DNA of 64,000 bases, from positions 62,001 through 126,000 of the forward strand of contig NZ_JAPVBJ010000007.1 of assembly GCF_026967985.1 (NCBI RefSeq). The letters are read 5' to 3'. Position 1 is the first letter of the stretch, and each line of letters opens with the position of its first letter. A program made the position numbers and the translations under genes. This DNA comes from Modestobacter sp. VKM Ac-2984. Its GTDB lineage: Bacteria > Actinomycetota > Actinomycetes > Mycobacteriales > Geodermatophilaceae. The notes under the pieces are model-generated. The model did not search any database. It worked only from the letters and a program-made list of their open reading frames with translations, and was not told the origin of the DNA. This document shows positions 1 through 64,000 of the stretch, piece by piece.

Positions 1-612
1 GAGGGCGAGCGGACCGGCCTGCCCGGCGGCGGCGGCCACCGCCGCGGCCAGCAGGTGCGGGACGGCGCTGATCGCCGCGACCGCGTCGTCGTGCTCGGCG
101 GCGGTCACCGGGACCACCTCGGCGCCGACGGCCAGCGCGATCTCGGCGACCCGCAGCCAGCGCCGCAGATCGGTGTCCGCCTCCAGGCACAGCGCCCACC
201 GGGCGCCGGTGAAGAGCGTGGGGTCGACGGCGGCGTGCCCGGAGCGCTCGGTGCCGCACATCGGGTGCCCGCCGACGTACCGGTCCCCGTGGACGGCGCC
301 CAGCTCGGCCAGCACCGGCGCCTTCACCGAACCGAGGTCGGTGACCGTCGCCCCGGGGTCGATCCGCAGCCCGGTCAGCGCCGTGCCCATCGCCGGGAGC
401 GGGACGGCGAGCACGACGACGCCGGTCAGCTCCTGGCGGATCTCGACCCCGGTGTCCTCCGCCGCCTGCCGGGCGGCCGGGTCGACGTCCCAGCCGGAGA
501 CCGGCCGGCCGGCCGCGACCAGTGCCGCGGCCAGCGAACCGCCCAGCTGCCCGAGGCCGACCACCGAGACCGGCGGCGCCGGCATCGTCGGGACCGGGAA
601 GGAGCCGGTCAC
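1..612 (-). CDS. tyrA: Prephenate dehydrogenase, partial (3' end beyond window)
   Basis: Oxidises prephenate (or arogenate) with NAD(P)+ in tyrosine synthesis. The visible 204 residues carry a Rossmann fold with a GLGQLG nucleotide motif at about residues 19-24, TDLGSVK at 91-97 and the family signature GHPMCGTERSG at about 115-125. These are diagnostic of TyrA-type dehydrogenases, which are usually close to 300 aa, so about a third is missing past the left edge. I chose the GTG at 612 because it overlaps the stop of the upstream thioesterase in a GTGA arrangement, which implies translational coupling. A downstream ATG at 585 is the alternative start. The coupling with a thioesterase is conserved-looking but not explained by the pathway. 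Confidence 0.85.
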   Translation of the reverse strand, partial: MTGSFPVPTMPAPPVSVVGLGQLGGSLAAALVAAGRPVSGWDVDPAARQAAEDTGVEIRQELTGVVVLAVPLPAMGTALTGLRIDPGATVTDLGSVKAPVLAELGAVHGDRYVGGHPMCGTERSGHAAVDPTLFTGARWALCLEADTDLRRWLRVAEIALAVGAEVVPVTAAEHDDAVAAISAVPHLLAAAVAAAAGQAGPLAL

Positions 613-1091
613 GGTGCCTGCTCGCCGTCGGTCGCCGGGCCGGTCTCCCACGGGGTGCCCAGCCGGAACACCCGGGCCAGGGCGGTGGCGACCGGCCGAC
701 CGTCCGCGGTGGCCGCGTCGATCCGGTAGACGGCGGTGCGGCCGGTCCGGTGCAGCTCGACCCCCTCGGCGACCACGTGGTCGCCGGACCGGCCGGCGGA
801 GAGGAACTCGGTGTGCACGTCCTGGGCGACGGCGATCGTGCCGTGGCTGTTGCTCACCGCGGCGTGCACCACGTCCAGCAGCGCCATCGTCGCGCCGCCG
901 TGGGCGGTGCCGACCGCGTTGAGCAGGCTCGGGCCCACGGTCATCGACGCGCGGGCGTAGCCGGGCCGGACCTCCTCCAACTCGATGCCCAGGTGCGCGG
1001 CGAGCGGATCGGCGGCGAGGGCGGCGAACAGCGCCGGGGCGACGGCGGGGACCTCGACCGGCGCGCTGTCGTCGGGGAGGGCGTCGGCCAT
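609..1091 (-). CDS. PaaI-like hotdog-fold thioesterase
   Basis: A 160-aa single-domain hotdog protein, probably cytoplasmic, that would hydrolyse an acyl-CoA thioester. The central helix segment NAVGTAHGGATMALLD matches the PaaI subfamily pattern: an HGG turn followed by the helix that carries the catalytic acidic residue. The acyl substrate cannot be told from sequence. Its stop overlaps the tyrA start by four bases, so the two form one minus-strand unit. It diverges from the plus-strand gene starting at 1104 with only 12 bases between the start codons, so its promoter must lie inside that neighbour. Confidence 0.75.
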   Translation of the reverse strand: MADALPDDSAPVEVPAVAPALFAALAADPLAAHLGIELEEVRPGYARASMTVGPSLLNAVGTAHGGATMALLDVVHAAVSNSHGTIAVAQDVHTEFLSAGRSGDHVVAEGVELHRTGRTAVYRIDAATADGRPVATALARVFRLGTPWETGPATDGEQAP

Positions 1092-1103
1092 GATCTACAG
1101 GCT

Positions 1104-1628
1104 ATGGCCCCTCCCTCCGACTCCGGCACCTCGCTGCAGGAGAGCTTCACCGTCCGGGTCAGCTCGGCCGCCGGCCGCTGGCAGTGCGAACTCCTCGCCG
1201 CCGATGCCGACGACGAGTTGCCGGCCCTGGAGCGGGCTCTCGGCGACCCGGGCGCCGCCGGCTGGCCGGGCCCGTTCGTCCTCGTCGTCGACAGTCGGCT
1301 CTACTTCGTCGTGCTGCGACACGGACCGGGCGGCATGGTCCGCGCGCTGATCTCCGACGCGACCTTCCAGGAGCACCTGCTCGCGGCCGAGGTGGTGGAG
1401 CGCTACGGCATCCCGGTCGAGACCGGCACCACGATCGACGACGCCTTCGACGCCGACAGCCAAGGCCGGCCCGGCGGTGACCTCGACGTCCTGGCCGACG
1501 CCGGGCTCCCGGCCGAGGAGCTCAGCCGGCTGCTGGACTCCGAGGAGCTGTGGGCCGACGAGGTGGTGCTGGCGATCGCCGAACGGCTGGGCTTCGCCGA
1601 CGAGCTCACGGCGGTGGCGGCGCCGTGA
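1104..1628 (+). CDS. tRNA adenosine deaminase-associated protein
   Basis: A 174-aa protein resembling the actinobacterial family named only for its constant position next to tadA. It is acidic, with a beta-rich N-terminal half that includes GPFVLVVDSRLYFVVLR and a helical C-terminal half ending near ELTAVAAP. No catalytic motif is visible, and I would not assign a biochemical role beyond a possible link to TadA. ATG 1104 was chosen because the longer upstream reading frame runs antisense through the thioesterase gene. The stop overlaps the GTG of the HAD gene at 1625 (GTGA), so this gene, the HAD gene and tadA look like one operon. Confidence 0.7.
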   Translation: MAPPSDSGTSLQESFTVRVSSAAGRWQCELLAADADDELPALERALGDPGAAGWPGPFVLVVDSRLYFVVLRHGPGGMVRALISDATFQEHLLAAEVVERYGIPVETGTTIDDAFDADSQGRPGGDLDVLADAGLPAEELSRLLDSEELWADEVVLAIAERLGFADELTAVAAP

Positions 1629-2281
1629 ACGCGCGTGCCGGCAGCCACGTCCGTGCCGTCGTCTTCGACCTGGGTGGCGTGCTCACCGAGAGCCCGCTGA
1701 CCGCCTTCGCCGCCTACGAGCAGGAGGCGGCGCTGCCCGCCGGGTTCATCGTCGGCCTCAACAGCACCGACCCGGACACCAACGCCTGGGCCCGCTACGA
1801 GCGCCGGGAGCTCGACGAGCCGGGGTTCCGGCGGGCCTTCGAGGCCGAGGCCGCCGCCGCCGGGCACCCGCTGGACGCCGGCCGGGTGCTCGCCGCCCTG
1901 GCGGGGGAGCTGCGCCCGGCGATGGTGACGGCGGTGCGGCGGCTGCGGACGGCGGGACTCCCGCTGGCGCTGCTGTCGAACAACGTCGCGCCGATGCAGC
2001 GCACCGGCCGGCTGGGCGAGCTGCTGGGGTTGTTCGACGCCGTCGTCGAGTCCTCGGTCGAGGGGGTGCGCAAGCCCGAACCGGCGATCTACCCGCTCGC
2101 GGTCCAGCGCCTGTCGCAGGCGGTCGGCCGGGAGCTCGCGCCGTCCGACTGCGCCTACCTGGACGACCTGGGCATCAACCTGAAGCCGGCCCGCGCGCTG
2201 GGGATGCACACGGTCAAGGTCGTCGACCCCGCCGCCGCGCTCGCCGAGCTGTCGGCGTTCACCGGCCTGGACCTGACATGA
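1625..2281 (+). CDS. HAD superfamily hydrolase (subfamily IA, epoxide-hydrolase N-domain type)
   Basis: A 218-aa haloacid dehalogenase-fold protein. Motif I is VFDLGGVLT with the nucleophile Asp at about residue 15. The second acidic position of the usual DxD is Gly, as in YihX-like and ACAD10-like relatives. Motif II is LLSNN near residue 118, the motif III lysine lies in GVRKPEPAIY, and motif IV is YLDDLGINLKPA. The YLDDLG(I)N...ARALGMHTVKV ending is typical of proteins related to the phosphatase domain of soluble epoxide hydrolase. The substrate is unknown; small phosphate esters are most likely. GTG 1625 overlaps the preceding stop. A shorter product from a later start is unlikely because motif I would be lost. 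Confidence 0.75.
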   Translation: MNARAGSHVRAVVFDLGGVLTESPLTAFAAYEQEAALPAGFIVGLNSTDPDTNAWARYERRELDEPGFRRAFEAEAAAAGHPLDAGRVLAALAGELRPAMVTAVRRLRTAGLPLALLSNNVAPMQRTGRLGELLGLFDAVVESSVEGVRKPEPAIYPLAVQRLSQAVGRELAPSDCAYLDDLGINLKPARALGMHTVKVVDPAAALAELSAFTGLDLT

Positions 2282-2294
2282 CCTCTCGGCGCAG

Positions 2295-2329
2295 TCGTGC
2301 TCTGGCTGCACCGGTGCGCCAGAGCACGA
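2295..2329. repeat. Palindromic repeat R2, copy 1
   Basis: In the 82-base gap before tadA there is a perfect 12-bp inverted repeat (2295-2306 with 2318-2329, arms TCGTGCTCTGGC and GCCAGAGCACGA). Its 11-base loop is part of a GC-rich palindrome. A second element with the same core lies at 54729-54767; the 29-base cores match at 25 positions. There is no T-run after it, so it is not a canonical terminator. Confidence 0.7.
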
Positions 2330-2363
2330 GCGGCGGCGAGGCACGTCTGCAGGCAGGCCGGCG

Positions 2364-2822
2364 ATGACCGACGACGAGGCGATGCTGCGGGCGCTGGAGC
2401 TCGCGGCCGCCGCGCAGGAGTGGGGCGACACGCCGATCGGCGCCGTCGTGCTCGGGCCGGACGGGACGGTGCTGGCCGAGGCGGCCAACGAGCGGGAGAA
2501 GCAGGGCGACCCCACCGCGCACGCCGAGGTGCTGGCCCTGCGCACCGCCGCGGCGGTGCACGGTGACGGCTGGCGGCTGACCGGGGCGAGCCTGGTGGTC
2601 ACGCTGGAGCCCTGCACGATGTGCGCCGGGGCGAGCGTGCTGGCCCGGGTGGCGCGGGTGGTCTACGGCGCCGACGACCCGAAGGCGGGGGCGGCCGGTT
2701 CGTTGTGGGACGTCGTCCGGGACCGGCGGCTCAACCACCGGCCCGAGGTGACCGGCGGGGTCCGCGCCGAGGAGTCCGGCGCGTTGCTACGTGCTTTCTT
2801 CCGCTCGAAGCGGGGCCTGTAG
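2364..2822 (+). CDS. tadA: tRNA-specific adenosine deaminase
   Basis: Converts A34 to inosine in the anticodon of tRNA-Arg(ACG). The 152-aa length fits the family. The zinc site is complete: H53-A-E55, where the Glu is the proton shuttle, and P83-C84-T-M-C87. The deaminase core VGAxVxxxG-type beta strand (TPIGAVVLGPDG) precedes it. It lies downstream of its family-associated partner and the HAD gene. The stop codon TAG at 2820-2822 overlaps the -10 box of tRNA-Ser(CGA), so the two transcripts abut. Confidence 0.93.
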   Translation: MTDDEAMLRALELAAAAQEWGDTPIGAVVLGPDGTVLAEAANEREKQGDPTAHAEVLALRTAAAVHGDGWRLTGASLVVTLEPCTMCAGASVLARVARVVYGADDPKAGAAGSLWDVVRDRRLNHRPEVTGGVRAEESGALLRAFFRSKRGL

Positions 2823-2825
2823 TCT
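2820..2825 (+). promoter_or_regulatory. -10 box of tRNA-Ser(CGA)
   Basis: TAGTCT lies 7 bases before the mature tRNA 5' end, and its first three bases are the stop codon of tadA. No good -35 hexamer is visible at 17-18 bp spacing. Confidence 0.5.
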
Positions 2826-2832
2826 GTCCGGC

Positions 2833-2920
2833 GGTGGCGTGTCCGAGCGGCCGAAGGAGCACGCCTCGAAAGCGTGTGAGGTGCAAGCCTCCGTGGGTTC
2901 AAATCCCACCGCCACCGCCA
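2833..2920 (+). tRNA. tRNA-Ser (anticodon CGA)
   Basis: An 88-base class II tRNA that reads UCG. The acceptor stem GGTGGCG pairs with CGCCACC, followed by G73 and an encoded CCA. The anticodon arm is CACGC-CTCGAAA-GCGTG, and the T arm GTGGG-TTCAAAT-CCCAC is intact. A long variable arm (TGAGGTGCAAGCCTCC region) marks it as serine. The insertion sequence that follows abuts the CCA and duplicated the last 14 bases, so the gene is functional despite the insertion. Confidence 0.96.
2907..2920. repeat. Target-site duplication, left copy
   Basis: CACCGCCACCGCCA, the tRNA-Ser acceptor 3' strand plus CCA, is repeated exactly at 4275-4288 on the other side of the IS element. Two further bases (GT) also match if the boundary is shifted. 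Confidence 0.75.
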
Positions 2921-4274
2921 GTGTGATGTCGCAGGACATCCCGGACGCCCGGACCCACGGAATGTGGGTTCGGGCGTCTGTCATCTCCGGGTGGGGCCGG
3001 GTGGTCGGCCGGTGGGCTGGTAGTCGCGGGCCGGGTCGATGGTGAGCTCGCGGAGGAGTTCGCCGGTGGAGGCGTCGATGACGCGCACGTTCAGGTCCTG
3101 GACGAGCAGCAGGACGTGGGTTCCGTAGTGGGTTCGGCCGACGCCGATGTGGTGGAGGCGGCCGGCCAGTCGGAGGGTGACGCAGCCGGTGGAGTCGATG
3201 CGGTCGGTGCGTACCCGGTCGTGGGTGTCGCGGCTGCGGTCGGCGCCGGGGCCGGCTTTCGGCCGCGCGGTGTAGGCGGTGGTTGGGGTGGCCCGATGGG
3301 GCAGGGATCGGTGCGGGCGGTGGCAGTTGTAGGTGTCGACGAAGACGTCGATCAGGGCTTGTAGGGCGGTGAGGGTGGCCGGCTGGTCGGGTCGGGCGAG
3401 CAGCCACTTCTTCAGCGTCTGCTGGAAGCGTTCGACCTTGCCGCAGGTGGTGGGGTGGTTGGGCCGGGAGTTTTTCTGCGTGATGCCCAAACGGCGGAGT
3501 TCGTGTTCGAGGTGGTTGCGTCCGCCGCGGCCGCCGGCGAAGCGGGTGGTGTAGACGGTGCCGTTGTCGGTGAGCGTGGAGGCGGGGTAGCCGTGCAAGT
3601 CAGTGGCCTGGCGGAAGGTCTTGAGCACGATCGGGCCAGTGATCCGGACATGGGCGGTGACGTGCAGGGCCAGCCGGGAGTGGTCGTCGAGCCAGGTGAT
3701 GATCTCGATGTCTGCGCCTGGGGTGCCGTCGGGGTTGATCAGCCGGTAGTGGGTGAAGTCCGACTGCCAGGTCTCGTTGGGCTGGTCGGCGGCGAAGCGG
3801 ATGTAGGAGGACTTGGGCCGCTTGGCCGGTTCGGGGGTGACCGCGCCGGCGCGGGTGAGGATCCGGTGGATCGTGGCCCGGGAGAGGTTGGTCTGGTGGC
3901 GGTGGGTCAGGTGCCAGCCGATGGTGTCCGCGCCGGCGTCCAGCCCCGACTCGGCCAGCTCCTTGCGTAGTCGCAGCACCAGTTCCACCGTGGCCGGCGC
4001 GGTAGCGGCCGGTGAGCTGCGTGGCCGCCGGGAGCGGGGCTCGAAGGCTGCGTCGCCCTCGGCTCGGTAGCGGGCCAGCAGCTCATAGAGCCAGGACCGG
4101 GAGACCCCGTAGGCCTCGATGACCTCGGCCGGGCTCCGGCCCTCCACCTCAACAGCCGTGATGACCAGCCGCGCCTTCGACATGGTCGACCCTCAGCCGA
4201 GGGTCCGGCATGACCTGCGACATCAGTCCGGCATGTCGTGAGACACCTGTCCGGTATGTCCTGATCCAGGACAC
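2921..4274 (-). mobile_element. IS481-family insertion sequence
   Basis: A 1,354-bp element with one intact DDE transposase. The outer ends (26 bases inward from 2921 and from 4274) match as imperfect inverted repeats at 19 of 26 positions, both starting GTGT and ending CCGGAC. An internal unit at 4203-4225 matches the left end even better (21 of 23). The right end therefore carries several related units spaced along about 70 bp, probably transposase binding sites. Fourteen-base direct repeats flank the outer boundaries, which supports them over the inner pair. The insertion lies between a tRNA and its terminator. Confidence 0.8.
2981..4183 (-). CDS. IS481-family DDE transposase
   Basis: A 400-aa transposase. 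The N-terminal helix-turn-helix (about residues 1-60, VIEAYGVSRSWLYELLARY) binds the element ends. The integrase core has the catalytic triad D142 (QSDFTHY), D206 (LTDNGT) and E251 (CGKVERFQQTLKKW). The reading frame is complete with no frameshift, so the element may still be active. The 45-residue spacing between the last two acidic residues is longer than the classic 35 because of a Gly/Arg-rich insert near residues 217-225. The ATG at 4183 sits just inside the right end. Confidence 0.92.
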   Translation of the reverse strand: MSKARLVITAVEVEGRSPAEVIEAYGVSRSWLYELLARYRAEGDAAFEPRSRRPRSSPAATAPATVELVLRLRKELAESGLDAGADTIGWHLTHRHQTNLSRATIHRILTRAGAVTPEPAKRPKSSYIRFAADQPNETWQSDFTHYRLINPDGTPGADIEIITWLDDHSRLALHVTAHVRITGPIVLKTFRQATDLHGYPASTLTDNGTVYTTRFAGGRGGRNHLEHELRRLGITQKNSRPNHPTTCGKVERFQQTLKKWLLARPDQPATLTALQALIDVFVDTYNCHRPHRSLPHRATPTTAYTARPKAGPGADRSRDTHDRVRTDRIDSTGCVTLRLAGRLHHIGVGRTHYGTHVLLLVQDLNVRVIDASTGELLRELTIDPARDYQPTGRPPGPTRR

Positions 4275-4288
4275 CACCGCCACCGCCA
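4275..4288. repeat. Target-site duplication, right copy
   Basis: Exact copy of 2907-2920. It is followed directly by the original downstream sequence GTCCAGAACGG and the tRNA terminator. Confidence 0.75.
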
Positions 4289-4290
4289 GT

Positions 4291-4330
4291 CCAGAACGGC
4301 GGCGCCCCACTCGGGGCGCCGCCGTTCTGG
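4291..4330. terminator. Strong hairpin, displaced tRNA-Ser terminator
   Basis: A perfect 18-bp stem (CCAGAACGGCGGCGCCCC with its complement) and a 4-base loop. Before the insertion it would have followed the tRNA CCA by two bases. It now also lies just beyond the stop of the convergent kinase gene and probably serves both directions. Confidence 0.8.
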
Positions 4331-4345
4331 CGTCCCTGGGGTCCG

Positions 4346-6199
4346 TCAGACCGGGACGTCGTAGTCGATGAGCAGCCGGCCGTCGTCGCCGCGGACCAGG
4401 GTGATCTGGTGCTGCTCGGGTCTGACCGTGCCGTCGCGCTCGGTGAAGGTCACCGGCATCGAGGCGACGAGCGACCCGTCCTGCGCCGACACCGGCCCCC
4501 GGGTGACGCCCTGGAAGCGGTTCCAGAAGGCGAGGTAGGCCGACCGGGTGCCGATCTCCGCACGCAGCCGGGGCCCGGTGCGCTCCCAGGCTGCCTCGGG
4601 GTCGCCGGGCAGCAGTGCGTAGTAGCTGGTGACTGCCTGCACGACCTCGGCCGCGGAGCCCGGTGCCGGACCCGCGGGCGTCGGCGTCGGCGTCGCGGTG
4701 GGGGGCGGGGTGGGCGTCGATGGTGGTGGGGTCACCGACGGCGTCGGGGCGGCGGAGGTCGGCGAGGGCGTCTCTGACGTCACCACCGGTTCCTCGGTCG
4801 TCGGCGTCGGGTCGGCGGACGACGGTGCCGGGTCGGCGGACGACGGTGTCGACGGTGCACTGCTGGCCTCGACCGCCGGGGTCCGGCCGTCGTTCCGGGC
4901 CTCGAACCAGACCGCTCCCAGCGTGCCGGACAGGGCGAGGAGCACGATCGCGGCGGCGACGACCAGCCGGGGCCGGCGGCGCCCCGGTGGGGGTGTGGGT
5001 GGAGGGGGCCGGTCGGCGGCGGGCGGCGCGCCGGCCGCCGCCGCAGCCGGCGGCGTGGCCGCGGCTGCGCCTGGCTGGTCTGTGCTCTCCGGCTGTTCGC
5101 CCGTCCCCGGCCGGGCCTGCGTCTCCGGAGCCGGAGGCGCGTCGGCCGGGGGCGCCGGCTGGGCGGCGGCCGCCCCAGCGGGGGTCCCGGTGGTGGGGGT
5201 CCCGGTGGTGAGAGGCCCGGCCGTGGCGGATGCGGTGCCGGGGGAGTCGGTGCCGGCGGGTGTGGCCGTCGCGCCGGTGGTCGCCGCGCCGGGCACCGGG
5301 CGCAGGTCGGCCAGCGTCGGCAGCAGCGACGTGCGCGCGGCGAGCACCTCGGTGACGTCGCGGTCCCGGCCGGCAGCCAGCTTCGCCAGCTGGTCGCGCG
5401 CCTGGGACATCGTCGGCCGCTTCGCCGGGTCGTTGGCCAGCATCCGCATCAGCGGCCGGGTGAGCGGCCCGGCGTTCCTCGGCCGGGCCACGTTGCCCCC
5501 GGCGACCCGGTGGAGCATCTCCAGCGGGTTCTCGGTCATCCCGAACGGCGGCGTCCCCTCCAGGCAGGCGTGCAGCGTGGCACCCAGGGAGAAGACGTCG
5601 CTGGCCTCCCGGGGTTCCTGCCCGCGGGCGACCTCGGGGGCCAGGTAGGCCGGCGTCCCCTTGACGACGCCGGTCTGGGTGAGCGAGACGTCACCGCGAG
5701 CCCGGGAGATGCCGAAGTCGGTGATCTTCACCAGGCCGGCGCTGCGCTGACCCTCGCCGATCAGGATGTTGCCCGGTTTCACGTCCCGGTGGACGACGCC
5801 GGCGGCGTGCGTGGCCACCAGCGCATCGGCGACCTGTGCACCGATCTGGGCCACCTGCTGCACGGGCAGCGTGCCCCGTTCGGCCAGCACGCTCGCCAGG
5901 CTCTGGGAGGGCAGGTGCTCCATGACCAGCCAGGGCGTCCCGCCGTCGTCGACCATGTCGTAGACCGCGATGGCGTGCGGATGGGTCAGTCGGGCGGCGA
6001 TCCGGCCTTCGCGCATGGCCGCTTCTCGGTGCCCGGCGGTCGCCTCCGGGTCGCTGCCGACCGGGATGAGCACCTGCTTGACCGCGACGTCCCGGCCCAG
6101 CAGCTCGTCCCGAGCGAGCCAGACCGCGCCCATGGCCCCGCCACCGAGTCGGGACCGCAGCAGGTAGCGCCCGGCCACCCGGGCGCCCGGCGCCGTCAC
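4346..6199 (-). CDS. Membrane-anchored Ser/Thr protein kinase (PknB-like, NTF2-like sensor)
   Basis: A 617-aa Hanks-type kinase. The cytoplasmic catalytic domain spans about residues 10-275, with glycine loop GGGAMG (19-24), K41 in VAVK, HRDVKPGN (catalytic D139), DFG (161-163) and APE (187-189). A long Pro/Ala/Thr-rich juxtamembrane linker follows, then one transmembrane helix at about 412-433 and a Pro/Ser/Thr-rich external linker. The last ~108 residues (510-617) look like an NTF2/SnoaL-type fold, as in several actinobacterial kinases, and no PASTA repeats are present. The external domain probably senses something at the cell surface. The GTG start has a weak AGGG upstream. The gene follows a small unknown gene by 34 bases. 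Confidence 0.9.
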   Translation of the reverse strand: MTAPGARVAGRYLLRSRLGGGAMGAVWLARDELLGRDVAVKQVLIPVGSDPEATAGHREAAMREGRIAARLTHPHAIAVYDMVDDGGTPWLVMEHLPSQSLASVLAERGTLPVQQVAQIGAQVADALVATHAAGVVHRDVKPGNILIGEGQRSAGLVKITDFGISRARGDVSLTQTGVVKGTPAYLAPEVARGQEPREASDVFSLGATLHACLEGTPPFGMTENPLEMLHRVAGGNVARPRNAGPLTRPLMRMLANDPAKRPTMSQARDQLAKLAAGRDRDVTEVLAARTSLLPTLADLRPVPGAATTGATATPAGTDSPGTASATAGPLTTGTPTTGTPAGAAAAQPAPPADAPPAPETQARPGTGEQPESTDQPGAAAATPPAAAAAGAPPAADRPPPPTPPPGRRRPRLVVAAAIVLLALSGTLGAVWFEARNDGRTPAVEASSAPSTPSSADPAPSSADPTPTTEEPVVTSETPSPTSAAPTPSVTPPPSTPTPPPTATPTPTPAGPAPGSAAEVVQAVTSYYALLPGDPEAAWERTGPRLRAEIGTRSAYLAFWNRFQGVTRGPVSAQDGSLVASMPVTFTERDGTVRPEQHQITLVRGDDGRLLIDYDVPV

Positions 6200-6233
6200 C
6201 CCAGCCCTGCTCGCACGCCGACCGGGCCGCGGG

Positions 6234-6581
6234 TCAGGCGGAGACGGGCGCCCCGTACCGGCGCGCGTACTCCGCCTGGGCCCCCTCGGGCAGCGCGTCG
6301 TAGAGCTCGCCCAGCTGGTCGACCGAGCTCTGCGGCAGCTCGTCGAACAGCTGGCGCCAGCTCGGCGGCTCGTCGTGGCTGCGGGTCAGCAGCAGCTCCC
6401 ACGCCCGGGTCTGCCGCTCGCGCTGCGCCCGCCCGGCGACCAGGCTGGAGAGGTACTGGTCCTTGGCGGCGTCCTTCTCGGCGCGGGTGGCGTCGGGCGG
6501 GAGGTCGCTGGGGTCGGTCTCCTCCAGCGCGGTGACGATCGCCGCGACCACGTCGGGGCGCACCTGCTCTGTGCTGCTCAT
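6234..6581 (-). CDS. Small hypothetical protein upstream of the kinase
   Basis: I do not recognise this family. The product is 115 aa, soluble and charged. It is mostly helical by composition, with a central segment rich in Arg, Gln and Glu (DQYLSSLVAGRAQRERQTRAW) and a second helical part ending EYARRYGAPVSA. I chose the ATG at 6581 rather than the longer frame from 6638 because a GGGAGGA ribosome binding site sits six bases before it. It is cotranscribed with the kinase in all likelihood and could be a substrate or accessory protein, which is inference only. Confidence 0.5.
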   Translation of the reverse strand: MSSTEQVRPDVVAAIVTALEETDPSDLPPDATRAEKDAAKDQYLSSLVAGRAQRERQTRAWELLLTRSHDEPPSWRQLFDELPQSSVDQLGELYDALPEGAQAEYARRYGAPVSA

Positions 6582-6680
6582 GTCGGTCCTCCCGGTGTCC
6601 GGTTCCGTTCGGCGGTCGCCGTCCCGTAGATCACTCAACCACTCTCCGGCCCCGCAGGCTGCTCGGGTGGAGGGGAGCGG

Positions 6681-6709
6681 CTGACTGCCGCTGAGCCGCC
6701 CGGTACAGT
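6681..6709 (+). promoter_or_regulatory. Promoter of tRNA-Ser(GGA)
   Basis: CTGACT (6681-6686), a 17-bp spacer and TACAGT (6704-6709), ending 12 bases before the mature tRNA. The same TACAGT -10 is found at the SRP RNA and pirin promoters. Confidence 0.6.
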
Positions 6710-6721
6710 GGCCCCCGCACT

Positions 6722-6806
6722 GGAGGATTCGCCTAGTGGCCTATGGCGCTCGCTTGGAAAGCGGGTTGGGTGCAAGCCCTCGGGAGTTCGAATCTCCCAT
6801 CCTCCG
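6722..6806 (+). tRNA. tRNA-Ser (anticodon GGA)
   Basis: An 85-base class II tRNA for UCC/UCU codons. The acceptor GGAGGAT pairs with ATCCTCC and is followed by G73. The CCA is not encoded (GCAGG follows). The anticodon arm is CTCGC-TTGGAAA-GCGGG, and the T arm is GGGAG-TTCGAAT-CTCCC. The opposite strand codes for the last ~21 residues of the EamA protein. Confidence 0.95.
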
Positions 6807-7718
6807 CAGGTAGAGCGCCGTCACGGCGCCGAGCATGAGTGATCCCCCGGCCAGCGCGGTCGGGGTGAGCCGCTCCCCGAGCAGCCCGGCCGCCAGCGCG
6901 GTCGCGGTCAGCGGCTCCAGCAGGGTCACGATCGAGGCGACCGCGGCCGGCACGGCCCGCACCCCGGTGAAGAAGAGCCCGTACGCCAGCGCGGTCGGCA
7001 CGAGCCCCAGGTAGACCAGCAGCGCCAGCCCCAGCGGGTCGGTGGTGAGGTCCAGCCCGGCGGCCAGCGCCACCGGGGTGAGCGCCACGGCCCCCACGGC
7101 GAAGCCCACCGTCGTCGTCGGCACGCCCGCCGGCGCACCGGCCGACAGCAGCACGACCGCGGCGTAGGCGACCGCGCAGCCGATCGCGGCCAGCGCACCC
7201 AGCAGGACCGCGTCCCCGCCGTCGCCGCCCGCGGAGACCCCCACGAGCAGCACCAGCCCGGCCAGGGCGACGACGAGGGCGACGCCGGTGGCCCGGTCCG
7301 GGCGGCCGTGCCCGAGTGCGGCGGCACCGACGGCGACCAGCAGCGGGGCCAGGCCGAGGGCGACCAGCGTCGCGATGCTCACCCCGGCCGTGGCCACGGC
7401 GGCGAAGTACGCGCTCTGGTAGGCCGCCAGCCCGGCGCCGACCCCCGCCAGTCGCCAGCGCAGGGCGCGCGACCACGGGACCGCCGGGGCGGCGGCCCCG
7501 GAGGAGGTCCGCCGGGCGAGCAGGTGGACGGCGAGCAGGGCGAGCGCGCCGACGGCCATCCGGTGCCAGGCGACGTCGAGCGGGTCGAGGTCGGTGCGGT
7601 CGGCGACCAGGTCGCCGGTGATGCCCGCGGTGCCCCAGCACAGCGCGGCCAGGACGACGAGCAGGAAGCCGCGGCTGGACGGCGCCGGCGGGACGGGCTG
7701 AGGGGTGCGCCCGGTCAT
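6741..7718 (-). CDS. EamA/DMT-superfamily transporter
   Basis: A 325-aa inner-membrane drug/metabolite transporter with about ten hydrophobic segments arranged as two EamA repeats, the second ending near SLMLGAVTALYL. The substrate is not predictable. ATG 7718 (MTGRTPQ) was chosen over an upstream start because a TACGCT -10-like box lies eight bases before it, which suggests a leaderless message, and because the N-terminal extension is not transporter-like. The frame runs 66 bases into the antisense strand of tRNA-Ser(GGA), so the last ~20 residues (from GDSNSRG) are tRNA complement. The true family C-terminus probably ends just before this. Confidence 0.8.
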   Translation of the reverse strand: MTGRTPQPVPPAPSSRGFLLVVLAALCWGTAGITGDLVADRTDLDPLDVAWHRMAVGALALLAVHLLARRTSSGAAAPAVPWSRALRWRLAGVGAGLAAYQSAYFAAVATAGVSIATLVALGLAPLLVAVGAAALGHGRPDRATGVALVVALAGLVLLVGVSAGGDGGDAVLLGALAAIGCAVAYAAVVLLSAGAPAGVPTTTVGFAVGAVALTPVALAAGLDLTTDPLGLALLVYLGLVPTALAYGLFFTGVRAVPAAVASIVTLLEPLTATALAAGLLGERLTPTALAGGSLMLGAVTALYLRRMGDSNSRGLAPNPLSKRAP

Positions 7719-7766
7719 GCGCCGGGAGCGTACGGGGAGGGCGGCTCCGGCCTCGGCGGCGTCCTC

Positions 7767-7772
7767 TACAGT
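7767..7772 (+). promoter_or_regulatory. -10 box of SRP RNA
   Basis: TACAGT lies about six bases before the predicted 5' end of the SRP RNA. No convincing -35 hexamer is present. Confidence 0.5.
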
Positions 7773-7777
7773 GGACG

Positions 7778-7868
7778 GCGACCCCTCGTGCGGCGTCACC
7801 CTGTGAACCTCCCCAGGGCCGGAAGGCAGCAAGGATAAGCGGGCTCTGACGGGTGTGCGGGGGGTCCT
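7778..7868 (+). ncRNA. ffs: Signal recognition particle RNA (small bacterial 4.5S type)
   Basis: RNA partner of Ffh in targeting membrane proteins. The universally conserved apical domain is plain: CTGTGAACC..., then CCAGGGCCGGAAGG and CAGCAAGGATAAGC (7801-7840). The ends pair as GACCCC (7780-7785) with GGGGTC (7861-7866). The size of about 90 bases fits the small actinobacterial form, which lacks the Alu domain. It precedes dnaX, as in many actinobacteria. Confidence 0.92.
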
Positions 7869-7947
7869 TTCTCTCTCCCGGCCCGTTCACATGCTCCTCC
7901 CAGGTTCGTGCGCTCTGATGCACCCACCTTCGAGCGGGGGAGTGGCC

Positions 7948-8616
7948 GTGCCCAGTCGTCGTACCTGGTGGATCACCGGCGGGGCAGTGGCGGTGGTCGC
8001 CGCAGGGGCCATCGGCGGACCGTTGATCTACGCCGCCCTCGCGGAGGACGCGCCGCCGGCGGAGACGGTGCAGGCGCAGCCGCAGGAGGTCGAGCTCGCC
8101 GCGGACACCGACGGCACCTGGACCATCGCGCCGGAGTCCACCGCGGGCTACCGCGTCGACGAGGTGCTCAACGGTGCCGACGTCACCGTGGCCGGCACGA
8201 CCGACCAGGTGACCGGCACCGTCGTCGTCTCCGGTGGGGACCTCGCCGACGCCGACGTGACCGTCGACGTCGCCTCGATCAGCACCGACAGCGGCCGCCG
8301 CGACTCCTACTTCCGGGACAACGTGATGGACGTCGCCGCGAACCCCACCGCGGTCTTCTCCGTCACCGAGGTGGCCGACCTCCCCGAGCTCAGCGGCACC
8401 CCGGTCACCGTGCCGGTCACCGGCGAGCTGACCCTGGCCGGGGTGACCCAGCAGGTGCAGACCGAGATGTCCGTGGTCCGCACCGCCGAGGGGATCGACG
8501 TCTCCGGCGCCGTGCCGGTGACCTTCGCCGACCACGGCATCGAGCCGCCGGACCTGGGCTTCGTCAGCGTCGAGGACTCCGGCTCCGTCGAGTTCTTCCT
8601 GCACCTGGCCCAGTGA
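7948..8616 (+). CDS. YceI-family lipid-binding protein, membrane-anchored
   Basis: A 222-aa protein with one N-terminal hydrophobic helix (TWWITGGAVAVVAAGAIGG, about residues 7-25) and an extracytoplasmic YceI domain of about 170 residues, the lipocalin-like barrel that binds polyprenoids. Family features include DGTWTIAPES at the start, RRDSYFRDNVMDVAANP in the middle and DLGFVSVED near the end. The GTG at 7948 was chosen because GGGGGAG lies five bases upstream. The longer frame would run back into the SRP RNA. Whether the N-terminus stays as an anchor or is cleaved is uncertain. Confidence 0.8.
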   Translation: MPSRRTWWITGGAVAVVAAGAIGGPLIYAALAEDAPPAETVQAQPQEVELAADTDGTWTIAPESTAGYRVDEVLNGADVTVAGTTDQVTGTVVVSGGDLADADVTVDVASISTDSGRRDSYFRDNVMDVAANPTAVFSVTEVADLPELSGTPVTVPVTGELTLAGVTQQVQTEMSVVRTAEGIDVSGAVPVTFADHGIEPPDLGFVSVEDSGSVEFFLHLAQ

Positions 8617-8625
8617 CATCGCCTC

Positions 8626-8685
8626 GGCCTCGTCCAGAGGCTCGCCGCGAGCCTGCGAGTGGTGAGGGGGACGAGGTCCTTTGAG
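8626..8685 (-). repeat. Hairpin repeat R1, copy 1
   Basis: Read on the minus strand, this is a hairpin with outer stem CCTCGTCC/GGACGAGG (8669-8676 with 8628-8635) and the conserved interior CACCACTCGCAGGCTCG. It is related to copies at 15090 and 33180. Here it lies between yceI and dnaX, antisense to both. Confidence 0.75.
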
Positions 8686-8691
8686 TAACCT
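8686..8691 (+). promoter_or_regulatory. -10 box for leaderless dnaX message
   Basis: TAACCT followed by exactly six bases and the GTG start codon. There is no Shine-Dalgarno sequence, which fits a leaderless transcript. Confidence 0.55.
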
Positions 8692-8697
8692 CGCGGC

Positions 8698-10983
8698 GTG
8701 GCTCTGGCGCTCTACCGCAAGTACCGTCCGGCGACCTTCGCCGAGGTGGTCGGGCAGGAGCACGTCACCGCGCCCCTGATGAACGCGGTGGACGGCGGGC
8801 GGATCAACCACGCCTACCTGTTCAGCGGGCCGCGGGGCTGCGGGAAGACGTCGTCGGCGCGGATCCTGGCCCGCTCGCTGAACTGCGAGCAGGGGCCGAC
8901 CTCCACCCCCTGCGGCGTCTGCGGCTCGTGCATCGCGCTGGCCCCCGACGGCCCCGGCTCGATCGACGTCATGGAGATCGACGCGGCCAGCCACGGTGGT
9001 GTCGACGACGCCCGCGACCTGCGCGAGAAGGCGTTCTTCGCCCCGGTGCACAGCCGCTACAAGGTCTACATCGTCGACGAGGCGCACATGGTGAGCTCGC
9101 AGGGCTTCAACGCCCTGCTCAAGGTGGTCGAGGAGCCGCCGGAGTTCCTGGTCTTCGTCTTCGCCACGACCGAGCCGGAGAAGGTCCTCCCGACCATCCG
9201 CTCGCGCACCCACCACTACCCGTTCCGGCTGGTGCCGCCCAGCACGCTGCGCGGCCTGCTGGAGAGGACGTGCGCGGCCGAGGGCGTCACCGTGGAGCCG
9301 ACGGTGTTCCCGCTGGTGGTCCGGGCCGGCGGCGGCTCGGTGCGCGACTCGCTGTCGATCCTCGACCAGCTGCTGGCCGGCGCCGGCCCCGAGGGGGTCA
9401 CCTACCGGTCGGCCGTGGGCCTGCTCGGCGTCACCGACGAGGCGCTGCTCGACGAGGCGGTCGACGCGCTGGCCGCCTCCGACGCGCCGGGCGTCTTCCA
9501 GGCCGTCGACCGGGTGGTCGAGGCCGGGCACGACCCCCGCCGGTTCGCCACCGACCTGCTCGACCGGCTGCGTGACCTGATCGTGCTGGACGCCGTGCCC
9601 GAGGCCGGCGGCAACGGCCTGCTCGACAGCCCGCCCGACCGGATCGACGTGATGAGCCGGCAGGCCCAGGCGCTGGGCGCCGCCACGCTCTCCCGGCTGG
9701 CCGACACCGTGCACGAGGGCCTCACCGAGATGCGCGGGACGACGGCCCCCCGGCTGCTCCTGGAGCTCGTCTGCGCCCGGATGCTGCTGCCCGGGGTCGA
9801 CGGCTCGGCCGCAGCCACCCTGCAGCGCCTGGAGCGGCTGGAACGGCGGATGTCGATCGCCGGCGAGCACGCCGGCCGCCCGGAGGCCGCCGCCGTCCCG
9901 GCGCCGGTGCGCGAGCCCGCCCGCCCGGCCCCGGTCCAGGCACCGCCGCCCGCGGTCCACACCCCGGCGGCCCCGGCGGCTCCGGCGGCTCCGGCCCCGC
10001 AGGCTGCGGCCCCGCAGGCCCCGGCGCCGGAACCCGTGGCGCCCCCCGTCGCTGCGCCGACCAGCCGGCCGGCGTACGTCCGTCCCTCGCAGGCCCGGTC
10101 CGCGCCGGCCGCCCCCACCCCTGCCCCGGCCTCCCCGCCGGCCCCGGAGGGGGACGACGGCTGGCCGGTGACCGCCCGCCCGGGCACACCCGCCCCGGCG
10201 CCGGCGGCTGCCCAGCCGCCCGCCGCCCAGCCGCACGCCGCCGAGCCGCCACGGCCCCGGTCGGAGAGCGCGCCGCCGTCCGACGTCCCGTTGCCGCCGG
10301 AGCCCACCGACGACGAGGACTGGCCGCAGCCGGCTCGTCCGGCGGCGGAACCGCCCCGCGCCCCCGCGCCGGCCGCGGACGCCGGCGCTGCCCCGGCACC
10401 CCGGGCCGCTGCGGAGTCGGCGCCGGCGCCCCGCGGCGGCGAGCCGACGCCGCTGGTGTCGGCCACCGCTGCCGAGCCGGCCGATGACGGTGCGCTGACC
10501 ACCGCCGACGTGCGGCGGATCTGGCCGGAGCTGCTCAAGGTGGTGCGCGGGCACAAGCGCACCACCGAGGCCCTGCTCAAGAGCGCCCAGGTCCACGACC
10601 TGACCAACGGGGTGCTCACCCTGGCGGCCACCTCGCCGGCGTTGGCCAAGATGCTGGGCGACGACCTCAACAAGGACGTCATCCGGCAGTCGCTGCAGGA
10701 GCTGCTCGGCGTCCGCTGGAAGGTGCAGGCCGTCGTCGACGGGGGACCGGGGCAGCCCGGGGCTGCCGGCGGTGGCTCGGGGGGCGGGGCGCCGGTGTCA
10801 CCGGAGGCGGCGCGGGCCGCCGTGCAGGCCGCGGAGTCCGCCGAGGCCGACGAGCTGATGGCCGAGCGGGCCGCCGACGCGGCCTCCGGCGACACCGCGG
10901 ACGCCGCGCCGGCGCTGGACCCCGAGGCCGCCGCGCTCCAGCTGCTGCGCACCCAGCTCGGTGCGCGACCGATCGACAGCTGA
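8698..10983 (+). CDS. dnaX: DNA polymerase III subunit gamma/tau
   Basis: The clamp-loader ATPase of the replisome, 761 aa. Residues 1-370 form the AAA+ core: Walker A GPRGCGKT (44-51), zinc cysteines C63, C72, C75 and C78, and Walker B with DEAH (127-130). Domain III follows. Residues about 395-600 are a Pro/Ala-rich low-complexity linker, longer than in E. coli. A C-terminal domain of about 90 residues (TTADVRRIWPELLKVVRG) would contact the polymerase. I see no A-rich slippery site of the E. coli gamma-frameshift type, so only tau is expected. The GTG start is leaderless. Confidence 0.95.
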   Translation: MALALYRKYRPATFAEVVGQEHVTAPLMNAVDGGRINHAYLFSGPRGCGKTSSARILARSLNCEQGPTSTPCGVCGSCIALAPDGPGSIDVMEIDAASHGGVDDARDLREKAFFAPVHSRYKVYIVDEAHMVSSQGFNALLKVVEEPPEFLVFVFATTEPEKVLPTIRSRTHHYPFRLVPPSTLRGLLERTCAAEGVTVEPTVFPLVVRAGGGSVRDSLSILDQLLAGAGPEGVTYRSAVGLLGVTDEALLDEAVDALAASDAPGVFQAVDRVVEAGHDPRRFATDLLDRLRDLIVLDAVPEAGGNGLLDSPPDRIDVMSRQAQALGAATLSRLADTVHEGLTEMRGTTAPRLLLELVCARMLLPGVDGSAAATLQRLERLERRMSIAGEHAGRPEAAAVPAPVREPARPAPVQAPPPAVHTPAAPAAPAAPAPQAAAPQAPAPEPVAPPVAAPTSRPAYVRPSQARSAPAAPTPAPASPPAPEGDDGWPVTARPGTPAPAPAAAQPPAAQPHAAEPPRPRSESAPPSDVPLPPEPTDDEDWPQPARPAAEPPRAPAPAADAGAAPAPRAAAESAPAPRGGEPTPLVSATAAEPADDGALTTADVRRIWPELLKVVRGHKRTTEALLKSAQVHDLTNGVLTLAATSPALAKMLGDDLNKDVIRQSLQELLGVRWKVQAVVDGGPGQPGAAGGGSGGGAPVSPEAARAAVQAAESAEADELMAERAADAASGDTADAAPALDPEAAALQLLRTQLGARPIDS

Positions 10984-10998
10984 CCGGCGCGCCATTCC

Positions 10999-11038
10999 CA
11001 CGGCGAGGGCCGGGGCTTCCTACGGCGAGGACCGGGGC
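10999..11038. repeat. Tandem 18-base duplication over a stop codon
   Basis: Units 10999-11016 and 11021-11038 match at 16 of 18 positions (YACGGCGAGGRCCGGGGC) with a 22-base period. The second unit contains the TAG stop (minus strand, 11020-11022) of the antiporter gene and its last codons. Confidence 0.6.
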
Positions 11039-12204
11039 GGCGCGGAACGCTGGGCGAGCCGGCGCACCCACGGGTCGACCAGCCGCGGCATCAGCGGCCC
11101 CAGCACGGCCAGGATCAGCACGTAGGCGGCGACCGTCGAGCCGAAGGCCGCCGGCACGCTGCCCAGCACCAGGCCGGCGATGATGATCGAGAACTCCCCG
11201 CGTGCGACCAGGGCCGCCCCGGCGCGCACCCGGCCGGGCGGCCCCACGCCGGCCCGGCGGCCGGCGACCCACCCGGTGCCGAACTTGGTCACGATCCCGA
11301 CCGCGGCCAGTGCCGCTGCGGGCAGCAGCGCGGCGGGCAGCTGCGAGGGGTCGGTCGACAGCCCGAAGAAGACGAAGAAGACCGCGGCGAACAGGTCGCG
11401 CAGCGGGGCGAGCACGTCCCCGATCCGCTCGGCGACCTCACCGGAGAGGGCGATCCCGAGCAGGAACGCACCCACCGCCGCCGAGACGTGCACCGCCTCG
11501 GCGGCGCCGGCGACCAGCAGCGCCAGACCCAGCACGCGCAGCAGCAGGATCTCGTTGGACCGCGCCCCGACGAACCTGGTCACCGTGTTGCCGTGGCGCA
11601 CCGCGACGGCCAGCACGGCCGCGAGGGTGGCCAGGGCGACGCTGACCGACAGCAGGGCGTCGCCGGTGGTGGTGGCCGCGACGACGCCGGTGAGCACCGG
11701 GAGGTACGCGGCCATCGCCAGGTCCTCGATGACCAGGACGCCGAGCACCGCCGGGGTCTCCCGGTTGCCGAGCCGGCCGAGGTCGGTCAGGAGCTTGGAG
11801 ACGATCCCCGACGAGCTGATCGCGGTGACGCCGAACAGCGCCAGCGCGGCGGTGGGCCCCCAGCCCAGGAACAACGCCAGGGCGGCCCCGGGCAGGCCGT
11901 TGAGCAGCAGGTCGACGACCCCGACCGGCGCCTGGCGGCGCAGGTTCTCGACCAGGTCACCGGCGGTGTACTCCAGCCCGAGGACGAGCAGCAGGAGCAC
12001 GATGCCGACCTCGGCGCCGGTGGAGAAGAAGCCCTCGGGGGCGTCCAGCGGCAGCAGCCCGCCGGTGCCGAACGCCAGCCCGGCGAGCAGGTACAGCGGG
12101 ATGGGGGACAGGCCGATCCGGCCGGCCAGCGAGCCGAGCAGCCCCAGCCCGAAGAGGACGGCGCCCAGCTCGAGCAGCAGGACCGCGGTGTGCCCCAGGT
12201 CCAT
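11020..12204 (-). CDS. CPA2-family K+(Na+)/H+ antiporter (KhtU/KefB-like)
   Basis: A 394-aa integral membrane exchanger with about 12-13 transmembrane helices and no TrkA-N domain attached. The N-terminus (LLLELGAVLFGLGLLGSLAGRIGLSPIPLYLLAGLAFG) and the segment FGVTAISSSGIVSKLL with its acidic neighbour region VLVIEDLAMAAYLPVL are typical of CPA2 antiporters. It starts at ATG 12204, overlapping by one base the stop of the regulatory subunit gene (TGATG), so the pair is translationally coupled as in KhtTU. The exported ion is inferred to be K+ from that pairing. Confidence 0.85.
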   Translation of the reverse strand: MDLGHTAVLLLELGAVLFGLGLLGSLAGRIGLSPIPLYLLAGLAFGTGGLLPLDAPEGFFSTGAEVGIVLLLLVLGLEYTAGDLVENLRRQAPVGVVDLLLNGLPGAALALFLGWGPTAALALFGVTAISSSGIVSKLLTDLGRLGNRETPAVLGVLVIEDLAMAAYLPVLTGVVAATTTGDALLSVSVALATLAAVLAVAVRHGNTVTRFVGARSNEILLLRVLGLALLVAGAAEAVHVSAAVGAFLLGIALSGEVAERIGDVLAPLRDLFAAVFFVFFGLSTDPSQLPAALLPAAALAAVGIVTKFGTGWVAGRRAGVGPPGRVRAGAALVARGEFSIIIAGLVLGSVPAAFGSTVAAYVLILAVLGPLMPRLVDPWVRRLAQRSAPPRSSP

Positions 12205-12686
12205 CAGCGGGGGTTCAGCAGGTCACCGACCGCTGCGACGCCGTCCGACGTGCCGACCACGACCAGCCGGTCCTCGGCCTGGAACCGGAAGTCCGGGGTG
12301 GGCGAGGCGATCATCTCCTCACCCCGGACGACCGCGACGACGGAGGCGCCGGTGCGGGTCCGGATGGCCGCGTCGCCCAGGGTCGCGGCGACGTAGGGGG
12401 AGCCGGGCTCGATCGGCACGCCCTCGGTGGCCAGGCTCTCCACCTGCTCACGCAGCCGGGACAACCGCTCGGTGATCCGCGGGGCGCCCAACAGCTCGGC
12501 GACGACCTCGCTCTCCTCCGCGGTCAGCTCGATGGTGGCCGCCGTGGCGTCGGGGTCCCGCTCGTCGTAGAGGACGACGTGCCGGGCGCCGTTGCGCTGG
12601 GAGATGACGCCGACCCGCCGGCCCTGTGCGGTCACCAGGTCGTGGCGGAGCCCGATCCCGGGCAGTCGTGTCTCCTCGACGTCCAT
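12204..12686 (-). CDS. Antiporter regulatory subunit with TrkA-C (RCK C) domain, KhtT-like
   Basis: A 160-aa cytoplasmic protein. The N-terminal ~80 residues (MDVEETRLPGIGLRHDLVT...) match the KhtT-type N-domain. The C-terminal half (about 85-160) is a TrkA-C domain ending FQAEDRLVVVGTSDGVAAV, the fold that binds nucleotides such as c-di-AMP in related regulators. An AAGGA motif lies seven bases before ATG 12686. Together with the following gene it probably forms a gated K+/H+ antiporter responding to pH or turgor. The ligand is not evident from sequence. Confidence 0.8.
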   Translation of the reverse strand: MDVEETRLPGIGLRHDLVTAQGRRVGVISQRNGARHVVLYDERDPDATAATIELTAEESEVVAELLGAPRITERLSRLREQVESLATEGVPIEPGSPYVAATLGDAAIRTRTGASVVAVVRGEEMIASPTPDFRFQAEDRLVVVGTSDGVAAVGDLLNPR

Positions 12687-12763
12687 CGGTGTCCTTGCTC
12701 CTGTCTCGTCGCGGGCGCAGGTGAGGTCCCCGCCGTCGGCGCTCATCGTGCCCCGCCGGGTGG

Positions 12764-14014
12764 TCAGCCGGCAGCGGTCCTTGGTCCCCGGTCCAGTGCC
12801 CGGAAGCGGGCCAGCGCGGCGACCGAGACCACCGGGCCGGCGGCGAGCAGCACCAGCGTCCACCGCCAGGTGACCAGGTCGGCCAGGTAGGGCAGCGCGC
12901 TGATGGTCACCGTGGTGAGCAGGAACCCGGTCGCGGTCTGCACGGTGAGGGCGGTGCCGACCCAGCGCCGGTCGGAGACCTCGCTGAGCAGGGTGGAGAA
13001 CATCGCCGAGTCGGCGATGACGCTGGCCCCCCAGACGCAGACGAAGACGGCGAGGGCCGTGGTCGGCCAGGACCAGGCCCACGGGGAGAGCAGGCAGCAC
13101 ACGCCGCTGGTGGTCACCGCGACGGTGGCGACCGGCGCCCGCCCCCACCGGCCGGCGAGCCAGCCGGCCAGCACGCAGCCGGCCGCGCCGCAGATCCCGA
13201 ACGCGACCAGGGCCAGCAGGGCGATCCGGGCGGTCGGCAGGGCGGGGTCGACCACGTCCCGGGAGGCGGTGATCCACACCGCGGCCCAGGTCCAGAGCGC
13301 GTAGAGCTCCCACATGTGCCCGAGGTAGGCGAGGTTCACCAGCCGCGGCCGGGCCGACCGGAAGCCGTCGAAGGCCTGGGCGGCCCGCGGGCGGCTGCCC
13401 ACCGACAGGTGCGGCCCGGCGCGCAGCAGGACCACCGCCAGCAGGGCCGCGACCGCGCCGCTGGCCGCGGCGGCGACCAGCACGGTCCGCCACGAGTCGC
13501 CGAGCACGCCGACCAGCAGCTGGGGCAGCAGCGAACCGAGGGTGAGCGCGCCGACCAGCACGCCGAGCGCCAGCCCGCGCCCGCGGGCGCCGAACCACGA
13601 GGCCATCAGCTTCATGCCGATCGGGTAGACCAGCGCGAGGCCCATCCCGGTCAGGAAGCGCAGCGCGACGCCGAGCAGCGGCCCGTCGGCCAGGACGGCG
13701 ACGCCGAGGGTGCACGCGGCGGCGGCCCCGGCCCCGGTGGCGAGCAGCCGCTCGGGGCGGACCCGGTCGGCCAGCCCGGTCGTCGCCGAGGCGAGCGCGC
13801 CCACGACGAAGCCCAGCTGCACGGCGACGGTGAGGCCGACCCCACCGGCGGTGCCGAGCTCCCAGTCGCGGCGCAGCACGGGCAGCACGGCGGAGGCGGA
13901 GAACCACACGGCCAGGGCCAGCACCTGGGTCAGCGCGATGAGCGCCAGCTGCGACCACGGCCCGGTGCGTGCCCCGCCCACGGTGCCGCGGACCTGCACG
14001 CCGTCACCCGTCAC
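12764..14014 (-). CDS. Major facilitator superfamily transporter
   Basis: A 416-aa membrane protein with 12 predicted helices and the MFS loop 2-3 pattern [12 protein letters not shown]. The substrate is not predictable, though the fold resembles the NarK/CynX-like group of anion or small-molecule carriers. The likely start is GTG 14014 (VTGDGVQ), after a weak CAGGG, or the GTG 15 bases later. It faces the ybaB promoter with about 85 bases between. It is on the same strand as the KhtT-like gene but 77 bases separate them, so a shared transcript is possible. Confidence 0.75.
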
Positions 14015-14098
14015 GGGGCGACCCTGCCACCGAGCCCGGGCACGCCCCAAGTCGGCTCGCGGGCGCGGTGCGTGCGGCGGACTGTCGGTGCCAGCACC

Positions 14099-14104
14099 TA
14101 CGCT
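14099..14104 (+). promoter_or_regulatory. -10 box for leaderless ybaB-recR message
   Basis: TACGCT, six bases, then ATG of ybaB at 14111. No Shine-Dalgarno sequence is present. Confidence 0.55.
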
Positions 14105-14110
14105 CGGACC

Positions 14111-14446
14111 ATGCGACCCGGTGGCCAGCCCGACATGCAGCAGATCATGAAGCAGGCTCAGCAGATGCAGCAGCAGCTCGCTGCTGCGCAGGAGGAGCTG
14201 GCCCGCGCCGAGGTGACCGGTTCGGCCGGTGGCGAGCTGGTCACCGTGACCATGACCGGCAGCGGCGACGTCACCGCCGTCACGATCGCCCCGGCCGCCG
14301 TCGATCCCGACGACGTCGAGACCCTGCAGGACCTGGTGGTCGCGGCCGTCCGTGACGCCCAGCGCGCCGTCGGCGAGCTCACCGCCTCCACGATGGGCCC
14401 GCTGACCGGCGGTCTCGGTGGCGGGCTGGGTCTCCCCGGCCTCTGA
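14111..14446 (+). CDS. ybaB: YbaB/EbfC-family nucleoid-associated protein
   Basis: A 111-aa dimeric DNA-binding protein encoded just before recR, as in most bacteria. It has a long N-terminal helix ([22 protein letters not shown]), a central sheet ([20 protein letters not shown]) and a second helix with [19 protein letters not shown], followed by a Gly-rich tail. Length and layout match the family. The start is leaderless with a TACGCT box six bases upstream. recR follows after 43 bases. Confidence 0.92.
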
Positions 14447-14489
14447 TCCACCCGGGTGCGCACACCGCCACCCGCAGCGAAGGAGAACC

Positions 14490-15089
14490 GTGTACGAGGG
14501 CGCTGTCCAGGACCTCATCGACGAGCTCGGGCGGCTGCCCGGCGTCGGTCCCAAGAGCGCGCAGCGCATCGCCTTCCACCTGCTGGCCGCCGAGTCGACC
14601 GACGTCGGCCGGCTCGTCGCCGCCCTGCAGCGGGTGCAGGCCGAGGTCCGGTTCTGCGTGACCTGCCACAACGTCGCCGAGGCCGAGCAGTGCCGGATCT
14701 GCCGTGACCCGCGGCGCACGCTCGACGTCATCTGCGTCGTCGAGGAGCCCAAGGACGTCGTGGCGATCGAGCGGACCCGGGAGTTCAAGGGCCGCTACCA
14801 CGTGCTCGGCGGGGCGATCAGCCCGATCGAGGGGATCGGCCCCGACGACCTGAAGGTCAAGGAGCTGATGACCCGGCTGATGGACGGCCAGGTCACCGAG
14901 CTGATCATCGCCACCGACCCGAACCTGGAGGGCGAGGCGACCGCCGCGTACCTGGCCCGGCTGGTCGGCCCGCTGGGGCTGGCGGTGTCCCGGCTGGCCA
15001 GCGGGCTGCCGGTGGGCGGTGACCTGGAGTACGCCGACGAGGTCACCCTGGGCCGGGCGTTCGAGGGCCGCCGCCGCATCGACGCCTGA
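14490..15089 (+). CDS. recR: Recombination mediator RecR
   Basis: A 199-aa protein of the RecFOR gap-repair pathway. It has an N-terminal helix-hairpin-helix ([21 protein letters not shown]), a C4 zinc finger (C56, C59, C68, C71) and a Toprim domain with [12 protein letters not shown] and [18 protein letters not shown] Walker B-like C-terminal segment completes the usual 200-residue length. GTG 14490 was chosen because AGGAGAA lies directly upstream and the product then begins [10 protein letters not shown], as in homologues. Hairpin repeat R1 starts right after the stop. Confidence 0.95.
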
Positions 15090-15150
15090 GGAAGGACCCC
15101 GCTGCCCCCCCACCACTCGCAGGCTCGTGGTGGGCCCCTGCAGCGGGGCC
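15090..15150 (+). repeat. Hairpin repeat R1, copy 2 (also likely recR terminator)
   Basis: This copy begins directly after the recR stop. The outer stem CCCCGCTGC/GCAGCGGGG (15097-15105 with 15140-15148) and inner stem CCCACCAC/GTGGTGGG (15109-15116 with 15127-15134) are both perfect. The loop is TCGCAGGCTC. It resembles the copies at 8626 and 33180. Confidence 0.8.
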
Positions 15151-15273
15151 GTGCCAGCACGTCAGCGGGGGAGGCCGTCGGCCGACGGATCTCAGGGCGG
15201 GGCGGTGGTTGAGCGATCCATCACAACCCTGGGGTCGTGGTTGGCATCCGGAGCGGAGGCAGGCCATCCTCGG

Positions 15274-15351
15274 GTGGTGGTCGGGCCAGGTTCGTTGACG
15301 CGTCGTCGCGCCATCGACCTCATGCGCCTGGCCGGCACGCTCTGTCGGTGA
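15274..15351 (+). CDS. Putative sulfur-responsive leader peptide upstream of metNIQ
   Basis: A short frame of 25 codons (GTG 15274; alternatives are GTG 15277 and TTG 15295) ending SLTRRRAIDLMRLAGTLCR-stop. The ending closely resembles the actinobacterial 'putative leader peptide' group with RRH(I/V)DL-R(V/L)---LCR, found upstream of sulfate, cysteine and methionine genes, with a Cys codon (TGT) two codons before the stop. It lies 109 bases upstream of metN. Ribosome pausing at the Cys/Arg codons would couple charged-tRNA supply to expression of the importer. The family resemblance is from memory, and the start codon is uncertain. Confidence 0.6.
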   Translation: MVVGPGSLTRRRAIDLMRLAGTLCR

Positions 15352-15459
15352 GCCGACACCCCTGACCGGAGGTCCGCGCCGCGCCGTTCGGCGCCGAGCC
15401 AGCTGGACCCCGGCAGTGGAGAGCTGTGCCCGCCGTCCGCTCCACCTGCGAGGACCCCC
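15352..15459 (+). promoter_or_regulatory. metN 5' leader downstream of the leader peptide
   Basis: It contains GC-rich inverted repeats (GCGCCG/CGGCGC near 15382-15395, and GTGGAG at about 15416 with CTCCAC near 15439) that could form alternative hairpins close to the metN ribosome binding site (GAGGA at 15450). No SAM-I riboswitch core is recognisable. The upstream part of the gap, 15151-15273, holds nothing else I can support. Confidence 0.35.
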
Positions 15460-16548
15460 GTGATCGAGCTGTCCGACGTCCGCAAGGTCTTCCCCGCCCG
15501 CCGCACCGCCGGCGAGGTGGTCGCCCTCGACGGCGTGAGCCTGTCCGTCGCCCGCGGTGAGTTCGCCGGTGTGGTGGGCCCCAGCGGCTCGGGCAAGAGC
15601 ACCCTGGCCCGGCTGGTGAACCTGCTCGAGCGGCCCACCTCGGGGACGGTCACCGTGGACGGCCGGGTGCTGACCGACCTCGACGCCGCCGGTGTCCGCG
15701 AGGCCCGCCGCAGCATCGGCATGATCTTCCAGCACTTCAACCTGCTGGACTCCCGCACCGCGGCCGGCAACGTCGAGCACCCGCTGGAGCTGGCCGGGGT
15801 CGGCCGCACCGAGCGCCGCCGCCGGGTCGCCGAGCTGCTGGACCTGGTCGGCCTCGCCGACCGGCACGACTCCCGGCCGGCCCAGCTCTCCGGTGGGCAG
15901 AAGCAGCGGGTCGCGATCGCCCGTGCCCTGGCCGCCCGCCCCTCCGTGCTGCTCTGCGACGAGGCGACCTCGGCCCTGGACCCGGCCAGCACGACCGGCG
16001 TGCTGGAGCTGCTGCGCCAGGTGCGCGCCGAGCTGGGGCTGACCGTGCTGCTCATCACCCACGAGATGTCGGTCGTCCGTGCGGTCTGCGACAGCGCGGT
16101 GCTGATGAGCGACGGCCGGGTGGTCGACGGCGGTCCGCTGGCCGAGGTCCTGGCCCGGCCGGACTCCGCGCTGGCCGCCCAGCTGGTCCCGGCGCCGGCC
16201 GGCCCGGAGACCGGCGACGGCGCGCTGGTGCAGCTCACGGTCACTGACGCCACCCCGCACGGAGCCGTCCTGCAGACCCTGACCGCCGAGCTCGGCCTGT
16301 CGGTCGAGGTGGTCGGCGGGTCGGTGGAGACCGTCGCCGGCCGGCGCTTCGGCCGGCTGCTGCTGCGGGTCGAGGGGGACGACGGCCGGCTGGACCCGGC
16401 GCTGGTCCGGCTGCGGGCCGGTGGCGCCCTGGTGGAGCGGACCGCCGCCGGTGACCCGCGCCCCCAGCCGGACGCCGACGACGGACCGCGACCGGAACGC
16501 GAGCCCGACGTGCAGCGGCTCGCCGACGCCCCGGACGTGCAGCGGTGA
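15460..16548 (+). CDS. metN: Methionine ABC transporter, ATP-binding protein
   Basis: Energises methionine import with MetI and MetQ. Of 362 aa, residues 1-245 are the ATPase: Walker A GPSGSGKST (40-48), Q-loop FQHFNLL, signature LSGGQKQR, Walker B VLLCDEATSALD and switch histidine LLITHE. Residues about 255-335 form a NIL-type C-terminal domain, which in MetN binds methionine and inhibits transport. The extra ~30 charged residues at the end (PDADDGPRPEREPD) are not part of the family core. GTG 15460 follows GAGGA by six bases, and its stop overlaps the metI start. Confidence 0.93.
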   Translation: MIELSDVRKVFPARRTAGEVVALDGVSLSVARGEFAGVVGPSGSGKSTLARLVNLLERPTSGTVTVDGRVLTDLDAAGVREARRSIGMIFQHFNLLDSRTAAGNVEHPLELAGVGRTERRRRVAELLDLVGLADRHDSRPAQLSGGQKQRVAIARALAARPSVLLCDEATSALDPASTTGVLELLRQVRAELGLTVLLITHEMSVVRAVCDSAVLMSDGRVVDGGPLAEVLARPDSALAAQLVPAPAGPETGDGALVQLTVTDATPHGAVLQTLTAELGLSVEVVGGSVETVAGRRFGRLLLRVEGDDGRLDPALVRLRAGGALVERTAAGDPRPQPDADDGPRPEREPDVQRLADAPDVQR

Positions 16549-17204
16549 ACGACTGGTCCCGGATCGCCCCGCAACTGGTCGACGCCACCGGCGAGACGCT
16601 CTACATGGTGGGCGTCGCCACCGCGCTGACCGTGCTGCTCGGCGTGCCCCTCGGCGTGCTGCTGACCATCACCGCGCCCGGGGCGCTCGCCCCGCACCCG
16701 CTGGTGAACCGGCTGCTCGGCCTGGTGGTCAACCTCGGCCGCTCGCTGCCCTTCATCATCCTGCTGGTCCTGGTCGCCCCGGTCACCCGCGGCATCGTCG
16801 GCACCACCATCGGCTCGACGGCGACGATCGTGCCGCTGACCATCGGCGCCGTCCCGTTCCTGGCCCGGCTGGTCGAGACCAGCCTGCGCGAGGTCGCGCA
16901 CGGCAAGGTCGAGGCGACGCTGGCCATGGGCGCCCGCCGCCGCGACGTCGTCCGCACCGTGCTGCTGCCCGAGGCGCTGCCGTCGCTGGTCGCCGGCGTC
17001 ACCGTCACCGTCGTGGCGCTGATCAGCTACTCGGCCATGGCCGGCGCGATCGGCGGCGGCGGGCTGGGCGACTTCGCCATCCGCTACGGCTACCAGCAGT
17101 TCCGCACCGACATCACGCTCGTGACCGTCGTCCTGCTGCTCGTGGTGGTGCAGCTCCTGCAGTGGGCCGGCGACCGCTGGGCCCGCCGGCTCGCCACCTC
17201 CTGA
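16545..17204 (+). CDS. metI: Methionine ABC transporter, permease
   Basis: A 219-aa permease with five or six helices and the coupling-helix region EVAHGKVEATLAMGARRRDVVRTVLLPEALP (EAA motif) that contacts MetN. The C-terminal part YSAMAGAIGGGGLGDFAIRYGYQQF is characteristic of MetI. GTG 16545 overlaps the metN stop (GTGA). metQ follows after 37 bases with its own ribosome binding site. Confidence 0.93.
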   Translation: MNDWSRIAPQLVDATGETLYMVGVATALTVLLGVPLGVLLTITAPGALAPHPLVNRLLGLVVNLGRSLPFIILLVLVAPVTRGIVGTTIGSTATIVPLTIGAVPFLARLVETSLREVAHGKVEATLAMGARRRDVVRTVLLPEALPSLVAGVTVTVVALISYSAMAGAIGGGGLGDFAIRYGYQQFRTDITLVTVVLLLVVVQLLQWAGDRWARRLATS

Positions 17205-17241
17205 CCGTCCGTCCCCGTACCACGAGGAGAGAGAACTGATC

Positions 17242-18063
17242 ATGCGTTCGAAGAACCCCCTGGCCGTTGCGGCCGCCGCTGCGACCGCCCTCGTCCTGAG
17301 CGCCTGCGGCGGGGGCAGCGCCGAGCTGTCCGCCGAGGACGAGCCGTTGCAGGTCGGCGCCTCGCCGGTCCCGCACGCGGAGATCCTGCGCTACATCGAC
17401 GACGAGCTGGCCGACGACGCCGGCCTGGACCTCGAGGTCGTCGAGTTCACCGACTACGTCCAGCCCAACGTCGCCCTGGACGACGGGTCGATCGACGCCA
17501 ACTACTTCCAGACCATCCCCTACCTGGAGGAGCAGGAGGCCAACGCCGGCTACGACTTCACCGCCCTGGAGCCGGTGCACATCGAGCCGCTGGGCATCTA
17601 CTCCGACTCGCTGACCGACCTCGCGGCCCTGCCGGACGGCGCGACCGTGGCGATCCCGAACGACCCGACCAATGCCGGTCGAGCGCTCGAGCTGCTGGCC
17701 GCCAACGACCTGATCACGCTGGCCGACACCGGTGACGCCGCGCCCACCGCACTGGACATCGAGGGCAACCCGAAGGACCTGCAGATCACCGAGGTCGAGG
17801 CGGCGCAGCTGCCCCGGTCGCTCGTCGACGTCGACGCCGCCGTGATCAACGGCAACTACGCGATCGACGCCGACCTGGTGCCGGCCGAGGACGCGCTGGC
17901 CCTGGAGGAGGCGGAGGGCAACCCCAACGCCAACCTGCTGGTCGTGCGCGCCGGCACCGAGGACGACGAGCGGATCGGCCAGTTGGAGGACCTGCTGCAC
18001 TCCGACGAGGTGCGGACCTTCATCGAGGAGAACTACGAGGGCGCGGTCATCCCCGCCTTCTGA
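17242..18063 (+). CDS. metQ: Methionine-binding lipoprotein
   Basis: A 273-aa extracytoplasmic substrate-binding protein. The signal peptide ends in a lipobox LSAC with acylated C22. The mature protein begins with a Gly/Ser linker and then the NlpA/MetQ fold, with VGASPVPHAEIL, the FTDYVQPN segment and YFQTIPYLE, all hallmarks of MetQ. NGNYAIDADL near residue 210 lines the methionine pocket in the family. GAGGAGAGAG precedes ATG 17242. It is the last gene of the metNIQ operon, and no clear terminator follows before the convergent Rieske gene. Confidence 0.93.
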   Translation: MRSKNPLAVAAAAATALVLSACGGGSAELSAEDEPLQVGASPVPHAEILRYIDDELADDAGLDLEVVEFTDYVQPNVALDDGSIDANYFQTIPYLEEQEANAGYDFTALEPVHIEPLGIYSDSLTDLAALPDGATVAIPNDPTNAGRALELLAANDLITLADTGDAAPTALDIEGNPKDLQITEVEAAQLPRSLVDVDAAVINGNYAIDADLVPAEDALALEEAEGNPNANLLVVRAGTEDDERIGQLEDLLHSDEVRTFIEENYEGAVIPAF

Positions 18064-18078
18064 GCCGTGCCGGTGGGG

Positions 18079-18432
18079 TCAGGGCTCGACGACGACGTCC
18101 GGGCCCCGCCGGACCGCTCGGCGGACCCGCAGCCGGAACACCTGGCCGAATCGCTTGACCAGTCCGGAGTAGCCCGGCGTGGGCCCGTGCCAGCCGAGGA
18201 AGCCGCGCGGCCCGGAGACCATCTCCCCGGTGGAGAGGTCGTAGCGGGCCTGGTGCCACGGGCAGACGAGGCAGCCCTCGGCGTCGATGTGGCCGTCGGC
18301 CAGGTCGGCGAGCTGGTGCCGGCAGCGGCGGGAGACCGCGGCCAGCCGGTCGCCGGTGTTGGCCACGGCCCACTGTCCGGCGGGCCGCACGGCGCCGGGG
18401 GGCAGGTCGGCGGCGGGGACGCGGTCGGGCAC
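18079..18432 (-). CDS. Rieske [2Fe-2S] domain protein
   Basis: A 117-aa stand-alone Rieske ferredoxin-like protein. The cluster ligands are C37-R-H39 and C57-P-W-H60, and the usual cysteine disulfide of cytochrome bc1 Rieske proteins is absent, as in NirD-type and dioxygenase-type ferredoxins. There is no signal peptide, so it is probably cytoplasmic. The redox partner is unknown. Neighbouring genes give no pathway. GTG 18432 has a consensus AGGAGG upstream. The C-terminal half (RFGQVFRLRVRRAVRRGPDV) is unusually arginine-rich. Confidence 0.8.
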   Translation of the reverse strand: MPDRVPAADLPPGAVRPAGQWAVANTGDRLAAVSRRCRHQLADLADGHIDAEGCLVCPWHQARYDLSTGEMVSGPRGFLGWHGPTPGYSGLVKRFGQVFRLRVRRAVRRGPDVVVEP

Positions 18433-18575
18433 GGGGCCTCCTGATCTCGGGCGGGCTGGTCTCGGGCGGTGCCCGAGCCCCTACCCGCTGCAGCGGCGGG
18501 CAGACGTGGCGCGCCGAGCCGGTCGGACTGTCGGTGCCCGGTGGGACGGTCGGCCTCCCGACTCGAGGAGCAGCC

Positions 18576-19334
18576 ATGCCCACTCGCACCACGCCCTGGC
18601 CGTCCGGCACGCCGTGCTGGGTCGACCTCGGCACCCCCGACCCGGACGCCGCCCGGTCGTTCTACGCAGCGGTCCTCGACTGGACCTACCGCGACCCTGG
18701 CCCCGATGCCGGCGGCTACCTGATGTGCCTGAGCGGCGGGCACGAGGCGGCCGGGCTGGGTCCGCAGCAGGACCCGGCCGACCCGCCCCGCTGGACGACG
18801 TACTTCGCCACCGAGGACGCCGACGCGACGGCCGCCGCAGTGACGGCGGCCGGCGGCGGGGTGCTCGCCCCGCCGATGGACGTCGGCCCGGCCGGCCGGA
18901 TGGCGATCGTCACCGACCCGCAGGGGAGCCCGTTCGGGCTCTGGCAAGCCGGCACCACCACCGGGGTGCAGGTGTTCAACGAACCCGGCGCACTGGTGTG
19001 GAACGAGGCCGCCGTCGACGACCCGACCGCGGCGCAGGAGTTCTACACGGCCGTCTTCGGCTTCGCCTGGGAGGAGATCCCGGACGCCGGCGGCTACTGC
19101 ACGTTCGCGACCGGTGATCGCCCGCTGGGCGGGCTGAGCGGGGTGGTCGAGGGGCTGCCCCGGGGCTGGAGCACCTGCTTCGCGGTGGCCGACACCGATG
19201 CGGCGGTCCGGGCGGTGGAGTCCGGCGGCGGGAAGGTGCTCATGCCGGCCGAGGACACCCCGTTCGGTCGGTTCGCCGTCGTCACGGACCCGTGGGGGGC
19301 GGTGTTCTCGGTGATGGAGGTCGCCGAGGAGTGA
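18576..19334 (+). CDS. Two-domain VOC (glyoxalase/dioxygenase-fold) protein, Cfp30B-like
   Basis: A 252-aa protein with two vicinal oxygen chelate domains, residues about 8-125 and 135-250. Each opens with a segment like PCWVDLGTPDPDAARSFYAAVLDW or LVWNEAAVDDPTAAQEFYTAVFGF and ends AIVTDPQGSPFGLW or AVVTDPWGAVFSV. This architecture matches mycobacterial Cfp30B. Several metal-ligand positions of true glyoxalases are not obvious, so the activity is unassigned. GAGGAG five bases before ATG 18576 fixes the start over an upstream alternative. Confidence 0.78.
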   Translation: MPTRTTPWPSGTPCWVDLGTPDPDAARSFYAAVLDWTYRDPGPDAGGYLMCLSGGHEAAGLGPQQDPADPPRWTTYFATEDADATAAAVTAAGGGVLAPPMDVGPAGRMAIVTDPQGSPFGLWQAGTTTGVQVFNEPGALVWNEAAVDDPTAAQEFYTAVFGFAWEEIPDAGGYCTFATGDRPLGGLSGVVEGLPRGWSTCFAVADTDAAVRAVESGGGKVLMPAEDTPFGRFAVVTDPWGAVFSVMEVAEE

Positions 19335-19441
19335 GACGTCGGGTCGGCGTGGCCACCGTCGCGGGGGCCGACCGGGGGTCGGCCGGCGGTGCCGTAGCCC
19401 TCGGCCACCCCCAGCACAGCGTGATCGGCGACGATGGACCC

Positions 19442-21553
19442 ATGCGTCTCCTCTCCCGGCTGCTCGTCCCGCTGGTCGTCGGTGTGCCCGCCGTGTTCCT
19501 GGGGGCGGCTCCGGCCCTCGCCGCCGAGCCGTTCGCGCCGACCGAGCAGCTCGTCGATGAGGCCGACGTGCTGAGCAGCGCGGAGGAGGACGAGGTCGAG
19601 TCGGCGCTCCAGCAGCTGGAGGCCGAGGAGGGCACCGAGCTCTACGTCGTCTACGTCGACTCCTTCGAGGGGGCGGACGCAGAGAACTGGGCCAGTCAGG
19701 CCTTCGATGCCGGGCTGGGTGACAACGCCGTGTTGCTCGCCGTCGCCGTGCCCACGGAGACCAGCGAGGGGCAGGTCAGTTTCGATGCCGGTGACGCGGC
19801 CGGCCTCGCCGACCGGGCGGAGCTGCAGCAGTTGGTCGACGACGTGGTGCTGCCGGAGCTGCGACAGGAAGACTGGACGGGGGCGGCCACGTCGATGGCC
19901 GTGGCCTTGCAGGGCGACGGGGCCGGTACGGCGACCGGGGCCGATGGGGGCGGTGACGGCGGCGGGGGAGCGCTGGCCGTGCTGGTCGGGATCGCTGTCG
20001 TCGGCGGTGGCGGGTACGCGCTGATGAAGAGCCGGCGGCGGAAGAAGCAGCAGGCCGCCGCTGCCCGCGCCGCGGAGGAGCGGGCCGCCGCCGAGGCCGC
20101 GGCCCGCGACCCGCATCACGGCACCTCCACCGAGCAGCTGACCTTCCGGGCCAGCCAGGAGCTGCTCGACCTCGACGAGGCGGTCAAGACCTCCGAGCTC
20201 GACCTGGCCTACGCGCGGTCCCAGTACGGCGAGCAGTCGGTCGCCGGCTTCCAGGACGCCCTGGACCGGTCCAAGGGCGAGCTGTCCCAGGCGTTCGCAC
20301 TGCGCCAGGAGCTGGACGACGAGTTCCCGGAGGACGAGCCCACCCAGCGCCGGATGCTCACCCAGCTGCTGCAGCTCACCGCGGCGGCCGACGCCCGGCT
20401 GGCCGAGCAGGCCGAGGCGTACGCGGAGCTGCGCCACCTGCAGGACTCCGCACCCGAGACGCTGGCGGCGCTCACCCCGGCGATCCAGGGTGTCCGTGAC
20501 CGGATCCCGGCGGCGGAGCGCACCCTGGAGGACCTGCAGCAGCGCTACGCCCGGACGGCCTGGTCGCCGGTCGCCGACAACGTGATCGAAGCGCGTACCC
20601 GCACGGACCTGGCCGAGCAGGCGGTGGCCTCCGGACAGGCGGAGCTCGACGCGGGTCGGCCCGCCGGGGCGGTCCCGGCGATCCGGGCGGCCGAGGACGC
20701 GCTGGCGCAGAGCCGCACCCTGCTGGACGCGGTCGGCCGGCTGGCCGACGAGCTGGCCGCCAGCGGCGCGCGGTACGACGAAGTGCGGGCGGAGACCGAG
20801 CGGGACATCGCCGAGGCCCAGGCGATGCTGTCCCGCAACGTCGACACACCGGGGCTGCGGGAGCAGCTGGCCCGGGCCGAGCGGGCGCTGGCCAGCAGCG
20901 CCGCGCAGCTGCAGCCGCGCGACGGCGAGCTGCCCGACCCGCTGGCCGTGGTCCGGCGGCTGGACGAGGCCGACCTCGCCCTGGAGGCGGCGCTGGAGCC
21001 CGCGCGCGACGTCCGGCAGCAGCAGGAGCGGGCCAGGTCCCACCTGCAGCAGGCGATCCGCGCCGCTGACTCGTCGGTCACCGTCGCCGGTGACTTCATC
21101 TCCACCCGGCGAGGCGCCGTCGGAAGCCCTGCGCGCACCCGGCTGGCCGAGGCCGAGCGGCACCTGGACGAGGCATCCCGGTCCGCCGCGGCCGACCCGG
21201 TCACCGCGCTGCGGGAGGCCCAGCGGGCCGACGGCCTGGCGCGGCAGGCACTGACCGCTGCCCAGCAGGACGTCGAGCAGTACATGGCCGGCGGCTACGG
21301 CGGCCGCCCCGGCTACGGCTCGGGTCCCCGGCGCGGCTACGGAGGCGGGGGCTTCGCCGGCGGCGTGGCCGGCGGGGTCGCCGGTGGAGTGCTCGGCAGC
21401 ATCCTGCTGGGCGGGCTCGGCGGCGGCTACGGCGGTGGCTTCGGCGGCGGCGGCGGGGGCGACTTCGGTGGTGGCGGGGGCTTCGGCGGCGGGGGCGACT
21501 TCGGTGGTGGCGGGGACTTCGGCGGCGACTTCGGTGGTGGCGGGGACTTCTGA
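19442..21553 (+). CDS. TPM-domain membrane protein with coiled coil and Gly-rich tail
   Basis: A 703-aa exported protein. The signal peptide (residues 1-27, ending APALA) is followed by a TPM (YgcG-type) domain at about 30-160 and one transmembrane helix near 178-197 (LAVLVGIAVVGGGGYALM). Next come a basic stretch and about 400 residues of heptad-rich helices in the cytoplasm, ending in a Gly/Phe/Tyr/Asp-rich tail of about 80 residues. TPM domains are linked to membrane repair and phosphatase-like roles, but the function here is unknown. The DNA of the tail contains three near-identical 22-base units (from about 21459, 21495 and 21524). The start has a GACGAT box six bases upstream, so it may be leaderless. 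Confidence 0.75.
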   Translation: MRLLSRLLVPLVVGVPAVFLGAAPALAAEPFAPTEQLVDEADVLSSAEEDEVESALQQLEAEEGTELYVVYVDSFEGADAENWASQAFDAGLGDNAVLLAVAVPTETSEGQVSFDAGDAAGLADRAELQQLVDDVVLPELRQEDWTGAATSMAVALQGDGAGTATGADGGGDGGGGALAVLVGIAVVGGGGYALMKSRRRKKQQAAAARAAEERAAAEAAARDPHHGTSTEQLTFRASQELLDLDEAVKTSELDLAYARSQYGEQSVAGFQDALDRSKGELSQAFALRQELDDEFPEDEPTQRRMLTQLLQLTAAADARLAEQAEAYAELRHLQDSAPETLAALTPAIQGVRDRIPAAERTLEDLQQRYARTAWSPVADNVIEARTRTDLAEQAVASGQAELDAGRPAGAVPAIRAAEDALAQSRTLLDAVGRLADELAASGARYDEVRAETERDIAEAQAMLSRNVDTPGLREQLARAERALASSAAQLQPRDGELPDPLAVVRRLDEADLALEAALEPARDVRQQQERARSHLQQAIRAADSSVTVAGDFISTRRGAVGSPARTRLAEAERHLDEASRSAAADPVTALREAQRADGLARQALTAAQQDVEQYMAGGYGGRPGYGSGPRRGYGGGGFAGGVAGGVAGGVLGSILLGGLGGGYGGGFGGGGGGDFGGGGGFGGGGDFGGGGDFGGDFGGGGDF

Positions 21554-21625
21554 CCGCCCGGTCCCCCGACGGCCACCTCAGCGTCCTGATCCGGTCACAA
21601 CACGGTCACGCCTTGTCCTCCCGCG

Positions 21626-21640
21626 TCCCACGTCGTGGGA
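21626..21640. promoter_or_regulatory. Operator-like palindrome upstream of peptide ABC operon
   Basis: TCCCACG-T-CGTGGGA is a perfect 7+1+7 inverted repeat 97 bases before the start of the substrate-binding protein gene. It could bind a dimeric regulator. No convincing promoter hexamers are placed around it. Confidence 0.35.
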
Positions 21641-21736
21641 TGGGTGTGTTAGTCATGCATCTCCACAAGCCACCGGCGGCTGCGGTGGCGCATCGTGGCG
21701 CCCGCAGACCGCCACCCCATGAGAACGAGGTAGCGG

Positions 21737-23377
21737 ATGAACTCCGTGTCCAGGAGTGGCCGGCGTGCGCTGGTCGCCACAGCGGGCATCACGGCGACGG
21801 CCCTGGCGCTGTCGGCGTGCGGCGGCGATGACGGGGACGGCGGTGGCTCCGGCGGCGGCGGCGACTCGCTGATCGTCGGTACCACCGACAAGATCACCAC
21901 GATCGACCCGGCCGGTTCGTACGACAACGGCTCGTTCGCCGTGATGAACCAGGTCTACCCGTTCCTGATGAACACCCCGCTGGGCAGCCCCGACGTCGAG
22001 CCGGACATCGCCGAGTCGGCCGAGTTCACCTCGCCCACCGAGTACACGGTGACGCTGAAGGACGGGCTGACGTTCGCCAACGGCAACGAGCTCACCGCCT
22101 CGGACGTCAAGTTCTCCTTCGACCGGATGGTCGCGATCAACGACGAGAACGGCCCGGCGTCGCTGCTCTACAACCTGGACAGCGTCGAGGCCCCGGACGA
22201 CACCATCGTGGTGTTCAACCTGAAGTCCCCCGACGACCAGGTGTTCCCGCAGATCCTCTCCAGCCCGGCCGGCCCGATCGTCGACGAGGACGTCTTCGCC
22301 GCCGATGCGCTGACCACGGACCAGGAGATCGTCGAGGGCAACGCCTTCGCCGGCCCGTACGCGATCACCAACTACGACCAGAACAACCTCGTCTCCTACG
22401 AGGCGTTCGACGGCTACCAGGGCCTGCTGGGCGCGCCGGAGACCGAGACGGTCAACGTCCGCTACTACGCCGACTCGTCGAACCTGAAGCTCGACGTCCA
22501 GGAGGGCAACGTCGACGTCGCCTTCCGCAGCCTGACGGCGACCGACGTCGAGGACCTGCGCAGCGACGACTCCGTCCAGGTCGTCGACGGTCCGGGCGGG
22601 GAGATCCGCTACATCACGTTCAACTTCAACACCCAGCCCTACGGTGCGACGACGCCGGAGGCCGACCCGGCCAAGGCCCTCGCCGTCCGGCAGGCCGCGG
22701 CGCACCTGATCGACCGCGAGGAGCTGGCCGAGCAGGTCTACAAGGGCACCTACACGCCGCTGTACTCCTACGTGCCCGAGGGCCTCACCGGCGCCGTCGA
22801 GCCGCTGCTGGAGCAGTACGGCGACGGCTCGGGCGCCCCGGACGTCGAGGCGGCCCGGCAGGTGCTGGAGGCGGCCGGTGTGCAGACGCCGGTGGAGCTC
22901 GACCTCCAGTACTCCAACGACCACTACGGCCCGTCCTCGGGTGACGAGTACGCGCTGATCAAGGACCAGCTGGAGTCCAGCGGCCTGTTCACGGTGAACC
23001 TGCAGACCACCGAGTGGGTGCAGTACTCCAAGGACCGCGTCGCCGACGTCTACCCGGCCTACCAGCTGGGCTGGTTCCCGGACTACTCCGACGCCGACAA
23101 CTACCTGACGCCGTTCTTCCTGACGGAGAACTTCCTGGCCAACCACTACTCCGACCAGCAGGTCAACGACCTGATCCTGGAGCAGGCCACCACCGTCGAC
23201 CCGGCCGAGCGGCAGGCCCTGATCGAGCAGATCCAGGCCGAGGTCGCCCAGGACCTGTCGACGCTGCCCTACCTGCAGGGTGCCCAGGTCGCCGTCACCG
23301 GGACCGACGTGCAGGGCGCCGAGGACACCCTCGACCCGTCCTTCAAGTTCCGTTACGGCGCCCTCAGCAAGGGCTGA
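21737..23377 (+). CDS. Peptide/oligopeptide ABC transporter, substrate-binding lipoprotein
   Basis: A 546-aa family 5 (DppA/OppA-type) binding protein. The signal peptide ends in lipobox LSAC, with the lipidated Cys at about residue 28, then a Gly-rich linker. Family features include EYTVTLKDGLTFANGNELTASDVKFSFDRM (SBP_bac_5 signature region) and PAKALAVRQAAAHLIDREEL. It probably binds di- or oligopeptides, but family 5 proteins also bind nickel, heme or sugars. It is the first gene of the operon with the permeases and fused ATPase downstream, on the same strand throughout. Confidence 0.9.
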   Translation: MNSVSRSGRRALVATAGITATALALSACGGDDGDGGGSGGGGDSLIVGTTDKITTIDPAGSYDNGSFAVMNQVYPFLMNTPLGSPDVEPDIAESAEFTSPTEYTVTLKDGLTFANGNELTASDVKFSFDRMVAINDENGPASLLYNLDSVEAPDDTIVVFNLKSPDDQVFPQILSSPAGPIVDEDVFAADALTTDQEIVEGNAFAGPYAITNYDQNNLVSYEAFDGYQGLLGAPETETVNVRYYADSSNLKLDVQEGNVDVAFRSLTATDVEDLRSDDSVQVVDGPGGEIRYITFNFNTQPYGATTPEADPAKALAVRQAAAHLIDREELAEQVYKGTYTPLYSYVPEGLTGAVEPLLEQYGDGSGAPDVEAARQVLEAAGVQTPVELDLQYSNDHYGPSSGDEYALIKDQLESSGLFTVNLQTTEWVQYSKDRVADVYPAYQLGWFPDYSDADNYLTPFFLTENFLANHYSDQQVNDLILEQATTVDPAERQALIEQIQAEVAQDLSTLPYLQGAQVAVTGTDVQGAEDTLDPSFKFRYGALSKG

Positions 23378-23466
23378 TCGAGCCGGATCAGAACGCCCCG
23401 GGTGACCCGCCGTCCGCGAGTTACCCGGGGCACCGGCATGTCCGCCGCCACCTCAGGCTGGGAGAG

Positions 23467-24576
23467 ATGACCACCACCACGACCGAACCCACCGGGGGCA
23501 CCGCCGATCCCGTCGGTGCCCCCGACCCCGCGCCCCGGCGCCGGCGCAAGGGCAGCGGAGGGCTGGGCAGCTACCTGCTGGTCCGGTTCCTGCTGATCTT
23601 CCCGACCATCTTCATCCTGGTCACGACCGTCTTCTTCCTGATGCGGGCCACCGGCGACCCGATCACCGCCGCGCTCGGCGGGCGGCTCCCAGCCGACCAG
23701 CTGGCCGAGCGGGTCCGGGAGGCCGGGTACGACCGGCCGCTGTTCACCCAGTACCTCGAGTACCTGGGCGCCCTGGTGCAGGGCGACTTCGGCACCACCC
23801 TCAGCGACCGGCGGCCGGTCCTGGAGGTGCTGACCACCTTCGGCATCGCCACGCTGGAGCTGACGGTCTACGCGCTCATCGTGGCGTTCATCGTCGGCAT
23901 CCCGCTGGGCATGCTGGCCGCATACTCCCGGGACCGCTTCCCCGACGCCGTCCTGCGGGTCTTCGCGATCCTCTGCTACGCGACGCCGGTCTTCTTCGCC
24001 GGCCTGCTGCTCAAGCTGGTCTTCGCCTCCGGGCTGGGCTGGCTGCCGGTGGCCGGCCGGGCCTCGACCGGTACCGAGATCGAGCTGCAGTTCCTGGACA
24101 ACCCGACCGGCTTCTACCTGATCGACGCGATCCAGACCGGCGACTGGGACGTCATCTCCGACGTCCTGGAGCACGCCGTCCTGCCCGCCATCGCCCTGGG
24201 CCTGCTGACCGCCGGGATCTTCCTGCGGCTGGTGCGCACCAACGTGATCGGCACGCTGGGCACCGGCTACGTGGAGGCCGCCCGCTCGCGCGGCGTCGCG
24301 GAGTCCCGGCTGCTGCGCAAGCACGCCTACCGCCCTGCGCTGATCCCGATCATCACCGTCATGGGCCTGCAGATCGCGATCCTGCTCGTCGGCGCCGTGC
24401 TCACCGAGACGACGTTCGAGTGGAAGGGCCTGGGCTTCCAGCTGGCCCAGTACCTGCAGGCCCGCGACTTCGTGGCCGTGCAGGGCATCGTCGTCCTGCT
24501 GGCGGTCATCGTGGCCGTCACCAACTTCATCGTCGACATCATCGCCGCGCTCATCGACCCCCGGGTGAGGTACTGA
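23467..24576 (+). CDS. Peptide ABC transporter permease (DppB type)
   Basis: A 369-aa permease with six helices. The N-terminal 40 residues are a Thr/Pro-rich cytoplasmic extension before the first helix (LVRFLLIFPTIFILVTTVFF). The GDFGTTLSDRRPV region, a large loop at about residues 195-240 and the EAA motif EAARSRGVAESRLLRKHAYRPALIP fit DppB. ATG 23467 follows GGGAGAG directly. dppC starts one base after the stop. Confidence 0.9.
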   Translation: MTTTTTEPTGGTADPVGAPDPAPRRRRKGSGGLGSYLLVRFLLIFPTIFILVTTVFFLMRATGDPITAALGGRLPADQLAERVREAGYDRPLFTQYLEYLGALVQGDFGTTLSDRRPVLEVLTTFGIATLELTVYALIVAFIVGIPLGMLAAYSRDRFPDAVLRVFAILCYATPVFFAGLLLKLVFASGLGWLPVAGRASTGTEIELQFLDNPTGFYLIDAIQTGDWDVISDVLEHAVLPAIALGLLTAGIFLRLVRTNVIGTLGTGYVEAARSRGVAESRLLRKHAYRPALIPIITVMGLQIAILLVGAVLTETTFEWKGLGFQLAQYLQARDFVAVQGIVVLLAVIVAVTNFIVDIIAALIDPRVRY

Positions 24577-24577
24577 C

Positions 24578-25774
24578 ATGGCCACGGCGACATCCGTGCC
24601 GACCGAGGCCGGCCCGGCCGGCGAGCCCGACGCGACGCCGGCCCGCCGGCGTCGCTCCTGGCGCCAGCTGCCGATCGTCCACCAGCTCGGGCAGAGCGTC
24701 GGCCTGCAGCGCGGCATGCTGGTGGCCGGGCTGGTGCTGATGGGCGTCTTCCTGCTCACCGCGCTGTTCGCGCCGCTGCTCGCGCCCTACGAGTACGGGC
24801 AGCTGCGCGACGCCGAGGGCCTGTTCGGGGCCCAGCAGTCGCCGTCGGGCGACCACCTGCTCGGTACCACCGTGGGCGGGTACGACGTGCTGTCCCGGGT
24901 GATCTGGGGCTCCCGGACGGCGCTGTACGTGATCGTCGTCGCCGTCCTGCTGTCGATCGTCGCCGGTGTGCTGCTCGGGCTGGTCTCCGGCTACTTCGGC
25001 GGCTGGCTGGACCGGGTCCTCGTCGTCATCGCCGACGCGATCTACGCCTTCCCGGCGCTGCTGCTGGCGATCATCGTGGCGATCGTGATCAGCGGCGGGC
25101 AGTCCAGCCTGTGGGGCGGCATCCTGGCCGCGGCCATCTCGATCACCGTGGTGTTCATCCCGCAGTACTTCCGGGTGGTCCGGGCGGAGACGGTGCGGAT
25201 CAAGGCCGAGGCCTTCGTCGAGTCCGCCCGGGTCATCGGTGCGAGCAACCGCCGGATCATGCTCCGGCACGTGCTGCGCAACGCCACCCGCACACTGCCG
25301 CTGATCCTCACGCTGAACGCGTCCGAGGCGATCCTCACCCTCGCCGGCCTGGGCTTCCTCGGGTTCGGCATCGAGGCCACCGAAGCCGCCGAGTGGGGCT
25401 ACGACCTGCAGCAGTCGCTGTCCGACGTGACCAGCGGCATCTGGTGGACCTCGCTGTTCCCCGGTCTGGCGATCGTGCTGGTCGTGCTCGGCCTGACGCT
25501 GGTCGGCGAGAGCCTCAACGACCTGGCCGACCCCCGGCTGCGCACCCGCCGCCGGGTGGCCGACCAGGAGCCGGCGGAGGAGGGCGAGGTCGCCGCCGTC
25601 CCCGGCGGCGCGCTGACCAGGGGGCCGGCGGGCGTCGGTGGCCTGGGGGTCACCGTGGCCGGCGAACGACCCGGGACGCCGGCCTCGGCCGGTGCCACCG
25701 GTGCCGAGCCCGCCGACGGGCAGGTGGCCGGGCCGGACGTGACCGGCCAGGACGGAGGAGGGACCCGCTCATGA
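24578..25774 (+). CDS. Peptide ABC transporter permease (DppC type)
   Basis: A 398-aa permease: N-terminal OppC-N region (RGMLVAGLVLMGVFLLTALFAPLLAPYEYG), then five further helices with the EAA motif ESARVIGASNRRIMLRHVLRNA and the ending GLTLVGESLNDLADPRLR of DppC proteins. About 80 residues follow that are Gly/Ala-rich, hydrophilic and outside the family core. The stop overlaps the ATG of the fused ATPase gene (ATGA). Confidence 0.9.
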   Translation: MATATSVPTEAGPAGEPDATPARRRRSWRQLPIVHQLGQSVGLQRGMLVAGLVLMGVFLLTALFAPLLAPYEYGQLRDAEGLFGAQQSPSGDHLLGTTVGGYDVLSRVIWGSRTALYVIVVAVLLSIVAGVLLGLVSGYFGGWLDRVLVVIADAIYAFPALLLAIIVAIVISGGQSSLWGGILAAAISITVVFIPQYFRVVRAETVRIKAEAFVESARVIGASNRRIMLRHVLRNATRTLPLILTLNASEAILTLAGLGFLGFGIEATEAAEWGYDLQQSLSDVTSGIWWTSLFPGLAIVLVVLGLTLVGESLNDLADPRLRTRRRVADQEPAEEGEVAAVPGGALTRGPAGVGGLGVTVAGERPGTPASAGATGAEPADGQVAGPDVTGQDGGGTRS

Positions 25775-27456
25775 GCGTCGTCGACATCAAGGACCTGCAG
25801 ATCTCCTTCGCCACCGATGCCGGCACCGTCACCGCGGTGCAGGACGTCACCCTCGCCGTCCAGGCCGGTGAGGTGCTGGCCATCGTGGGGGAGAGCGGCA
25901 GCGGCAAGACCGTCACCGCGCGCAGCATCCTGGGGCTGCTGCCGGAGACCGCGCGGGTGCGCGGTGCGGTGGTGCTGAGCAGCAAGGACGGCACCGACGA
26001 GCACGACGTCGTCCCGCTGTCCGGTGCGAAGCTGCGCGAGGTCCGCGGGCAGGACGCCGCGATGGTGTTCCAGGAGCCCTCGACCTCCCTGAACCCGGTC
26101 TACCCGATCGGCTGGCAGATCGCCGAGGGGCTGCGGGCGCACGGGGAGTACAGCAAGAAGGAGGCCCGGGCCAAGGCGATCGACGTGCTGCGCCGGGTCG
26201 GCATCCCCGACCCCGAGGACCGCGTCGACCACTACCCGCACCAGTTCTCCGGCGGGCAGAAGCAGCGCATCGTCATCGCCCAGGCGCTGGTGCTCGACCC
26301 CGGCGTGATCATCGCCGACGAGCCGACGACGGCGCTGGACGTGACGGTGCAGGCCGAGATCCTGGAGCTGCTGCGCCGCTGCCGGGACGACTTCGGTGCC
26401 GCCATCGTGCTGATCACTCACAACATGGGCGTGGTCGCCGACCTGGCCGACCGGGTCGCCGTCATGTACCAGGGCCGGATCGTCGAGCAGGCCGACGTGC
26501 GCACGCTGTTCAGCGCACCGAAGGACCCCTACACCCGGCAGCTGTTGGCCGCCGTCCCGCGGCTCGGGCAGGGCGTCGAGCGGACCCGGGAGCGGGCCGC
26601 CGGGCGCGCGGCCGGCTGGGAGCGCGCCGCCCCCGTCGTCGAGGCGAGGGACCTGCGGATCGTCTACCCCGGCCGGATGCGCCGCCCGGACTTCGTCGCC
26701 GTGGACGGCGTCAGCTTCAGCATCCGGCCGGGTGAGGTGCTCGGTCTGGTCGGGGAGTCCGGCAGCGGGAAGACCACCATCGGGCGGGCGATCGCCGGGC
26801 TGACCAAGGTCAGCGACGGCTCGCTGGCGGTGCTGGGCACCGAGATGAACGGGATGAAGGAGCGCCCGTTCCGGCCGGTGCGCGAGCGGATCGGGTTCGT
26901 CTTCCAGGACCCGGCGTCCAGCTTCAACCCGCTGCTCACCATCGCCGACGCCGTGGCCGAGCCGCTCGTGGTGCACAAGCGGGCCAAGGACCCCCGCGCG
27001 GCCCGGCCGCGGGTCGACGAGCTGCTGGAGGCGGTGCAGCTGCCGAAGGCGTTCGGCGACCGGTACCCGCACGAGCTCTCCGGCGGGCAGCGGCAGCGGG
27101 CCAGCCTGGCCCGGGCGCTGGCCCTGCAGCCCGAGCTGCTCATCGCCGACGAGCCGACCTCGGCGCTGGACGTGTCGGTGCAGGCCCGGGTGCTGGAGCT
27201 CTTCGCCGAGCTGCAGCGGGAGCTGGGGTTCGCCGCGCTGTTCATCAGCCACGACCTGGCCGTCGTCGACCTGCTCGCCGACCGGATCGCGGTGCTCTAC
27301 CGCGGCCGGCTGGTGGAGGAGGGTACGGGGGCCGAGGTGCTGGGTGCGCCGAAGCACCCGTACACCCAGCGGCTCATCGCCTCCCTGCCGGTGCCCGACC
27401 CAGACGAGCAGGCCCGCCGCCGCACCCACTGGAACACCCTCCGCGCCGCCGAGTGA
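25771..27456 (+). CDS. Peptide ABC transporter, fused DppD-DppF ATPase
   Basis: A 561-aa protein with two complete ATPase domains, replacing separate DppD and DppF. Domain 1 (about 1-270) has Walker A GESGSGKT at 40-47, signature FSGGQKQR, Walker B IIADEPTTALD and HNMG at the switch. Domain 2 (about 290-555) has Walker A near 327-334, signature LSGGQRQR, LLIADEPTSALD and SHDL. Each ends with the oligopeptide-type C-terminal extension (PYTRQLL, PYTQRLI). All catalytic motifs are intact in both halves. The start overlaps dppC, and a perfect hairpin follows the stop. Confidence 0.93.
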   Translation: MSVVDIKDLQISFATDAGTVTAVQDVTLAVQAGEVLAIVGESGSGKTVTARSILGLLPETARVRGAVVLSSKDGTDEHDVVPLSGAKLREVRGQDAAMVFQEPSTSLNPVYPIGWQIAEGLRAHGEYSKKEARAKAIDVLRRVGIPDPEDRVDHYPHQFSGGQKQRIVIAQALVLDPGVIIADEPTTALDVTVQAEILELLRRCRDDFGAAIVLITHNMGVVADLADRVAVMYQGRIVEQADVRTLFSAPKDPYTRQLLAAVPRLGQGVERTRERAAGRAAGWERAAPVVEARDLRIVYPGRMRRPDFVAVDGVSFSIRPGEVLGLVGESGSGKTTIGRAIAGLTKVSDGSLAVLGTEMNGMKERPFRPVRERIGFVFQDPASSFNPLLTIADAVAEPLVVHKRAKDPRAARPRVDELLEAVQLPKAFGDRYPHELSGGQRQRASLARALALQPELLIADEPTSALDVSVQARVLELFAELQRELGFAALFISHDLAVVDLLADRIAVLYRGRLVEEGTGAEVLGAPKHPYTQRLIASLPVPDPDEQARRRTHWNTLRAAE

Positions 27457-27457
27457 G

Positions 27458-27493
27458 CTGGAGGGGCCGAAGTCGCGACTTCGGCCCCTCCAG
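27458..27493. terminator. Terminator of peptide ABC operon
   Basis: A perfect 36-bp palindrome whose half is CTGGAGGGGCCGAAGTCG, beginning one base after the stop codon. It has no unpaired loop sequence of its own and no T-run. Confidence 0.75.
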
Positions 27494-27607
27494 GGCTCGG
27501 GCCCCTGTCCGGCACGGAGCTCGCGCCGAGGCGACGGGTAGGTGACCACCGGGGGAACGGTCCCCTGTCGATGGCTGATCCCGGGGCCGGCTGGGCACAG
27601 GCCGGGT

Positions 27608-28684
27608 GTGACCCTGCTCGAGCTGCTGGCTGGACTCGTCCTGCTCACCGCCGGCGGGGAGCTGCTGGTGCGCGGGGGCTCGGCCCTGGGCCGCGCGGTC
27701 GGCATCTCACCTCTGGTCATCGGGCTCACCGTCGTCGCCTTCGCCACCGCAGCACCCGAGCTGGCTGTCTCGCTGGGTGCCGCGCTGACCGGTGCCGCAG
27801 GGATCGCGGTCGGCAACGTGGTCGGCAGCAACATCGCCAACGTGCTGCTGGTCGGCGGGCTCACCGCGGTCGCCGCGCCGCTGGCCGTCGACCGGAAGCT
27901 GCTGCGTGGAGACCTGCCGGCGCTCCTGGGCCTGTCCGTCCTGCTGTTCCTGCTCGCCATCGACGGCACCGTCGCCCTGTGGGAGGGGCTCCTGCTGGTG
28001 GTCCTGGCTGTCGCCTACCTCAGCTGGAAGGTGCTGGCCGGTCGGCGCGAGGAGGCCCCGGACGCGACCGAGGACGAACGGCCGCCGCTGCGGCCTCGCA
28101 CGGTGCTCGTGCCCCTCGGGATGCTGCTGGTCGGCATCGCCCTCCTGGTGGTCGGCGCGCGGATGCTGGTCTCCGCCGCGACCACGATCGCCGCCGCGTT
28201 GGGGCTCTCCGACCTGGTCATCGGACTGACCGTGGTCGCTGTCGGCACCTCGTTGCCCGAGTTGGCCACGACGGTGGTGGCTGCGCTGCGCGGTCAGCGG
28301 GAGATGGCGCTGGGCAACATCGTGGGCAGCAACGTGCTGAACATCGGGGTGGTGCTCGGGCTCACCGCGGTCGTCGCCCCGGGTGGCCTCCCGGTCGATG
28401 CCTCCGCACTGCGTCTGGACCTGCCGGTCATGATCGCCGTCACGCTCGCGTTCGTGCCGCTGCTGCTCACCGGTGCCAGGCTGGTCCGCTGGGAGGGCGG
28501 GTTGCTGCTCGCCTGGTACGCGATCTACCTCGCCGTCCTCGTGCTCCCGGCCATGGGATCGGCGGCCGCCCCGGCGTTCACCGCGGTGGCGCAGTGGGGG
28601 CTGCTGCCGCTCACCGCCATCGGGCTGGCGGTGCTCACCGTCCGGGAGGTCCGGACACGGCGACGGGCCGCCACCACCGGCTGA
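27608..28684 (+). CDS. Calcium/sodium:cation antiporter (CaCA family, YrbG-like)
   Basis: A 358-aa membrane exchanger of two inverted repeats of five helices. Each repeat carries its alpha motif: ITVVAFATAAPELAVSLGAAL-type sequence with GNVVGSNIANVL in the first half, and VVAVGTSLPELATTVVAAL with GNIVGSNVLNIG in the second. The central cytoplasmic loop (EEAPDATEDERPPLRPR) separates the halves. It probably exports Ca2+ in exchange for Na+ or H+. GTG 27608 was chosen because the longer frame adds a non-family, Trp/Pro-rich leader. It converges with the pirin genes 13 bases downstream. Confidence 0.85.
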   Translation: MTLLELLAGLVLLTAGGELLVRGGSALGRAVGISPLVIGLTVVAFATAAPELAVSLGAALTGAAGIAVGNVVGSNIANVLLVGGLTAVAAPLAVDRKLLRGDLPALLGLSVLLFLLAIDGTVALWEGLLLVVLAVAYLSWKVLAGRREEAPDATEDERPPLRPRTVLVPLGMLLVGIALLVVGARMLVSAATTIAAALGLSDLVIGLTVVAVGTSLPELATTVVAALRGQREMALGNIVGSNVLNIGVVLGLTAVVAPGGLPVDASALRLDLPVMIAVTLAFVPLLLTGARLVRWEGGLLLAWYAIYLAVLVLPAMGSAAAPAFTAVAQWGLLPLTAIGLAVLTVREVRTRRRAATTG

Positions 28685-28697
28685 CCCGCGGGGTCGG

Positions 28698-29663
28698 TCA
28701 GCGGGTGCGGCCGCGGGGCTTGAGGGGGAGCGGGGGCAGGGCGGGGGCGCCGAGCCGCTGGCCGTCGAAGCCGGGGACGTCGGCGAACCGGTCGCCCTCG
28801 GCCCACTGCTCGGCGTACTCGGCGATCTCCTCACCCGAGCGGCCGACGAAGTTCCACCACATGACGATCCGCTCCTCGAACGGCTCGCCGCCCAGCAGCA
28901 GCAGCTGGGCGGCGTCGTCCGTGCGCAGCCGCACGGTGCGCCGGCCCGAGCCCAGGTAGAGCATCGCGCCGGGGGTGAGCGGCACGCCCTCCACGTCGGC
29001 GGTGCCCGACGCGGTGAGCAGCGCGTACTCGAAGTCCGGCTCCAGCGGCAGTTCGACGTCGGCGCCGGCGGAGAGCGCCAGGTCCACCCCGACCAGCGGG
29101 GTGTGCGCCGTCCCCGGTGAGGTGGCGCCGGCCATCGCGCCCATCAGCACGGTTGCCTGCACCCCGTCGGAGTCGAAGCCGGGCAGTGCCGTGTGGTGCT
29201 CGAACGCCGGGGCGACGTCCCGGACGCCGTCGGGCAGCGCCACCCACAGCTGCGCGCCGTGCAGGTACCGCGGGTGTACCGCCGGCGACTGCTCGGCGTG
29301 CGCGATCGCGTGTCCGGCGGTCATCAGCGCCAGCTCCCGCGGCCGGATCAGCACGTCGCTGCCGAGCGAGTCGCGGTGGTGCACCTCGCCGTCCAGCAGC
29401 CAGGAGACCGTCTGCAGCCCGGTGTGCGGGTGCGGCAGCACCTGCATCCCCGCGGAGCCGAACACGTCGTCGGGGCCGTAGTGGTCGACGAAGGCCCAGG
29501 CGCCGACCAGCCGCCGGCCGAGCGTGGGCAGCAGCCGGCGGACGTGGGTGGCCTCGCCGAGCAGGACCTCCTTGCCCGGCAGCAGGTCCAGCGCCGGCCC
29601 GGCCGACGCCTGGGCGCGCCCGCCCAGCTCGTGCGGCGCGGGCCGCGGCTCGAGGTTGCTCAT
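28698..29663 (-). CDS. Pirin family protein (second of a tandem pair)
   Basis: A 321-aa bicupin. The metal-binding N-terminal cupin has HPHTGLQTVSWLLDGEVHHRDSLG and ISAVHPRYLHGAQLWV-like features (AEQSP...LHGAQLWVALP), as in pirins with quercetin 2,3-dioxygenase activity. The C-terminal cupin ends with GEPFEERIVMWWNFVGRSGEEI, a pirin hallmark. Function in bacteria is uncertain: a redox regulator or quercetinase. It follows its paralogue by 10 bases, so both come from the promoter at 30711. Confidence 0.85.
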   Translation of the reverse strand: MSNLEPRPAPHELGGRAQASAGPALDLLPGKEVLLGEATHVRRLLPTLGRRLVGAWAFVDHYGPDDVFGSAGMQVLPHPHTGLQTVSWLLDGEVHHRDSLGSDVLIRPRELALMTAGHAIAHAEQSPAVHPRYLHGAQLWVALPDGVRDVAPAFEHHTALPGFDSDGVQATVLMGAMAGATSPGTAHTPLVGVDLALSAGADVELPLEPDFEYALLTASGTADVEGVPLTPGAMLYLGSGRRTVRLRTDDAAQLLLLGGEPFEERIVMWWNFVGRSGEEIAEYAEQWAEGDRFADVPGFDGQRLGAPALPPLPLKPRGRTR

Positions 29664-29673
29664 GGCCGCCTTC

Positions 29674-30672
29674 CTACTCGCTCAGACCGTGCACGTCACC
29701 GTGCGCGACCCGGGCGGCCGGGATGGTGCCGAGCCGGCCGGCGGAGGCGTCGGTCATCGCGTCCAGCACCTCCTGCCGGGTGTTCATCACGAACGGCCCG
29801 TACATCGCGATCGGCTCCCGGATCGGCAGCCCGCCGAGGACGACGACGTCGAGGTCCGGCGTGCGGGCCTCGGCGTGCCGGTCGCCGGGCCGGGTGCCGT
29901 GCACGGTCACCGTGTCGCCGGGGCCGAGGACAGCGAGCTGCCCGGTGTGCACCGGGGCGCCGTCGACGCCCACCGAGCCGGAGCCGGAGAGCACGTAGAC
30001 GAGCGCGTTGAAGTCCGGCCGCCAGGGCAGGTCCAGCGAGGCACCGGGGGAGACGGTCGCGTGCACCATCGCCATCGGCGTGTAGGTGCTGCCCGGGCCG
30101 CGGTGCCCGCCGACGTCGCCGGCGATCACCCGCAGCAGCGCGCCGCCGTCCGGGCTGGTCAGCAGCACCGACTGGCGGGCCCGCAGGTCCTGGTAGCGCG
30201 GCTCCACCCACTTCTGCGCCGCGGGCAGGTTCACCCACAGCTGCAGGCCGTGGAACAGCCCGCCGCTGAGCACCAGCGCCTCCGGTGGCCGCTCGATGTG
30301 CAGGACGCCGCCGCCGGCGGTCATCCACTGGGTGTCGCCGTCGCTGATCGTGCCGCCGCCACCGTGGCTGTCGGCGTGCTCGAAGGTGCCGTCGAGGAGG
30401 TAGGTGACGGTCTCGAAGCCGCGGTGCGGGTGCCACGAGGTGCCCTTGGGCTCCCCGGGCGCGTACTCGACCTCGCCCATCTGGTCCATGTGCAGGAACG
30501 GGTCCAGGGCGCGCAGGTCGACCCCGGCGAACGCGCGCCGGACCGGGAAGCCCTCGCCCTCGAAGCCGGACGGCGCAGTGGTCACCGAGCGCACCCGGCG
30601 GCGCACCGTGCGGGGTGCGGGCAGGGGGACCCGGGCGAGGGTGGTGGTGTCCTCGACGGTCACGGCGGGCAT
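29674..30672 (-). CDS. Pirin family protein (first of a tandem pair)
   Basis: A 332-aa bicupin homologous to its downstream neighbour but clearly divergent. Metal ligands are recognisable in HPHRGFETVTYLLDGTFEHADS and the later HIERPPEALVLSGGLFHGLQLWVNLP. The C-terminal domain ends GGLPIREPIAMYGPFVMNTRQEVLDAM. GAGG lies five bases before ATG 30672. A near-consensus promoter and a symmetric operator precede the gene, so the pair is probably inducible. Confidence 0.85.
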   Translation of the reverse strand: MPAVTVEDTTTLARVPLPAPRTVRRRVRSVTTAPSGFEGEGFPVRRAFAGVDLRALDPFLHMDQMGEVEYAPGEPKGTSWHPHRGFETVTYLLDGTFEHADSHGGGGTISDGDTQWMTAGGGVLHIERPPEALVLSGGLFHGLQLWVNLPAAQKWVEPRYQDLRARQSVLLTSPDGGALLRVIAGDVGGHRGPGSTYTPMAMVHATVSPGASLDLPWRPDFNALVYVLSGSGSVGVDGAPVHTGQLAVLGPGDTVTVHGTRPGDRHAEARTPDLDVVVLGGLPIREPIAMYGPFVMNTRQEVLDAMTDASAGRLGTIPAARVAHGDVHGLSE

Positions 30673-30687
30673 GGCGGCCTCACTTCT

Positions 30688-30701
30688 GTTGAGGGCTCAA
30701 C
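30688..30701. promoter_or_regulatory. Operator-like inverted repeat at pirin promoter
   Basis: GTTGAG-GG-CTCAAC, perfect 6+2+6, sits about 10 bases downstream of the -10 box and spans the expected transcription start and early leader. The TTGA...TCAA symmetry suits a MarR- or PadR-type repressor. Confidence 0.5.
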
Positions 30702-30710
30702 TACGTGGCC

Positions 30711-30739
30711 ACTGTAAGCCGCCGCGACCGGCCTGTCTT
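30711..30739 (-). promoter_or_regulatory. Promoter of the pirin pair
   Basis: Reading the minus strand: -35 AAGACA (30739-30734), a 17-bp spacer, -10 TACAGT (30716-30711). This is the best-matching sigma-A-type promoter in the window. Confidence 0.6.
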
Positions 30740-30744
30740 CCCCG

Positions 30745-31701
30745 TCAGGGTGACCGGCCGGTGCGCCGGCGCCGGTCGGCCGCGTCGGCCAGCAGCAGGA
30801 AGGCCTGCGCCTCGGGGGAGTGGCCGGGCCGGTCGAAGTGCGGGGCAGCGCTCGCGCCGGTGACCCGGCCGAGCTCGTCGACCCGGTCGCAGACGGCGGC
30901 GAGCAGCGACTCCCCGAGGTCCCCGTACCGGGCGGGCAGCCAGCCCTCGGCCGCGCCGGTCAGCGCCGCGAACGCGAACATCGACGCGACGTTGGTGTCC
31001 GCCGGGGTGGCCGGGTCGTCGAGCACGTCGCCGAACAGGCCGTCCGGACGGCGCAGCGGCAGGACGGCGTCCAGCAGCGCGCGCACCTCACCGGCGACCG
31101 TGGTGCCGGCGGCCCCCGGCAGCCAGCGCACCGCCCGGGCTGCGCCGGCGGCGACCCAGCCGTTCCCGGTGCCCCAGGCGCGCGGGTCGGCGAACGCCCC
31201 GGCGTCCTCGTCCCAGCGGGCCGCCCACAGACCGGAGACCGGATCGCGCAGCCGGGCGCGGTGGCCGGCCAGTTGGGCGACCGCGGCCGCGCCGTCGCCG
31301 CGGCAGGCGAGGAACGGCACCACCATGTGGACGGTGTCGGCCCACACCTGGCGGCTGCCGACCAGGTGGAACAGCGTCCCGTCTGCCGCCCGCGGTGCAC
31401 CGGCACGCAGCCAGCCGTGCTGGCGGGCGGCGGCCGCGGCCAGCGCCGGGTCGCCGAGCCGGTGGGCCAGGGAGTCCACGAACTCACCGAGCGCCGCGCC
31501 GTTCACCGCGCAGGCCGGGTCCAGCTCGGCCAGCCGGCCGTCGGGCAGCTGGCGGGCCACCGCGTCGTCGACCAGCGCACGCAGCGCGACCGCCGCGCCC
31601 GAGTCGTCGAGCACGGCGGCCGTCAGCCCCTGGTCCCAGGAGTGCCGCTGGACCACGAGCAGGCAGCACAGCACCCGCTCGCGGACCTCGTCGGTCAGCA
31701 C
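30745..31701 (-). CDS. GH105/GH88-like unsaturated uronyl hydrolase
   Basis: A 318-aa alpha/alpha-toroid protein. Segments typical of the YteR/YesR group are SWDQGLTAAVL at the N-terminus, VWADTVHMVVPFLA in the middle (DT-M-VPFL, carrying a catalytic Asp) and AWGTGNGWVAAGAARAV. GH105 and GH88 enzymes hydrate the double bond of unsaturated glucuronyl or galacturonyl residues, releasing them from oligosaccharides. It lies 13 bases after the beta-glucosidase gene and belongs to the sugar operon, so it may process an acidic glycan fragment or another glycoside. It is shorter than typical members (about 350-380), so the assignment is moderate. Confidence 0.6.
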   Translation of the reverse strand: MLTDEVRERVLCCLLVVQRHSWDQGLTAAVLDDSGAAVALRALVDDAVARQLPDGRLAELDPACAVNGAALGEFVDSLAHRLGDPALAAAAARQHGWLRAGAPRAADGTLFHLVGSRQVWADTVHMVVPFLACRGDGAAAVAQLAGHRARLRDPVSGLWAARWDEDAGAFADPRAWGTGNGWVAAGAARAVRWLPGAAGTTVAGEVRALLDAVLPLRRPDGLFGDVLDDPATPADTNVASMFAFAALTGAAEGWLPARYGDLGESLLAAVCDRVDELGRVTGASAAPHFDRPGHSPEAQAFLLLADAADRRRRTGRSP

Positions 31702-31714
31702 CGTCAGGTGCCGG

Positions 31715-33112
31715 TCACACGCCGTCCTTGGCGCTGCGGATGACGTCGGCGTAGGTGAGGGCGCTGTCCTTCGGCGTCCGCACCTGGGTGTCGTAGTCGA
31801 CGTGCACCAGCCCGAAGCGCTGCGCGTACCCGCGGGCCCACTCGTAGTTGTCCAGCAGCGACCAGGCGAAGTAGCCGCGGACGTCGGCGCCGGCGTCGAT
31901 CGCCTCGGTCATCGCCGCCAGGTGCCGCAGCAGGTAGTCCACCCGCTCGGGGTCGTGCACCTGACCGTCCGCGGAGACCTCGTCCGGCCAGGCCGAGCCG
32001 TTCTCGGTGATGAACATCGGCGTGCCCGGCGCGATCCCGGAGATCCGGGTGAGCAGCGCGGTGAACGCGTCCGGGGAGATGCCCCAGCCCATCGTGGTGG
32101 TCGGGCCCTCGGGCGCGAGGTCCTCGACCCGCTCGGCGCCGATGAAGGTCGGGTGCTTGCCGCTGGGCTCGCTGAGCCCGCGGACCGTGGACTCGAAGTA
32201 GTAGTTCACGCCCAGCCAGTCCACCGGCGTGGAGATGACCTCCAGGTCGCCGTCCTCGATCGGCAGCGGGGCGCCGGCGGCCGCCAGGTCGGCGACGACG
32301 TCGGCCGGGTACTCGCCGGTGGCGATGGGCACCAGGAACATCCGGTTCTGCTGCCCGTCGAGCCGGCGGGCAGCGTCGACGTCGGCGGGGGAGTCGGTCG
32401 CCGGCGACATCGGCGTGAAGTTCAGCGTGATGCCCAGGTGGTCGGCGCCCTTGTCGCGCATCACCTGGGTGGCCAGGCCGTGCCCGAGCAGCAGGTGGTG
32501 CACCGCGCGGGAGGCCTCGACCGGGTCCTGGTGGCCAGGGGCGTGCTGGCCGGCCATGTGGCCCAGCAGCGAGCTGCACATCGGCTCGTTCAGCGTCGAC
32601 CAGTGCGGCACCCGGTCGCCCAGGGCGTCGTACACGATGCCGGCGTAGTCGGCGAAGCGCAGGGCGGTGTCCCGGTTCGTCCAGCCGCCCCGGTCCTGCA
32701 GCCCCTGCGGCAGGTCCCAGTGGTACAGCGTGAGCCACGGGGCGATGCCGGCCCCGAGCAACTCGTCGACCAGCCGGCGGTAGAAGTCCAGGCCGCGCTG
32801 CTCGATCGCACCGGCCCCGGTGGGGAGCACCCGGGACCAGGAGACGGAGAACCGGTAGGCGTCCAGGCCCAGGTCCTTCATCAGCGCGACGTCGGCCGGG
32901 TAGCGGACGTAGTGCTCGACGGCGACGTCGCCGGTGTCGCCCTGGAACGTCTTGCCGGGGGTGTGGCTGAAGGTGTCCCAGATCGACGGCCCGCGGCCGT
33001 CGACGTCCACCGCACCCTCGATCTGGTAGGCGGCGGTGGCGGCGCCGAAGACGAAGCCGGGCGGGAAGGTCAGCCCGGCAGCGGTCTGCGGGCGCACGTC
33101 GGTGGAGGTCAT
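31715..33112 (-). CDS. Beta-glucosidase, glycoside hydrolase family 1
   Basis: A 465-aa intracellular TIM-barrel hydrolase that removes terminal beta-linked glucose or a related sugar. The acid/base is E176 in TLNEPM and the nucleophile is E370 in ITENG. The N-terminal FPPGFVFGAATAAYQIEGA signature is present, and the length is typical for GH1. There is no signal peptide, so it acts on sugars already imported, presumably by the ABC transporter encoded upstream. A hairpin repeat (R1 copy 3) lies between it and the ATPase gene and may set the level of expression. Confidence 0.92.
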   Translation of the reverse strand: MTSTDVRPQTAAGLTFPPGFVFGAATAAYQIEGAVDVDGRGPSIWDTFSHTPGKTFQGDTGDVAVEHYVRYPADVALMKDLGLDAYRFSVSWSRVLPTGAGAIEQRGLDFYRRLVDELLGAGIAPWLTLYHWDLPQGLQDRGGWTNRDTALRFADYAGIVYDALGDRVPHWSTLNEPMCSSLLGHMAGQHAPGHQDPVEASRAVHHLLLGHGLATQVMRDKGADHLGITLNFTPMSPATDSPADVDAARRLDGQQNRMFLVPIATGEYPADVVADLAAAGAPLPIEDGDLEVISTPVDWLGVNYYFESTVRGLSEPSGKHPTFIGAERVEDLAPEGPTTTMGWGISPDAFTALLTRISGIAPGTPMFITENGSAWPDEVSADGQVHDPERVDYLLRHLAAMTEAIDAGADVRGYFAWSLLDNYEWARGYAQRFGLVHVDYDTQVRTPKDSALTYADVIRSAKDGV

Positions 33113-33179
33113 GACAGGTGTGCTCCTTGCGAGGACGTGGGGGACCGCACGGCGAGGTCAGGCCGTGCGGGAGACGTCG

Positions 33180-33238
33180 TGGTGGCCCCCTGCAGGGGCC
33201 CGCCGCGAGCGTGCGAAGGGTGGGGGCAGGGGGCTTCT
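33180..33238 (-). repeat. Hairpin repeat R1, copy 3
   Basis: On the minus strand it begins right after the stop of the ABC ATPase. The outer stem GCCCCCTGC/GCAGGGGGC (33226-33234 with 33185-33193) is perfect and covaries with the other two copies. The interior CTTCGCACGCTCGCGG is less conserved. Confidence 0.75.
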
Positions 33239-34336
33239 TCAGTCGACCCGTTGCTGGGTCTGGGCGTCGAACACGTGCACGGCACCCCGGTCCGTGCTCA
33301 GCCAGAGCTGCTGTCCGGTGGTGACGCCCGACCGTGGCTCGGTGCGCACCACGAGGTCGGCGGAGTGCAGGACGTCGTCCGGGGCGTCGGCCAGCGAGGT
33401 GTAGAGGAAGGCGTCCGAGCCCAGCTGCTCCACCACGTCGACCCGCACCGGCAGGCCCTCGCCGGGGCCGGCCAGGCGCACGGCCTCGGGGCGGAACCCG
33501 ACGGTCACCTTCCCGTTGCTCGCGGCGGCCCGGGTCAGCTGGTCCCGGGGCACCGGCAGCACCGCGCTGCCGACCTGGACGCCGCCGTCCACGGCGTCCC
33601 CGGTGACCAGGTTCATCGCCGGCGAGCCGATGAAGCCGGCGACGAACACGTTGGCCGGCCGGTCGTACAGCTCACCGGGGGTGTCGCACTGCTGCAGGAC
33701 GCCGTCCTTGAGCACCGCGACCCGGTCGCCCATGGTCATCGCCTCGACCTGGTCGTGGGTGACGTAGACGGTGGTGGTGCCCAGCCGGCGCTGCAGGGCC
33801 GCGATCTGGGTGCGGGTCTGCACCCGCAGCTTGGCGTCGAGGTTGGACAACGGCTCGTCCATCAGGAAGACCTGCGGGTTGCGGACGATCGCCCGGCCCA
33901 TGGCCACCCGCTGGCGCTGGCCACCGGAGAGGGCCTTGGGGCGGCGGGCCAGGTAGGGCTCCAGGTCCAGGATCTTCGCCGCCTCGCGCACCCGGGTGGC
34001 CCGCTCGTCCTTGCCGATGCCGGCGAGCTTGAGCGCGAAGCCCATGTTCTCCTCCACCGTCATGTGCGGGTAGAGGGCGTAGTTCTGGAACACCATCGCG
34101 ATGTCCCGCTCCTTGGGCGGGGAGTCGGTGACGTCCCGGTCGCCGATCACGATCGACCCGGTGTCGACCTCCTCCAGCCCGGCGAGCATCCGCAGCGAGG
34201 TGGACTTGCCGCACCCGGAGGGTCCGACCAGGACCAGGAACTCGCCGTCGGCGATCTCCAGGTCCAGGGCGTCGACCGCCGGCCGTTCGGCCTTGGGGTA
34301 GATCCGGCTGGCCTGCTGGAAGGACACGGTGGCCAT
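33239..34336 (-). CDS. Sugar ABC transporter ATPase (UgpC/MsiK/MalK type)
   Basis: A 365-aa ATPase of the carbohydrate uptake group. Walker A GPSGCGKST is at 38-46, then FQNYALYPHMTVEENM, signature LSGGQRQRVAMGRA, Walker B VFLMDEPLSNLDAKLR and switch VTHDQVEAMTMGDR. The C-terminal 130 residues form the OB/TOBE regulatory domain. In actinobacteria such ATPases may serve several importers, but here it sits in the operon of one. An AGAGGTG motif precedes ATG 34336. Confidence 0.92.
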   Translation of the reverse strand: MATVSFQQASRIYPKAERPAVDALDLEIADGEFLVLVGPSGCGKSTSLRMLAGLEEVDTGSIVIGDRDVTDSPPKERDIAMVFQNYALYPHMTVEENMGFALKLAGIGKDERATRVREAAKILDLEPYLARRPKALSGGQRQRVAMGRAIVRNPQVFLMDEPLSNLDAKLRVQTRTQIAALQRRLGTTTVYVTHDQVEAMTMGDRVAVLKDGVLQQCDTPGELYDRPANVFVAGFIGSPAMNLVTGDAVDGGVQVGSAVLPVPRDQLTRAAASNGKVTVGFRPEAVRLAGPGEGLPVRVDVVEQLGSDAFLYTSLADAPDDVLHSADLVVRTEPRSGVTTGQQLWLSTDRGAVHVFDAQTQQRVD

Positions 34337-34391
34337 GGTCAGGCACCTCTCGGGAGGGGGGAGGAAGGGGAGGACGGAGCTGTACCGCGGG

Positions 34392-35303
34392 TCATCCCTT
34401 CACCGCGCCCTGCATGATGCCGCCGACGATCTGCTTGCCCAGGATCGTGAAGACGATCAGGACGGGCAGGGTGCCCAGCAGCGTCCCGGCCATGATCACC
34501 GAGCGCTGCGGCACGTAACCCGAGCCGAGTCCGGCCAGGGCCACCTGCACCGTCGGGTTGGCGGTGGTCAGCGCGATGAGCGGCCAGAAGAACTCGTTCC
34601 AGGCGGTGAGGAACGTGAGCATCGCCAGCACCGCCATCGCCGGCCGGGCGACCGGGACGACGATCGACCAGAAGATCCGGAAGGTCGAGGCGCCGTCGAC
34701 CCGGCCGGCCTCCAGCAGCTCGTTGGGCAGCGCGGAGATCAGGTACTGCCGCATGAAGAAGACGCCGAAGGCGCTGACCAGCGTGGGCAGGATGACCGCC
34801 TGCAGCTGGTTCACCCACTGCAGCTCGGCGATCATCATGAACAGCGGGATCACCGCCAGCTGGGTCGGCACCATCATCGTGCCGATGACCAGGCCCAGGA
34901 GCACGCCCTTGCCGCGGAACTGGAGCTTGGCGAAGGCGAACCCGGCCAGCGTGCAGAAGAGCACGGTGCCGACGGTGATGCTGCCGGCGACCAGGACCGA
35001 GTTGAGGATCGCCTTGCCGATCGGCGCCTGCTCGAGGGCCGCCTGGAAGTTGTCGAACAGGCTGGCGTTGGGCAGGAACGGCGGCGGGGTCGCGGCGATC
35101 TCGGCGTTGGTGTGCGAGCCCGCCACCAGGGTCCAGTAGAGCGGGAAGATCGACACCAGCGCCACCAGGGTCAGCAGCGTGTAGGTGACCGGGCCGGGCT
35201 TGCCGGCCTTGCTGCCGCCACGGCGGCCGCGGCGGCGGACCGCGGGGGCCGCCGGGGGTGCGTGCCGGCCGGTCTCGGTGACGGGGGGAGCGAGGGTCGC
35301 CAT
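34392..35303 (-). CDS. Sugar ABC transporter permease (MalG-like)
   Basis: A 303-aa permease with six helices and an EAA loop NELLEAGRVDGASTFRIFWSIVVPVARPAM that contacts the ATPase. The N-terminal 35 residues are a basic, Pro-rich tail. It starts nine bases after the MalF-like gene with AGGAG upstream. Confidence 0.9.
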   Translation of the reverse strand: MATLAPPVTETGRHAPPAAPAVRRRGRRGGSKAGKPGPVTYTLLTLVALVSIFPLYWTLVAGSHTNAEIAATPPPFLPNASLFDNFQAALEQAPIGKAILNSVLVAGSITVGTVLFCTLAGFAFAKLQFRGKGVLLGLVIGTMMVPTQLAVIPLFMMIAELQWVNQLQAVILPTLVSAFGVFFMRQYLISALPNELLEAGRVDGASTFRIFWSIVVPVARPAMAVLAMLTFLTAWNEFFWPLIALTTANPTVQVALAGLGSGYVPQRSVIMAGTLLGTLPVLIVFTILGKQIVGGIMQGAVKG

Positions 35304-35312
35304 GCCGGTCTC

Positions 35313-36299
35313 CTACCGGTCTGCCCGGTTGCGGAGGCGGCCGATGACGGCGTTGACCCCCACGATCACCAGGATGATCATGAACATGGCCCAGGCCGTG
35401 GTGGCTGCCTGACCGATGTGGAAGTTGCTCCAGCCCTGCTGGTACATCAGCAGGCCGAGCGTCTGGTACTGCCCCGAGGCGCCGCCGGAGGTGGTGCCGT
35501 TGCCGGCGAACAGCAGCGGCTCACCGAACAGCTGGACGGCGCCGATGGTCGAGACCACGATCGTGAACAGGATCGTCGGGCGCAGCGACGGGATCGTGAC
35601 GTGCAGGAACTGCTTCCACTTGCTCGCGCCGTCGATCTCCGCGGCCTCGTACAGCTCACCGGGGATCGACTGCATCGCGGCCAGGTAGATCAGTGCGTTG
35701 TAGCCGGTCCAGCGCCAGGTGACGATCACCGCGATGGCGACCTGGCTGCTCACCGTCCCGGCTTCCCAGTCGATCGCCTGCAGGCCGACGGCCTCCAGTG
35801 CGGTGTTGATCAGGCCGTAGTCGCGGCCGAAGAGCTGGGAGAAGACGAGCGTCGCTGCGGCGATGCTGGTCGCGTAGGGCATCAGCATCACGGTGCGGAA
35901 GAAGGTGCGGCCGCGGAGCTTGTAGTTCAGCAGGTGCGCCAGCCCCAGGGCCATGCACAGCTGCGGCACCGTGGCCAGGATCCCGATGGTGAGGGTGTTG
36001 CGGGCGGCGTTCCAGAAGAACTCGCTCTGCAGCAGGTCGCGGTAGTTCTCCAGGCCGACCCAGGTGCCGCCGTTGATGTTCGACAGGCTCGTCTCGTGCA
36101 GCGAGACCCAGGCGGTGTACATGAACGGGTAGAGGCTGAACGCCGCGAAGACCAGGAAGAACGGTGCGACGTAGGCGTAGCCCCAGCGGTTGCGGGTCAG
36201 CTGCCGGCGCTTGCGCGGGCGGGCGGGGGACGTGGCGGCGGGGGCCGGTGGTGGTGCGGCGATCGCCGCTTCCCGGACGGTGCCACTCGCGATGGTCAT
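35313..36299 (-). CDS. Sugar ABC transporter permease (MalF-like)
   Basis: A 328-aa permease with six helices (first: YVAPFFLVFAAFSLYPFMYTAWVSL) and an EAA motif ELYEAAEIDGASKWKQFLHVTIPSLRPTI. I chose ATG 36299 (MTIASGTV) since GAGGA lies seven bases before it, and the longer frame would read through the upstream hairpin. About 160 bases separate it from the binding-protein gene, with a stable stem-loop in that gap. Confidence 0.88.
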   Translation of the reverse strand: MTIASGTVREAAIAAPPPAPAATSPARPRKRRQLTRNRWGYAYVAPFFLVFAAFSLYPFMYTAWVSLHETSLSNINGGTWVGLENYRDLLQSEFFWNAARNTLTIGILATVPQLCMALGLAHLLNYKLRGRTFFRTVMLMPYATSIAAATLVFSQLFGRDYGLINTALEAVGLQAIDWEAGTVSSQVAIAVIVTWRWTGYNALIYLAAMQSIPGELYEAAEIDGASKWKQFLHVTIPSLRPTILFTIVVSTIGAVQLFGEPLLFAGNGTTSGGASGQYQTLGLLMYQQGWSNFHIGQAATTAWAMFMIILVIVGVNAVIGRLRNRADR

Positions 36300-36387
36300 G
36301 CAGTGTCCTCGACGGTGTGGGTGGGCGCGGATCGGGCCGGGCGGGTCCCGGGGGCGCGAGCGGGCCGGGACGGCGGGGGCCGGTGCA

Positions 36388-36420
36388 GGTGCCCGGGAGC
36401 GGGTGACGCTCCCGGGCACC
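36388..36420. terminator. Intercistronic hairpin after the sugar-binding protein gene
   Basis: A perfect 14-bp stem (GGTGCCCGGGAGCG and complement) with a 5-base loop, 37 bases past the stop. Such hairpins often let binding-protein mRNA outlast that of the permeases. Confidence 0.65.
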
Positions 36421-36457
36421 GCGTCCGGTCGGCGGTGCGCTGTGCTGAGCCGCAGGC

Positions 36458-37789
36458 TCAGCCGCCGGTTGCCTGCTGCGCGGCCTTCAGTGCGTTGTCC
36501 CAGCCCTCGTCGGGGTCCGCACCGCCGGAGGCGATGTCGGTCAGCGCCGTGGTGAACGCCTCCTGGATCTGGGTGTCGTACGGGCCGATCGGGGTGCGCT
36601 GGATGTTCGCGGCCGACTCACCGAAGATCTCGCCGGTCGGGGCGTTGTTGAAGTACTCGTTGGTCGCACCGACGACCTCGGGGTCCTCCGCCGCCTGCGG
36701 GCTGGAGGGGAAGTGCGCCGCGCGGGTGAACATCTTCACCTGCTGCTCCGGAGCCGTCAGCCACTCGACGAGGTCCTTGGCCGCCTCGGCGTTCGGGCCG
36801 TCCTCCGGGACGGCGAGGAAGGAGCCGCCCCAGTTGCTGGCGCTCTCGTCGGCGCCGGGCAGCGGGGCGATGTCCCAGAGGCCGGCCCCGGTCTCACCCA
36901 TCTGGGAGTTGATGTACCCGAGCATCCACGCCGGGCAGGCGATCGTGGCGAACGCACCGTTGGAGAAGGCGGCGTTCCACTCGTCACCGAACTGGCTGAG
37001 GTTGGCGGTCAGCCCCTCGTCGGCGGCCTGGCTGGCGTAGTCCCACGCCTGCTGCACGCCGTCGCTCTCGGCCGGGATCGGGTTGCCCTCCTCGTCGTTG
37101 TAGGCCAGGTCGCCCTGGTACACCGAGGAGGAGAAGATGCTGGCCGGGCTGTCGACGAACGCGCTGTCGGCGGGCTTGGTCGGGGAGGCCATGTACTGCT
37201 CGGCGACCTCGATGTAGGCGTCCCAGGTCGGCCAGAGCTCGGCGACCTCGGCCCGGTCGGTGGGCAGGCCGGCCTGCTCGAAGAGGTCCTTGCGGTAGCA
37301 CATGGCCTGCGGGCCGATGTCGGTGCCGAGGGCGATCGTCTCACCGTCGGAGGTGGAGGCCTGGCCCCACTTCCAGTCGTAGAAGTTGCCCTCCAGCTCG
37401 TCGGCGTTCTCCTCCGCGGCGAAGTCGACGAAGGCGTCGGCGTGGTTGCGCACCACGTCGGCGATGAAGCCGATCTCCAGGGCCTGGACGTCGTCCAGCC
37501 CGGAGTTGGCGGCCAGCCGGGTCTGCAGCGACTTGTAGTACGCGGCGGACTGGGCGACGTTGTTCTGCTTGATCGTGACGTTCGGGTGGAGCTCCATGTA
37601 CTCGTCGTAGAGCCCCGCGTTGTCCAGGTCCATCGTGCCGAACGTGCCGACGGTCAGGGTCACCGGAGCGTCGGGGTCGTAGTCGGCGGCGTCGGCGCTG
37701 GCGTCGTCGGAACCGCCACAGCCGGCGGTCAGCAGGACCGCGGCCAGGGCAGCTCCCCACGCCGCCCTGCTCTTCGTGGAATGGAACAT
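36458..37789 (-). CDS. Sugar ABC transporter, substrate-binding lipoprotein (family 1)
   Basis: A 443-aa extracytoplasmic binding protein. The signal peptide ends in lipobox TAGC, with the lipidated Cys at about residue 24. The fold is SBP_bac_1: VTLTVGTFGTMD at the start, YKSLQTRLAANSGLDDVQALE and the Trp-rich region GEWNAAFSNGAFATIACPAWMLG, probably part of a sugar platform. AGGAGGT before ATG 37789 is the strongest ribosome binding site in the operon. It is the first gene after a promoter flanked by LacI operators. The sugar is unknown; a beta-glucoside or glucuronide fragment is suggested by the two hydrolases. Confidence 0.9.
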   Translation of the reverse strand: MFHSTKSRAAWGAALAAVLLTAGCGGSDDASADAADYDPDAPVTLTVGTFGTMDLDNAGLYDEYMELHPNVTIKQNNVAQSAAYYKSLQTRLAANSGLDDVQALEIGFIADVVRNHADAFVDFAAEENADELEGNFYDWKWGQASTSDGETIALGTDIGPQAMCYRKDLFEQAGLPTDRAEVAELWPTWDAYIEVAEQYMASPTKPADSAFVDSPASIFSSSVYQGDLAYNDEEGNPIPAESDGVQQAWDYASQAADEGLTANLSQFGDEWNAAFSNGAFATIACPAWMLGYINSQMGETGAGLWDIAPLPGADESASNWGGSFLAVPEDGPNAEAAKDLVEWLTAPEQQVKMFTRAAHFPSSPQAAEDPEVVGATNEYFNNAPTGEIFGESAANIQRTPIGPYDTQIQEAFTTALTDIASGGADPDEGWDNALKAAQQATGG

Positions 37790-37844
37790 CTGACCTCCTG
37801 GGTCGGCCCGGGACGCGTGCTCCGCTGCATCGTCCACCGGGTGC

Positions 37845-37860
37845 GTGAGAACGCTCTCAC
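37845..37860. promoter_or_regulatory. LacI-family operator O1
   Basis: GTGAGAACGCTCTCAC, symmetric in 12 of 16 positions (GTGAGA/TCTCAC arms perfect). It lies about 15 bases downstream of the -10 box of the sugar operon promoter. Confidence 0.65.
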
Positions 37861-37873
37861 GGCCGTGGCGATC

Positions 37874-37903
37874 AGAGTGGTCTGGGCCACACGAGGCTGT
37901 CAA
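37874..37903 (-). promoter_or_regulatory. Promoter of the sugar ABC operon
   Basis: Reading the minus strand: -35 TTGACA (37903-37898, perfect), an 18-bp spacer, CACTCT as -10 (37879-37874, weak). Operator O1 lies downstream, where a bound repressor would block transcription. Confidence 0.5.
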
Positions 37904-37932
37904 GTAACGGGTGGGTAACGGCTGGGGTCTGT

Positions 37933-37948
37933 GCGGGAGCGCTCTCAC
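37933..37948. promoter_or_regulatory. LacI-family operator O2
   Basis: GCGGGAGCGCTCTCAC, sharing the half-site GCTCTCAC with O1. The core GGAGCGCTCT is nearly symmetric. It is 41 bases before the lacI start codon, so it probably gives autoregulation. Confidence 0.6.
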
Positions 37949-37988
37949 AGTGGCACGATGGCGACCACCCCCGGAGCACTGGAGACCC

Positions 37989-39017
37989 ATGACCGACATC
38001 AGCACGCGGCCGGCGTCGCCGACGCTGGACGAGGTCGCCGTGCTCGCGGGCGTGTCCCGCGCCACGGTCTCGCGGGTGGTCAACGACTCCCCGCGGGTGA
38101 GCCCGGAGGCCCGGGCGGCGGTGCACTCGGCGATCGCCGAGCTGCGGTACGTGCCCAACCGGATGGCCCGCAGCCTGGTCACCCGGCGCACCGACACCAT
38201 CGCGCTGGTCCTCAACGAGCCGAACACCCAGGTCTTCTCCGACCCGTTCTTCGCCAGCATCGTGCGCGGCGTCTCCGCGACCCTCGCCGACACCGACCTC
38301 AACCTGGTGCTGCTGACCGCCCAGGACGAGCGGGAGCAGCAGAAGATCGGCCGGTACGCGCGCCAGGGCCACGTCGACGGCGTGATCCTGATGTCGGTGC
38401 ACAGCAACGACCCGCTGCCCGACATCCTCGCCGATGCCGGCATGCCCCTGGTCATGTGCGGGCGGCCCTTCGACGACCGGGCGGTCGCCTACGTCGACGC
38501 CGACAACCGCGGCGGCGCCGAGGCGGCCACCGCCCACCTGATCGCCACGGGCCACAGCCGGATCGCCACGATCACCGGGCCGCTGGACATGATCGCCGGG
38601 GTCGACCGGCTCGCCGGCCACCGCGCCGCGCTCACCGCCGCCGGGCGGCAGGTGCACCCGGAACTGGAGGCGGAGGGCGACTTCACCGAGGTCGGGGGCG
38701 CCCGCGCGATGGAGTCGCTGCTGGCCCGCGACCCCGAACTCGACGCGGTCTTCGTGGCCTCGGACCCCATGGCGGTGGGTGCGCTGCGCGCGCTGCGCGC
38801 CGCCGGCCGGCGGGTCCCCGAGGACGTCGCCGTGGTCGGCTTCGACGACGCCGCCGTCGCCGCCCGGTGCGACCCGCCGCTGACCACGATCGCGCAGCCG
38901 CTGACCGACATGACACCGCTGCTCACCGAGCTGCTGCTGCGCCAGATCGAGGGCGTGGGCGAGCCGGCGGAGTCCCGGGTGTGCCACACGTCGCTCGTCC
39001 GGCGCGCCTCGGCCTGA
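37989..39017 (+). CDS. LacI-family transcriptional regulator
   Basis: A 342-aa repressor. The N-terminal helix-turn-helix (about 15-35, TLDEVAVLAGVSRATVSRVVND) and hinge helix (YVPNRMARSLVTRRT) are followed by a periplasmic-binding-like effector domain from residue 65. It is divergent from the sugar ABC operon and separated from it by two LacI-type operators. It most likely represses that operon until the imported sugar binds. ATG 37989 was preferred to an upstream start that would extend into the operator. Confidence 0.9.
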   Translation: MTDISTRPASPTLDEVAVLAGVSRATVSRVVNDSPRVSPEARAAVHSAIAELRYVPNRMARSLVTRRTDTIALVLNEPNTQVFSDPFFASIVRGVSATLADTDLNLVLLTAQDEREQQKIGRYARQGHVDGVILMSVHSNDPLPDILADAGMPLVMCGRPFDDRAVAYVDADNRGGAEAATAHLIATGHSRIATITGPLDMIAGVDRLAGHRAALTAAGRQVHPELEAEGDFTEVGGARAMESLLARDPELDAVFVASDPMAVGALRALRAAGRRVPEDVAVVGFDDAAVAARCDPPLTTIAQPLTDMTPLLTELLLRQIEGVGEPAESRVCHTSLVRRASA

Positions 39018-39068
39018 GGGAGGACCGGCACCTCCGGGCGTCGAAACGCGTGGGACACACGCCCTGTC

Positions 39069-39074
39069 TAGGTT
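39069..39074 (+). promoter_or_regulatory. -10 box for leaderless ATP-grasp operon
   Basis: TAGGTT, six bases, then ATG 39081. No Shine-Dalgarno sequence is present. Confidence 0.5.
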
Positions 39075-39080
39075 CGTCCC

Positions 39081-40724
39081 ATGGCGGACCTGTTCGACGG
39101 CTACCCGCTCGGGGAGCAGTGGGACGAGATGTTCTCGGCCCCCGGCCAGCCCCGCGCTCCCTACACCGGCCTGTTCAGCTCGCTGCAGCCGATGTCGGGG
39201 GAGGAGCTGGCCGCACGGGCCGACGTCCTCTCGCAGACCTACCGCGACGCCGGGGTGACCTTCGCCCACGCCGGGGAGGAGCAGCCCTTCCCGCTGGACA
39301 TCGTGCCGCGGGTGATCGGCCACCAGGAGTGGTCGGTGATCGAGCGCGGGGTCACCCAGCGGGTGCGTGCCCTCGAGGCCTTCCTGGCCGACGTCTACGG
39401 CGCCGGCGAGGTCTTCACCGACCGGGTCGTGCCGCGCAGCGTGGTCACCACCAGCGCGCACTTCCACCGGGCCGCGCACGGGCTGGTCCCGCCCAACGGC
39501 GTCCGGGTGCACGTCAGCGGCATCGACCTGGTGCGCGACGAGGCCGGTGACTTCCGGGTGCTGGAGGACAACCTCCGGTCGCCCTCCGGGGTCAGCTACG
39601 TGATCACCAACCGGGCGGCGATGACCTCGGTGCTGCCGGAGCTGTTCGGCGACCACCGGATACAGCCGGTCGCGGAGTACCCGGGCCGGCTGCTCGCCGC
39701 GCTCAAGGCGTCGGCGCCGTCCGGGGTCGGCGACCCCACCGTGGTGCTGCTGACCCCCGGCGTCTACAACTCCGCCTACTTCGAGCACGCGCTGCTCGCC
39801 CGGCAGATGGGCGTCGAGCTGGTCGAGGGCCGCGACCTGGTCTGCTCCGGCGGTCAGGTCAGCATGCGGACGACGGACGGCCAGCAGCGGGTCGACGTCA
39901 TCTACCGTCGGATCGACGACGAGTTCCTGGACCCGGTGCACTTCCGCTCCGACTCGGTGATCGGCTGCGCCGGCGTGCTCAACGCCGCCCGCGCCGGCCG
40001 GGTGACGATCGCCAACGCGGTGGGCAACGGGGTCGCCGACGACAAGCTGCTCTACACCTGGGTGCCCGACCTCATCCGGTACTACCTCGGGGAGGAGCCG
40101 GTGCTCGCCAACGCCGAGACCCACCGGCTCGACGACCCGGACACCGTCGAGTGGGTGCTCGCCTCCCTCGACCAGCTGGTGCTCAAGCCGGTCGACGGCT
40201 CCGGTGGCAAGGGCATCGTGATCGGGCCCCGGGCCGACGAGCAGACGCTGGCGGAGCTCGCGGTCAAGGTGCGCAGCAGCCCGCGGGACTGGATCGCACA
40301 GAAGCCGATCGGCCTCTCGACGTCCCCGACGCTGATCAACGGCCGGATCGCCCCGCGGCACGTGGACCTCCGGCCGTTCGCGGTCAACGACGGCACCGAC
40401 GTCTGGGTGCTGCCCGGCGGGCTGACCCGGGTGGCGTTGCCCGAGGGGGAGCTGGTGGTCAACTCCAGCCAGGGCGGGGGCTCGAAGGACACCTGGGTGA
40501 TCACCCCGCCGCGGCCGTCGGTCGAGCCGGCTCCCGAGCACGACGTGACCCGGATCGAGTTCACCACCGAGGACCTGCCCGTCGATCCGCCCGCCCAGGA
40601 CCCCGGGCCGCCCAACGAGGACGCCCTCGCCCAGTCCCAACAACAACAGCAGGCGGTGACCACCACCAAAATGGCCATTTTGGCGGAACGGGACGGCGGG
40701 GGACGGGGGGGTGCGCGGTGCTGA
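39081..40724 (+). CDS. Circularly permuted ATP-grasp protein
   Basis: A 547-aa protein of the circularly permuted ATP-grasp group. The conserved opening is EEQPFPLDIVPRVI, then VLEDNLRSPSGVSYVI and LVLKPVDGSGGKGIVIGP, which supplies the ATP-binding Lys and Gly loop. DPRDWIAQKPI-like SPRDWIAQKPIGL and HVDLRPFAVND follow. These proteins are predicted amide-bond ligases, usually next to alpha-E and transglutaminase genes, exactly as here; the product is unknown. The last ~60 residues are Pro-rich, then poly-Gln (about 522-526), then a segment whose DNA holds an AT-rich palindrome, and are not part of the family core. The stop overlaps the next start by seven bases. Confidence 0.88.
   Translation: MADLFDGYPLGEQWDEMFSAPGQPRAPYTGLFSSLQPMSGEELAARADVLSQTYRDAGVTFAHAGEEQPFPLDIVPRVIGHQEWSVIERGVTQRVRALEAFLADVYGAGEVFTDRVVPRSVVTTSAHFHRAAHGLVPPNGVRVHVSGIDLVRDEAGDFRVLEDNLRSPSGVSYVITNRAAMTSVLPELFGDHRIQPVAEYPGRLLAALKASAPSGVGDPTVVLLTPGVYNSAYFEHALLARQMGVELVEGRDLVCSGGQVSMRTTDGQQRVDVIYRRIDDEFLDPVHFRSDSVIGCAGVLNAARAGRVTIANAVGNGVADDKLLYTWVPDLIRYYLGEEPVLANAETHRLDDPDTVEWVLASLDQLVLKPVDGSGGKGIVIGPRADEQTLAELAVKVRSSPRDWIAQKPIGLSTSPTLINGRIAPRHVDLRPFAVNDGTDVWVLPGGLTRVALPEGELVVNSSQGGGSKDTWVITPPRPSVEPAPEHDVTRIEFTTEDLPVDPPAQDPGPPNEDALAQSQQQQQAVTTTKMAILAERDGGGRGGARC
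40666..40683. repeat. AT-rich 18-bp perfect palindrome inside the ATP-grasp gene
   Basis: CCAAAATGGCCATTTTGG reads the same on both strands, and the symmetry extends a little further with one mismatch. It follows a CAACAACAACAG run. Both are strikingly AT-rich for this genome. Confidence 0.7.
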
Positions 40725-41668
40725 GCCGGATCGCGGAGTCGCTGTTCTGGATCGGCCGCTACGTCGAGCGCGCCGACGACACCGCCCGGATCCTCGACGT
40801 GCACACCCAGCGGCTGGTCGAGGACCCGTGGATCGACGAGCAGAAGGCCTGCGCCAACCTGCTGGCGCTGATGGGGGTGCCCTGCCCGCCCGAGGAGGCC
40901 GACACCGAGCGGGTGCTGGCCACCCTGGCCTTCGACCGGGCCAGCCCGAGCTCGATCACCGGGGCGCTGTCGGCCGCCCGGGAGAACGCGCGCGGCGCGC
41001 GTGAGGTGCTCTCGGCGGAGATCTGGGAGTCGCTCAACGTCACCCACAACGCCCTGCCCCAGCAGCGCACCATGGCCCGCCGGTACGGCCCGCACTCGAT
41101 GTTCCGGTTCGTCCGGGAGCGCTCGGCGATGGTCTTCGGCCTGGCCGACGCCACGATGAGCCGCGACGAGGGCTGGCTGTTCCTCGTCCTGGGCCGATCG
41201 CTGGAGCGGGTCGACATGACCGCCCGGATGCTGTCCACCCGGGTGCTGGCCGGTGACGCCGCGCCGTCCTGGACCCTCGTGCTGCGCTCGACCGGCGCCT
41301 ACGAGCCCTACCTGCGCACCTACCGGGGCGCGGTGAACTCCAGCCGCGCGGCGGAGTTCCTGCTGCTGGACCGGCTCTTCCCGCGCTCGGTGTTCGCCTC
41401 GCTGGAACGGGCGGAGGGGTGCCTGGCCGAGCTGGAGCGGGTGAACGTGCGCGAGGGCCACCGGATCGGCGTCGCCGGCGAGGCGCACCGGATCGTCGGC
41501 CGCGCCCGGACCATGCTGGAGTTCATGCAGACCGACGAGATCCTGGCGCGGCTGCCGGCCCGGCTCGACGAGCTGCAGCGCACCTGCTCGGCGGCCAGCG
41601 AGGCGGTCACGAACCGGTTCTTCACCGAGCAGGCACCGCAGGTCTGGGTGCCGGAAGGCGTGGGGTGA
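40718..41668 (+). CDS. Alpha-E domain protein
   Basis: A 316-aa all-helical alpha-E protein with the typical start LSRIAESLFWIGRYVERADDTARILDVH and the motif WESLNVTHNAL. Later comes LGRSLERVDMTARML. The family is defined by constant association with permuted ATP-grasp and transglutaminase genes and is suggested to act in a peptide ligase complex, but its chemistry is unknown. GTG 40718 overlaps the ATP-grasp stop, and its own stop overlaps the transglutaminase start, so all three are coupled. Confidence 0.88.
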   Translation: MLSRIAESLFWIGRYVERADDTARILDVHTQRLVEDPWIDEQKACANLLALMGVPCPPEEADTERVLATLAFDRASPSSITGALSAARENARGAREVLSAEIWESLNVTHNALPQQRTMARRYGPHSMFRFVRERSAMVFGLADATMSRDEGWLFLVLGRSLERVDMTARMLSTRVLAGDAAPSWTLVLRSTGAYEPYLRTYRGAVNSSRAAEFLLLDRLFPRSVFASLERAEGCLAELERVNVREGHRIGVAGEAHRIVGRARTMLEFMQTDEILARLPARLDELQRTCSAASEAVTNRFFTEQAPQVWVPEGVG

Positions 41669-42579
41669 GCACGGTGCCGCAGCGCCAGAGCCAGTCGCAG
41701 TCGCAGGTGCAGTCCGGCCCGGTGCGGGTCCCGGGGGACCGGTGGCGGCTGCAGGTCGTGCATCGCAGCGCGTTCCGCTACGGCGGGCCGGTCCGCTCCT
41801 CCTACAACGAGGCGCGGATGACCCCGGAGAACAGCAGCCGGCAGACCACGCTGCGCTCCCGCGTGGAGATCGAGCCGCTGGCCACGGTGCACGCCTACCG
41901 CGACTACTGGGGGGCGACGGTCACCGCCTTCGACACCCACGGCCCGCACACCGAGCTCGTCGTGCAGGCCACCTCGGAGGTGGAGGCCGGGCCGGAGCCG
42001 CACGTCCCGGACGCGGTCGACTGGGCCGACCTCGCCACCGCGGACCTGCGCGACCGGTACGGGGAGATGCTGCGCCCCACCCCGCTGACCGCGATGGACG
42101 ACCCGGTGGTCGCCGAGGTCCGGGCCGCCGTCGGGGACGCCGGGCCGCGCGAGGCCGCGCAGCTGGTCTGCGACTTCGTGCACGAGCACATGGCGTACCT
42201 GACCGGCTCGACCAACGTGAAGACCAACGCGATGCAGGCGTGGACGCACCGCAAGGGCGTCTGCCAGGACATCTCGCACGTCTCCGTCGGCCTGCTCCGC
42301 GCCCTGGGCCTGCCCGCCCGGTACGTCTCCGGGTACCTGCACCCCCAGCCCGCAGCGGAGATCGGTCAGTCGGTCACCGGCGAGAGCCACGCCTGGGTGG
42401 AGTGGTGGGACGGCGGGTGGTCCGGCTACGACCCGACGAACTCGGTGGAGATCGGACCCCGGCACGTCACCCTGGCCCGGGGGCGCGACTACTCCGACGT
42501 CCCGCCGCTCAAGGGCATCTTCTCCGGCCCCCGGAGCGAGGGCTCGAGCGTGACCGTGGAGGTCACCCGCCTCGCCTGA
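41665..42579 (+). CDS. Transglutaminase-like cysteine protease
   Basis: A 304-aa papain-fold protein of the bacterial transglutaminase group. The N-terminal ~100 residues are the beta-rich Bact_transglu_N domain. The catalytic triad is complete: C200 (RKGVCQDISH), H242 (ESHAWVEWW) and D256 (YDPTN). It probably cleaves or transfers peptides made by the ligase partner. There is no signal peptide. An unusual Gln/Ser repeat (RQSQSQSQVQS) occupies residues 7-17 just after the start. GTG 41665 overlaps the alpha-E stop (GTGA). Confidence 0.9.
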   Translation: MSTVPQRQSQSQSQVQSGPVRVPGDRWRLQVVHRSAFRYGGPVRSSYNEARMTPENSSRQTTLRSRVEIEPLATVHAYRDYWGATVTAFDTHGPHTELVVQATSEVEAGPEPHVPDAVDWADLATADLRDRYGEMLRPTPLTAMDDPVVAEVRAAVGDAGPREAAQLVCDFVHEHMAYLTGSTNVKTNAMQAWTHRKGVCQDISHVSVGLLRALGLPARYVSGYLHPQPAAEIGQSVTGESHAWVEWWDGGWSGYDPTNSVEIGPRHVTLARGRDYSDVPPLKGIFSGPRSEGSSVTVEVTRLA

Positions 42580-42647
42580 GCGGGCGGCGATGAGTCCTGC
42601 CGTCGTCGGCGGTCTCTCCTGACGACACCCACGTCGGAGGAGTTCAC

Positions 42648-43292
42648 GTGCAGCAGCTGCTCAGGGTCCACAACGTCATGCTGTCCCGTGACGGCTTCGG
42701 TGCAGGGGAGCACCAGAGCCTGGAGCGGCCGTTCGGCCACGCCGACCCGGCGGTGCTGGGTGCCTGGGCCTTCGCCACCGCGAGCTGGCCCAACCGCACC
42801 GAGCCCGGCGGCACGCGCGGCCTGGACGACCTCTTCATGCGTGAGTTCGGGCGCAACATCGGCGCCGAGATCATGGGCCGCAACAAGTTCGGGCCCCAGC
42901 GCGGACCATGGCGCGATCACGAGTGGCGGGGCTGGTGGGGGGACGAGCCGCCGTTCCACACGCCGGTGTTCGTGCTGACCCACCACCCGCGGCCCTCGTT
43001 CTCGCTGTCGGACACGACGTTCCACTTCGTCGGCGGCGAGCCGGCCGCGGTCCTCGAGCAGGCGAAGGAGGCGGCCGACGGCCGTGACGTCCGGCTCGGC
43101 GGGGGAGCCACCACCATCCGGCAGTTCCTGGACGCCGACCTGGTGGACACCCTCCACGTGGCGGTGTCCCCGGTGGAGCTCGGTGCCGGTTCCCGGCTGT
43201 GGACGTCGCCCGACGAGCTGTGCGACCGGTTCCACCTGGAGGTCGTGCCCAGCCCGAGCGGGGTGACCCACCACCTGTTCTGGCGGCGCTGA
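42648..43292 (+). CDS. Dihydrofolate reductase-like (RibD C-terminal domain) protein
   Basis: A 214-aa reductase-fold protein related to the C-terminal domain of RibD and to DHFR. It has an N-terminal strand with MLSRDGFGAG, IMGRNKFGP (nucleotide loop), TPVFVLTHHPR, then LGGGATTIRQFLDADLVDTLHVAVSPVELGAGSRLW, a strong family signature. It probably reduces a pterin- or pyrimidine-like substrate with NADPH, but the substrate is unassigned. GGAGG seven bases upstream supports GTG 42648. It is probably transcribed independently of the transglutaminase. Confidence 0.8.
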   Translation: MQQLLRVHNVMLSRDGFGAGEHQSLERPFGHADPAVLGAWAFATASWPNRTEPGGTRGLDDLFMREFGRNIGAEIMGRNKFGPQRGPWRDHEWRGWWGDEPPFHTPVFVLTHHPRPSFSLSDTTFHFVGGEPAAVLEQAKEAADGRDVRLGGGATTIRQFLDADLVDTLHVAVSPVELGAGSRLWTSPDELCDRFHLEVVPSPSGVTHHLFWRR

Positions 43293-43352
43293 CGGCCCGG
43301 CGGTCCCGGGCTGGCGGGAGCCGGCCCGGCGGACCTGGGATGCTGGGTGGTG

Positions 43353-45203
43353 ATGAGCGCACCCCTGAACCTGGTCAACCTCGAACGGGTGCACAAGGCA
43401 CACGGCACGACGGTCATCCTCGACGACGTCTCCCTCGGGGTCGCGGCCGGTGAGCGGATCGGCGTGGTCGGCCGCAACGGCGGGGGCAAGTCCACCCTGC
43501 TCGGCGTCCTCACCGGCACCCAGGAGCCCGACTCCGGCCGGGTCACCCGCCGCAGCGACCTGGCGATGGGCGTCCTCGACCAGACCGGCACGCTCCCGCC
43601 CGGGACGACGGTGCGCGACGTCGTGCTCCCGCCCTCCCGGTTCGCCGCCGAGCACGAGTGGGCCGGTGACGCCGCCGTCCGCTCGGTGCTCACCGGCCTG
43701 GAGCTGGACCGGATCGGGCTGGACTCCCCGGTCGCCCCGATGTCCGGCGGTGAGCGGCGCCGGGTCGCGCTGGCCGCCCAGCTGATCCGCCCGCTGGACC
43801 TGCTCGTGCTCGACGAGCCGACCAACCACCTCGACGTGGAGGGCGTCGCCTGGCTGGCGGAGTACGTGAAGGCCCGCACCGGTGGCCTGATCGTCGTCAC
43901 CCACGACCGCTGGTTCCTCGACGAGGTCTCCACCACCACGTGGGAGGTCGCCGACGGCAGCGTGCACGCCTACGAGGGCGGCTACTCGGCCTACACGCTG
44001 GCCCGCGCCGAGCGGTCCCGGATCGCCAACGTGACCGAGGAGCGCCGGCTCAACCTGGTGCGCAAGGAACTGGCCTGGCTGCGCCGGGGCCCGCCGGCCC
44101 GCACCAGCAAGCCGAAGTTCCGGATCGAGGCGGCCCAGGCGCTGATCGCCGACGAGCCGCCCGCCCGCGACACCATGGCGCTGGCCGGCTTCGCAGCCCG
44201 GCGGCTGGGCAAGACGGTCTACGACGTCGAGGACGTCACCTACACGGTGCGCGGCCGCGGTGACGACGCCGAGGACCCCGCGGGTCCGGCCGACCCGGGC
44301 GGGCCGCGGGAGCGCACGCTCTTCCACGACCTCACCTGGCACGTCGGCCCGGGCGACCGGATCGGCGTCGTCGGCGTCAACGGTGCGGGCAAGACCTCGC
44401 TGCTCAAGCTGCTCGTGGGCGAGGCGCAGCCCGACGCCGGGCGCGTCGTCGTCGGCCAGACGGTGTCGGCGGCGTACCTGTCCCAGCACGTCACCGAGCT
44501 GGACCCCCGGCAGCGGGTGCTGGAGGCGGTGCAGGACGTCGCCCGGATCGCCAAGATCGGCAACCAGGAGATCTCCGCGTCCACGTTGGCCGAGCGGTTC
44601 GGGTTCGCCGCCAACCGGCAGTGGACGCCGGTGGGCGACCTCTCCGGGGGTGAGCGGCGCCGGCTGCAACTGCTGCGGCTGCTGATGGCCGAGCCCAACG
44701 TGCTGCTGCTCGACGAGCCGACCAACGACCTGGACATCGACACGCTCACCGCGCTGGAGGACCTGCTCGACAGCTTCCCCGGCACCGTGCTGGTGGTCAG
44801 CCACGACCGGTACTTCGTCGACCGGGTCTGCGACTCGGTGGTCGCGCTGATGGGCGACGGGTCGCTGGCCGCGCTGCCCGGCGGGGTGGAGGAGTACCTG
44901 CGGCGCCGCGCCGCCGGGGAGGCCGCGCTGCCGGGGTCGGGTGCTGCGGCGCCGGTCGGGAGCACCCCGGCACCCGCGCACAGCGCCGCCGATGCCCGGG
45001 CCGCCCGCAAGGAGGCCTCCCGGCTGGAGCGCCGGATGCTCAAGCTGGACGCCGACGAGAAGAAGCTGCACGAGCAGCTCGCCGCAGCGGCCACCGACTA
45101 CGGCCGGGCGGCCGAGCTCGACGCCCAGCTCAAGGCGCTGCAGGCGGAGAAGGAACAGGTCGAGACCGACTGGCTGGCCGCGGCGGAGGTCGCCGACGCC
45201 TGA
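43353..45203 (+). CDS. ABC-F family ATPase (Uup-like)
   Basis: A 616-aa soluble protein with two ATPase domains and no membrane part. Domain 1 has Walker A GRNGGGKST, signature MSGGERRR and LLVLDEPTNHLD. The linker at about 230-270 includes RKELAWLRRGPPARTSKPKFRI. Domain 2 has GVNGAGKTS, LSGGERRR and LLLDEPTNDLD. The last ~75 residues form a coiled coil (RLERRMLKLDADEKKLHEQL), as in Uup. ABC-F proteins act on ribosomes, and Uup members also affect DNA transposition or folding. An antibiotic-protection role is possible but not indicated. Confidence 0.9.
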   Translation: MSAPLNLVNLERVHKAHGTTVILDDVSLGVAAGERIGVVGRNGGGKSTLLGVLTGTQEPDSGRVTRRSDLAMGVLDQTGTLPPGTTVRDVVLPPSRFAAEHEWAGDAAVRSVLTGLELDRIGLDSPVAPMSGGERRRVALAAQLIRPLDLLVLDEPTNHLDVEGVAWLAEYVKARTGGLIVVTHDRWFLDEVSTTTWEVADGSVHAYEGGYSAYTLARAERSRIANVTEERRLNLVRKELAWLRRGPPARTSKPKFRIEAAQALIADEPPARDTMALAGFAARRLGKTVYDVEDVTYTVRGRGDDAEDPAGPADPGGPRERTLFHDLTWHVGPGDRIGVVGVNGAGKTSLLKLLVGEAQPDAGRVVVGQTVSAAYLSQHVTELDPRQRVLEAVQDVARIAKIGNQEISASTLAERFGFAANRQWTPVGDLSGGERRRLQLLRLLMAEPNVLLLDEPTNDLDIDTLTALEDLLDSFPGTVLVVSHDRYFVDRVCDSVVALMGDGSLAALPGGVEEYLRRRAAGEAALPGSGAAAPVGSTPAPAHSAADARAARKEASRLERRMLKLDADEKKLHEQLAAAATDYGRAAELDAQLKALQAEKEQVETDWLAAAEVADA

Positions 45204-45209
45204 CCGGGC

Positions 45210-45262
45210 ACCACCTCCCGGGCCCCGCCATGAGACAGCTCACGGCGGGCCCCGGAGGTGGC
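45210..45262. terminator. Imperfect long hairpin after ABC-F gene
   Basis: CACCTCC-CGGGCCCCGCC pairs with GGCGGGCCCCGGAGGTG, with one offset base, around a 14-base loop. It lies in the 174-base gap before mrpA, where nothing else is evident except the mrpA ribosome binding site. Confidence 0.55.
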
Positions 45263-45377
45263 CGTTCGACTCGCCGCGACCGGCGGCGCCCAGGAGGATG
45301 GGGCACAACGCTCGAACGCGCTGATCGACGGGCGTGCTCGCTGCCCGCCTGCCTGAGAACCGACCGGAAGGGACCCG

Positions 45378-48266
45378 TTGGGCCTGCTGCTCCTGCTCCA
45401 CCTCCTCGCCGCGGTCGGAGCTCCGCTGCTCGTGCGGTGGTGGGGACGACAGGCGTTCCTGGCCCTCGCCCTGGTCCCGGCCGCCGCGTTCGGGTGGGCG
45501 CTGACCCAGCTGGGCACCGTCGTCGGTGGGGGAGACGTCCGGGAGACGTTCACCTGGATCCCGGCGCTGGACCTGCAGTTCGCCCTGCGGCTGGACGCCC
45601 TGGCGCTGACCTTCGCCGCCCTGGTCACCGGGGTCGGCGCGCTCGTGCTCGTCTACTGCGCGCGCTACTTCGAGCCCGACGAGGAGGGCGTCGGCCGGTT
45701 CGCCGGCGTCATGACCGCCTTCGCCGGTTCCATGCTCGGCCTGGTGCTGGCCGACGACGTGCTGCTGCTCTACGTCTTCTGGGAGCTCACCACCGTCTTC
45801 TCGTTCCTGCTGATCGGCGGCTCGGGGGCGAAGCTGGCCGGACGGCGGGCGGCCAGCCAGGCGCTGCTGCTCACCACCGCCGGCGGCCTGGCGATGCTCG
45901 TCGGGCTGCTGATGATCTCCTCGGCCAGCGGCAGCCGCCTGCTGTCGGAGATCGTCGCCGACCCGGGCAGCGGCACGGTGATGGTGGCCGGCACGATGCT
46001 CGTCCTGGCCGGTGCGGTCACCAAGTCGGCGATGGTGCCCTTCCACTTCTGGCTGCCGGCCGCGATGGAGGCGCCGACCCCGGTCAGCGCCTACCTGCAC
46101 GCCGCGGCGATGGTGAAGGCCGGCATCTACCTGGTCGCGCGGCTGGCACCCGGTCTGGCCGACGTCCCCGGCTGGCGGCCGGTCGTGCTCGGGCTCGGTG
46201 TGGCCACCATGCTGATCGGCGGCTGGCGCGCCCTGCGGCAGAACGACCTCAAGCTCCTGCTGGCCTTCAGCACGGTCAGCCAGCTGGGCTTCCTGATCAC
46301 CATGGTCGGCGCCGGCAGCCAGGAGCTGGCCGCGGCCGGCCTGGCGATGACCATCGCGCACGCGCTGAGCAAGTCGACGTTGTTCCTCTCCGTCGGGGTG
46401 ATCGACCACGCGACCGGGGTGCGTGACCTGCGGTTGCTCTCCGGCCTCGGACGGCGGATGCCCGTCCTGGCCGGCATCGCCACGCTGGCCGCCGCGAGCC
46501 TGGTCGGGTTGCCCCCGTTCCTGGGCTTCGTGGGCAAGGAGGCGGCGTTCACCGCACTGTGGGAGGGCGGGCTGCCCGACCGGGTCAGCGCCGTCGTCGT
46601 CCTGGTCGGCCTGGTGCTGGGGTCGGTGTTCACCGCGGCGTACTGCGCCCGGTACCTGTGGGGGGCGTTCGCGCGGAAGCCGGGCCTGCCGGAGACCGCG
46701 CCCGCCGAGCTGGAACACCACCCCGGACCGCTGTTCCTCGCCGCACCCGCCGTCCTCGCGCTCGCCGGCCTCGTGGCCGGCCCGGCCAGCCCGGTGCTGG
46801 ACCACCTGGTGGCCGCCTACGCCGAGACCCTGACGCTGATCGCCCCGGAGGCCGAGCACCTCGCGCTCTGGCACGGCCTCCAGCCGGCGCTCGCACTGTC
46901 CGCGGTCACCCTGCTCGGTGGCGCTGCGCTGTTCGCGTTCCGGACACGGTTCATGCGGTTGCAGCACCGGCTCGCCGTGGGCGCGTCCGCCGACGAGGGC
47001 TACTGGAACACCCTGCAGGCCCTGGACCGGCTCGCCGTCCTGGTCACCGGGACGACGCAGCGGGGGTCGCTGCCGGCCTACCTGGGCACCATCCTCGTCG
47101 TCGTCGTGGCGCTGCCCGGGTCGGTGCTGCTCCTCCAGGCGCCCTGGCCGCAGGAGTGGCGGGCCTGGGACACGCCCCTGCAAGCCCTGGTCGGTGCGGT
47201 GGTGGTCACCGCCGCGATCGTGGCGATCCCGTTGCAGCAGCGGCTGTCCGCGGTGCTCGTGGTCGGCGTGACCGGCTACGGCCTCGCCCTGCTCTTCGTG
47301 CTGCACGGCGCCCCGGACCTGGCGCTGACCCAGTTCCTGGTCGAGACGCTGAGCCTGGTGGTCTTCGTGCTGGTGCTCCGCAAGCTCCCCGCGGACATCA
47401 GCGAGCGGCACCGCCCCGCCGAGCGCACCGGCCGGGCGGCGCTGGCCGTCTGCGTCGGACTGCTCATGGCCGGTGTCGGCGCCGCGGCGCTGGGCGCGCG
47501 CACGGCCACCCCGGTCTCCACCGACATCCCCGAGCTCGCACTGGAGGAGGGGCACGGGGAGAACGTCGTCAACGTCATCCTGGTCGACATCCGTGCCTGG
47601 GACACCCTCGGTGAGCTCTCCGTGCTGGTCGTGGCGGCCACCGGCGTGGCCAGCCTGGTCTTCCTCCGCAGCCGCACCGGTGGGGTGGACCGGCCGGACG
47701 AGGAGGACACCGCCGGGGACGACCCGGGCACGGCCCGGCGGGCGCCCAAGAGCCGGTGGCTCCCGGCGAGTTCGACGCTGGCGCCCCAGCGACGTTCGGT
47801 GGTGCTCGAGGTGGCCACCCGGTTCCTGTTCCACCCGATCGTCGTGTTCTCGCTCTTCCTGCTGTTCGCCGGGCACAACCAGCCCGGCGGCGGGTTCGCC
47901 GGGGGACTGGTGGCCGGGCTGGCCCTGGTGCTCCGCTACCTGGCCGGTGGCCGCTACGAGCTGGGCGAGGCGGCTCGGGTGTCCCCGGGCGTGCTGCTCG
48001 GCGGCGGTCTGCTGCTGGCCGGCGGCACCGGGCTGGCCAGCCTGCTGCTGGGTGGTGCGGTGCTCGAGTCCGCCTACTTCTCGGCCGAGGTGGCGGTGCT
48101 CGGCAGCGTGAGCCTGCCCACCGCGCTGTTCTTCGACATCGGCGTCTACCTCATCGTCGTCGGCCTGGTCCTGGACGTGCTGCGCAGCCTCGGTGCGGAG
48201 CAGGACCGCCAGGAGGACGAGGAGGACCCGATCACGGCCGATCCTGAGGAGGTGATCGCCCGATGA
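45378..48266 (+). CDS. mrpA: Mrp Na+/H+ antiporter subunit A with fused MrpB domain
   Basis: A 962-aa membrane protein and the largest subunit of the Mrp (MnhABCDEFG) antiporter, related to NuoL. The antiporter core has the essential Glu in VFWELTTVFSFLLIGG and Lys/His in TKSAMVPFHFWLPAAMEAPTPVSAYLHAAAMVKAGIYL. The later part, from about residue 810, is an MnhB-type domain (FLFHPIVVFSLFLLFAGHNQPGGGFAGGL), so subunits A and B are fused and no separate mrpB exists. TTG 45378 follows AAGGGA. Its stop overlaps mrpC. The complex exports Na+ and supports pH and salt tolerance. Confidence 0.9.
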   Translation: MGLLLLLHLLAAVGAPLLVRWWGRQAFLALALVPAAAFGWALTQLGTVVGGGDVRETFTWIPALDLQFALRLDALALTFAALVTGVGALVLVYCARYFEPDEEGVGRFAGVMTAFAGSMLGLVLADDVLLLYVFWELTTVFSFLLIGGSGAKLAGRRAASQALLLTTAGGLAMLVGLLMISSASGSRLLSEIVADPGSGTVMVAGTMLVLAGAVTKSAMVPFHFWLPAAMEAPTPVSAYLHAAAMVKAGIYLVARLAPGLADVPGWRPVVLGLGVATMLIGGWRALRQNDLKLLLAFSTVSQLGFLITMVGAGSQELAAAGLAMTIAHALSKSTLFLSVGVIDHATGVRDLRLLSGLGRRMPVLAGIATLAAASLVGLPPFLGFVGKEAAFTALWEGGLPDRVSAVVVLVGLVLGSVFTAAYCARYLWGAFARKPGLPETAPAELEHHPGPLFLAAPAVLALAGLVAGPASPVLDHLVAAYAETLTLIAPEAEHLALWHGLQPALALSAVTLLGGAALFAFRTRFMRLQHRLAVGASADEGYWNTLQALDRLAVLVTGTTQRGSLPAYLGTILVVVVALPGSVLLLQAPWPQEWRAWDTPLQALVGAVVVTAAIVAIPLQQRLSAVLVVGVTGYGLALLFVLHGAPDLALTQFLVETLSLVVFVLVLRKLPADISERHRPAERTGRAALAVCVGLLMAGVGAAALGARTATPVSTDIPELALEEGHGENVVNVILVDIRAWDTLGELSVLVVAATGVASLVFLRSRTGGVDRPDEEDTAGDDPGTARRAPKSRWLPASSTLAPQRRSVVLEVATRFLFHPIVVFSLFLLFAGHNQPGGGFAGGLVAGLALVLRYLAGGRYELGEAARVSPGVLLGGGLLLAGGTGLASLLLGGAVLESAYFSAEVAVLGSVSLPTALFFDIGVYLIVVGLVLDVLRSLGAEQDRQEDEEDPITADPEEVIAR

Positions 48267-48790
48267 CCCCCACCATCGTGCTGCCGGTCGTGATCGGTGG
48301 CCTCTACGCGGCGGGTGTCTACCTGCTGCTGGACCGCAGCCTCACCCGGGTGATCCTGGGCTTCATCCTGCTCGGCAACGCGACGAACCTGCTGCTGCTG
48401 TCCGCCAGTGGCCCGGCCGGGCTGGCTCCGCTGTTCGGGTACGCCGAGCCCGAGGAGATGAGCGACCCGCTGCCGCAGGCCCTGGTGCTCACCGCCATCG
48501 TCATCACCTTCGGCGTCACCGCGTTCCTGCTGGCGATGGTGCACCGGTCCTGGCGGCTGGTCCGGCAGGAGGTCATCGAGATCGACGAGGAGGACCGGCG
48601 GGTCGCGGCCCAGCAGGGCATGGACGCCGACGACATGGACCCCGACCAGCTCGCCGCGGAGGACCGTCCGGCCGGGAAGGGGAACACCCTGCACTCCGAC
48701 GTCGAGGTCGAGGACCAGTTGGCGCACCGGTACGGCGAGTTCGCCTCCGACGATGTCACCCTGCCACCGACCCGGCGGGGCGAGCAGTGA
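48263..48790 (+). CDS. mrpC: Mrp Na+/H+ antiporter subunit C
   Basis: A 175-aa NuoK-like membrane subunit. Three helices occupy residues 1-100, with GFILLGNATNLLLL and DPLPQALVLTAIVITFGVTAF, the MrpC signature. The last ~75 residues are a hydrophilic, acidic tail (EIDEEDRRVAAQQGMDADDMDPDQ) that makes it longer than the usual ~110-115 aa. ATG 48263 overlaps the mrpA stop, and its stop overlaps mrpD. Confidence 0.9.
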   Translation: MTPTIVLPVVIGGLYAAGVYLLLDRSLTRVILGFILLGNATNLLLLSASGPAGLAPLFGYAEPEEMSDPLPQALVLTAIVITFGVTAFLLAMVHRSWRLVRQEVIEIDEEDRRVAAQQGMDADDMDPDQLAAEDRPAGKGNTLHSDVEVEDQLAHRYGEFASDDVTLPPTRRGEQ

Positions 48791-50544
48791 TCGGCGACCT
48801 CGCGCCGTTGCCGGTGCTGCTGCCGTTGCTCGGCGCCGCCGCCGCACTGCTGGTCGGCCGGCACCCGCGGATCCAACGCGCGGTCAGCATCGCGGTGCTG
48901 GCCGCGGTGGTGGGCGTGTCCGTCGCCCTGCTGCTCATCGCCGACGCCGAGGGGGCGGCTGCGGTCGCTGTGGGTGACTGGCCGGTCCCGGTGGCGATCA
49001 TGCTGGTGGTCGACCGGCTCTCGGCGCTGATGCTGGTGGTGGCCAGCACCGTGGGCCTCGGCGTGCTCGTCTTCGCCGTGGGCCAGGGCACGGCCGACGG
49101 CGACGAGGAGACGCCGCTGTCGATCTTCCACCCGACGTTCCTCGTCCTGATGGCCGGTGTGAGCTACGCCTTCCTGGCCGGGGACCTGTTCAACCTCTAC
49201 GTGGGCTTCGAGGTCCTGCTGACCTCCAGCTACGTCCTGCTCACCCTGGGGGGCTCCGCACCGCGGATCCGGGCCGGCATCACCTACGTCGTGGTGAGCC
49301 TGCTCAGCTCCTTGCTCTTCCTGGCATCGATCGCGCTGGTCTACGCCGCGACGGGCACGGTCAACCTGGCCCAGCTGGCCGGCCGGCTCGGCGAGCTCCC
49401 CGACGGCACCCAGCTGATGCTGCAGTCGCTGCTGCTGATCGCCTTCGGCATCAAGGCGGCGGTCTTCCCGCTGTCGGCCTGGTTGCCCGACAGCTACCCG
49501 ACCGCGCCGGCCCCGGTCACCGCCGTGTTCGCCGGGCTGCTCACCAAGGTCGGCGTCTACGCCATCATCCGCACCCAGACCCTGCTGTTCCCCGGTGGTG
49601 CGCTCGACGACGTGCTGATGTGGGCCGCCCTGGCCACCATGCTGGTCGGCATCCTGGGCGCGGTGGCGCAGAGCGACATCCGGCGGATCCTGTCCTTCAC
49701 GCTGGTCAGCCACATCGGGTACATGATCTTCGGGATTGCGCTGGCGACCACGGCCGGCCTGGCCGGTGCGATCTTCTACGTCGTCCACCACATCGCCATC
49801 CAGACGACCCTCTTCCTGGTCGCCGGGCTCATCGAGCGGCGGGGCGGCACCACGTCGACGGCCCGCCTCGGCGGGCTCGCCACGGCGTCCCCCTTGCTGG
49901 CCGTGCTCTTCTTCGTGCCGGCGATGAACCTGGCCGGCATCCCGCCGTTCTCCGGCTTCATCGGCAAGGTGGGGCTGCTGGACGCCGGGGTCGCCGTCGG
50001 CGGCTGGCAGGTGTACGTGCTGATCGGCGGCGCGGTCGTGACCAGCCTCCTCACCCTGGTGGCCATGTCGCGGGTCTGGACCCGGTCGTTCTGGCGGCCG
50101 CCGACGCAGGCTGCCTCGGCGGACACGGCCGCCGCCGCAGCCCAGGACGCCGGACCGGACGACGCCGAGGACGCCCCCGCGGGCGGCGACGAGCCGGCCG
50201 ACGAGCCCCTGCCCGTGCCCGAGTCGCTGGCCGGTGGGGCGACCTCCACCACCACCGCCCGCCGGACCGGACGCCGTGGCGCCTGGCAGCGGCACGTCGC
50301 GGTGGCGACGGCGGATCCGGTCGGGGGAGAGGGGCAGCCGAGTGGCCGCGCGAAGGACTCCCGGCCGTCGACGCGCCCGCTGCCGGCGGTGATGATGGCG
50401 GCCACCACCACGATGGTGCTGCTGACCGTCGGCCTCACGGTGATCGCCGGACCGTTGTACGGGATGACCGAACGGGCCGCCGGTGACCTGCGGGAGCGGA
50501 CGCCCTACATCGAGGCCGTCTACGGCGAGGAGGGGGACGGATGA
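48787..50544 (+). CDS. mrpD: Mrp Na+/H+ antiporter subunit D
   Basis: A 585-aa NuoM/NuoN-like antiporter subunit. The conserved Glu is in NLYVGFEVLLTSSYVLLTLGG, and the Lys and Pro-rich helix is FGIKAAVFPLSAWLPDSYPTAPAPVTAVFAGLLTKVGVYAIIR. It has about 14 helices. Near residues 435-525 there is an Ala/Asp-rich hydrophilic insert before the last helix, not seen in compact homologues of about 490 aa. GTG 48787 overlaps mrpC, and its stop overlaps mrpE. Confidence 0.9.
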   Translation: MIGDLAPLPVLLPLLGAAAALLVGRHPRIQRAVSIAVLAAVVGVSVALLLIADAEGAAAVAVGDWPVPVAIMLVVDRLSALMLVVASTVGLGVLVFAVGQGTADGDEETPLSIFHPTFLVLMAGVSYAFLAGDLFNLYVGFEVLLTSSYVLLTLGGSAPRIRAGITYVVVSLLSSLLFLASIALVYAATGTVNLAQLAGRLGELPDGTQLMLQSLLLIAFGIKAAVFPLSAWLPDSYPTAPAPVTAVFAGLLTKVGVYAIIRTQTLLFPGGALDDVLMWAALATMLVGILGAVAQSDIRRILSFTLVSHIGYMIFGIALATTAGLAGAIFYVVHHIAIQTTLFLVAGLIERRGGTTSTARLGGLATASPLLAVLFFVPAMNLAGIPPFSGFIGKVGLLDAGVAVGGWQVYVLIGGAVVTSLLTLVAMSRVWTRSFWRPPTQAASADTAAAAAQDAGPDDAEDAPAGGDEPADEPLPVPESLAGGATSTTTARRTGRRGAWQRHVAVATADPVGGEGQPSGRAKDSRPSTRPLPAVMMAATTTMVLLTVGLTVIAGPLYGMTERAAGDLRERTPYIEAVYGEEGDG

Positions 50545-51119
50545 CCATCGACTCCCCGATCCGCCGGCTGCCGCTGCTGGTCTGGTTGGTCCTCATCTGG
50601 AACCTGCTCTGGGGCACCTGGTCCTGGGCGAACCTCATCACCGGGGTGCTGGTCGCCCTGGCGGTGACCGTCATCCTCCCGCTGCCTGCCGTCTCCGGTG
50701 GCGCCCGGCTGCACCCGGTGGCGGCGCTGTACTTCCTCGGTCACTTCCTGGTGAACCTGAGCGTCTCCAGCGCCCAGGTCGCCTGGCAGACGCTGCGCCC
50801 CAGCGGGATCCGGCAGAGCGCGGTCCTGCTGGTGCAGCTGCGCACCGACTCCGACCTGCTGCTCAGCATCATCTCGCAGACCCTCACGCTGGTGCCCGGG
50901 TCGATGGTGCTGGACCTGGACCGGCGGCGGATGAGCCTGGGCGTCCACGTGCTGGACGTCGGCAACGAGGACGACGTCGAGCGCCAGCGCGCGGAGGTGC
51001 TGGCGACCGAGCGACGGGTGGTGCGCGCCTTCGGGTCGGCGGAGGACATCGCCCGGCTGGACCAGGACCCACCCCAGGGGCGCGCCGCCGCCCCCGCCGA
51101 CGCGGAGACCGTCCGATGA
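50541..51119 (+). CDS. mrpE: Mrp Na+/H+ antiporter subunit E
   Basis: A 192-aa subunit with two or three N-terminal helices (LPLLVWLVLIWNLLWGTWSW) and a cytoplasmic domain. NLSVSSAQVAWQTLRPS and SLISQTLTLVPGSMVLDLDR (here IISQTLTLVPGSMVLDL) are MrpE signatures. It is coupled by four-base overlaps to mrpD and mrpF. Confidence 0.88.
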   Translation: MTIDSPIRRLPLLVWLVLIWNLLWGTWSWANLITGVLVALAVTVILPLPAVSGGARLHPVAALYFLGHFLVNLSVSSAQVAWQTLRPSGIRQSAVLLVQLRTDSDLLLSIISQTLTLVPGSMVLDLDRRRMSLGVHVLDVGNEDDVERQRAEVLATERRVVRAFGSAEDIARLDQDPPQGRAAAPADAETVR

Positions 51120-51457
51120 CCGTGGTGGCGGTGCTGATCTACGGGATGCTGGGGCTCGGCGCCGTCCTGGCGATGGTGCGCCTGGCGCTGGGCCCCTCGC
51201 TGCTGGACCGGGTGGTGGCCACGGACTCCATCCTGGTCATCGTGGCGGTCGGTCTCGCGGTGCACGCGGCCCTGCAGCGGGACCCCACGGTCGTCCCGGT
51301 GCTCGTGGTCGTCGCCCTGCTGGTCTTCGTGGGCGCCATCTCCGTCGTGCGCTACGTCGGCGGCATGCTGCTGCGCACGGGGGCGGACGACGACGAACTG
51401 GGCGGCTCACCCGCGGCTGAGCAGGTCGATGGACGCGAACGTGGGGGGAGATCGTGA
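51116..51457 (+). CDS. mrpF: Mrp Na+/H+ antiporter subunit F
   Basis: A 113-aa subunit with three helices. The motif MVRLALGPSLLDRVVATDSI is the most conserved part of MrpF. The C-terminus from GADDDELGG is a short hydrophilic tail. ATG 51116 overlaps the mrpE stop, and its stop overlaps the mrpG start. Confidence 0.88.
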   Translation: MTVVAVLIYGMLGLGAVLAMVRLALGPSLLDRVVATDSILVIVAVGLAVHAALQRDPTVVPVLVVVALLVFVGAISVVRYVGGMLLRTGADDDELGGSPAAEQVDGRERGGRS

Positions 51458-51969
51458 ACGACTTCGACTCGGTGTCCGACTGGATCGCCGCAGCCTGCCT
51501 GCTCGCCGGCGCGTTCCTCTGCCTCACCGCCGGGGTCGGCCTGCTGCGTTTCCCCGACGTGCTGTCCCGGATGCACGCCGGCACCAAGCCGCAGGTCATG
51601 GGCGTCCTGCTGATCATGGTCGGAGCTGCGATCCGGCTCACCGACTGGTCGGTCACGTGGATGCTGCTGCTCGTCGCGGTGTTCCAGATGATCACCGCAC
51701 CGGTCAACGCGCACATGGTCAGCCGGATCGCCTACCGGCGCCGGCACGTCGTTGCAGAGCAGCTGTTCGTCGACGAGCTCGGGGTGGCCCCCCGTGGCGG
51801 CGAGGTGCAGGCGGGGGAGCGTGGCCGGCGTGGCGATGAGCCCGCGGACGCGCCGGCCGGCCAGGGGTCGGAGACGCAGATCGGCGACGGCGACGGGCTG
51901 GACGACCAGTCCGTGGACGAGGCCGGCCCCGGGGCCGTGGACGAGCAGGCCCCGGGACCTCGCCGCTGA
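51454..51969 (+). CDS. mrpG: Mrp Na+/H+ antiporter subunit G
   Basis: A 171-aa subunit with three helices in the first ~95 residues. GAFLCLTAGVGLLRFPDVLSRMHAGTKPQVMG is the MnhG signature. About 75 extra hydrophilic residues rich in Gly, Asp and Glu follow, like the tails on subunits C, D and F in this operon. It is the last gene, and a symmetric hairpin follows. Confidence 0.88.
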   Translation: MNDFDSVSDWIAAACLLAGAFLCLTAGVGLLRFPDVLSRMHAGTKPQVMGVLLIMVGAAIRLTDWSVTWMLLLVAVFQMITAPVNAHMVSRIAYRRRHVVAEQLFVDELGVAPRGGEVQAGERGRRGDEPADAPAGQGSETQIGDGDGLDDQSVDEAGPGAVDEQAPGPRR

Positions 51970-51972
51970 GCC

Positions 51973-52002
51973 GTCCGGGTGCGGGGTCCCCGGCACCCGG
52001 AC
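51973..52002. terminator. Bidirectional terminator between mrpG and leuA
   Basis: A perfect 10-bp stem GTCCGGGTGC/GCACCCGGAC with a self-complementary GGGG-T-CCCC loop region, between two convergent genes. Confidence 0.75.
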
Positions 52003-52012
52003 CGCCCGACTC

Positions 52013-53788
<1,776 letters not shown>

Positions 53789-53812
53789 TCAGCTGGCGCC
53801 CGGGGACGCGCG

Positions 53813-53862
53813 ATCACCGCGGCGAGGGAGCCGACCTAGGAGAGGGCCTCGCCGCGGCTGAT
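53813..53862 (-). promoter_or_regulatory. leuA attenuator hairpin
   Basis: On the minus strand the arm at 53862-53847 (ATCAGCCGCGGCGAGG) pairs with 53827-53813 (CCTCGCCGCGGTGAT): 15 pairs with a single bulged G. The 5' arm begins inside the leader peptide frame, right after the Leu codons. A ribosome stalled there would cover or free it and so change the downstream fold. Confidence 0.65.
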
Positions 53863-53883
53863 AAGAAGGAGGCTGCCGCGCAC
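53836..53883 (-). CDS. leuA leader peptide
   Basis: A 15-codon frame, MRGSLLLISRGEALS, with three consecutive Leu codons (CTC CTT CTT) followed by Ile. This fits the ribosome-mediated attenuation of leuA proposed for actinobacteria, in which scarce Leu-tRNA stalls the ribosome. It starts with GTG 53883, six bases after a TACCGT box, so the leuA message probably begins leaderless at the peptide itself. It ends 90 bases before leuA. Confidence 0.75.
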   Translation of the reverse strand: MRGSLLLISRGEALS

Positions 53884-53889
53884 GGCGTC

Positions 53890-53895
53890 ACGGTA
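53890..53895 (-). promoter_or_regulatory. -10 box for leuA leader transcript
   Basis: TACCGT, six bases, then the GTG of the leader peptide (minus strand). Confidence 0.55.
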
Positions 53896-53903
53896 GCAGC
53901 GGG

Positions 53904-54632
<729 letters not shown>

Positions 54633-54728
54633 CTGCCGAGCGTGTCGGCTCAGCCGCCCGGTGAGCCCACCCGGGCGAGAGCCGTGGACGGCGGTCACCG
54701 TGTGGACGGGGGGAGGCAGGTCGCGGGC

Positions 54729-54767
54729 AGTTGTGCTCTGGCCGCACTGCTGCACCAGAGCACAACT
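54729..54767. repeat. Palindromic repeat R2, copy 2
   Basis: A perfect 13-bp inverted repeat (AGTTGTGCTCTGG with CCAGAGCACAACT) around a 13-base loop. The central 29 bases match copy 1 at 25 positions, and the differing arm bases near the ends keep pairing. Confidence 0.75.
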
Positions 54768-54941
54768 CGCCCGGGGGTCTGTCGCACGGAGGGGGCCGCT
54801 CGCGGAGGACCTGCGGCGCGGACGGGAAGGGGGGGCACCGTCTTCCGGTGGACAGCCGCAGTCTGCGCAGAGCTTGCGGGCGCGGCGGGCGGGGCGAGTG
54901 CGGCGCGCCGTGCGGACGTCGGGCCGGCGACGCCACGCCGG

Positions 54942-54947
54942 TAGCCT
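54942..54947 (+). promoter_or_regulatory. -10 box for leaderless lysC-asd message
   Basis: TAGCCT, six bases, then GTG 54954. No Shine-Dalgarno sequence is present. Confidence 0.6.
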
Positions 54948-54953
54948 GGACCC

Positions 54954-57253
<2,300 letters not shown>

Positions 57254-57309
57254 CACCGCGGCCAGGAGCCGTGCCCGGGCTGCGATGAGCCGCTGCCCGT
57301 CGCACCTCG

Positions 57310-57328
57310 GGGAGGACTCCGTCCTCCC
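57310..57328. terminator. First hairpin after asd
   Basis: An 8-bp stem GGGAGGAC/GTCCTCCC with a 3-base loop, 57 bases past the stop. Confidence 0.55.
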
Positions 57329-57348
57329 GTCGGCGCGACCGCGGCACC

Positions 57349-57394
57349 GGTGCCCGCCCGGCGGGAGCCTCCGGCCCCGCGCCGGGCGGGCACC
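57349..57394. terminator. Second hairpin after asd, probably bidirectional
   Basis: A perfect 15-bp stem GGTGCCCGCCCGGCG with its complement around a 16-base loop, in the gap between convergent asd and the S9 peptidase gene. Confidence 0.7.
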
Positions 57395-57448
57395 AGCAGC
57401 TGGCGCTGCAGTGCCGCCGAACCGCACTCGCAGGTGGTAGTTCCTGCG

Positions 57449-57488
57449 GGCTCGACTGCTCCTACGGGCGGCTCGACCGCGCCTACGG
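57449..57488. repeat. Tandem 19-base duplication over a stop codon
   Basis: Units 57449-57467 and 57470-57488 match at 17 of 19 positions (GGCTCGACYGCKCCTACGG) with a 21-base period. The right unit contains the TAG stop of the peptidase gene (minus strand), like the repeat at 10999. Confidence 0.6.
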
Positions 57489-59288
57489 CTTGACGTGGCG
57501 GAGGGCGAAGCTGAGGGCGACCTCGACCTGGCGGATGGTCTCCTCGATGACCAGGGAGCCGTGGCCGGCGTCGAAGCGGTAGACCTCGTGGTCCTTGCCC
57601 CGCTCGGTCAGCGCGGCCAGGTAGTTGTCGATCTGGCGGATGGGGCAGCGCGGGTCGTTCGCACCGGCGACGACGAGGACCGGGGCGGCGACCGCGTCGA
57701 CGTAGGTGATCGGTGACGAGCGCACGTAGACGTCCCGCACCTCCTCCGGTGAGCCGCCGAACAGCGCGCGGTCGTAGGCGCGCAGCCCCTCCATCTCGTC
57801 CTCGTAGGCGGCCAGGTAGTCCGCCACCGGCACCTCGGCGATCCCGGCCGACCAGCGCTCGGGCTGGGTGCCCAGGCCGAGGAGGGTGAGGAAGCCGCCC
57901 CACGAGCCGCCCGAGAGGATCGTGCGGGTCGGGTCGACCACGCCCTCGGCGACCAGGGCGTCGTAGACGGCGCCGACGTCCTCCAGCTCGGTGAGCCCCG
58001 GTCGCCCGGTGAGCGCGTCACGCCACTCGCTGCCGTAGCCGGTGGAGCCTCGGTAGTTCACGTGCACGACCGCGTAGCCGGCGTCCACGTAGGCCGCCCG
58101 GCGCGCGCGGTAGGAGTCGTCGTCCTGGGACTCCGGGCCGCCGTGCACCAGGAAGGCGGTCGCGAACGGACCCTCCCCGGCCGGCCGGACCAACAGCGCG
58201 TGCACGTCGCCCCCCGGGCCGGGCACCCAGCGGTCCTCGACCGGGTAGGCGGCCGGCGGTGCCTCGCCCGGCGCGGCCAGCACGACCGGGCCGTCGGCCC
58301 GGCGGATGACCGGGGGCAGCTCGGCCGACGACCAGGCCAGCTCCACCGTGCCGTCGGGGCGGGCGGTCGCGCCGCGGACCACGCCGTGCGGGGTGTCCAG
58401 CTGCTCCAGCGCCCCCGAGCCCAGGTCGTAGCGGTACAGCTCGCTGCGGGCAGCGTGGTCGTGCCCCACCAGCAGCGCCGAACCGTCCGGGTACCAGCCG
58501 GCGGTCACGTCACCCGGCAGGTCCAGGACCAGCTCGGTCTCGGTGCCGGCGGCGACGTCCCAGATCAGCAGCTCCTCGCGGCCGCGGCGTTCGTGGCCGA
58601 CCAGCAGCTGCTGGTCGCCGGGCACGGGGGAGAAGCTCAGCGCATGCAGGCCCCGGCCCTCGCCGTCCCACCGGTCGGCGACGAGGGAGAGGTCGGCGGT
58701 GCGCAGCACGCGCAGCGCGGGGTAGCGCGGGTCGCCGTGCTCGGAGTGCGAGAAGACCAGCAGGGAGTCGTCGCGGGAGAGCGCGTCCACCCCGGCGGTG
58801 TCCGGCGAGGAGTAGAAGACCGTGGGCGTCCCGCCGGCGGGGGCGATCCACAGCTCGCTGCCGTCGTCGGTCGAGCGACCCACCGCGGTGACCCTGTGGC
58901 CCAGCTCCAGGCCGGCGGGGTAGGCCGGACCCACCTCCGGCAGCGCCACGGCGTCCGGGCCGCCGGCGAAGGGCTGGGTCATCCAGATGCCGAACTCGTC
59001 GCCGTCGGTGTCGGCGAACCACCAGATCGTCTCGCCGTCGGAGGTCAGCGTGGCGGCCAGCGTGCCGTTGGCCCGGTCGGTGACCTGCCGGTGGGTGTCG
59101 GTGTCCCGGTCCCAGGCGTACTGCTCGACGACGCCGCTGACGTCGGAGGCGTACAGGCTGCGCTGCGGGGCGTCCTCGGCCCAGTCGGGCAGGCTGACCC
59201 GGGGGGCACGGAACCGGGCCTGCCAACGCGCGGTGACCTCCTCCGGGAGGGCGGGCGCGGGCGGGTTCTGCGTGGGCTCGGCAGTCAC
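57483..59288 (-). CDS. Prolyl oligopeptidase family (S9) serine peptidase
   Basis: A 601-aa cytoplasmic peptidase. Residues ~50-340 form a beta-propeller-like N-terminal domain. The alpha/beta-hydrolase domain has HGGPESQDDDSY (oxyanion region), nucleophile S462 in GGSWGG, D545 in ANDPRC and H576 in DAGHGS, a complete triad. It is an acylaminoacyl/dipeptidyl-type oligopeptidase; substrate preference is not evident. No signal peptide is present. It is transcribed convergently to asd and divergently from the MFS gene. Confidence 0.88.
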   Translation of the reverse strand: MTAEPTQNPPAPALPEEVTARWQARFRAPRVSLPDWAEDAPQRSLYASDVSGVVEQYAWDRDTDTHRQVTDRANGTLAATLTSDGETIWWFADTDGDEFGIWMTQPFAGGPDAVALPEVGPAYPAGLELGHRVTAVGRSTDDGSELWIAPAGGTPTVFYSSPDTAGVDALSRDDSLLVFSHSEHGDPRYPALRVLRTADLSLVADRWDGEGRGLHALSFSPVPGDQQLLVGHERRGREELLIWDVAAGTETELVLDLPGDVTAGWYPDGSALLVGHDHAARSELYRYDLGSGALEQLDTPHGVVRGATARPDGTVELAWSSAELPPVIRRADGPVVLAAPGEAPPAAYPVEDRWVPGPGGDVHALLVRPAGEGPFATAFLVHGGPESQDDDSYRARRAAYVDAGYAVVHVNYRGSTGYGSEWRDALTGRPGLTELEDVGAVYDALVAEGVVDPTRTILSGGSWGGFLTLLGLGTQPERWSAGIAEVPVADYLAAYEDEMEGLRAYDRALFGGSPEEVRDVYVRSSPITYVDAVAAPVLVVAGANDPRCPIRQIDNYLAALTERGKDHEVYRFDAGHGSLVIEETIRQVEVALSFALRHVKP

Positions 59289-59364
59289 CGGGCCATCTTC
59301 CCCCTGTCGGTGGCGCGTCCTCCGGGGGCGTCGCCGGGGCGGTCCCGACGCGGCCGACCCGGAC

Positions 59365-59393
59365 TTGACGGATCAGGTGACGAGCCTCACGCT
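59365..59393 (+). promoter_or_regulatory. Promoter of the MFS gene
   Basis: TTGACG (59365-59370), a 17-bp spacer and CACGCT (59388-59393). A palindrome starts six bases downstream, where the transcript would begin. Confidence 0.5.
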
Positions 59394-59398
59394 ACCGC

Positions 59399-59420
59399 CT
59401 GGCGGACGAACGTCCGTCAG
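59399..59420. promoter_or_regulatory. Operator-like palindrome before the MFS gene
   Basis: CTGGCGGACG-AA-CGTCCGTCAG: nine of ten arm positions pair and the core CGGACG/CGTCCG is perfect. Its position over the likely start of transcription suits a TetR-type repressor of an efflux gene. No regulator gene is adjacent. Confidence 0.5.
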
Positions 59421-59457
59421 TCGGACGCGTCACCGTCGACGATCCCCAGGAGTCCCC

Positions 59458-60732
59458 ATGTCCCACTCGACCCTCCCGCCGGCCTCCGGAGCGGAGGCCC
59501 CAGCGGCCAGCCGGACGGGCGGTCCTGCCTCGACGGTGGCGGTGGCGGTCGGCTTCGCCGCACTCTGCCTCTCCTACATGCTCAATGCGATGGACCGGCA
59601 GGTGTTCTACCCGCTGCTGCCGCAGATCCGCGAGGAGTACGGGTTCTCCCTCGACCAGACCGGCCTGCTGGCCACGGGCTTCACGCTGGGCATCGCACTC
59701 ACCGGTGTCCCGGCGGGCTACCTGCTGGACCGGCTGTCCCGCAAGCTGATCGTGGTCGTCAGCGTGGTCGTCTACTCCCTCGGCACGCTCGCCATCCCGC
59801 TGGCCACCGGCTTCGGCGACATGGCGGTCTACCGGCTGATCTCCGGTGTCGGGGAGGGCGTGCAGGCCACGGCCATCTACGCCATCGTCGGCGCCTACTT
59901 CTTCCACCGCCGGGCGGTCGCCGCCGGGTTCATCGGCGTCGCCTTCGGCCTCGGCGTGTTCCTCGGACCGATCGTCGGCCAGCAGCTCGCTCTCGCCGTC
60001 GACAGCTGGCGGGCGCCGTTCATCGTCTTCGGTGTCGCCGGCCTGGTCATGGCGGTCGTGCTGCTGTTCACCGTCCCGCGGGCGATGAGCGAGGCGCTGG
60101 CCGGGCGGAGCGGCACGGCCGACACCGCCGACTACACGCACGTGCCGGCGAGCCCGTACAACCGCGGCACCCTGGGCATGGGCCTGGCCTCGGCGATCTC
60201 CGGCCTGGTGTTCTACGGCTTCCTCGGCCTCTACCCGACCTTCCTGCGGGAGGAGCTCGGGCTGGCGCCCGCGCAGGCGGCGTGGGCGGCCTCGCTGGTC
60301 GGTTTCGGCGCCATGATGGCGCTGCCGGTCGGCTGGCTGGCCGACCGCTACGACCAGCGGATGCTGCTCGCGGTCGGCTTCGTGGGCTCCTCGCTCACCG
60401 GTCTGGCGATCTACCGTTTCGCCGAGGGCGCGTCCGCGCAGTACGTGCTGGCGTTCCTGATGGGCGCCTTCGCCAGCGGTGTGCTCTTCACCAACTGCAC
60501 GACGGGCATGCAGCGGGCGGTGCGCCCCGAGCACGTGGGCCGGGGCGCCGGGCTCTTCATGTTCACGTACTACGTGGCGGCAGCCGTCTCCGGGCTGCTG
60601 TTCGCCCGGCTGGTCGCCGCCTTCGACTGGTCCGGGGCCGGCCTGGTGCAGGTGACCCTGTTGCCGATCCTCGGGCTGGCCGCGCTGGCCCTGGTCGACG
60701 TCCGCCGGATGGTGCTCCCGCCGCGCCGCTGA
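59458..60732 (+). CDS. Major facilitator superfamily transporter
   Basis: A 424-aa carrier with 12 helices. MFS motifs include GVPAGYLLDRLSRKLIVV (loop 2-3) and PVGWLADRYDQRMLL in the second half. ALCLSYMLNAMDRQVFYPLLPQI at the first helix resembles the anion:cation symporter/sugar-phosphate or Spinster-like group. The substrate is unknown. AGGAG lies seven bases before ATG 59458. The promoter carries an operator-like palindrome, so expression is probably induced. Confidence 0.8.
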   Translation: MSHSTLPPASGAEAPAASRTGGPASTVAVAVGFAALCLSYMLNAMDRQVFYPLLPQIREEYGFSLDQTGLLATGFTLGIALTGVPAGYLLDRLSRKLIVVVSVVVYSLGTLAIPLATGFGDMAVYRLISGVGEGVQATAIYAIVGAYFFHRRAVAAGFIGVAFGLGVFLGPIVGQQLALAVDSWRAPFIVFGVAGLVMAVVLLFTVPRAMSEALAGRSGTADTADYTHVPASPYNRGTLGMGLASAISGLVFYGFLGLYPTFLREELGLAPAQAAWAASLVGFGAMMALPVGWLADRYDQRMLLAVGFVGSSLTGLAIYRFAEGASAQYVLAFLMGAFASGVLFTNCTTGMQRAVRPEHVGRGAGLFMFTYYVAAAVSGLLFARLVAAFDWSGAGLVQVTLLPILGLAALALVDVRRMVLPPRR

Positions 60733-60749
60733 CCGGTCGACCCGGAGGA

Positions 60750-60786
60750 GTCGGCGCCGGCGGTGTCACCTGCCGCCGGCGCCGAC
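60750..60786. terminator. Bidirectional terminator after the MFS gene
   Basis: A perfect 14-bp stem GTCGGCGCCGGCGG and complement with a 9-base loop. The right arm overlaps the last codons of the convergent CNNM gene. Confidence 0.7.
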
Positions 60787-61872
60787 CACGGCCTCCGCAG
60801 CGGGCGTCCGGCCGAGGGGTGGGCGGCCGGCGGCGGGGCGTTCGACACCGGCGTCCCGGACGTCGCCGATCAGCTGCTCGAGCACGTCCTCCAGGGCCAC
60901 CAGGCCGAGCACCCGGTCACCGTCGCGCACCAGCCCCAGGTGCGCACCGGACCGGCGCATCTCCTGCAGCACCTCCGGCAACGGCTCGTCCGGGGTGAGC
61001 TCGACGAAGGAGATCACCGCCTGGTCGGGCACCGGCTGGTCCCGGGACGTCGGGCCGCTGCCCAGCACGTCCTTGACGTGCACGTAGCCGACCAGCGAGC
61101 CGTCGTCGTCGCGCATCGGGTAGCGGCTGTAGCCGTGCTCGGCCACGACGCCCTCCAGCTGCCGCGGGGTGGCGGAGCGGGGCACGGTGACCAGGGAGTC
61201 CGGCGGCAGCAGCACCGAGCTGACGTCGTTCTGCTCGAAGGTCAGCGCACCGGCGGCCAGGACGCTGACCTCGCTGCCCAGCAGCCCCTCCCGCCGCGAC
61301 TGGGTGATCATCGACTGGATCTCGTCGTGGTCGAAGCTGGCCGCGACCTCGTCGGTGGGGGTGACCCCGAACAGCCGCACGAAGCCGTTGGCGACGGTGT
61401 TGAAGAACCAGATGAACGGCTTCAGCACCCGCACGACCAGGGCCAGCGGCGGGCCGAGGGCGATCGCCGCCCGGTCGGGCCCGGCGATCGTGATGTTCTT
61501 GGGCACCATCTCGCCCAGCACCATGTGCAGCACGGTGACCACGGACAGGGCGATCACCAGGGCGATCGGGTGCAGCAGCGCCTCGGGCGCCCCGACAGCC
61601 GCCAGTGGCACCTCGATCAGGTGCGCGACCGCGGGCTCGCCGATCGCGCCGAGCCCCAGGGAGCACAGCGTGATCCCCAGCTGGGCGCCGGCCATCATCT
61701 GGCTGACGTTCCGCATCGCCACCAGGGTCTTCTGGGCGCGCACCGACCCGGCCTCCGCGCGCGGCTCGATCTGGTCGGCGCGGGCGGAGACGAGCGCGAA
61801 CTCGGCGGCGACGAAGAAGGCGTTGCCCAGCAGCAGGACGACCAGGACCAGGAGTGCGAGACCGTCGCTCAT
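60766..61872 (-). CDS. CNNM/CorC-family (DUF21-CBS) membrane protein, second of pair
   Basis: A 368-aa protein. The N-terminal DUF21 domain has three or four helices and the conserved NAFFVAAEFALVSAR and LGITLCSLGLGAIGEPAV and EMVPKNIT segments. Two CBS domains span about 210-330. It is a HlyC/CorC-type ion transporter or regulator, related to Mg2+ and other cation exporters. It lacks the CorC_HlyC domain found in its partner, or has it only in vestigial form. Its ATG overlaps the stop of the partner gene (ATGA). Confidence 0.85.
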   Translation of the reverse strand: MSDGLALLVLVVLLLGNAFFVAAEFALVSARADQIEPRAEAGSVRAQKTLVAMRNVSQMMAGAQLGITLCSLGLGAIGEPAVAHLIEVPLAAVGAPEALLHPIALVIALSVVTVLHMVLGEMVPKNITIAGPDRAAIALGPPLALVVRVLKPFIWFFNTVANGFVRLFGVTPTDEVAASFDHDEIQSMITQSRREGLLGSEVSVLAAGALTFEQNDVSSVLLPPDSLVTVPRSATPRQLEGVVAEHGYSRYPMRDDDGSLVGYVHVKDVLGSGPTSRDQPVPDQAVISFVELTPDEPLPEVLQEMRRSGAHLGLVRDGDRVLGLVALEDVLEQLIGDVRDAGVERPAAGRPPLGRTPAAEAVVGAGGR

Positions 61873-63245
61873 GCCCGGGCCACCTCTCGTTCGGGGCGGA
61901 CGGCGGTGGCGCCGGCCGGGGAGGGGCTGTCGTCGGTGCCCGCGTCGTCGTCCTCGGCCGGGACGGGCGTGGCCCGCAGCCGGGAGACGCGTCGTCCCTC
62001 GACCTCGTCGACGGTGAGCCGCCAGCCCTCGACCTCCACCGACTCACCCTGCTCCGGCAGGTGGGCCAACCGCTCGATGACGAACCCGGCGACCGTCTCG
62101 TACCGGCCCTCGGGCACCGAGACACCGGTGCGCTCGCGCAGCTCGTCCGGGCGCAGCAGGCCGGAGAGCACCCAGTCGTCGGCGTCGCGGCGCAGCTGGC
62201 GCAGCGGCCGGTCGGTCTCGTCGGCGATCTCGCCGACCAGCTCCTCGACGATGTCCTCCAGCGTCACGATGCCGTGGGTGGCGCCCCACTCGTCGACGAC
62301 CAGGGCCAGCTGCAGCCCCTGCTCACGCAGCAGGTCCAGCAGCGGGTCCAGGCGCAGCGAGGAGGGGACGGCGAGCACCGGCTCGGCCAGCTCGCCGGCG
62401 GTGCGCTCGAGTCGCTCCTCGTCGGGGACGGAGATCGCGTGCTTGACGTGCACCACGCCGGTGACCTCGTCGAGGTCGGCGCCGTACACCGGGAACCGGG
62501 AGTTGCCCGAGCGGATGGCGGCGTCGATGACGTCGGCGGCGGTCGCTGCCGAGCTCAGCGTCCACAGCCGCGTCCGCGGCGTCATCACGTCGGTGGCGAA
62601 CTTCTCGCGCAGGCCGAGGGAGCGGGCCAGCAGCCGGGCGGCGACCGGGGAGAGGTCACCTTCCTCGGCCGATCGCCGAGCGACGGCGGCCAGGCCCTGG
62701 GCGTCACGGGTGTCGTCGAGCTCCTCGCGGGGCTCGAAGCCCAGCCGGCGCACGATCGCGTTGGCCAGGCGCTGCAGGGTGCGCACCACCGGACCGGTCA
62801 CGGTGGTGAACAGCCGCATGCCGGGGGCGACGAGCGCGGCGGTGGGCAGCGGCCGGGCGATCGCCAGGTTCTTGGGCCCCAGCTCGCCGATGATCATCTG
62901 CAGGAACGTGGCCAGGAAGATCGCCAGCGCGATCGCGATCGGGGTCGTCGAGCTGTCGGGGAGCCCGATCGCCTCGAGCACCGGCTCCAGCAGTCCGCCC
63001 AGGGCGGGTTCGGCGAGGAAGCCGACGACCAGCGTGGTCAGCGTGATGCCCAACTGGGCCGCCGACAGCTGGGTGGACAGCCCCCGCAGGGCCGTGACGA
63101 CGCCGGCGGCGCGCTCGTCACCTGCCTGCGCGGCCTCGTCGGCCTTGCCGCGGTCGACGGTGGTGAGGGAGAACTCTGCCGCGACGAAGAACCCGGTGAG
63201 CGCGGTCAACAGCACGGCCGCCAGCAGGAGCAGCCATTCGGTCAC
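61869..63245 (-). CDS. CNNM/CorC-family (DUF21-CBS-CorC_HlyC) membrane protein
   Basis: A 458-aa protein: DUF21 membrane domain (about 1-185, with TGFFVAAEFSLTTVDR, LGITLTTLVVGFLAEPA and ELGPKNLAIARP), two CBS domains (about 205-330) and a C-terminal CorC_HlyC domain (about 345-425, DDWVLSGLLRPDEL...ETVAGFVIERL). It is probably involved in Mg2+/Co2+ or Na+ efflux. GTG 63245 (VTEWLLLL) was chosen because the longer frame runs into the terminator of tRNA-Pro. The pair probably works as a heteromer, which is inference. Confidence 0.85.
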   Translation of the reverse strand: MTEWLLLLAAVLLTALTGFFVAAEFSLTTVDRGKADEAAQAGDERAAGVVTALRGLSTQLSAAQLGITLTTLVVGFLAEPALGGLLEPVLEAIGLPDSSTTPIAIALAIFLATFLQMIIGELGPKNLAIARPLPTAALVAPGMRLFTTVTGPVVRTLQRLANAIVRRLGFEPREELDDTRDAQGLAAVARRSAEEGDLSPVAARLLARSLGLREKFATDVMTPRTRLWTLSSAATAADVIDAAIRSGNSRFPVYGADLDEVTGVVHVKHAISVPDEERLERTAGELAEPVLAVPSSLRLDPLLDLLREQGLQLALVVDEWGATHGIVTLEDIVEELVGEIADETDRPLRQLRRDADDWVLSGLLRPDELRERTGVSVPEGRYETVAGFVIERLAHLPEQGESVEVEGWRLTVDEVEGRRVSRLRATPVPAEDDDAGTDDSPSPAGATAVRPEREVARA

Positions 63246-63311
63246 CGTTGGCCCGGTGCCCGCGGGACGGCGGGCGGAAACGGGGCGGGGGAGTGACCTG
63301 TGCCCCGAACG

Positions 63312-63346
63312 CACTCAGGGACCGCCGGATCGGCGGTCCCTGAGTG
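63312..63346. terminator. Terminator of tRNA-Pro
   Basis: A perfect 16-bp stem CACTCAGGGACCGCCG and complement with a 3-base loop, two bases beyond the tRNA CCA (minus strand). Confidence 0.8.
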
Positions 63347-63348
63347 GG

Positions 63349-63425
63349 TGGTCGGGGTGACAGGATTTGAACCTGCGGCCTCGTCGTCCCGAACGACGCG
63401 CGCTACCAAGCTGCGCCACACCCCG
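63349..63425 (-). tRNA. tRNA-Pro (anticodon CGG)
   Basis: 77 bases including an encoded CCA. The acceptor CGGGGTG pairs with CACCCCG, followed by A73. The anticodon arm is CGTCG-TTCGGGA-CGACG and the T arm includes GGTTCAAATCC. It reads CCG. Confidence 0.95.
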
Positions 63426-63438
63426 AGGTGCGGTAGCC

Positions 63439-63444
63439 ACTCTA
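63439..63444 (-). promoter_or_regulatory. -10 box of tRNA-Pro
   Basis: TAGAGT on the minus strand, 13 bases before the mature 5' end. No clear -35 hexamer is visible. Confidence 0.4.
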
Positions 63445-63475
63445 GCTGACCGCTGGAGAGCTCCCGACAGCGGTG

Positions 63476-64000
63476 TCAGGCAGGTCGTCCGGTGAGGGTC
63501 AGCAGCGTCGCCTCCGGCGGGCAGGCGAACCGCAGCGGCGCGTACGGGCTGGTGCCCAGACCGGCGGAGACGTGCAGCCAGGTGCCGTTCGGAGTGCCCT
63601 CGCCGGGCTGCGTCCACCGGTGCAGCCAGCGCACGTGCTCCCGGTCGATGCCGCAGTTGGTGACCAGGGCGCCGTGGAAGGGCACCCGCAGCTGCCCGCC
63701 GTGCGTGTGCCCGCACAGCAGCAGGTCGTACCCGTCCGCGGCGAACCGGTCGAGCACCCGCGGCTCGGGGGAGTGCACCAGCCCGATCCGCACGTCGGCC
63801 GTGGGGTCGGCCGGCCCGGCGACGTCGTCGTACCGGTCCAGCTCCAGGTGCGGGTCGTCGACGCCGGCCAGCGCGATCCGGACCCCGCGCACGTCCAGCG
63901 TGCCGGTGCCGTTGGTGAGGTCCAGCCAGCCGCGGGAGGTCATGCCGTCGCGCAGTTCGCGCCACGGCAGCTCGTCCCCGTGCACGCGCTTGTGGTCGGT
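63476..64000 (-). CDS. Calcineurin-like metallophosphoesterase, partial (5' end beyond window)
   Basis: The visible 174 codons are the C-terminal half of a YkuE-type metallophosphoesterase. The metal-ligand motif GHTHGGQLRVPFHG is present, with an upstream VHSPEPRVLDRFAADGYDLLLCG. The N-terminal metal motifs (DxH, GDxxD, GNHD) lie outside the window. The frame continues to the right edge without a start. The ending TLLTLTGRPA is complete. The substrate is unknown; related proteins act on phosphodiesters or lipid A-like headgroups. Confidence 0.8.
   Translation of the reverse strand, partial: TDHKRVHGDELPWRELRDGMTSRGWLDLTNGTGTLDVRGVRIALAGVDDPHLELDRYDDVAGPADPTADVRIGLVHSPEPRVLDRFAADGYDLLLCGHTHGGQLRVPFHGALVTNCGIDREHVRWLHRWTQPGEGTPNGTWLHVSAGLGTSPYAPLRFACPPEATLLTLTGRPA

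What the first reader, a model, noticed from the sequence alone, without database searches (positions are those of the whole stretch)
8626..33238. Three-copy interspersed hairpin repeat (R1) with a covarying outer stem
Copies at 8626-8685 (minus), 15090-15150 (plus) and 33180-33238 (minus) share the interior CACCACTCGCAGGCTCG or a near form and close with CCTCGTCC/GGACGAGG, CCCCGCTGC/GCAGCGGGG and GCCCCCTGC/GCAGGGGGC. The outer arms differ between copies but each pairs perfectly, so selection or the copying mechanism keeps the fold rather than the sequence. Two copies begin directly at a stop codon (TGA-rrAAGsMCCC), and one lies upstream of dnaX in antisense. This looks like a family-specific small mobile or RNA element (REP/MITE-like, or a structured terminator), and no feature class explains it fully.
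Basis: partly seen in the sequence, partly recalled or inferred. Interest (0 to 1): 0.75.

Follow-up and report, generated by a model that had tools for sequence, protein, structure and literature searches.

The report
Hairpin repeat parked at stop codons
A short DNA hairpin, scattered in dozens to well over a hundred copies through genomes of one family of soil and rock bacteria, usually sits right behind the stop codons of genes and keeps being gained, lost and swapped, although these genomes lack the enzyme known to move similar hairpins in other bacteria.

Summary
It occurs in 101 of 112 genomes of its bacterial family (named hits are nearly all Geodermatophilaceae) and in 3 genomes from other families among 200 of the order. 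Covariation of both stems is strong.

Three things were not in the finding. (1) 73 of 100 intergenic copies start within 3 nt of a co-directional stop codon, 50 of them as TGA-N-element. (3) Copies turn over: at 20 sites compared with a relative of 93.5% identity, 6 keep the same copy; the rest are absent, swapped or remnants. One clean gain shows no target duplication.

No genome of 112 matches the Y1 transposase of REP/RAYT systems. Best reading: a non-autonomous, REP-like mobile hairpin that lands behind stop codons, mover unknown. Effects on termination or ribosomes are plausible but unproven.

The parts
8626..8682 (-). Copy 1 (short-arm form B): outer arms CCTCGTCC (8676-8669) and GGACGAGG (8635-8628); antisense upstream of dnaX, far end 9 nt past the YceI-like gene's stop
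15091..15150 (+). Copy 2 (long-arm form A): outer arms CCCCGCTGC (15097-15105) and GCAGCGGGG (15140-15148); one base behind the recR stop codon (15087-15089)
33184..33240 (-). Copy 3, diverged: arms GCCCCCTGC / GCAGGGGGC; overlaps the stop codon (33241-33239) of an ABC transporter ATPase gene; an ancestral site, since the orthologous site of G014 (85% identity) holds an intact copy
7987..8616 (+). YceI-like gene upstream of copy 1 (start codon uncertain)
8698..10983 (+). dnaX (DNA polymerase III gamma/tau) downstream of copy 1
14490..15089 (+). recR, whose stop codon anchors copy 2; the same position holds a copy in 15 of 30 family recR loci read
33239..34336 (-). sugar-type ABC transporter ATPase whose stop codon anchors copy 3
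31715..33112 (-). glycosyl hydrolase family 1 gene downstream of copy 3

Best explanation
This is a non-autonomous, REP-like mobile hairpin of about 59 bp, nearly confined to Geodermatophilaceae. The unit is a double-stem hairpin: a GG/CC step with one bulged base, an outer stem of 8-9 bp of free sequence, a conserved asymmetric internal loop, an inner stem and a conserved apex. New copies land with an exact 5' junction behind a stop codon, mostly C-TGA-N, in the direction of that gene; the 3' junction is variable, sequence behind it can be lost, and no target duplication was seen (site comparison, few cases). The strand that folds best is opposite to the anchoring gene's mRNA: there the inner mismatches become G.U or G.T wobbles and the apex reads C-GA-G-CNYG-C-GA-G, tandem G.A mismatches under a CUUG-type loop (motif names recalled). 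I infer that a moving enzyme recognises this folded single strand, so that selection keeps the fold and the unpaired bases and not the stem letters. The enzyme is unknown and is not a Y1 transposase. Landing behind a stop codon makes an insertion nearly harmless; effects on termination, mRNA ends or terminating ribosomes are possible by-products. Shown: the family, the fold, the strand asymmetry, the anchoring, the turnover. Inferred: single-strand recognition, the mover, any host effect.
For: 106 copies at E<=1e-3 in the genome; 101 of 112 family genomes. Covariation: 292 cells changed on both sides against 92 shuffled, 0 of 500 shuffles as high; without alignment, variable outer pairs 92% Watson-Crick against 55% shuffled (37 copies of 59 nt) and 79% (29 copies of 57 nt). 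Anchoring: 73 of 100 intergenic copies within 3 nt of a co-directional stop; 22.5 expected, maximum 33 in 20,000 simulations; C precedes TGA in 49 of 50 copies at distance 1 against 149 of 236 other TGA stops; 69 of 91 in other, mostly named, species. Strand: 105 of 107, with similar A.C share where no flanking gene transcribes the folding strand (27 of 38) and in convergent gaps (28 of 34). Turnover: of 20 sites, 6 same copy, 5 absent, 5 another copy, 4 remnants; a gain in G013 with five relatives empty and no target duplication. Zero copies in two complete genomes, G039 and G067, within positive genera, so it is dispensable.
Against: No mover was found: Y1_Tnp 0 of 112, and no transposase by Pfam among nine proteins beside copies. 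Polarity is clear at only one site; at the other differing sites loss or recombination is possible. 27 of 100 own intergenic copies and 22 of 91 elsewhere are not anchored; some of these are second copies in tandem or probable gene-calling misses, but not all. Some positions are old: copies follow recR in five genera, which fits host use too. Reporting against me: single copies fold only moderately better than shuffles.
Confidence: 0.72

Rival explanations
1. Host-serving 3'-end element: a portable terminator or mRNA-end hairpin, kept where it is because it ends transcription or protects the mRNA, and spread by recombination.
For: Position behind stop codons, only 6 of 107 copies between divergent genes, a copy behind recR in 15 of 30 loci of five genera, and an unrelated hairpin there in some loci without it (G020, G096, G066). 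In tight convergent gaps (22 of 35 anchored convergent copies have under 45 nt behind them) it is probably the only hairpin. Two remnants keep the outer stem paired.
Against: In convergent gaps with room the native hairpin persists behind the element (n=13, mean z -4.5; native n=21, -4.2; p 0.89). No U-run follows on either strand. The strand in the anchoring gene's mRNA is the weaker fold in 105 of 107, whatever the context. Two complete genomes have none. Several copies lie 10-40 nt before the next start codon of a co-directional gene, where a strong terminator would be costly.
Confidence: 0.15
2. RNA-templated spread: an RNA of the complement strand is copied into DNA at a nick behind the stop codon, like a miniature SINE.
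For: Exact junction at one end, variable junction with deletions at the other; a fold with G.U wobbles and a CUUG-type loop on the complement; an extra tail at the variable end in a minority of copies (16 of 119).
Against: Reverse transcriptase genes occur in 49 of 112 genomes and do not follow copy number: element-rich G004, G014 and G044 have none, low-copy G045 has one. Most copies end sharply at GGCC(G).
Confidence: 0.08
3. Classical REP elements moved by a RAYT (Y1) transposase.
For: Interspersed hairpins near gene 3' ends with a loop like that of several REPs (table; PMC3733652 passages).
Against: Y1_Tnp (PF01797): 0 of 112 family genomes, while 5 of 14 control genomes ring. GTAG within the 12 nt before the element in 10 of 107 by my reading.
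Confidence: 0.02
4. The covariation comes from quasi-palindrome correction by template switching, not from selection.
For: The outer arms vary freely yet pair.
Against: Correction should also mend the two inner mismatches; they stay, and on one strand only (A.C in 77 of 105 and 30 of 106 cells, G.T in 1 and 0). Unpaired loop bases are strongly conserved.
Confidence: 0.02

Closest known systems
REP sequences, GTAG and CGTC superfamilies (PMC3733652: passages and section 6; PMC2817692: passages)
   Same: High-copy interspersed hairpins, mostly between unidirectional and convergent genes and near 3' ends; GTAG REPs often provide a TAG stop; CGTC REPs have no dedicated transposase.
   Different: About 59 nt with two stems instead of 20-40 bp; no constant GTAG or CGTC tag; outer stem of free sequence; fixed place one base behind the stop; no Y1 transposase in 112 genomes.
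E. coli REPs within 15 nt of a stop codon (PMC12306157: passages)
   Same: A hairpin close enough to the stop to meet the terminating ribosome; such REPs are reported to lower translation.
   Different: There 446 of 4,072 REPs lie so close; here anchoring is the rule and the distance nearly fixed. A translation effect was not tested here.
MIRU of mycobacteria (recalled; not found in the searches)
   Same: Actinobacterial intergenic repeat proposed to insert at TGA sites (recalled).
   Different: Recalled as longer, with a reading frame and in translationally coupled operons; no MIRU sequence was compared.
IS1272, stem-loop-replacing transposition (PMC5678879: passages)
   Same: A new hairpin replaces an old one at the same foot without target duplication, as at some sites here.
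   Different: IS1272 is a full insertion sequence with its transposase; here the unit is 59 bp, and a native hairpin can remain behind it. This transposase type was not searched for.

Membership tests
REP (GTAG/CGTC) | interspersed, high-copy, mostly intergenic palindrome | tested here: met
   106 copies at E<=1e-3; 100 of the 107 best are intergenic
REP (GTAG/CGTC) | size 20-40 bp with a constant unpaired GTAG or CGTC tag at one end | tested here: not met
   59-nt consensus beginning GAAGGACC; GTAG upstream in 10 of 107 by my reading
REP/RAYT system | Y1 (HUH) transposase in the genome | tested here: not met
   PF01797 in 0 of 112 family genomes; control rings in 5 of 14
MITE | constant terminal inverted repeats | tested here: not met
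   outer arms differ freely between copies
MITE | target-site duplication | tested here: inconclusive
   none seen at the one clean gain and none noticed at 20 compared sites
intrinsic terminator | stable hairpin behind the stop followed by a U-run | tested here: not met
   hairpin present, no U-run on either strand; terminators without U-runs are not excluded
intrinsic terminator | RNA 3' ends at the site | not testable with these tools
   no RNA data at hand
known Rfam family | match to a covariance model | tested here: not met
   no overlapping match at gathering in the window or at E<=5 in six loci with copies
MIRU | sequence relation and internal reading frame (recalled) | not tested
   no MIRU sequence compared

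The most novel reading that the evidence does not exclude
A new kind of mobile hairpin whose unknown, non-HUH mover recognises a folded single strand by structure (bulge, internal loop, tandem G.A and CUUG-type apex) and inserts it just behind stop codons, sensing gene ends and not only the letters CTGA. It can replace whatever hairpin stands there, so that gene ends across a whole bacterial family are continually rewritten.
Probability: 0.3. Interest if true: 0.8.

Novelty: new variant of a known kind. Interest (0 to 1): 0.62.

Why it matters
The repeat is in 101 of 112 genomes tested of this bacterial family, yet I found no description of it in searches of an open-access library or in Rfam. 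It offers a structure-selected repeat with a precisely defined landing place and no known mover, which makes the open question of how transposase-less REPs spread directly testable. It also puts a stable hairpin about 4 nt behind many stop codons, a place where E. coli REPs are reported to stall ribosomes (PMC12306157, passages).

Tried and rejected
Chance palindromes: rejected by the genome-wide family, the controls and the covariation. A three-copy repeat: rejected. REP/RAYT: no Y1_Tnp. Reverse transcriptase as mover: no correlation. Mover gene beside copies: nine proteins scanned, seven near own copies and two flanking copy 3; two had no Pfam family and none is a transposase. Element as replacement of native terminators: not supported where room remains. 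Plasmid or phage carriage: no blastn match for one 60-nt copy; the low-complexity filter could hide matches. CTGA preference alone as cause of the anchoring: CTGA-type copies 49 at stops against 3 elsewhere in gaps (my reading), with 24 against 35 such sites in the window (p 1e-9); selection against insertions elsewhere in gaps may contribute.

Limits. Gene calls are from my own codon-usage caller, so start codons are uncertain. The working set of 107 own copies includes one at E 0.0016. Copy counts per genome are capped by the number of candidates scored (150, 141, 49 or 27). The sorting of the 20 sites is by eye, and they are those of 107 copies that could be placed in about 860 kb of G013. 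Of 52 recR matches only the 30 fetched loci were read, and two of the 15 recR copies are weak (E 0.003 and 0.005). E-values of the model are rough. The three genomes of other families with copies were not checked for contamination. Nine literature searches were made; four papers were seen as passages, one of them also as a section.
Full report
WHAT IS THERE. The three hairpins are present as described. A covariance model made from 12 other copies of the same genome recovers exactly these three in the window at E 1.1e-15, 8.2e-13 and 7.4e-10; the next hit is at 0.017. The core pattern has 87 matches in the 4.56-Mb genome against 16 for the reversed control. The model finds 116 places at E<=1 and 106 at E<=1e-3. 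The consensus reads GAAGGACC, a variable arm, CCCCCACC-N-CTCGCRNGCTCG-N-GGCGGG-CCCCTG, the complementary arm, and GGCC. It comes in a long-arm form (9 bp, copy 2) and a short-arm form (8 bp, copy 1).

STRUCTURE AND STRAND. On 107 distinct rows 91.2% of cells pair against 75.9% shuffled, 292 cells are changed on both sides against 92, and the covariation score is 0.36 against 0.12; sliding the partner by 1-3 columns gives 0.04-0.09. That alignment was fitted to the structure, so I repeated the count without alignment on copies of equal length: the variable outer pairs are 92% Watson-Crick against 55% shuffled (37 copies of 59 nt) and 92% against 79% (29 copies of 57 nt). Many unpaired bases (5' GAAGGA, parts of the CCCCT internal loop, the apex) are invariant or nearly so. 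On the complement the apex reads CGAG-CNYG-CGAG: tandem G.A mismatches and a CUUG-type loop (motif names recalled); the matching TCGC-N2..4-GCTC is in 94 of 107 copies. The share of A.C at the main inner pair is similar between two co-directional genes, where no flanking gene transcribes the folding strand (27 of 38), and in convergent gaps (28 of 34). The fold is therefore a property of the unit and not tuned to local transcription.

WHERE IT SITS. Genes were called with a codon-usage caller trained on the window and a relative. Of the 107 best own copies, 45 lie between co-directional genes and 38 in convergent gaps with a gene of their own direction in front; 11 are in the other co-directional orientation, 6 between divergent genes, and 7 overlap called genes. 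Of the 100 intergenic copies 73 begin within 3 nt of a co-directional stop, 50 of them exactly one base behind it; 22.5 were expected for random place and orientation in the same gaps, and the maximum of 20,000 simulations was 33. C precedes the TGA in 49 of these 50 against 149 of 236 other TGA stops (p 5e-8). CTGA elsewhere in gaps is as common as at stops with room (35 against 24 in the window) but holds about 3 copies (reading), so real stops are favoured beyond the letters. In loci of Geodermatophilus, Modestobacter, Blastococcus, Trujillonella and a few other records, 69 of 91 copies behind a co-directional gene are anchored.

HOW IT IS DISTRIBUTED. 22 of 22 other genomes of the genus are positive, with 14 to 145 hits each (16 of 22 have 100 or more; the scored candidates were capped at 141), and 0 of 16 genomes of other families of the order are. 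In the family 101 of 112 genomes and 9 of 12 genera are positive. The eleven negatives are nine genomes of three genera with smaller genomes, some of them incomplete, and the complete G039 and G067; G045, G055, G114 and G059 have 4, 2, 5 and 12 hits. Among 200 genomes of the order, three from other families have 1-2 copies each, and 4 of these 5 copies also stand at a stop codon. One 60-nt copy has no blastn match in the plasmid and phage collections.

HOW IT CHANGES. Behind recR a copy follows the stop codon in 15 of 30 fetched loci from five genera, often with different but paired arms, two of them weak; one relative (G021) has a remnant, and three without it (G020, G096, G066) show an unrelated hairpin there. 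Against G013 (93.5% identity over the window region) 20 sites could be compared: 6 the same copy (at recR with an added array of half-units in G013, at C1:152550 with a second copy inserted beside it in the own genome), 5 absent in G013, 5 with another copy at the same stop, at the opposite convergent stop or in a compound, and 4 remnants. At one site a copy in G013 stands one base behind CTGA and in front of a native hairpin, while G000, G018, G021, G020 and G014 are empty there; no target duplication is seen. Copy 1 is shared with G018 but not with G013, G020, G009 or G014; copy 3 is older, intact in G014 and eroded in G018 and G013. Truncated older copies lie just behind a newer one at several places. 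Junctions are thus exact on the stop side and variable, with deletions, on the other.

HOW IT LIKELY WORKS. Shown: a hairpin family under selection for its fold, strand asymmetry, anchoring at stops, turnover. Inferred: an enzyme acting in trans copies or moves the folded complement strand to a site behind a stop. The Y1 transposase that moves GTAG REPs is found in none of 112 genomes, while 5 of 14 control genomes ring. Reverse transcriptases occur in 49 of 112 and do not follow copy number. As to host effects: gene ends without the element carry strong hairpins (84 ends, mean z -2.4; convergent 18, -4.8; divergent 5' ends 26, -0.03; ends with the element gave -0.9 there, but with 45-nt windows too short for it). 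With wider windows the element itself has mean z -2.5 (38 co-directional) and -2.0 (35 convergent). When a convergent gap has room, the native hairpin stands behind the element as strongly as elsewhere (n=13, -4.5, against n=21, -4.2; p 0.89); between co-directional genes the difference is not significant either (p 0.18). So the element is often an addition; in tight gaps (22 of 35 anchored convergent copies) it is probably the only hairpin and may serve as one.

WHAT IS KNOWN. REP superfamilies share the copy number and the 3'-end placement, and CGTC REPs share the lack of a dedicated transposase (PMC3733652, passages and section 6; PMC2817692, passages). This family fails their size and tag criteria and, for GTAG REPs, the transposase criterion. 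E. coli REPs within 15 nt of a stop codon are reported to stall ribosomes (PMC12306157, passages), so the fixed place here predicts an effect on translation, untested. IS1272 replaces stem-loops without duplication (PMC5678879, passages). MIRU insertion at TGA is recalled only. I found no report on repeats of Geodermatophilaceae in searches of an open-access library, and no Rfam match.

Noticed in passing
window 7777-7872 (+): Bacterial small signal recognition particle RNA, above Rfam's gathering score, just upstream of the YceI-like gene.
   Followed up: no
window 45205-45267: A near-palindrome that scores weakly on both strands with the model (E 0.017 and 0.027); it looks like a native terminator-type hairpin and not a family member.
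   Followed up: no
gene 3' ends of the own genome without the element: Very long, nearly perfect GC-rich hairpins without a U-run stand close behind many stop codons, most strongly in convergent gaps.
   Followed up: partly
L125, about 15154-15300 (recR 3' end of G013): A tandem array: one full copy followed by repeated 3' half-copies joined by a TTCCAGCACGTCACC-like spacer. Similar full-plus-half arrangements stand behind recR in G103 and G088.
   Followed up: partly
3' side of copies, own genome and other species: A minority of copies (16 of 119 in other species by a loose pattern; about 8 of 107 own by eye) carry an extra tail resembling GTTCCAGCACGTCACC, also seen in the out-of-family copy in G164; it may be a lost part of a longer unit.
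   Followed up: partly
own genome copies between divergent genes or on the promoter side, such as C1:356245, C20:115231, C16:141719: Several copies not at a stop codon are preceded by GTAG or TAG a few bases upstream, which could be a second target class, a promoter -10 box or chance.
   Followed up: no
G018 copy-3 site; G013 site of own C12:69208: Two remnants lost the inner hairpin but keep the outer stem paired.
   Followed up: no
L226 (SPQJ01000033.1): A record titled 'UNVERIFIED_ORG: Bacillus sp. AZ43' carries the repeat, so it is probably a mislabelled member of this bacterial family.
   Followed up: no
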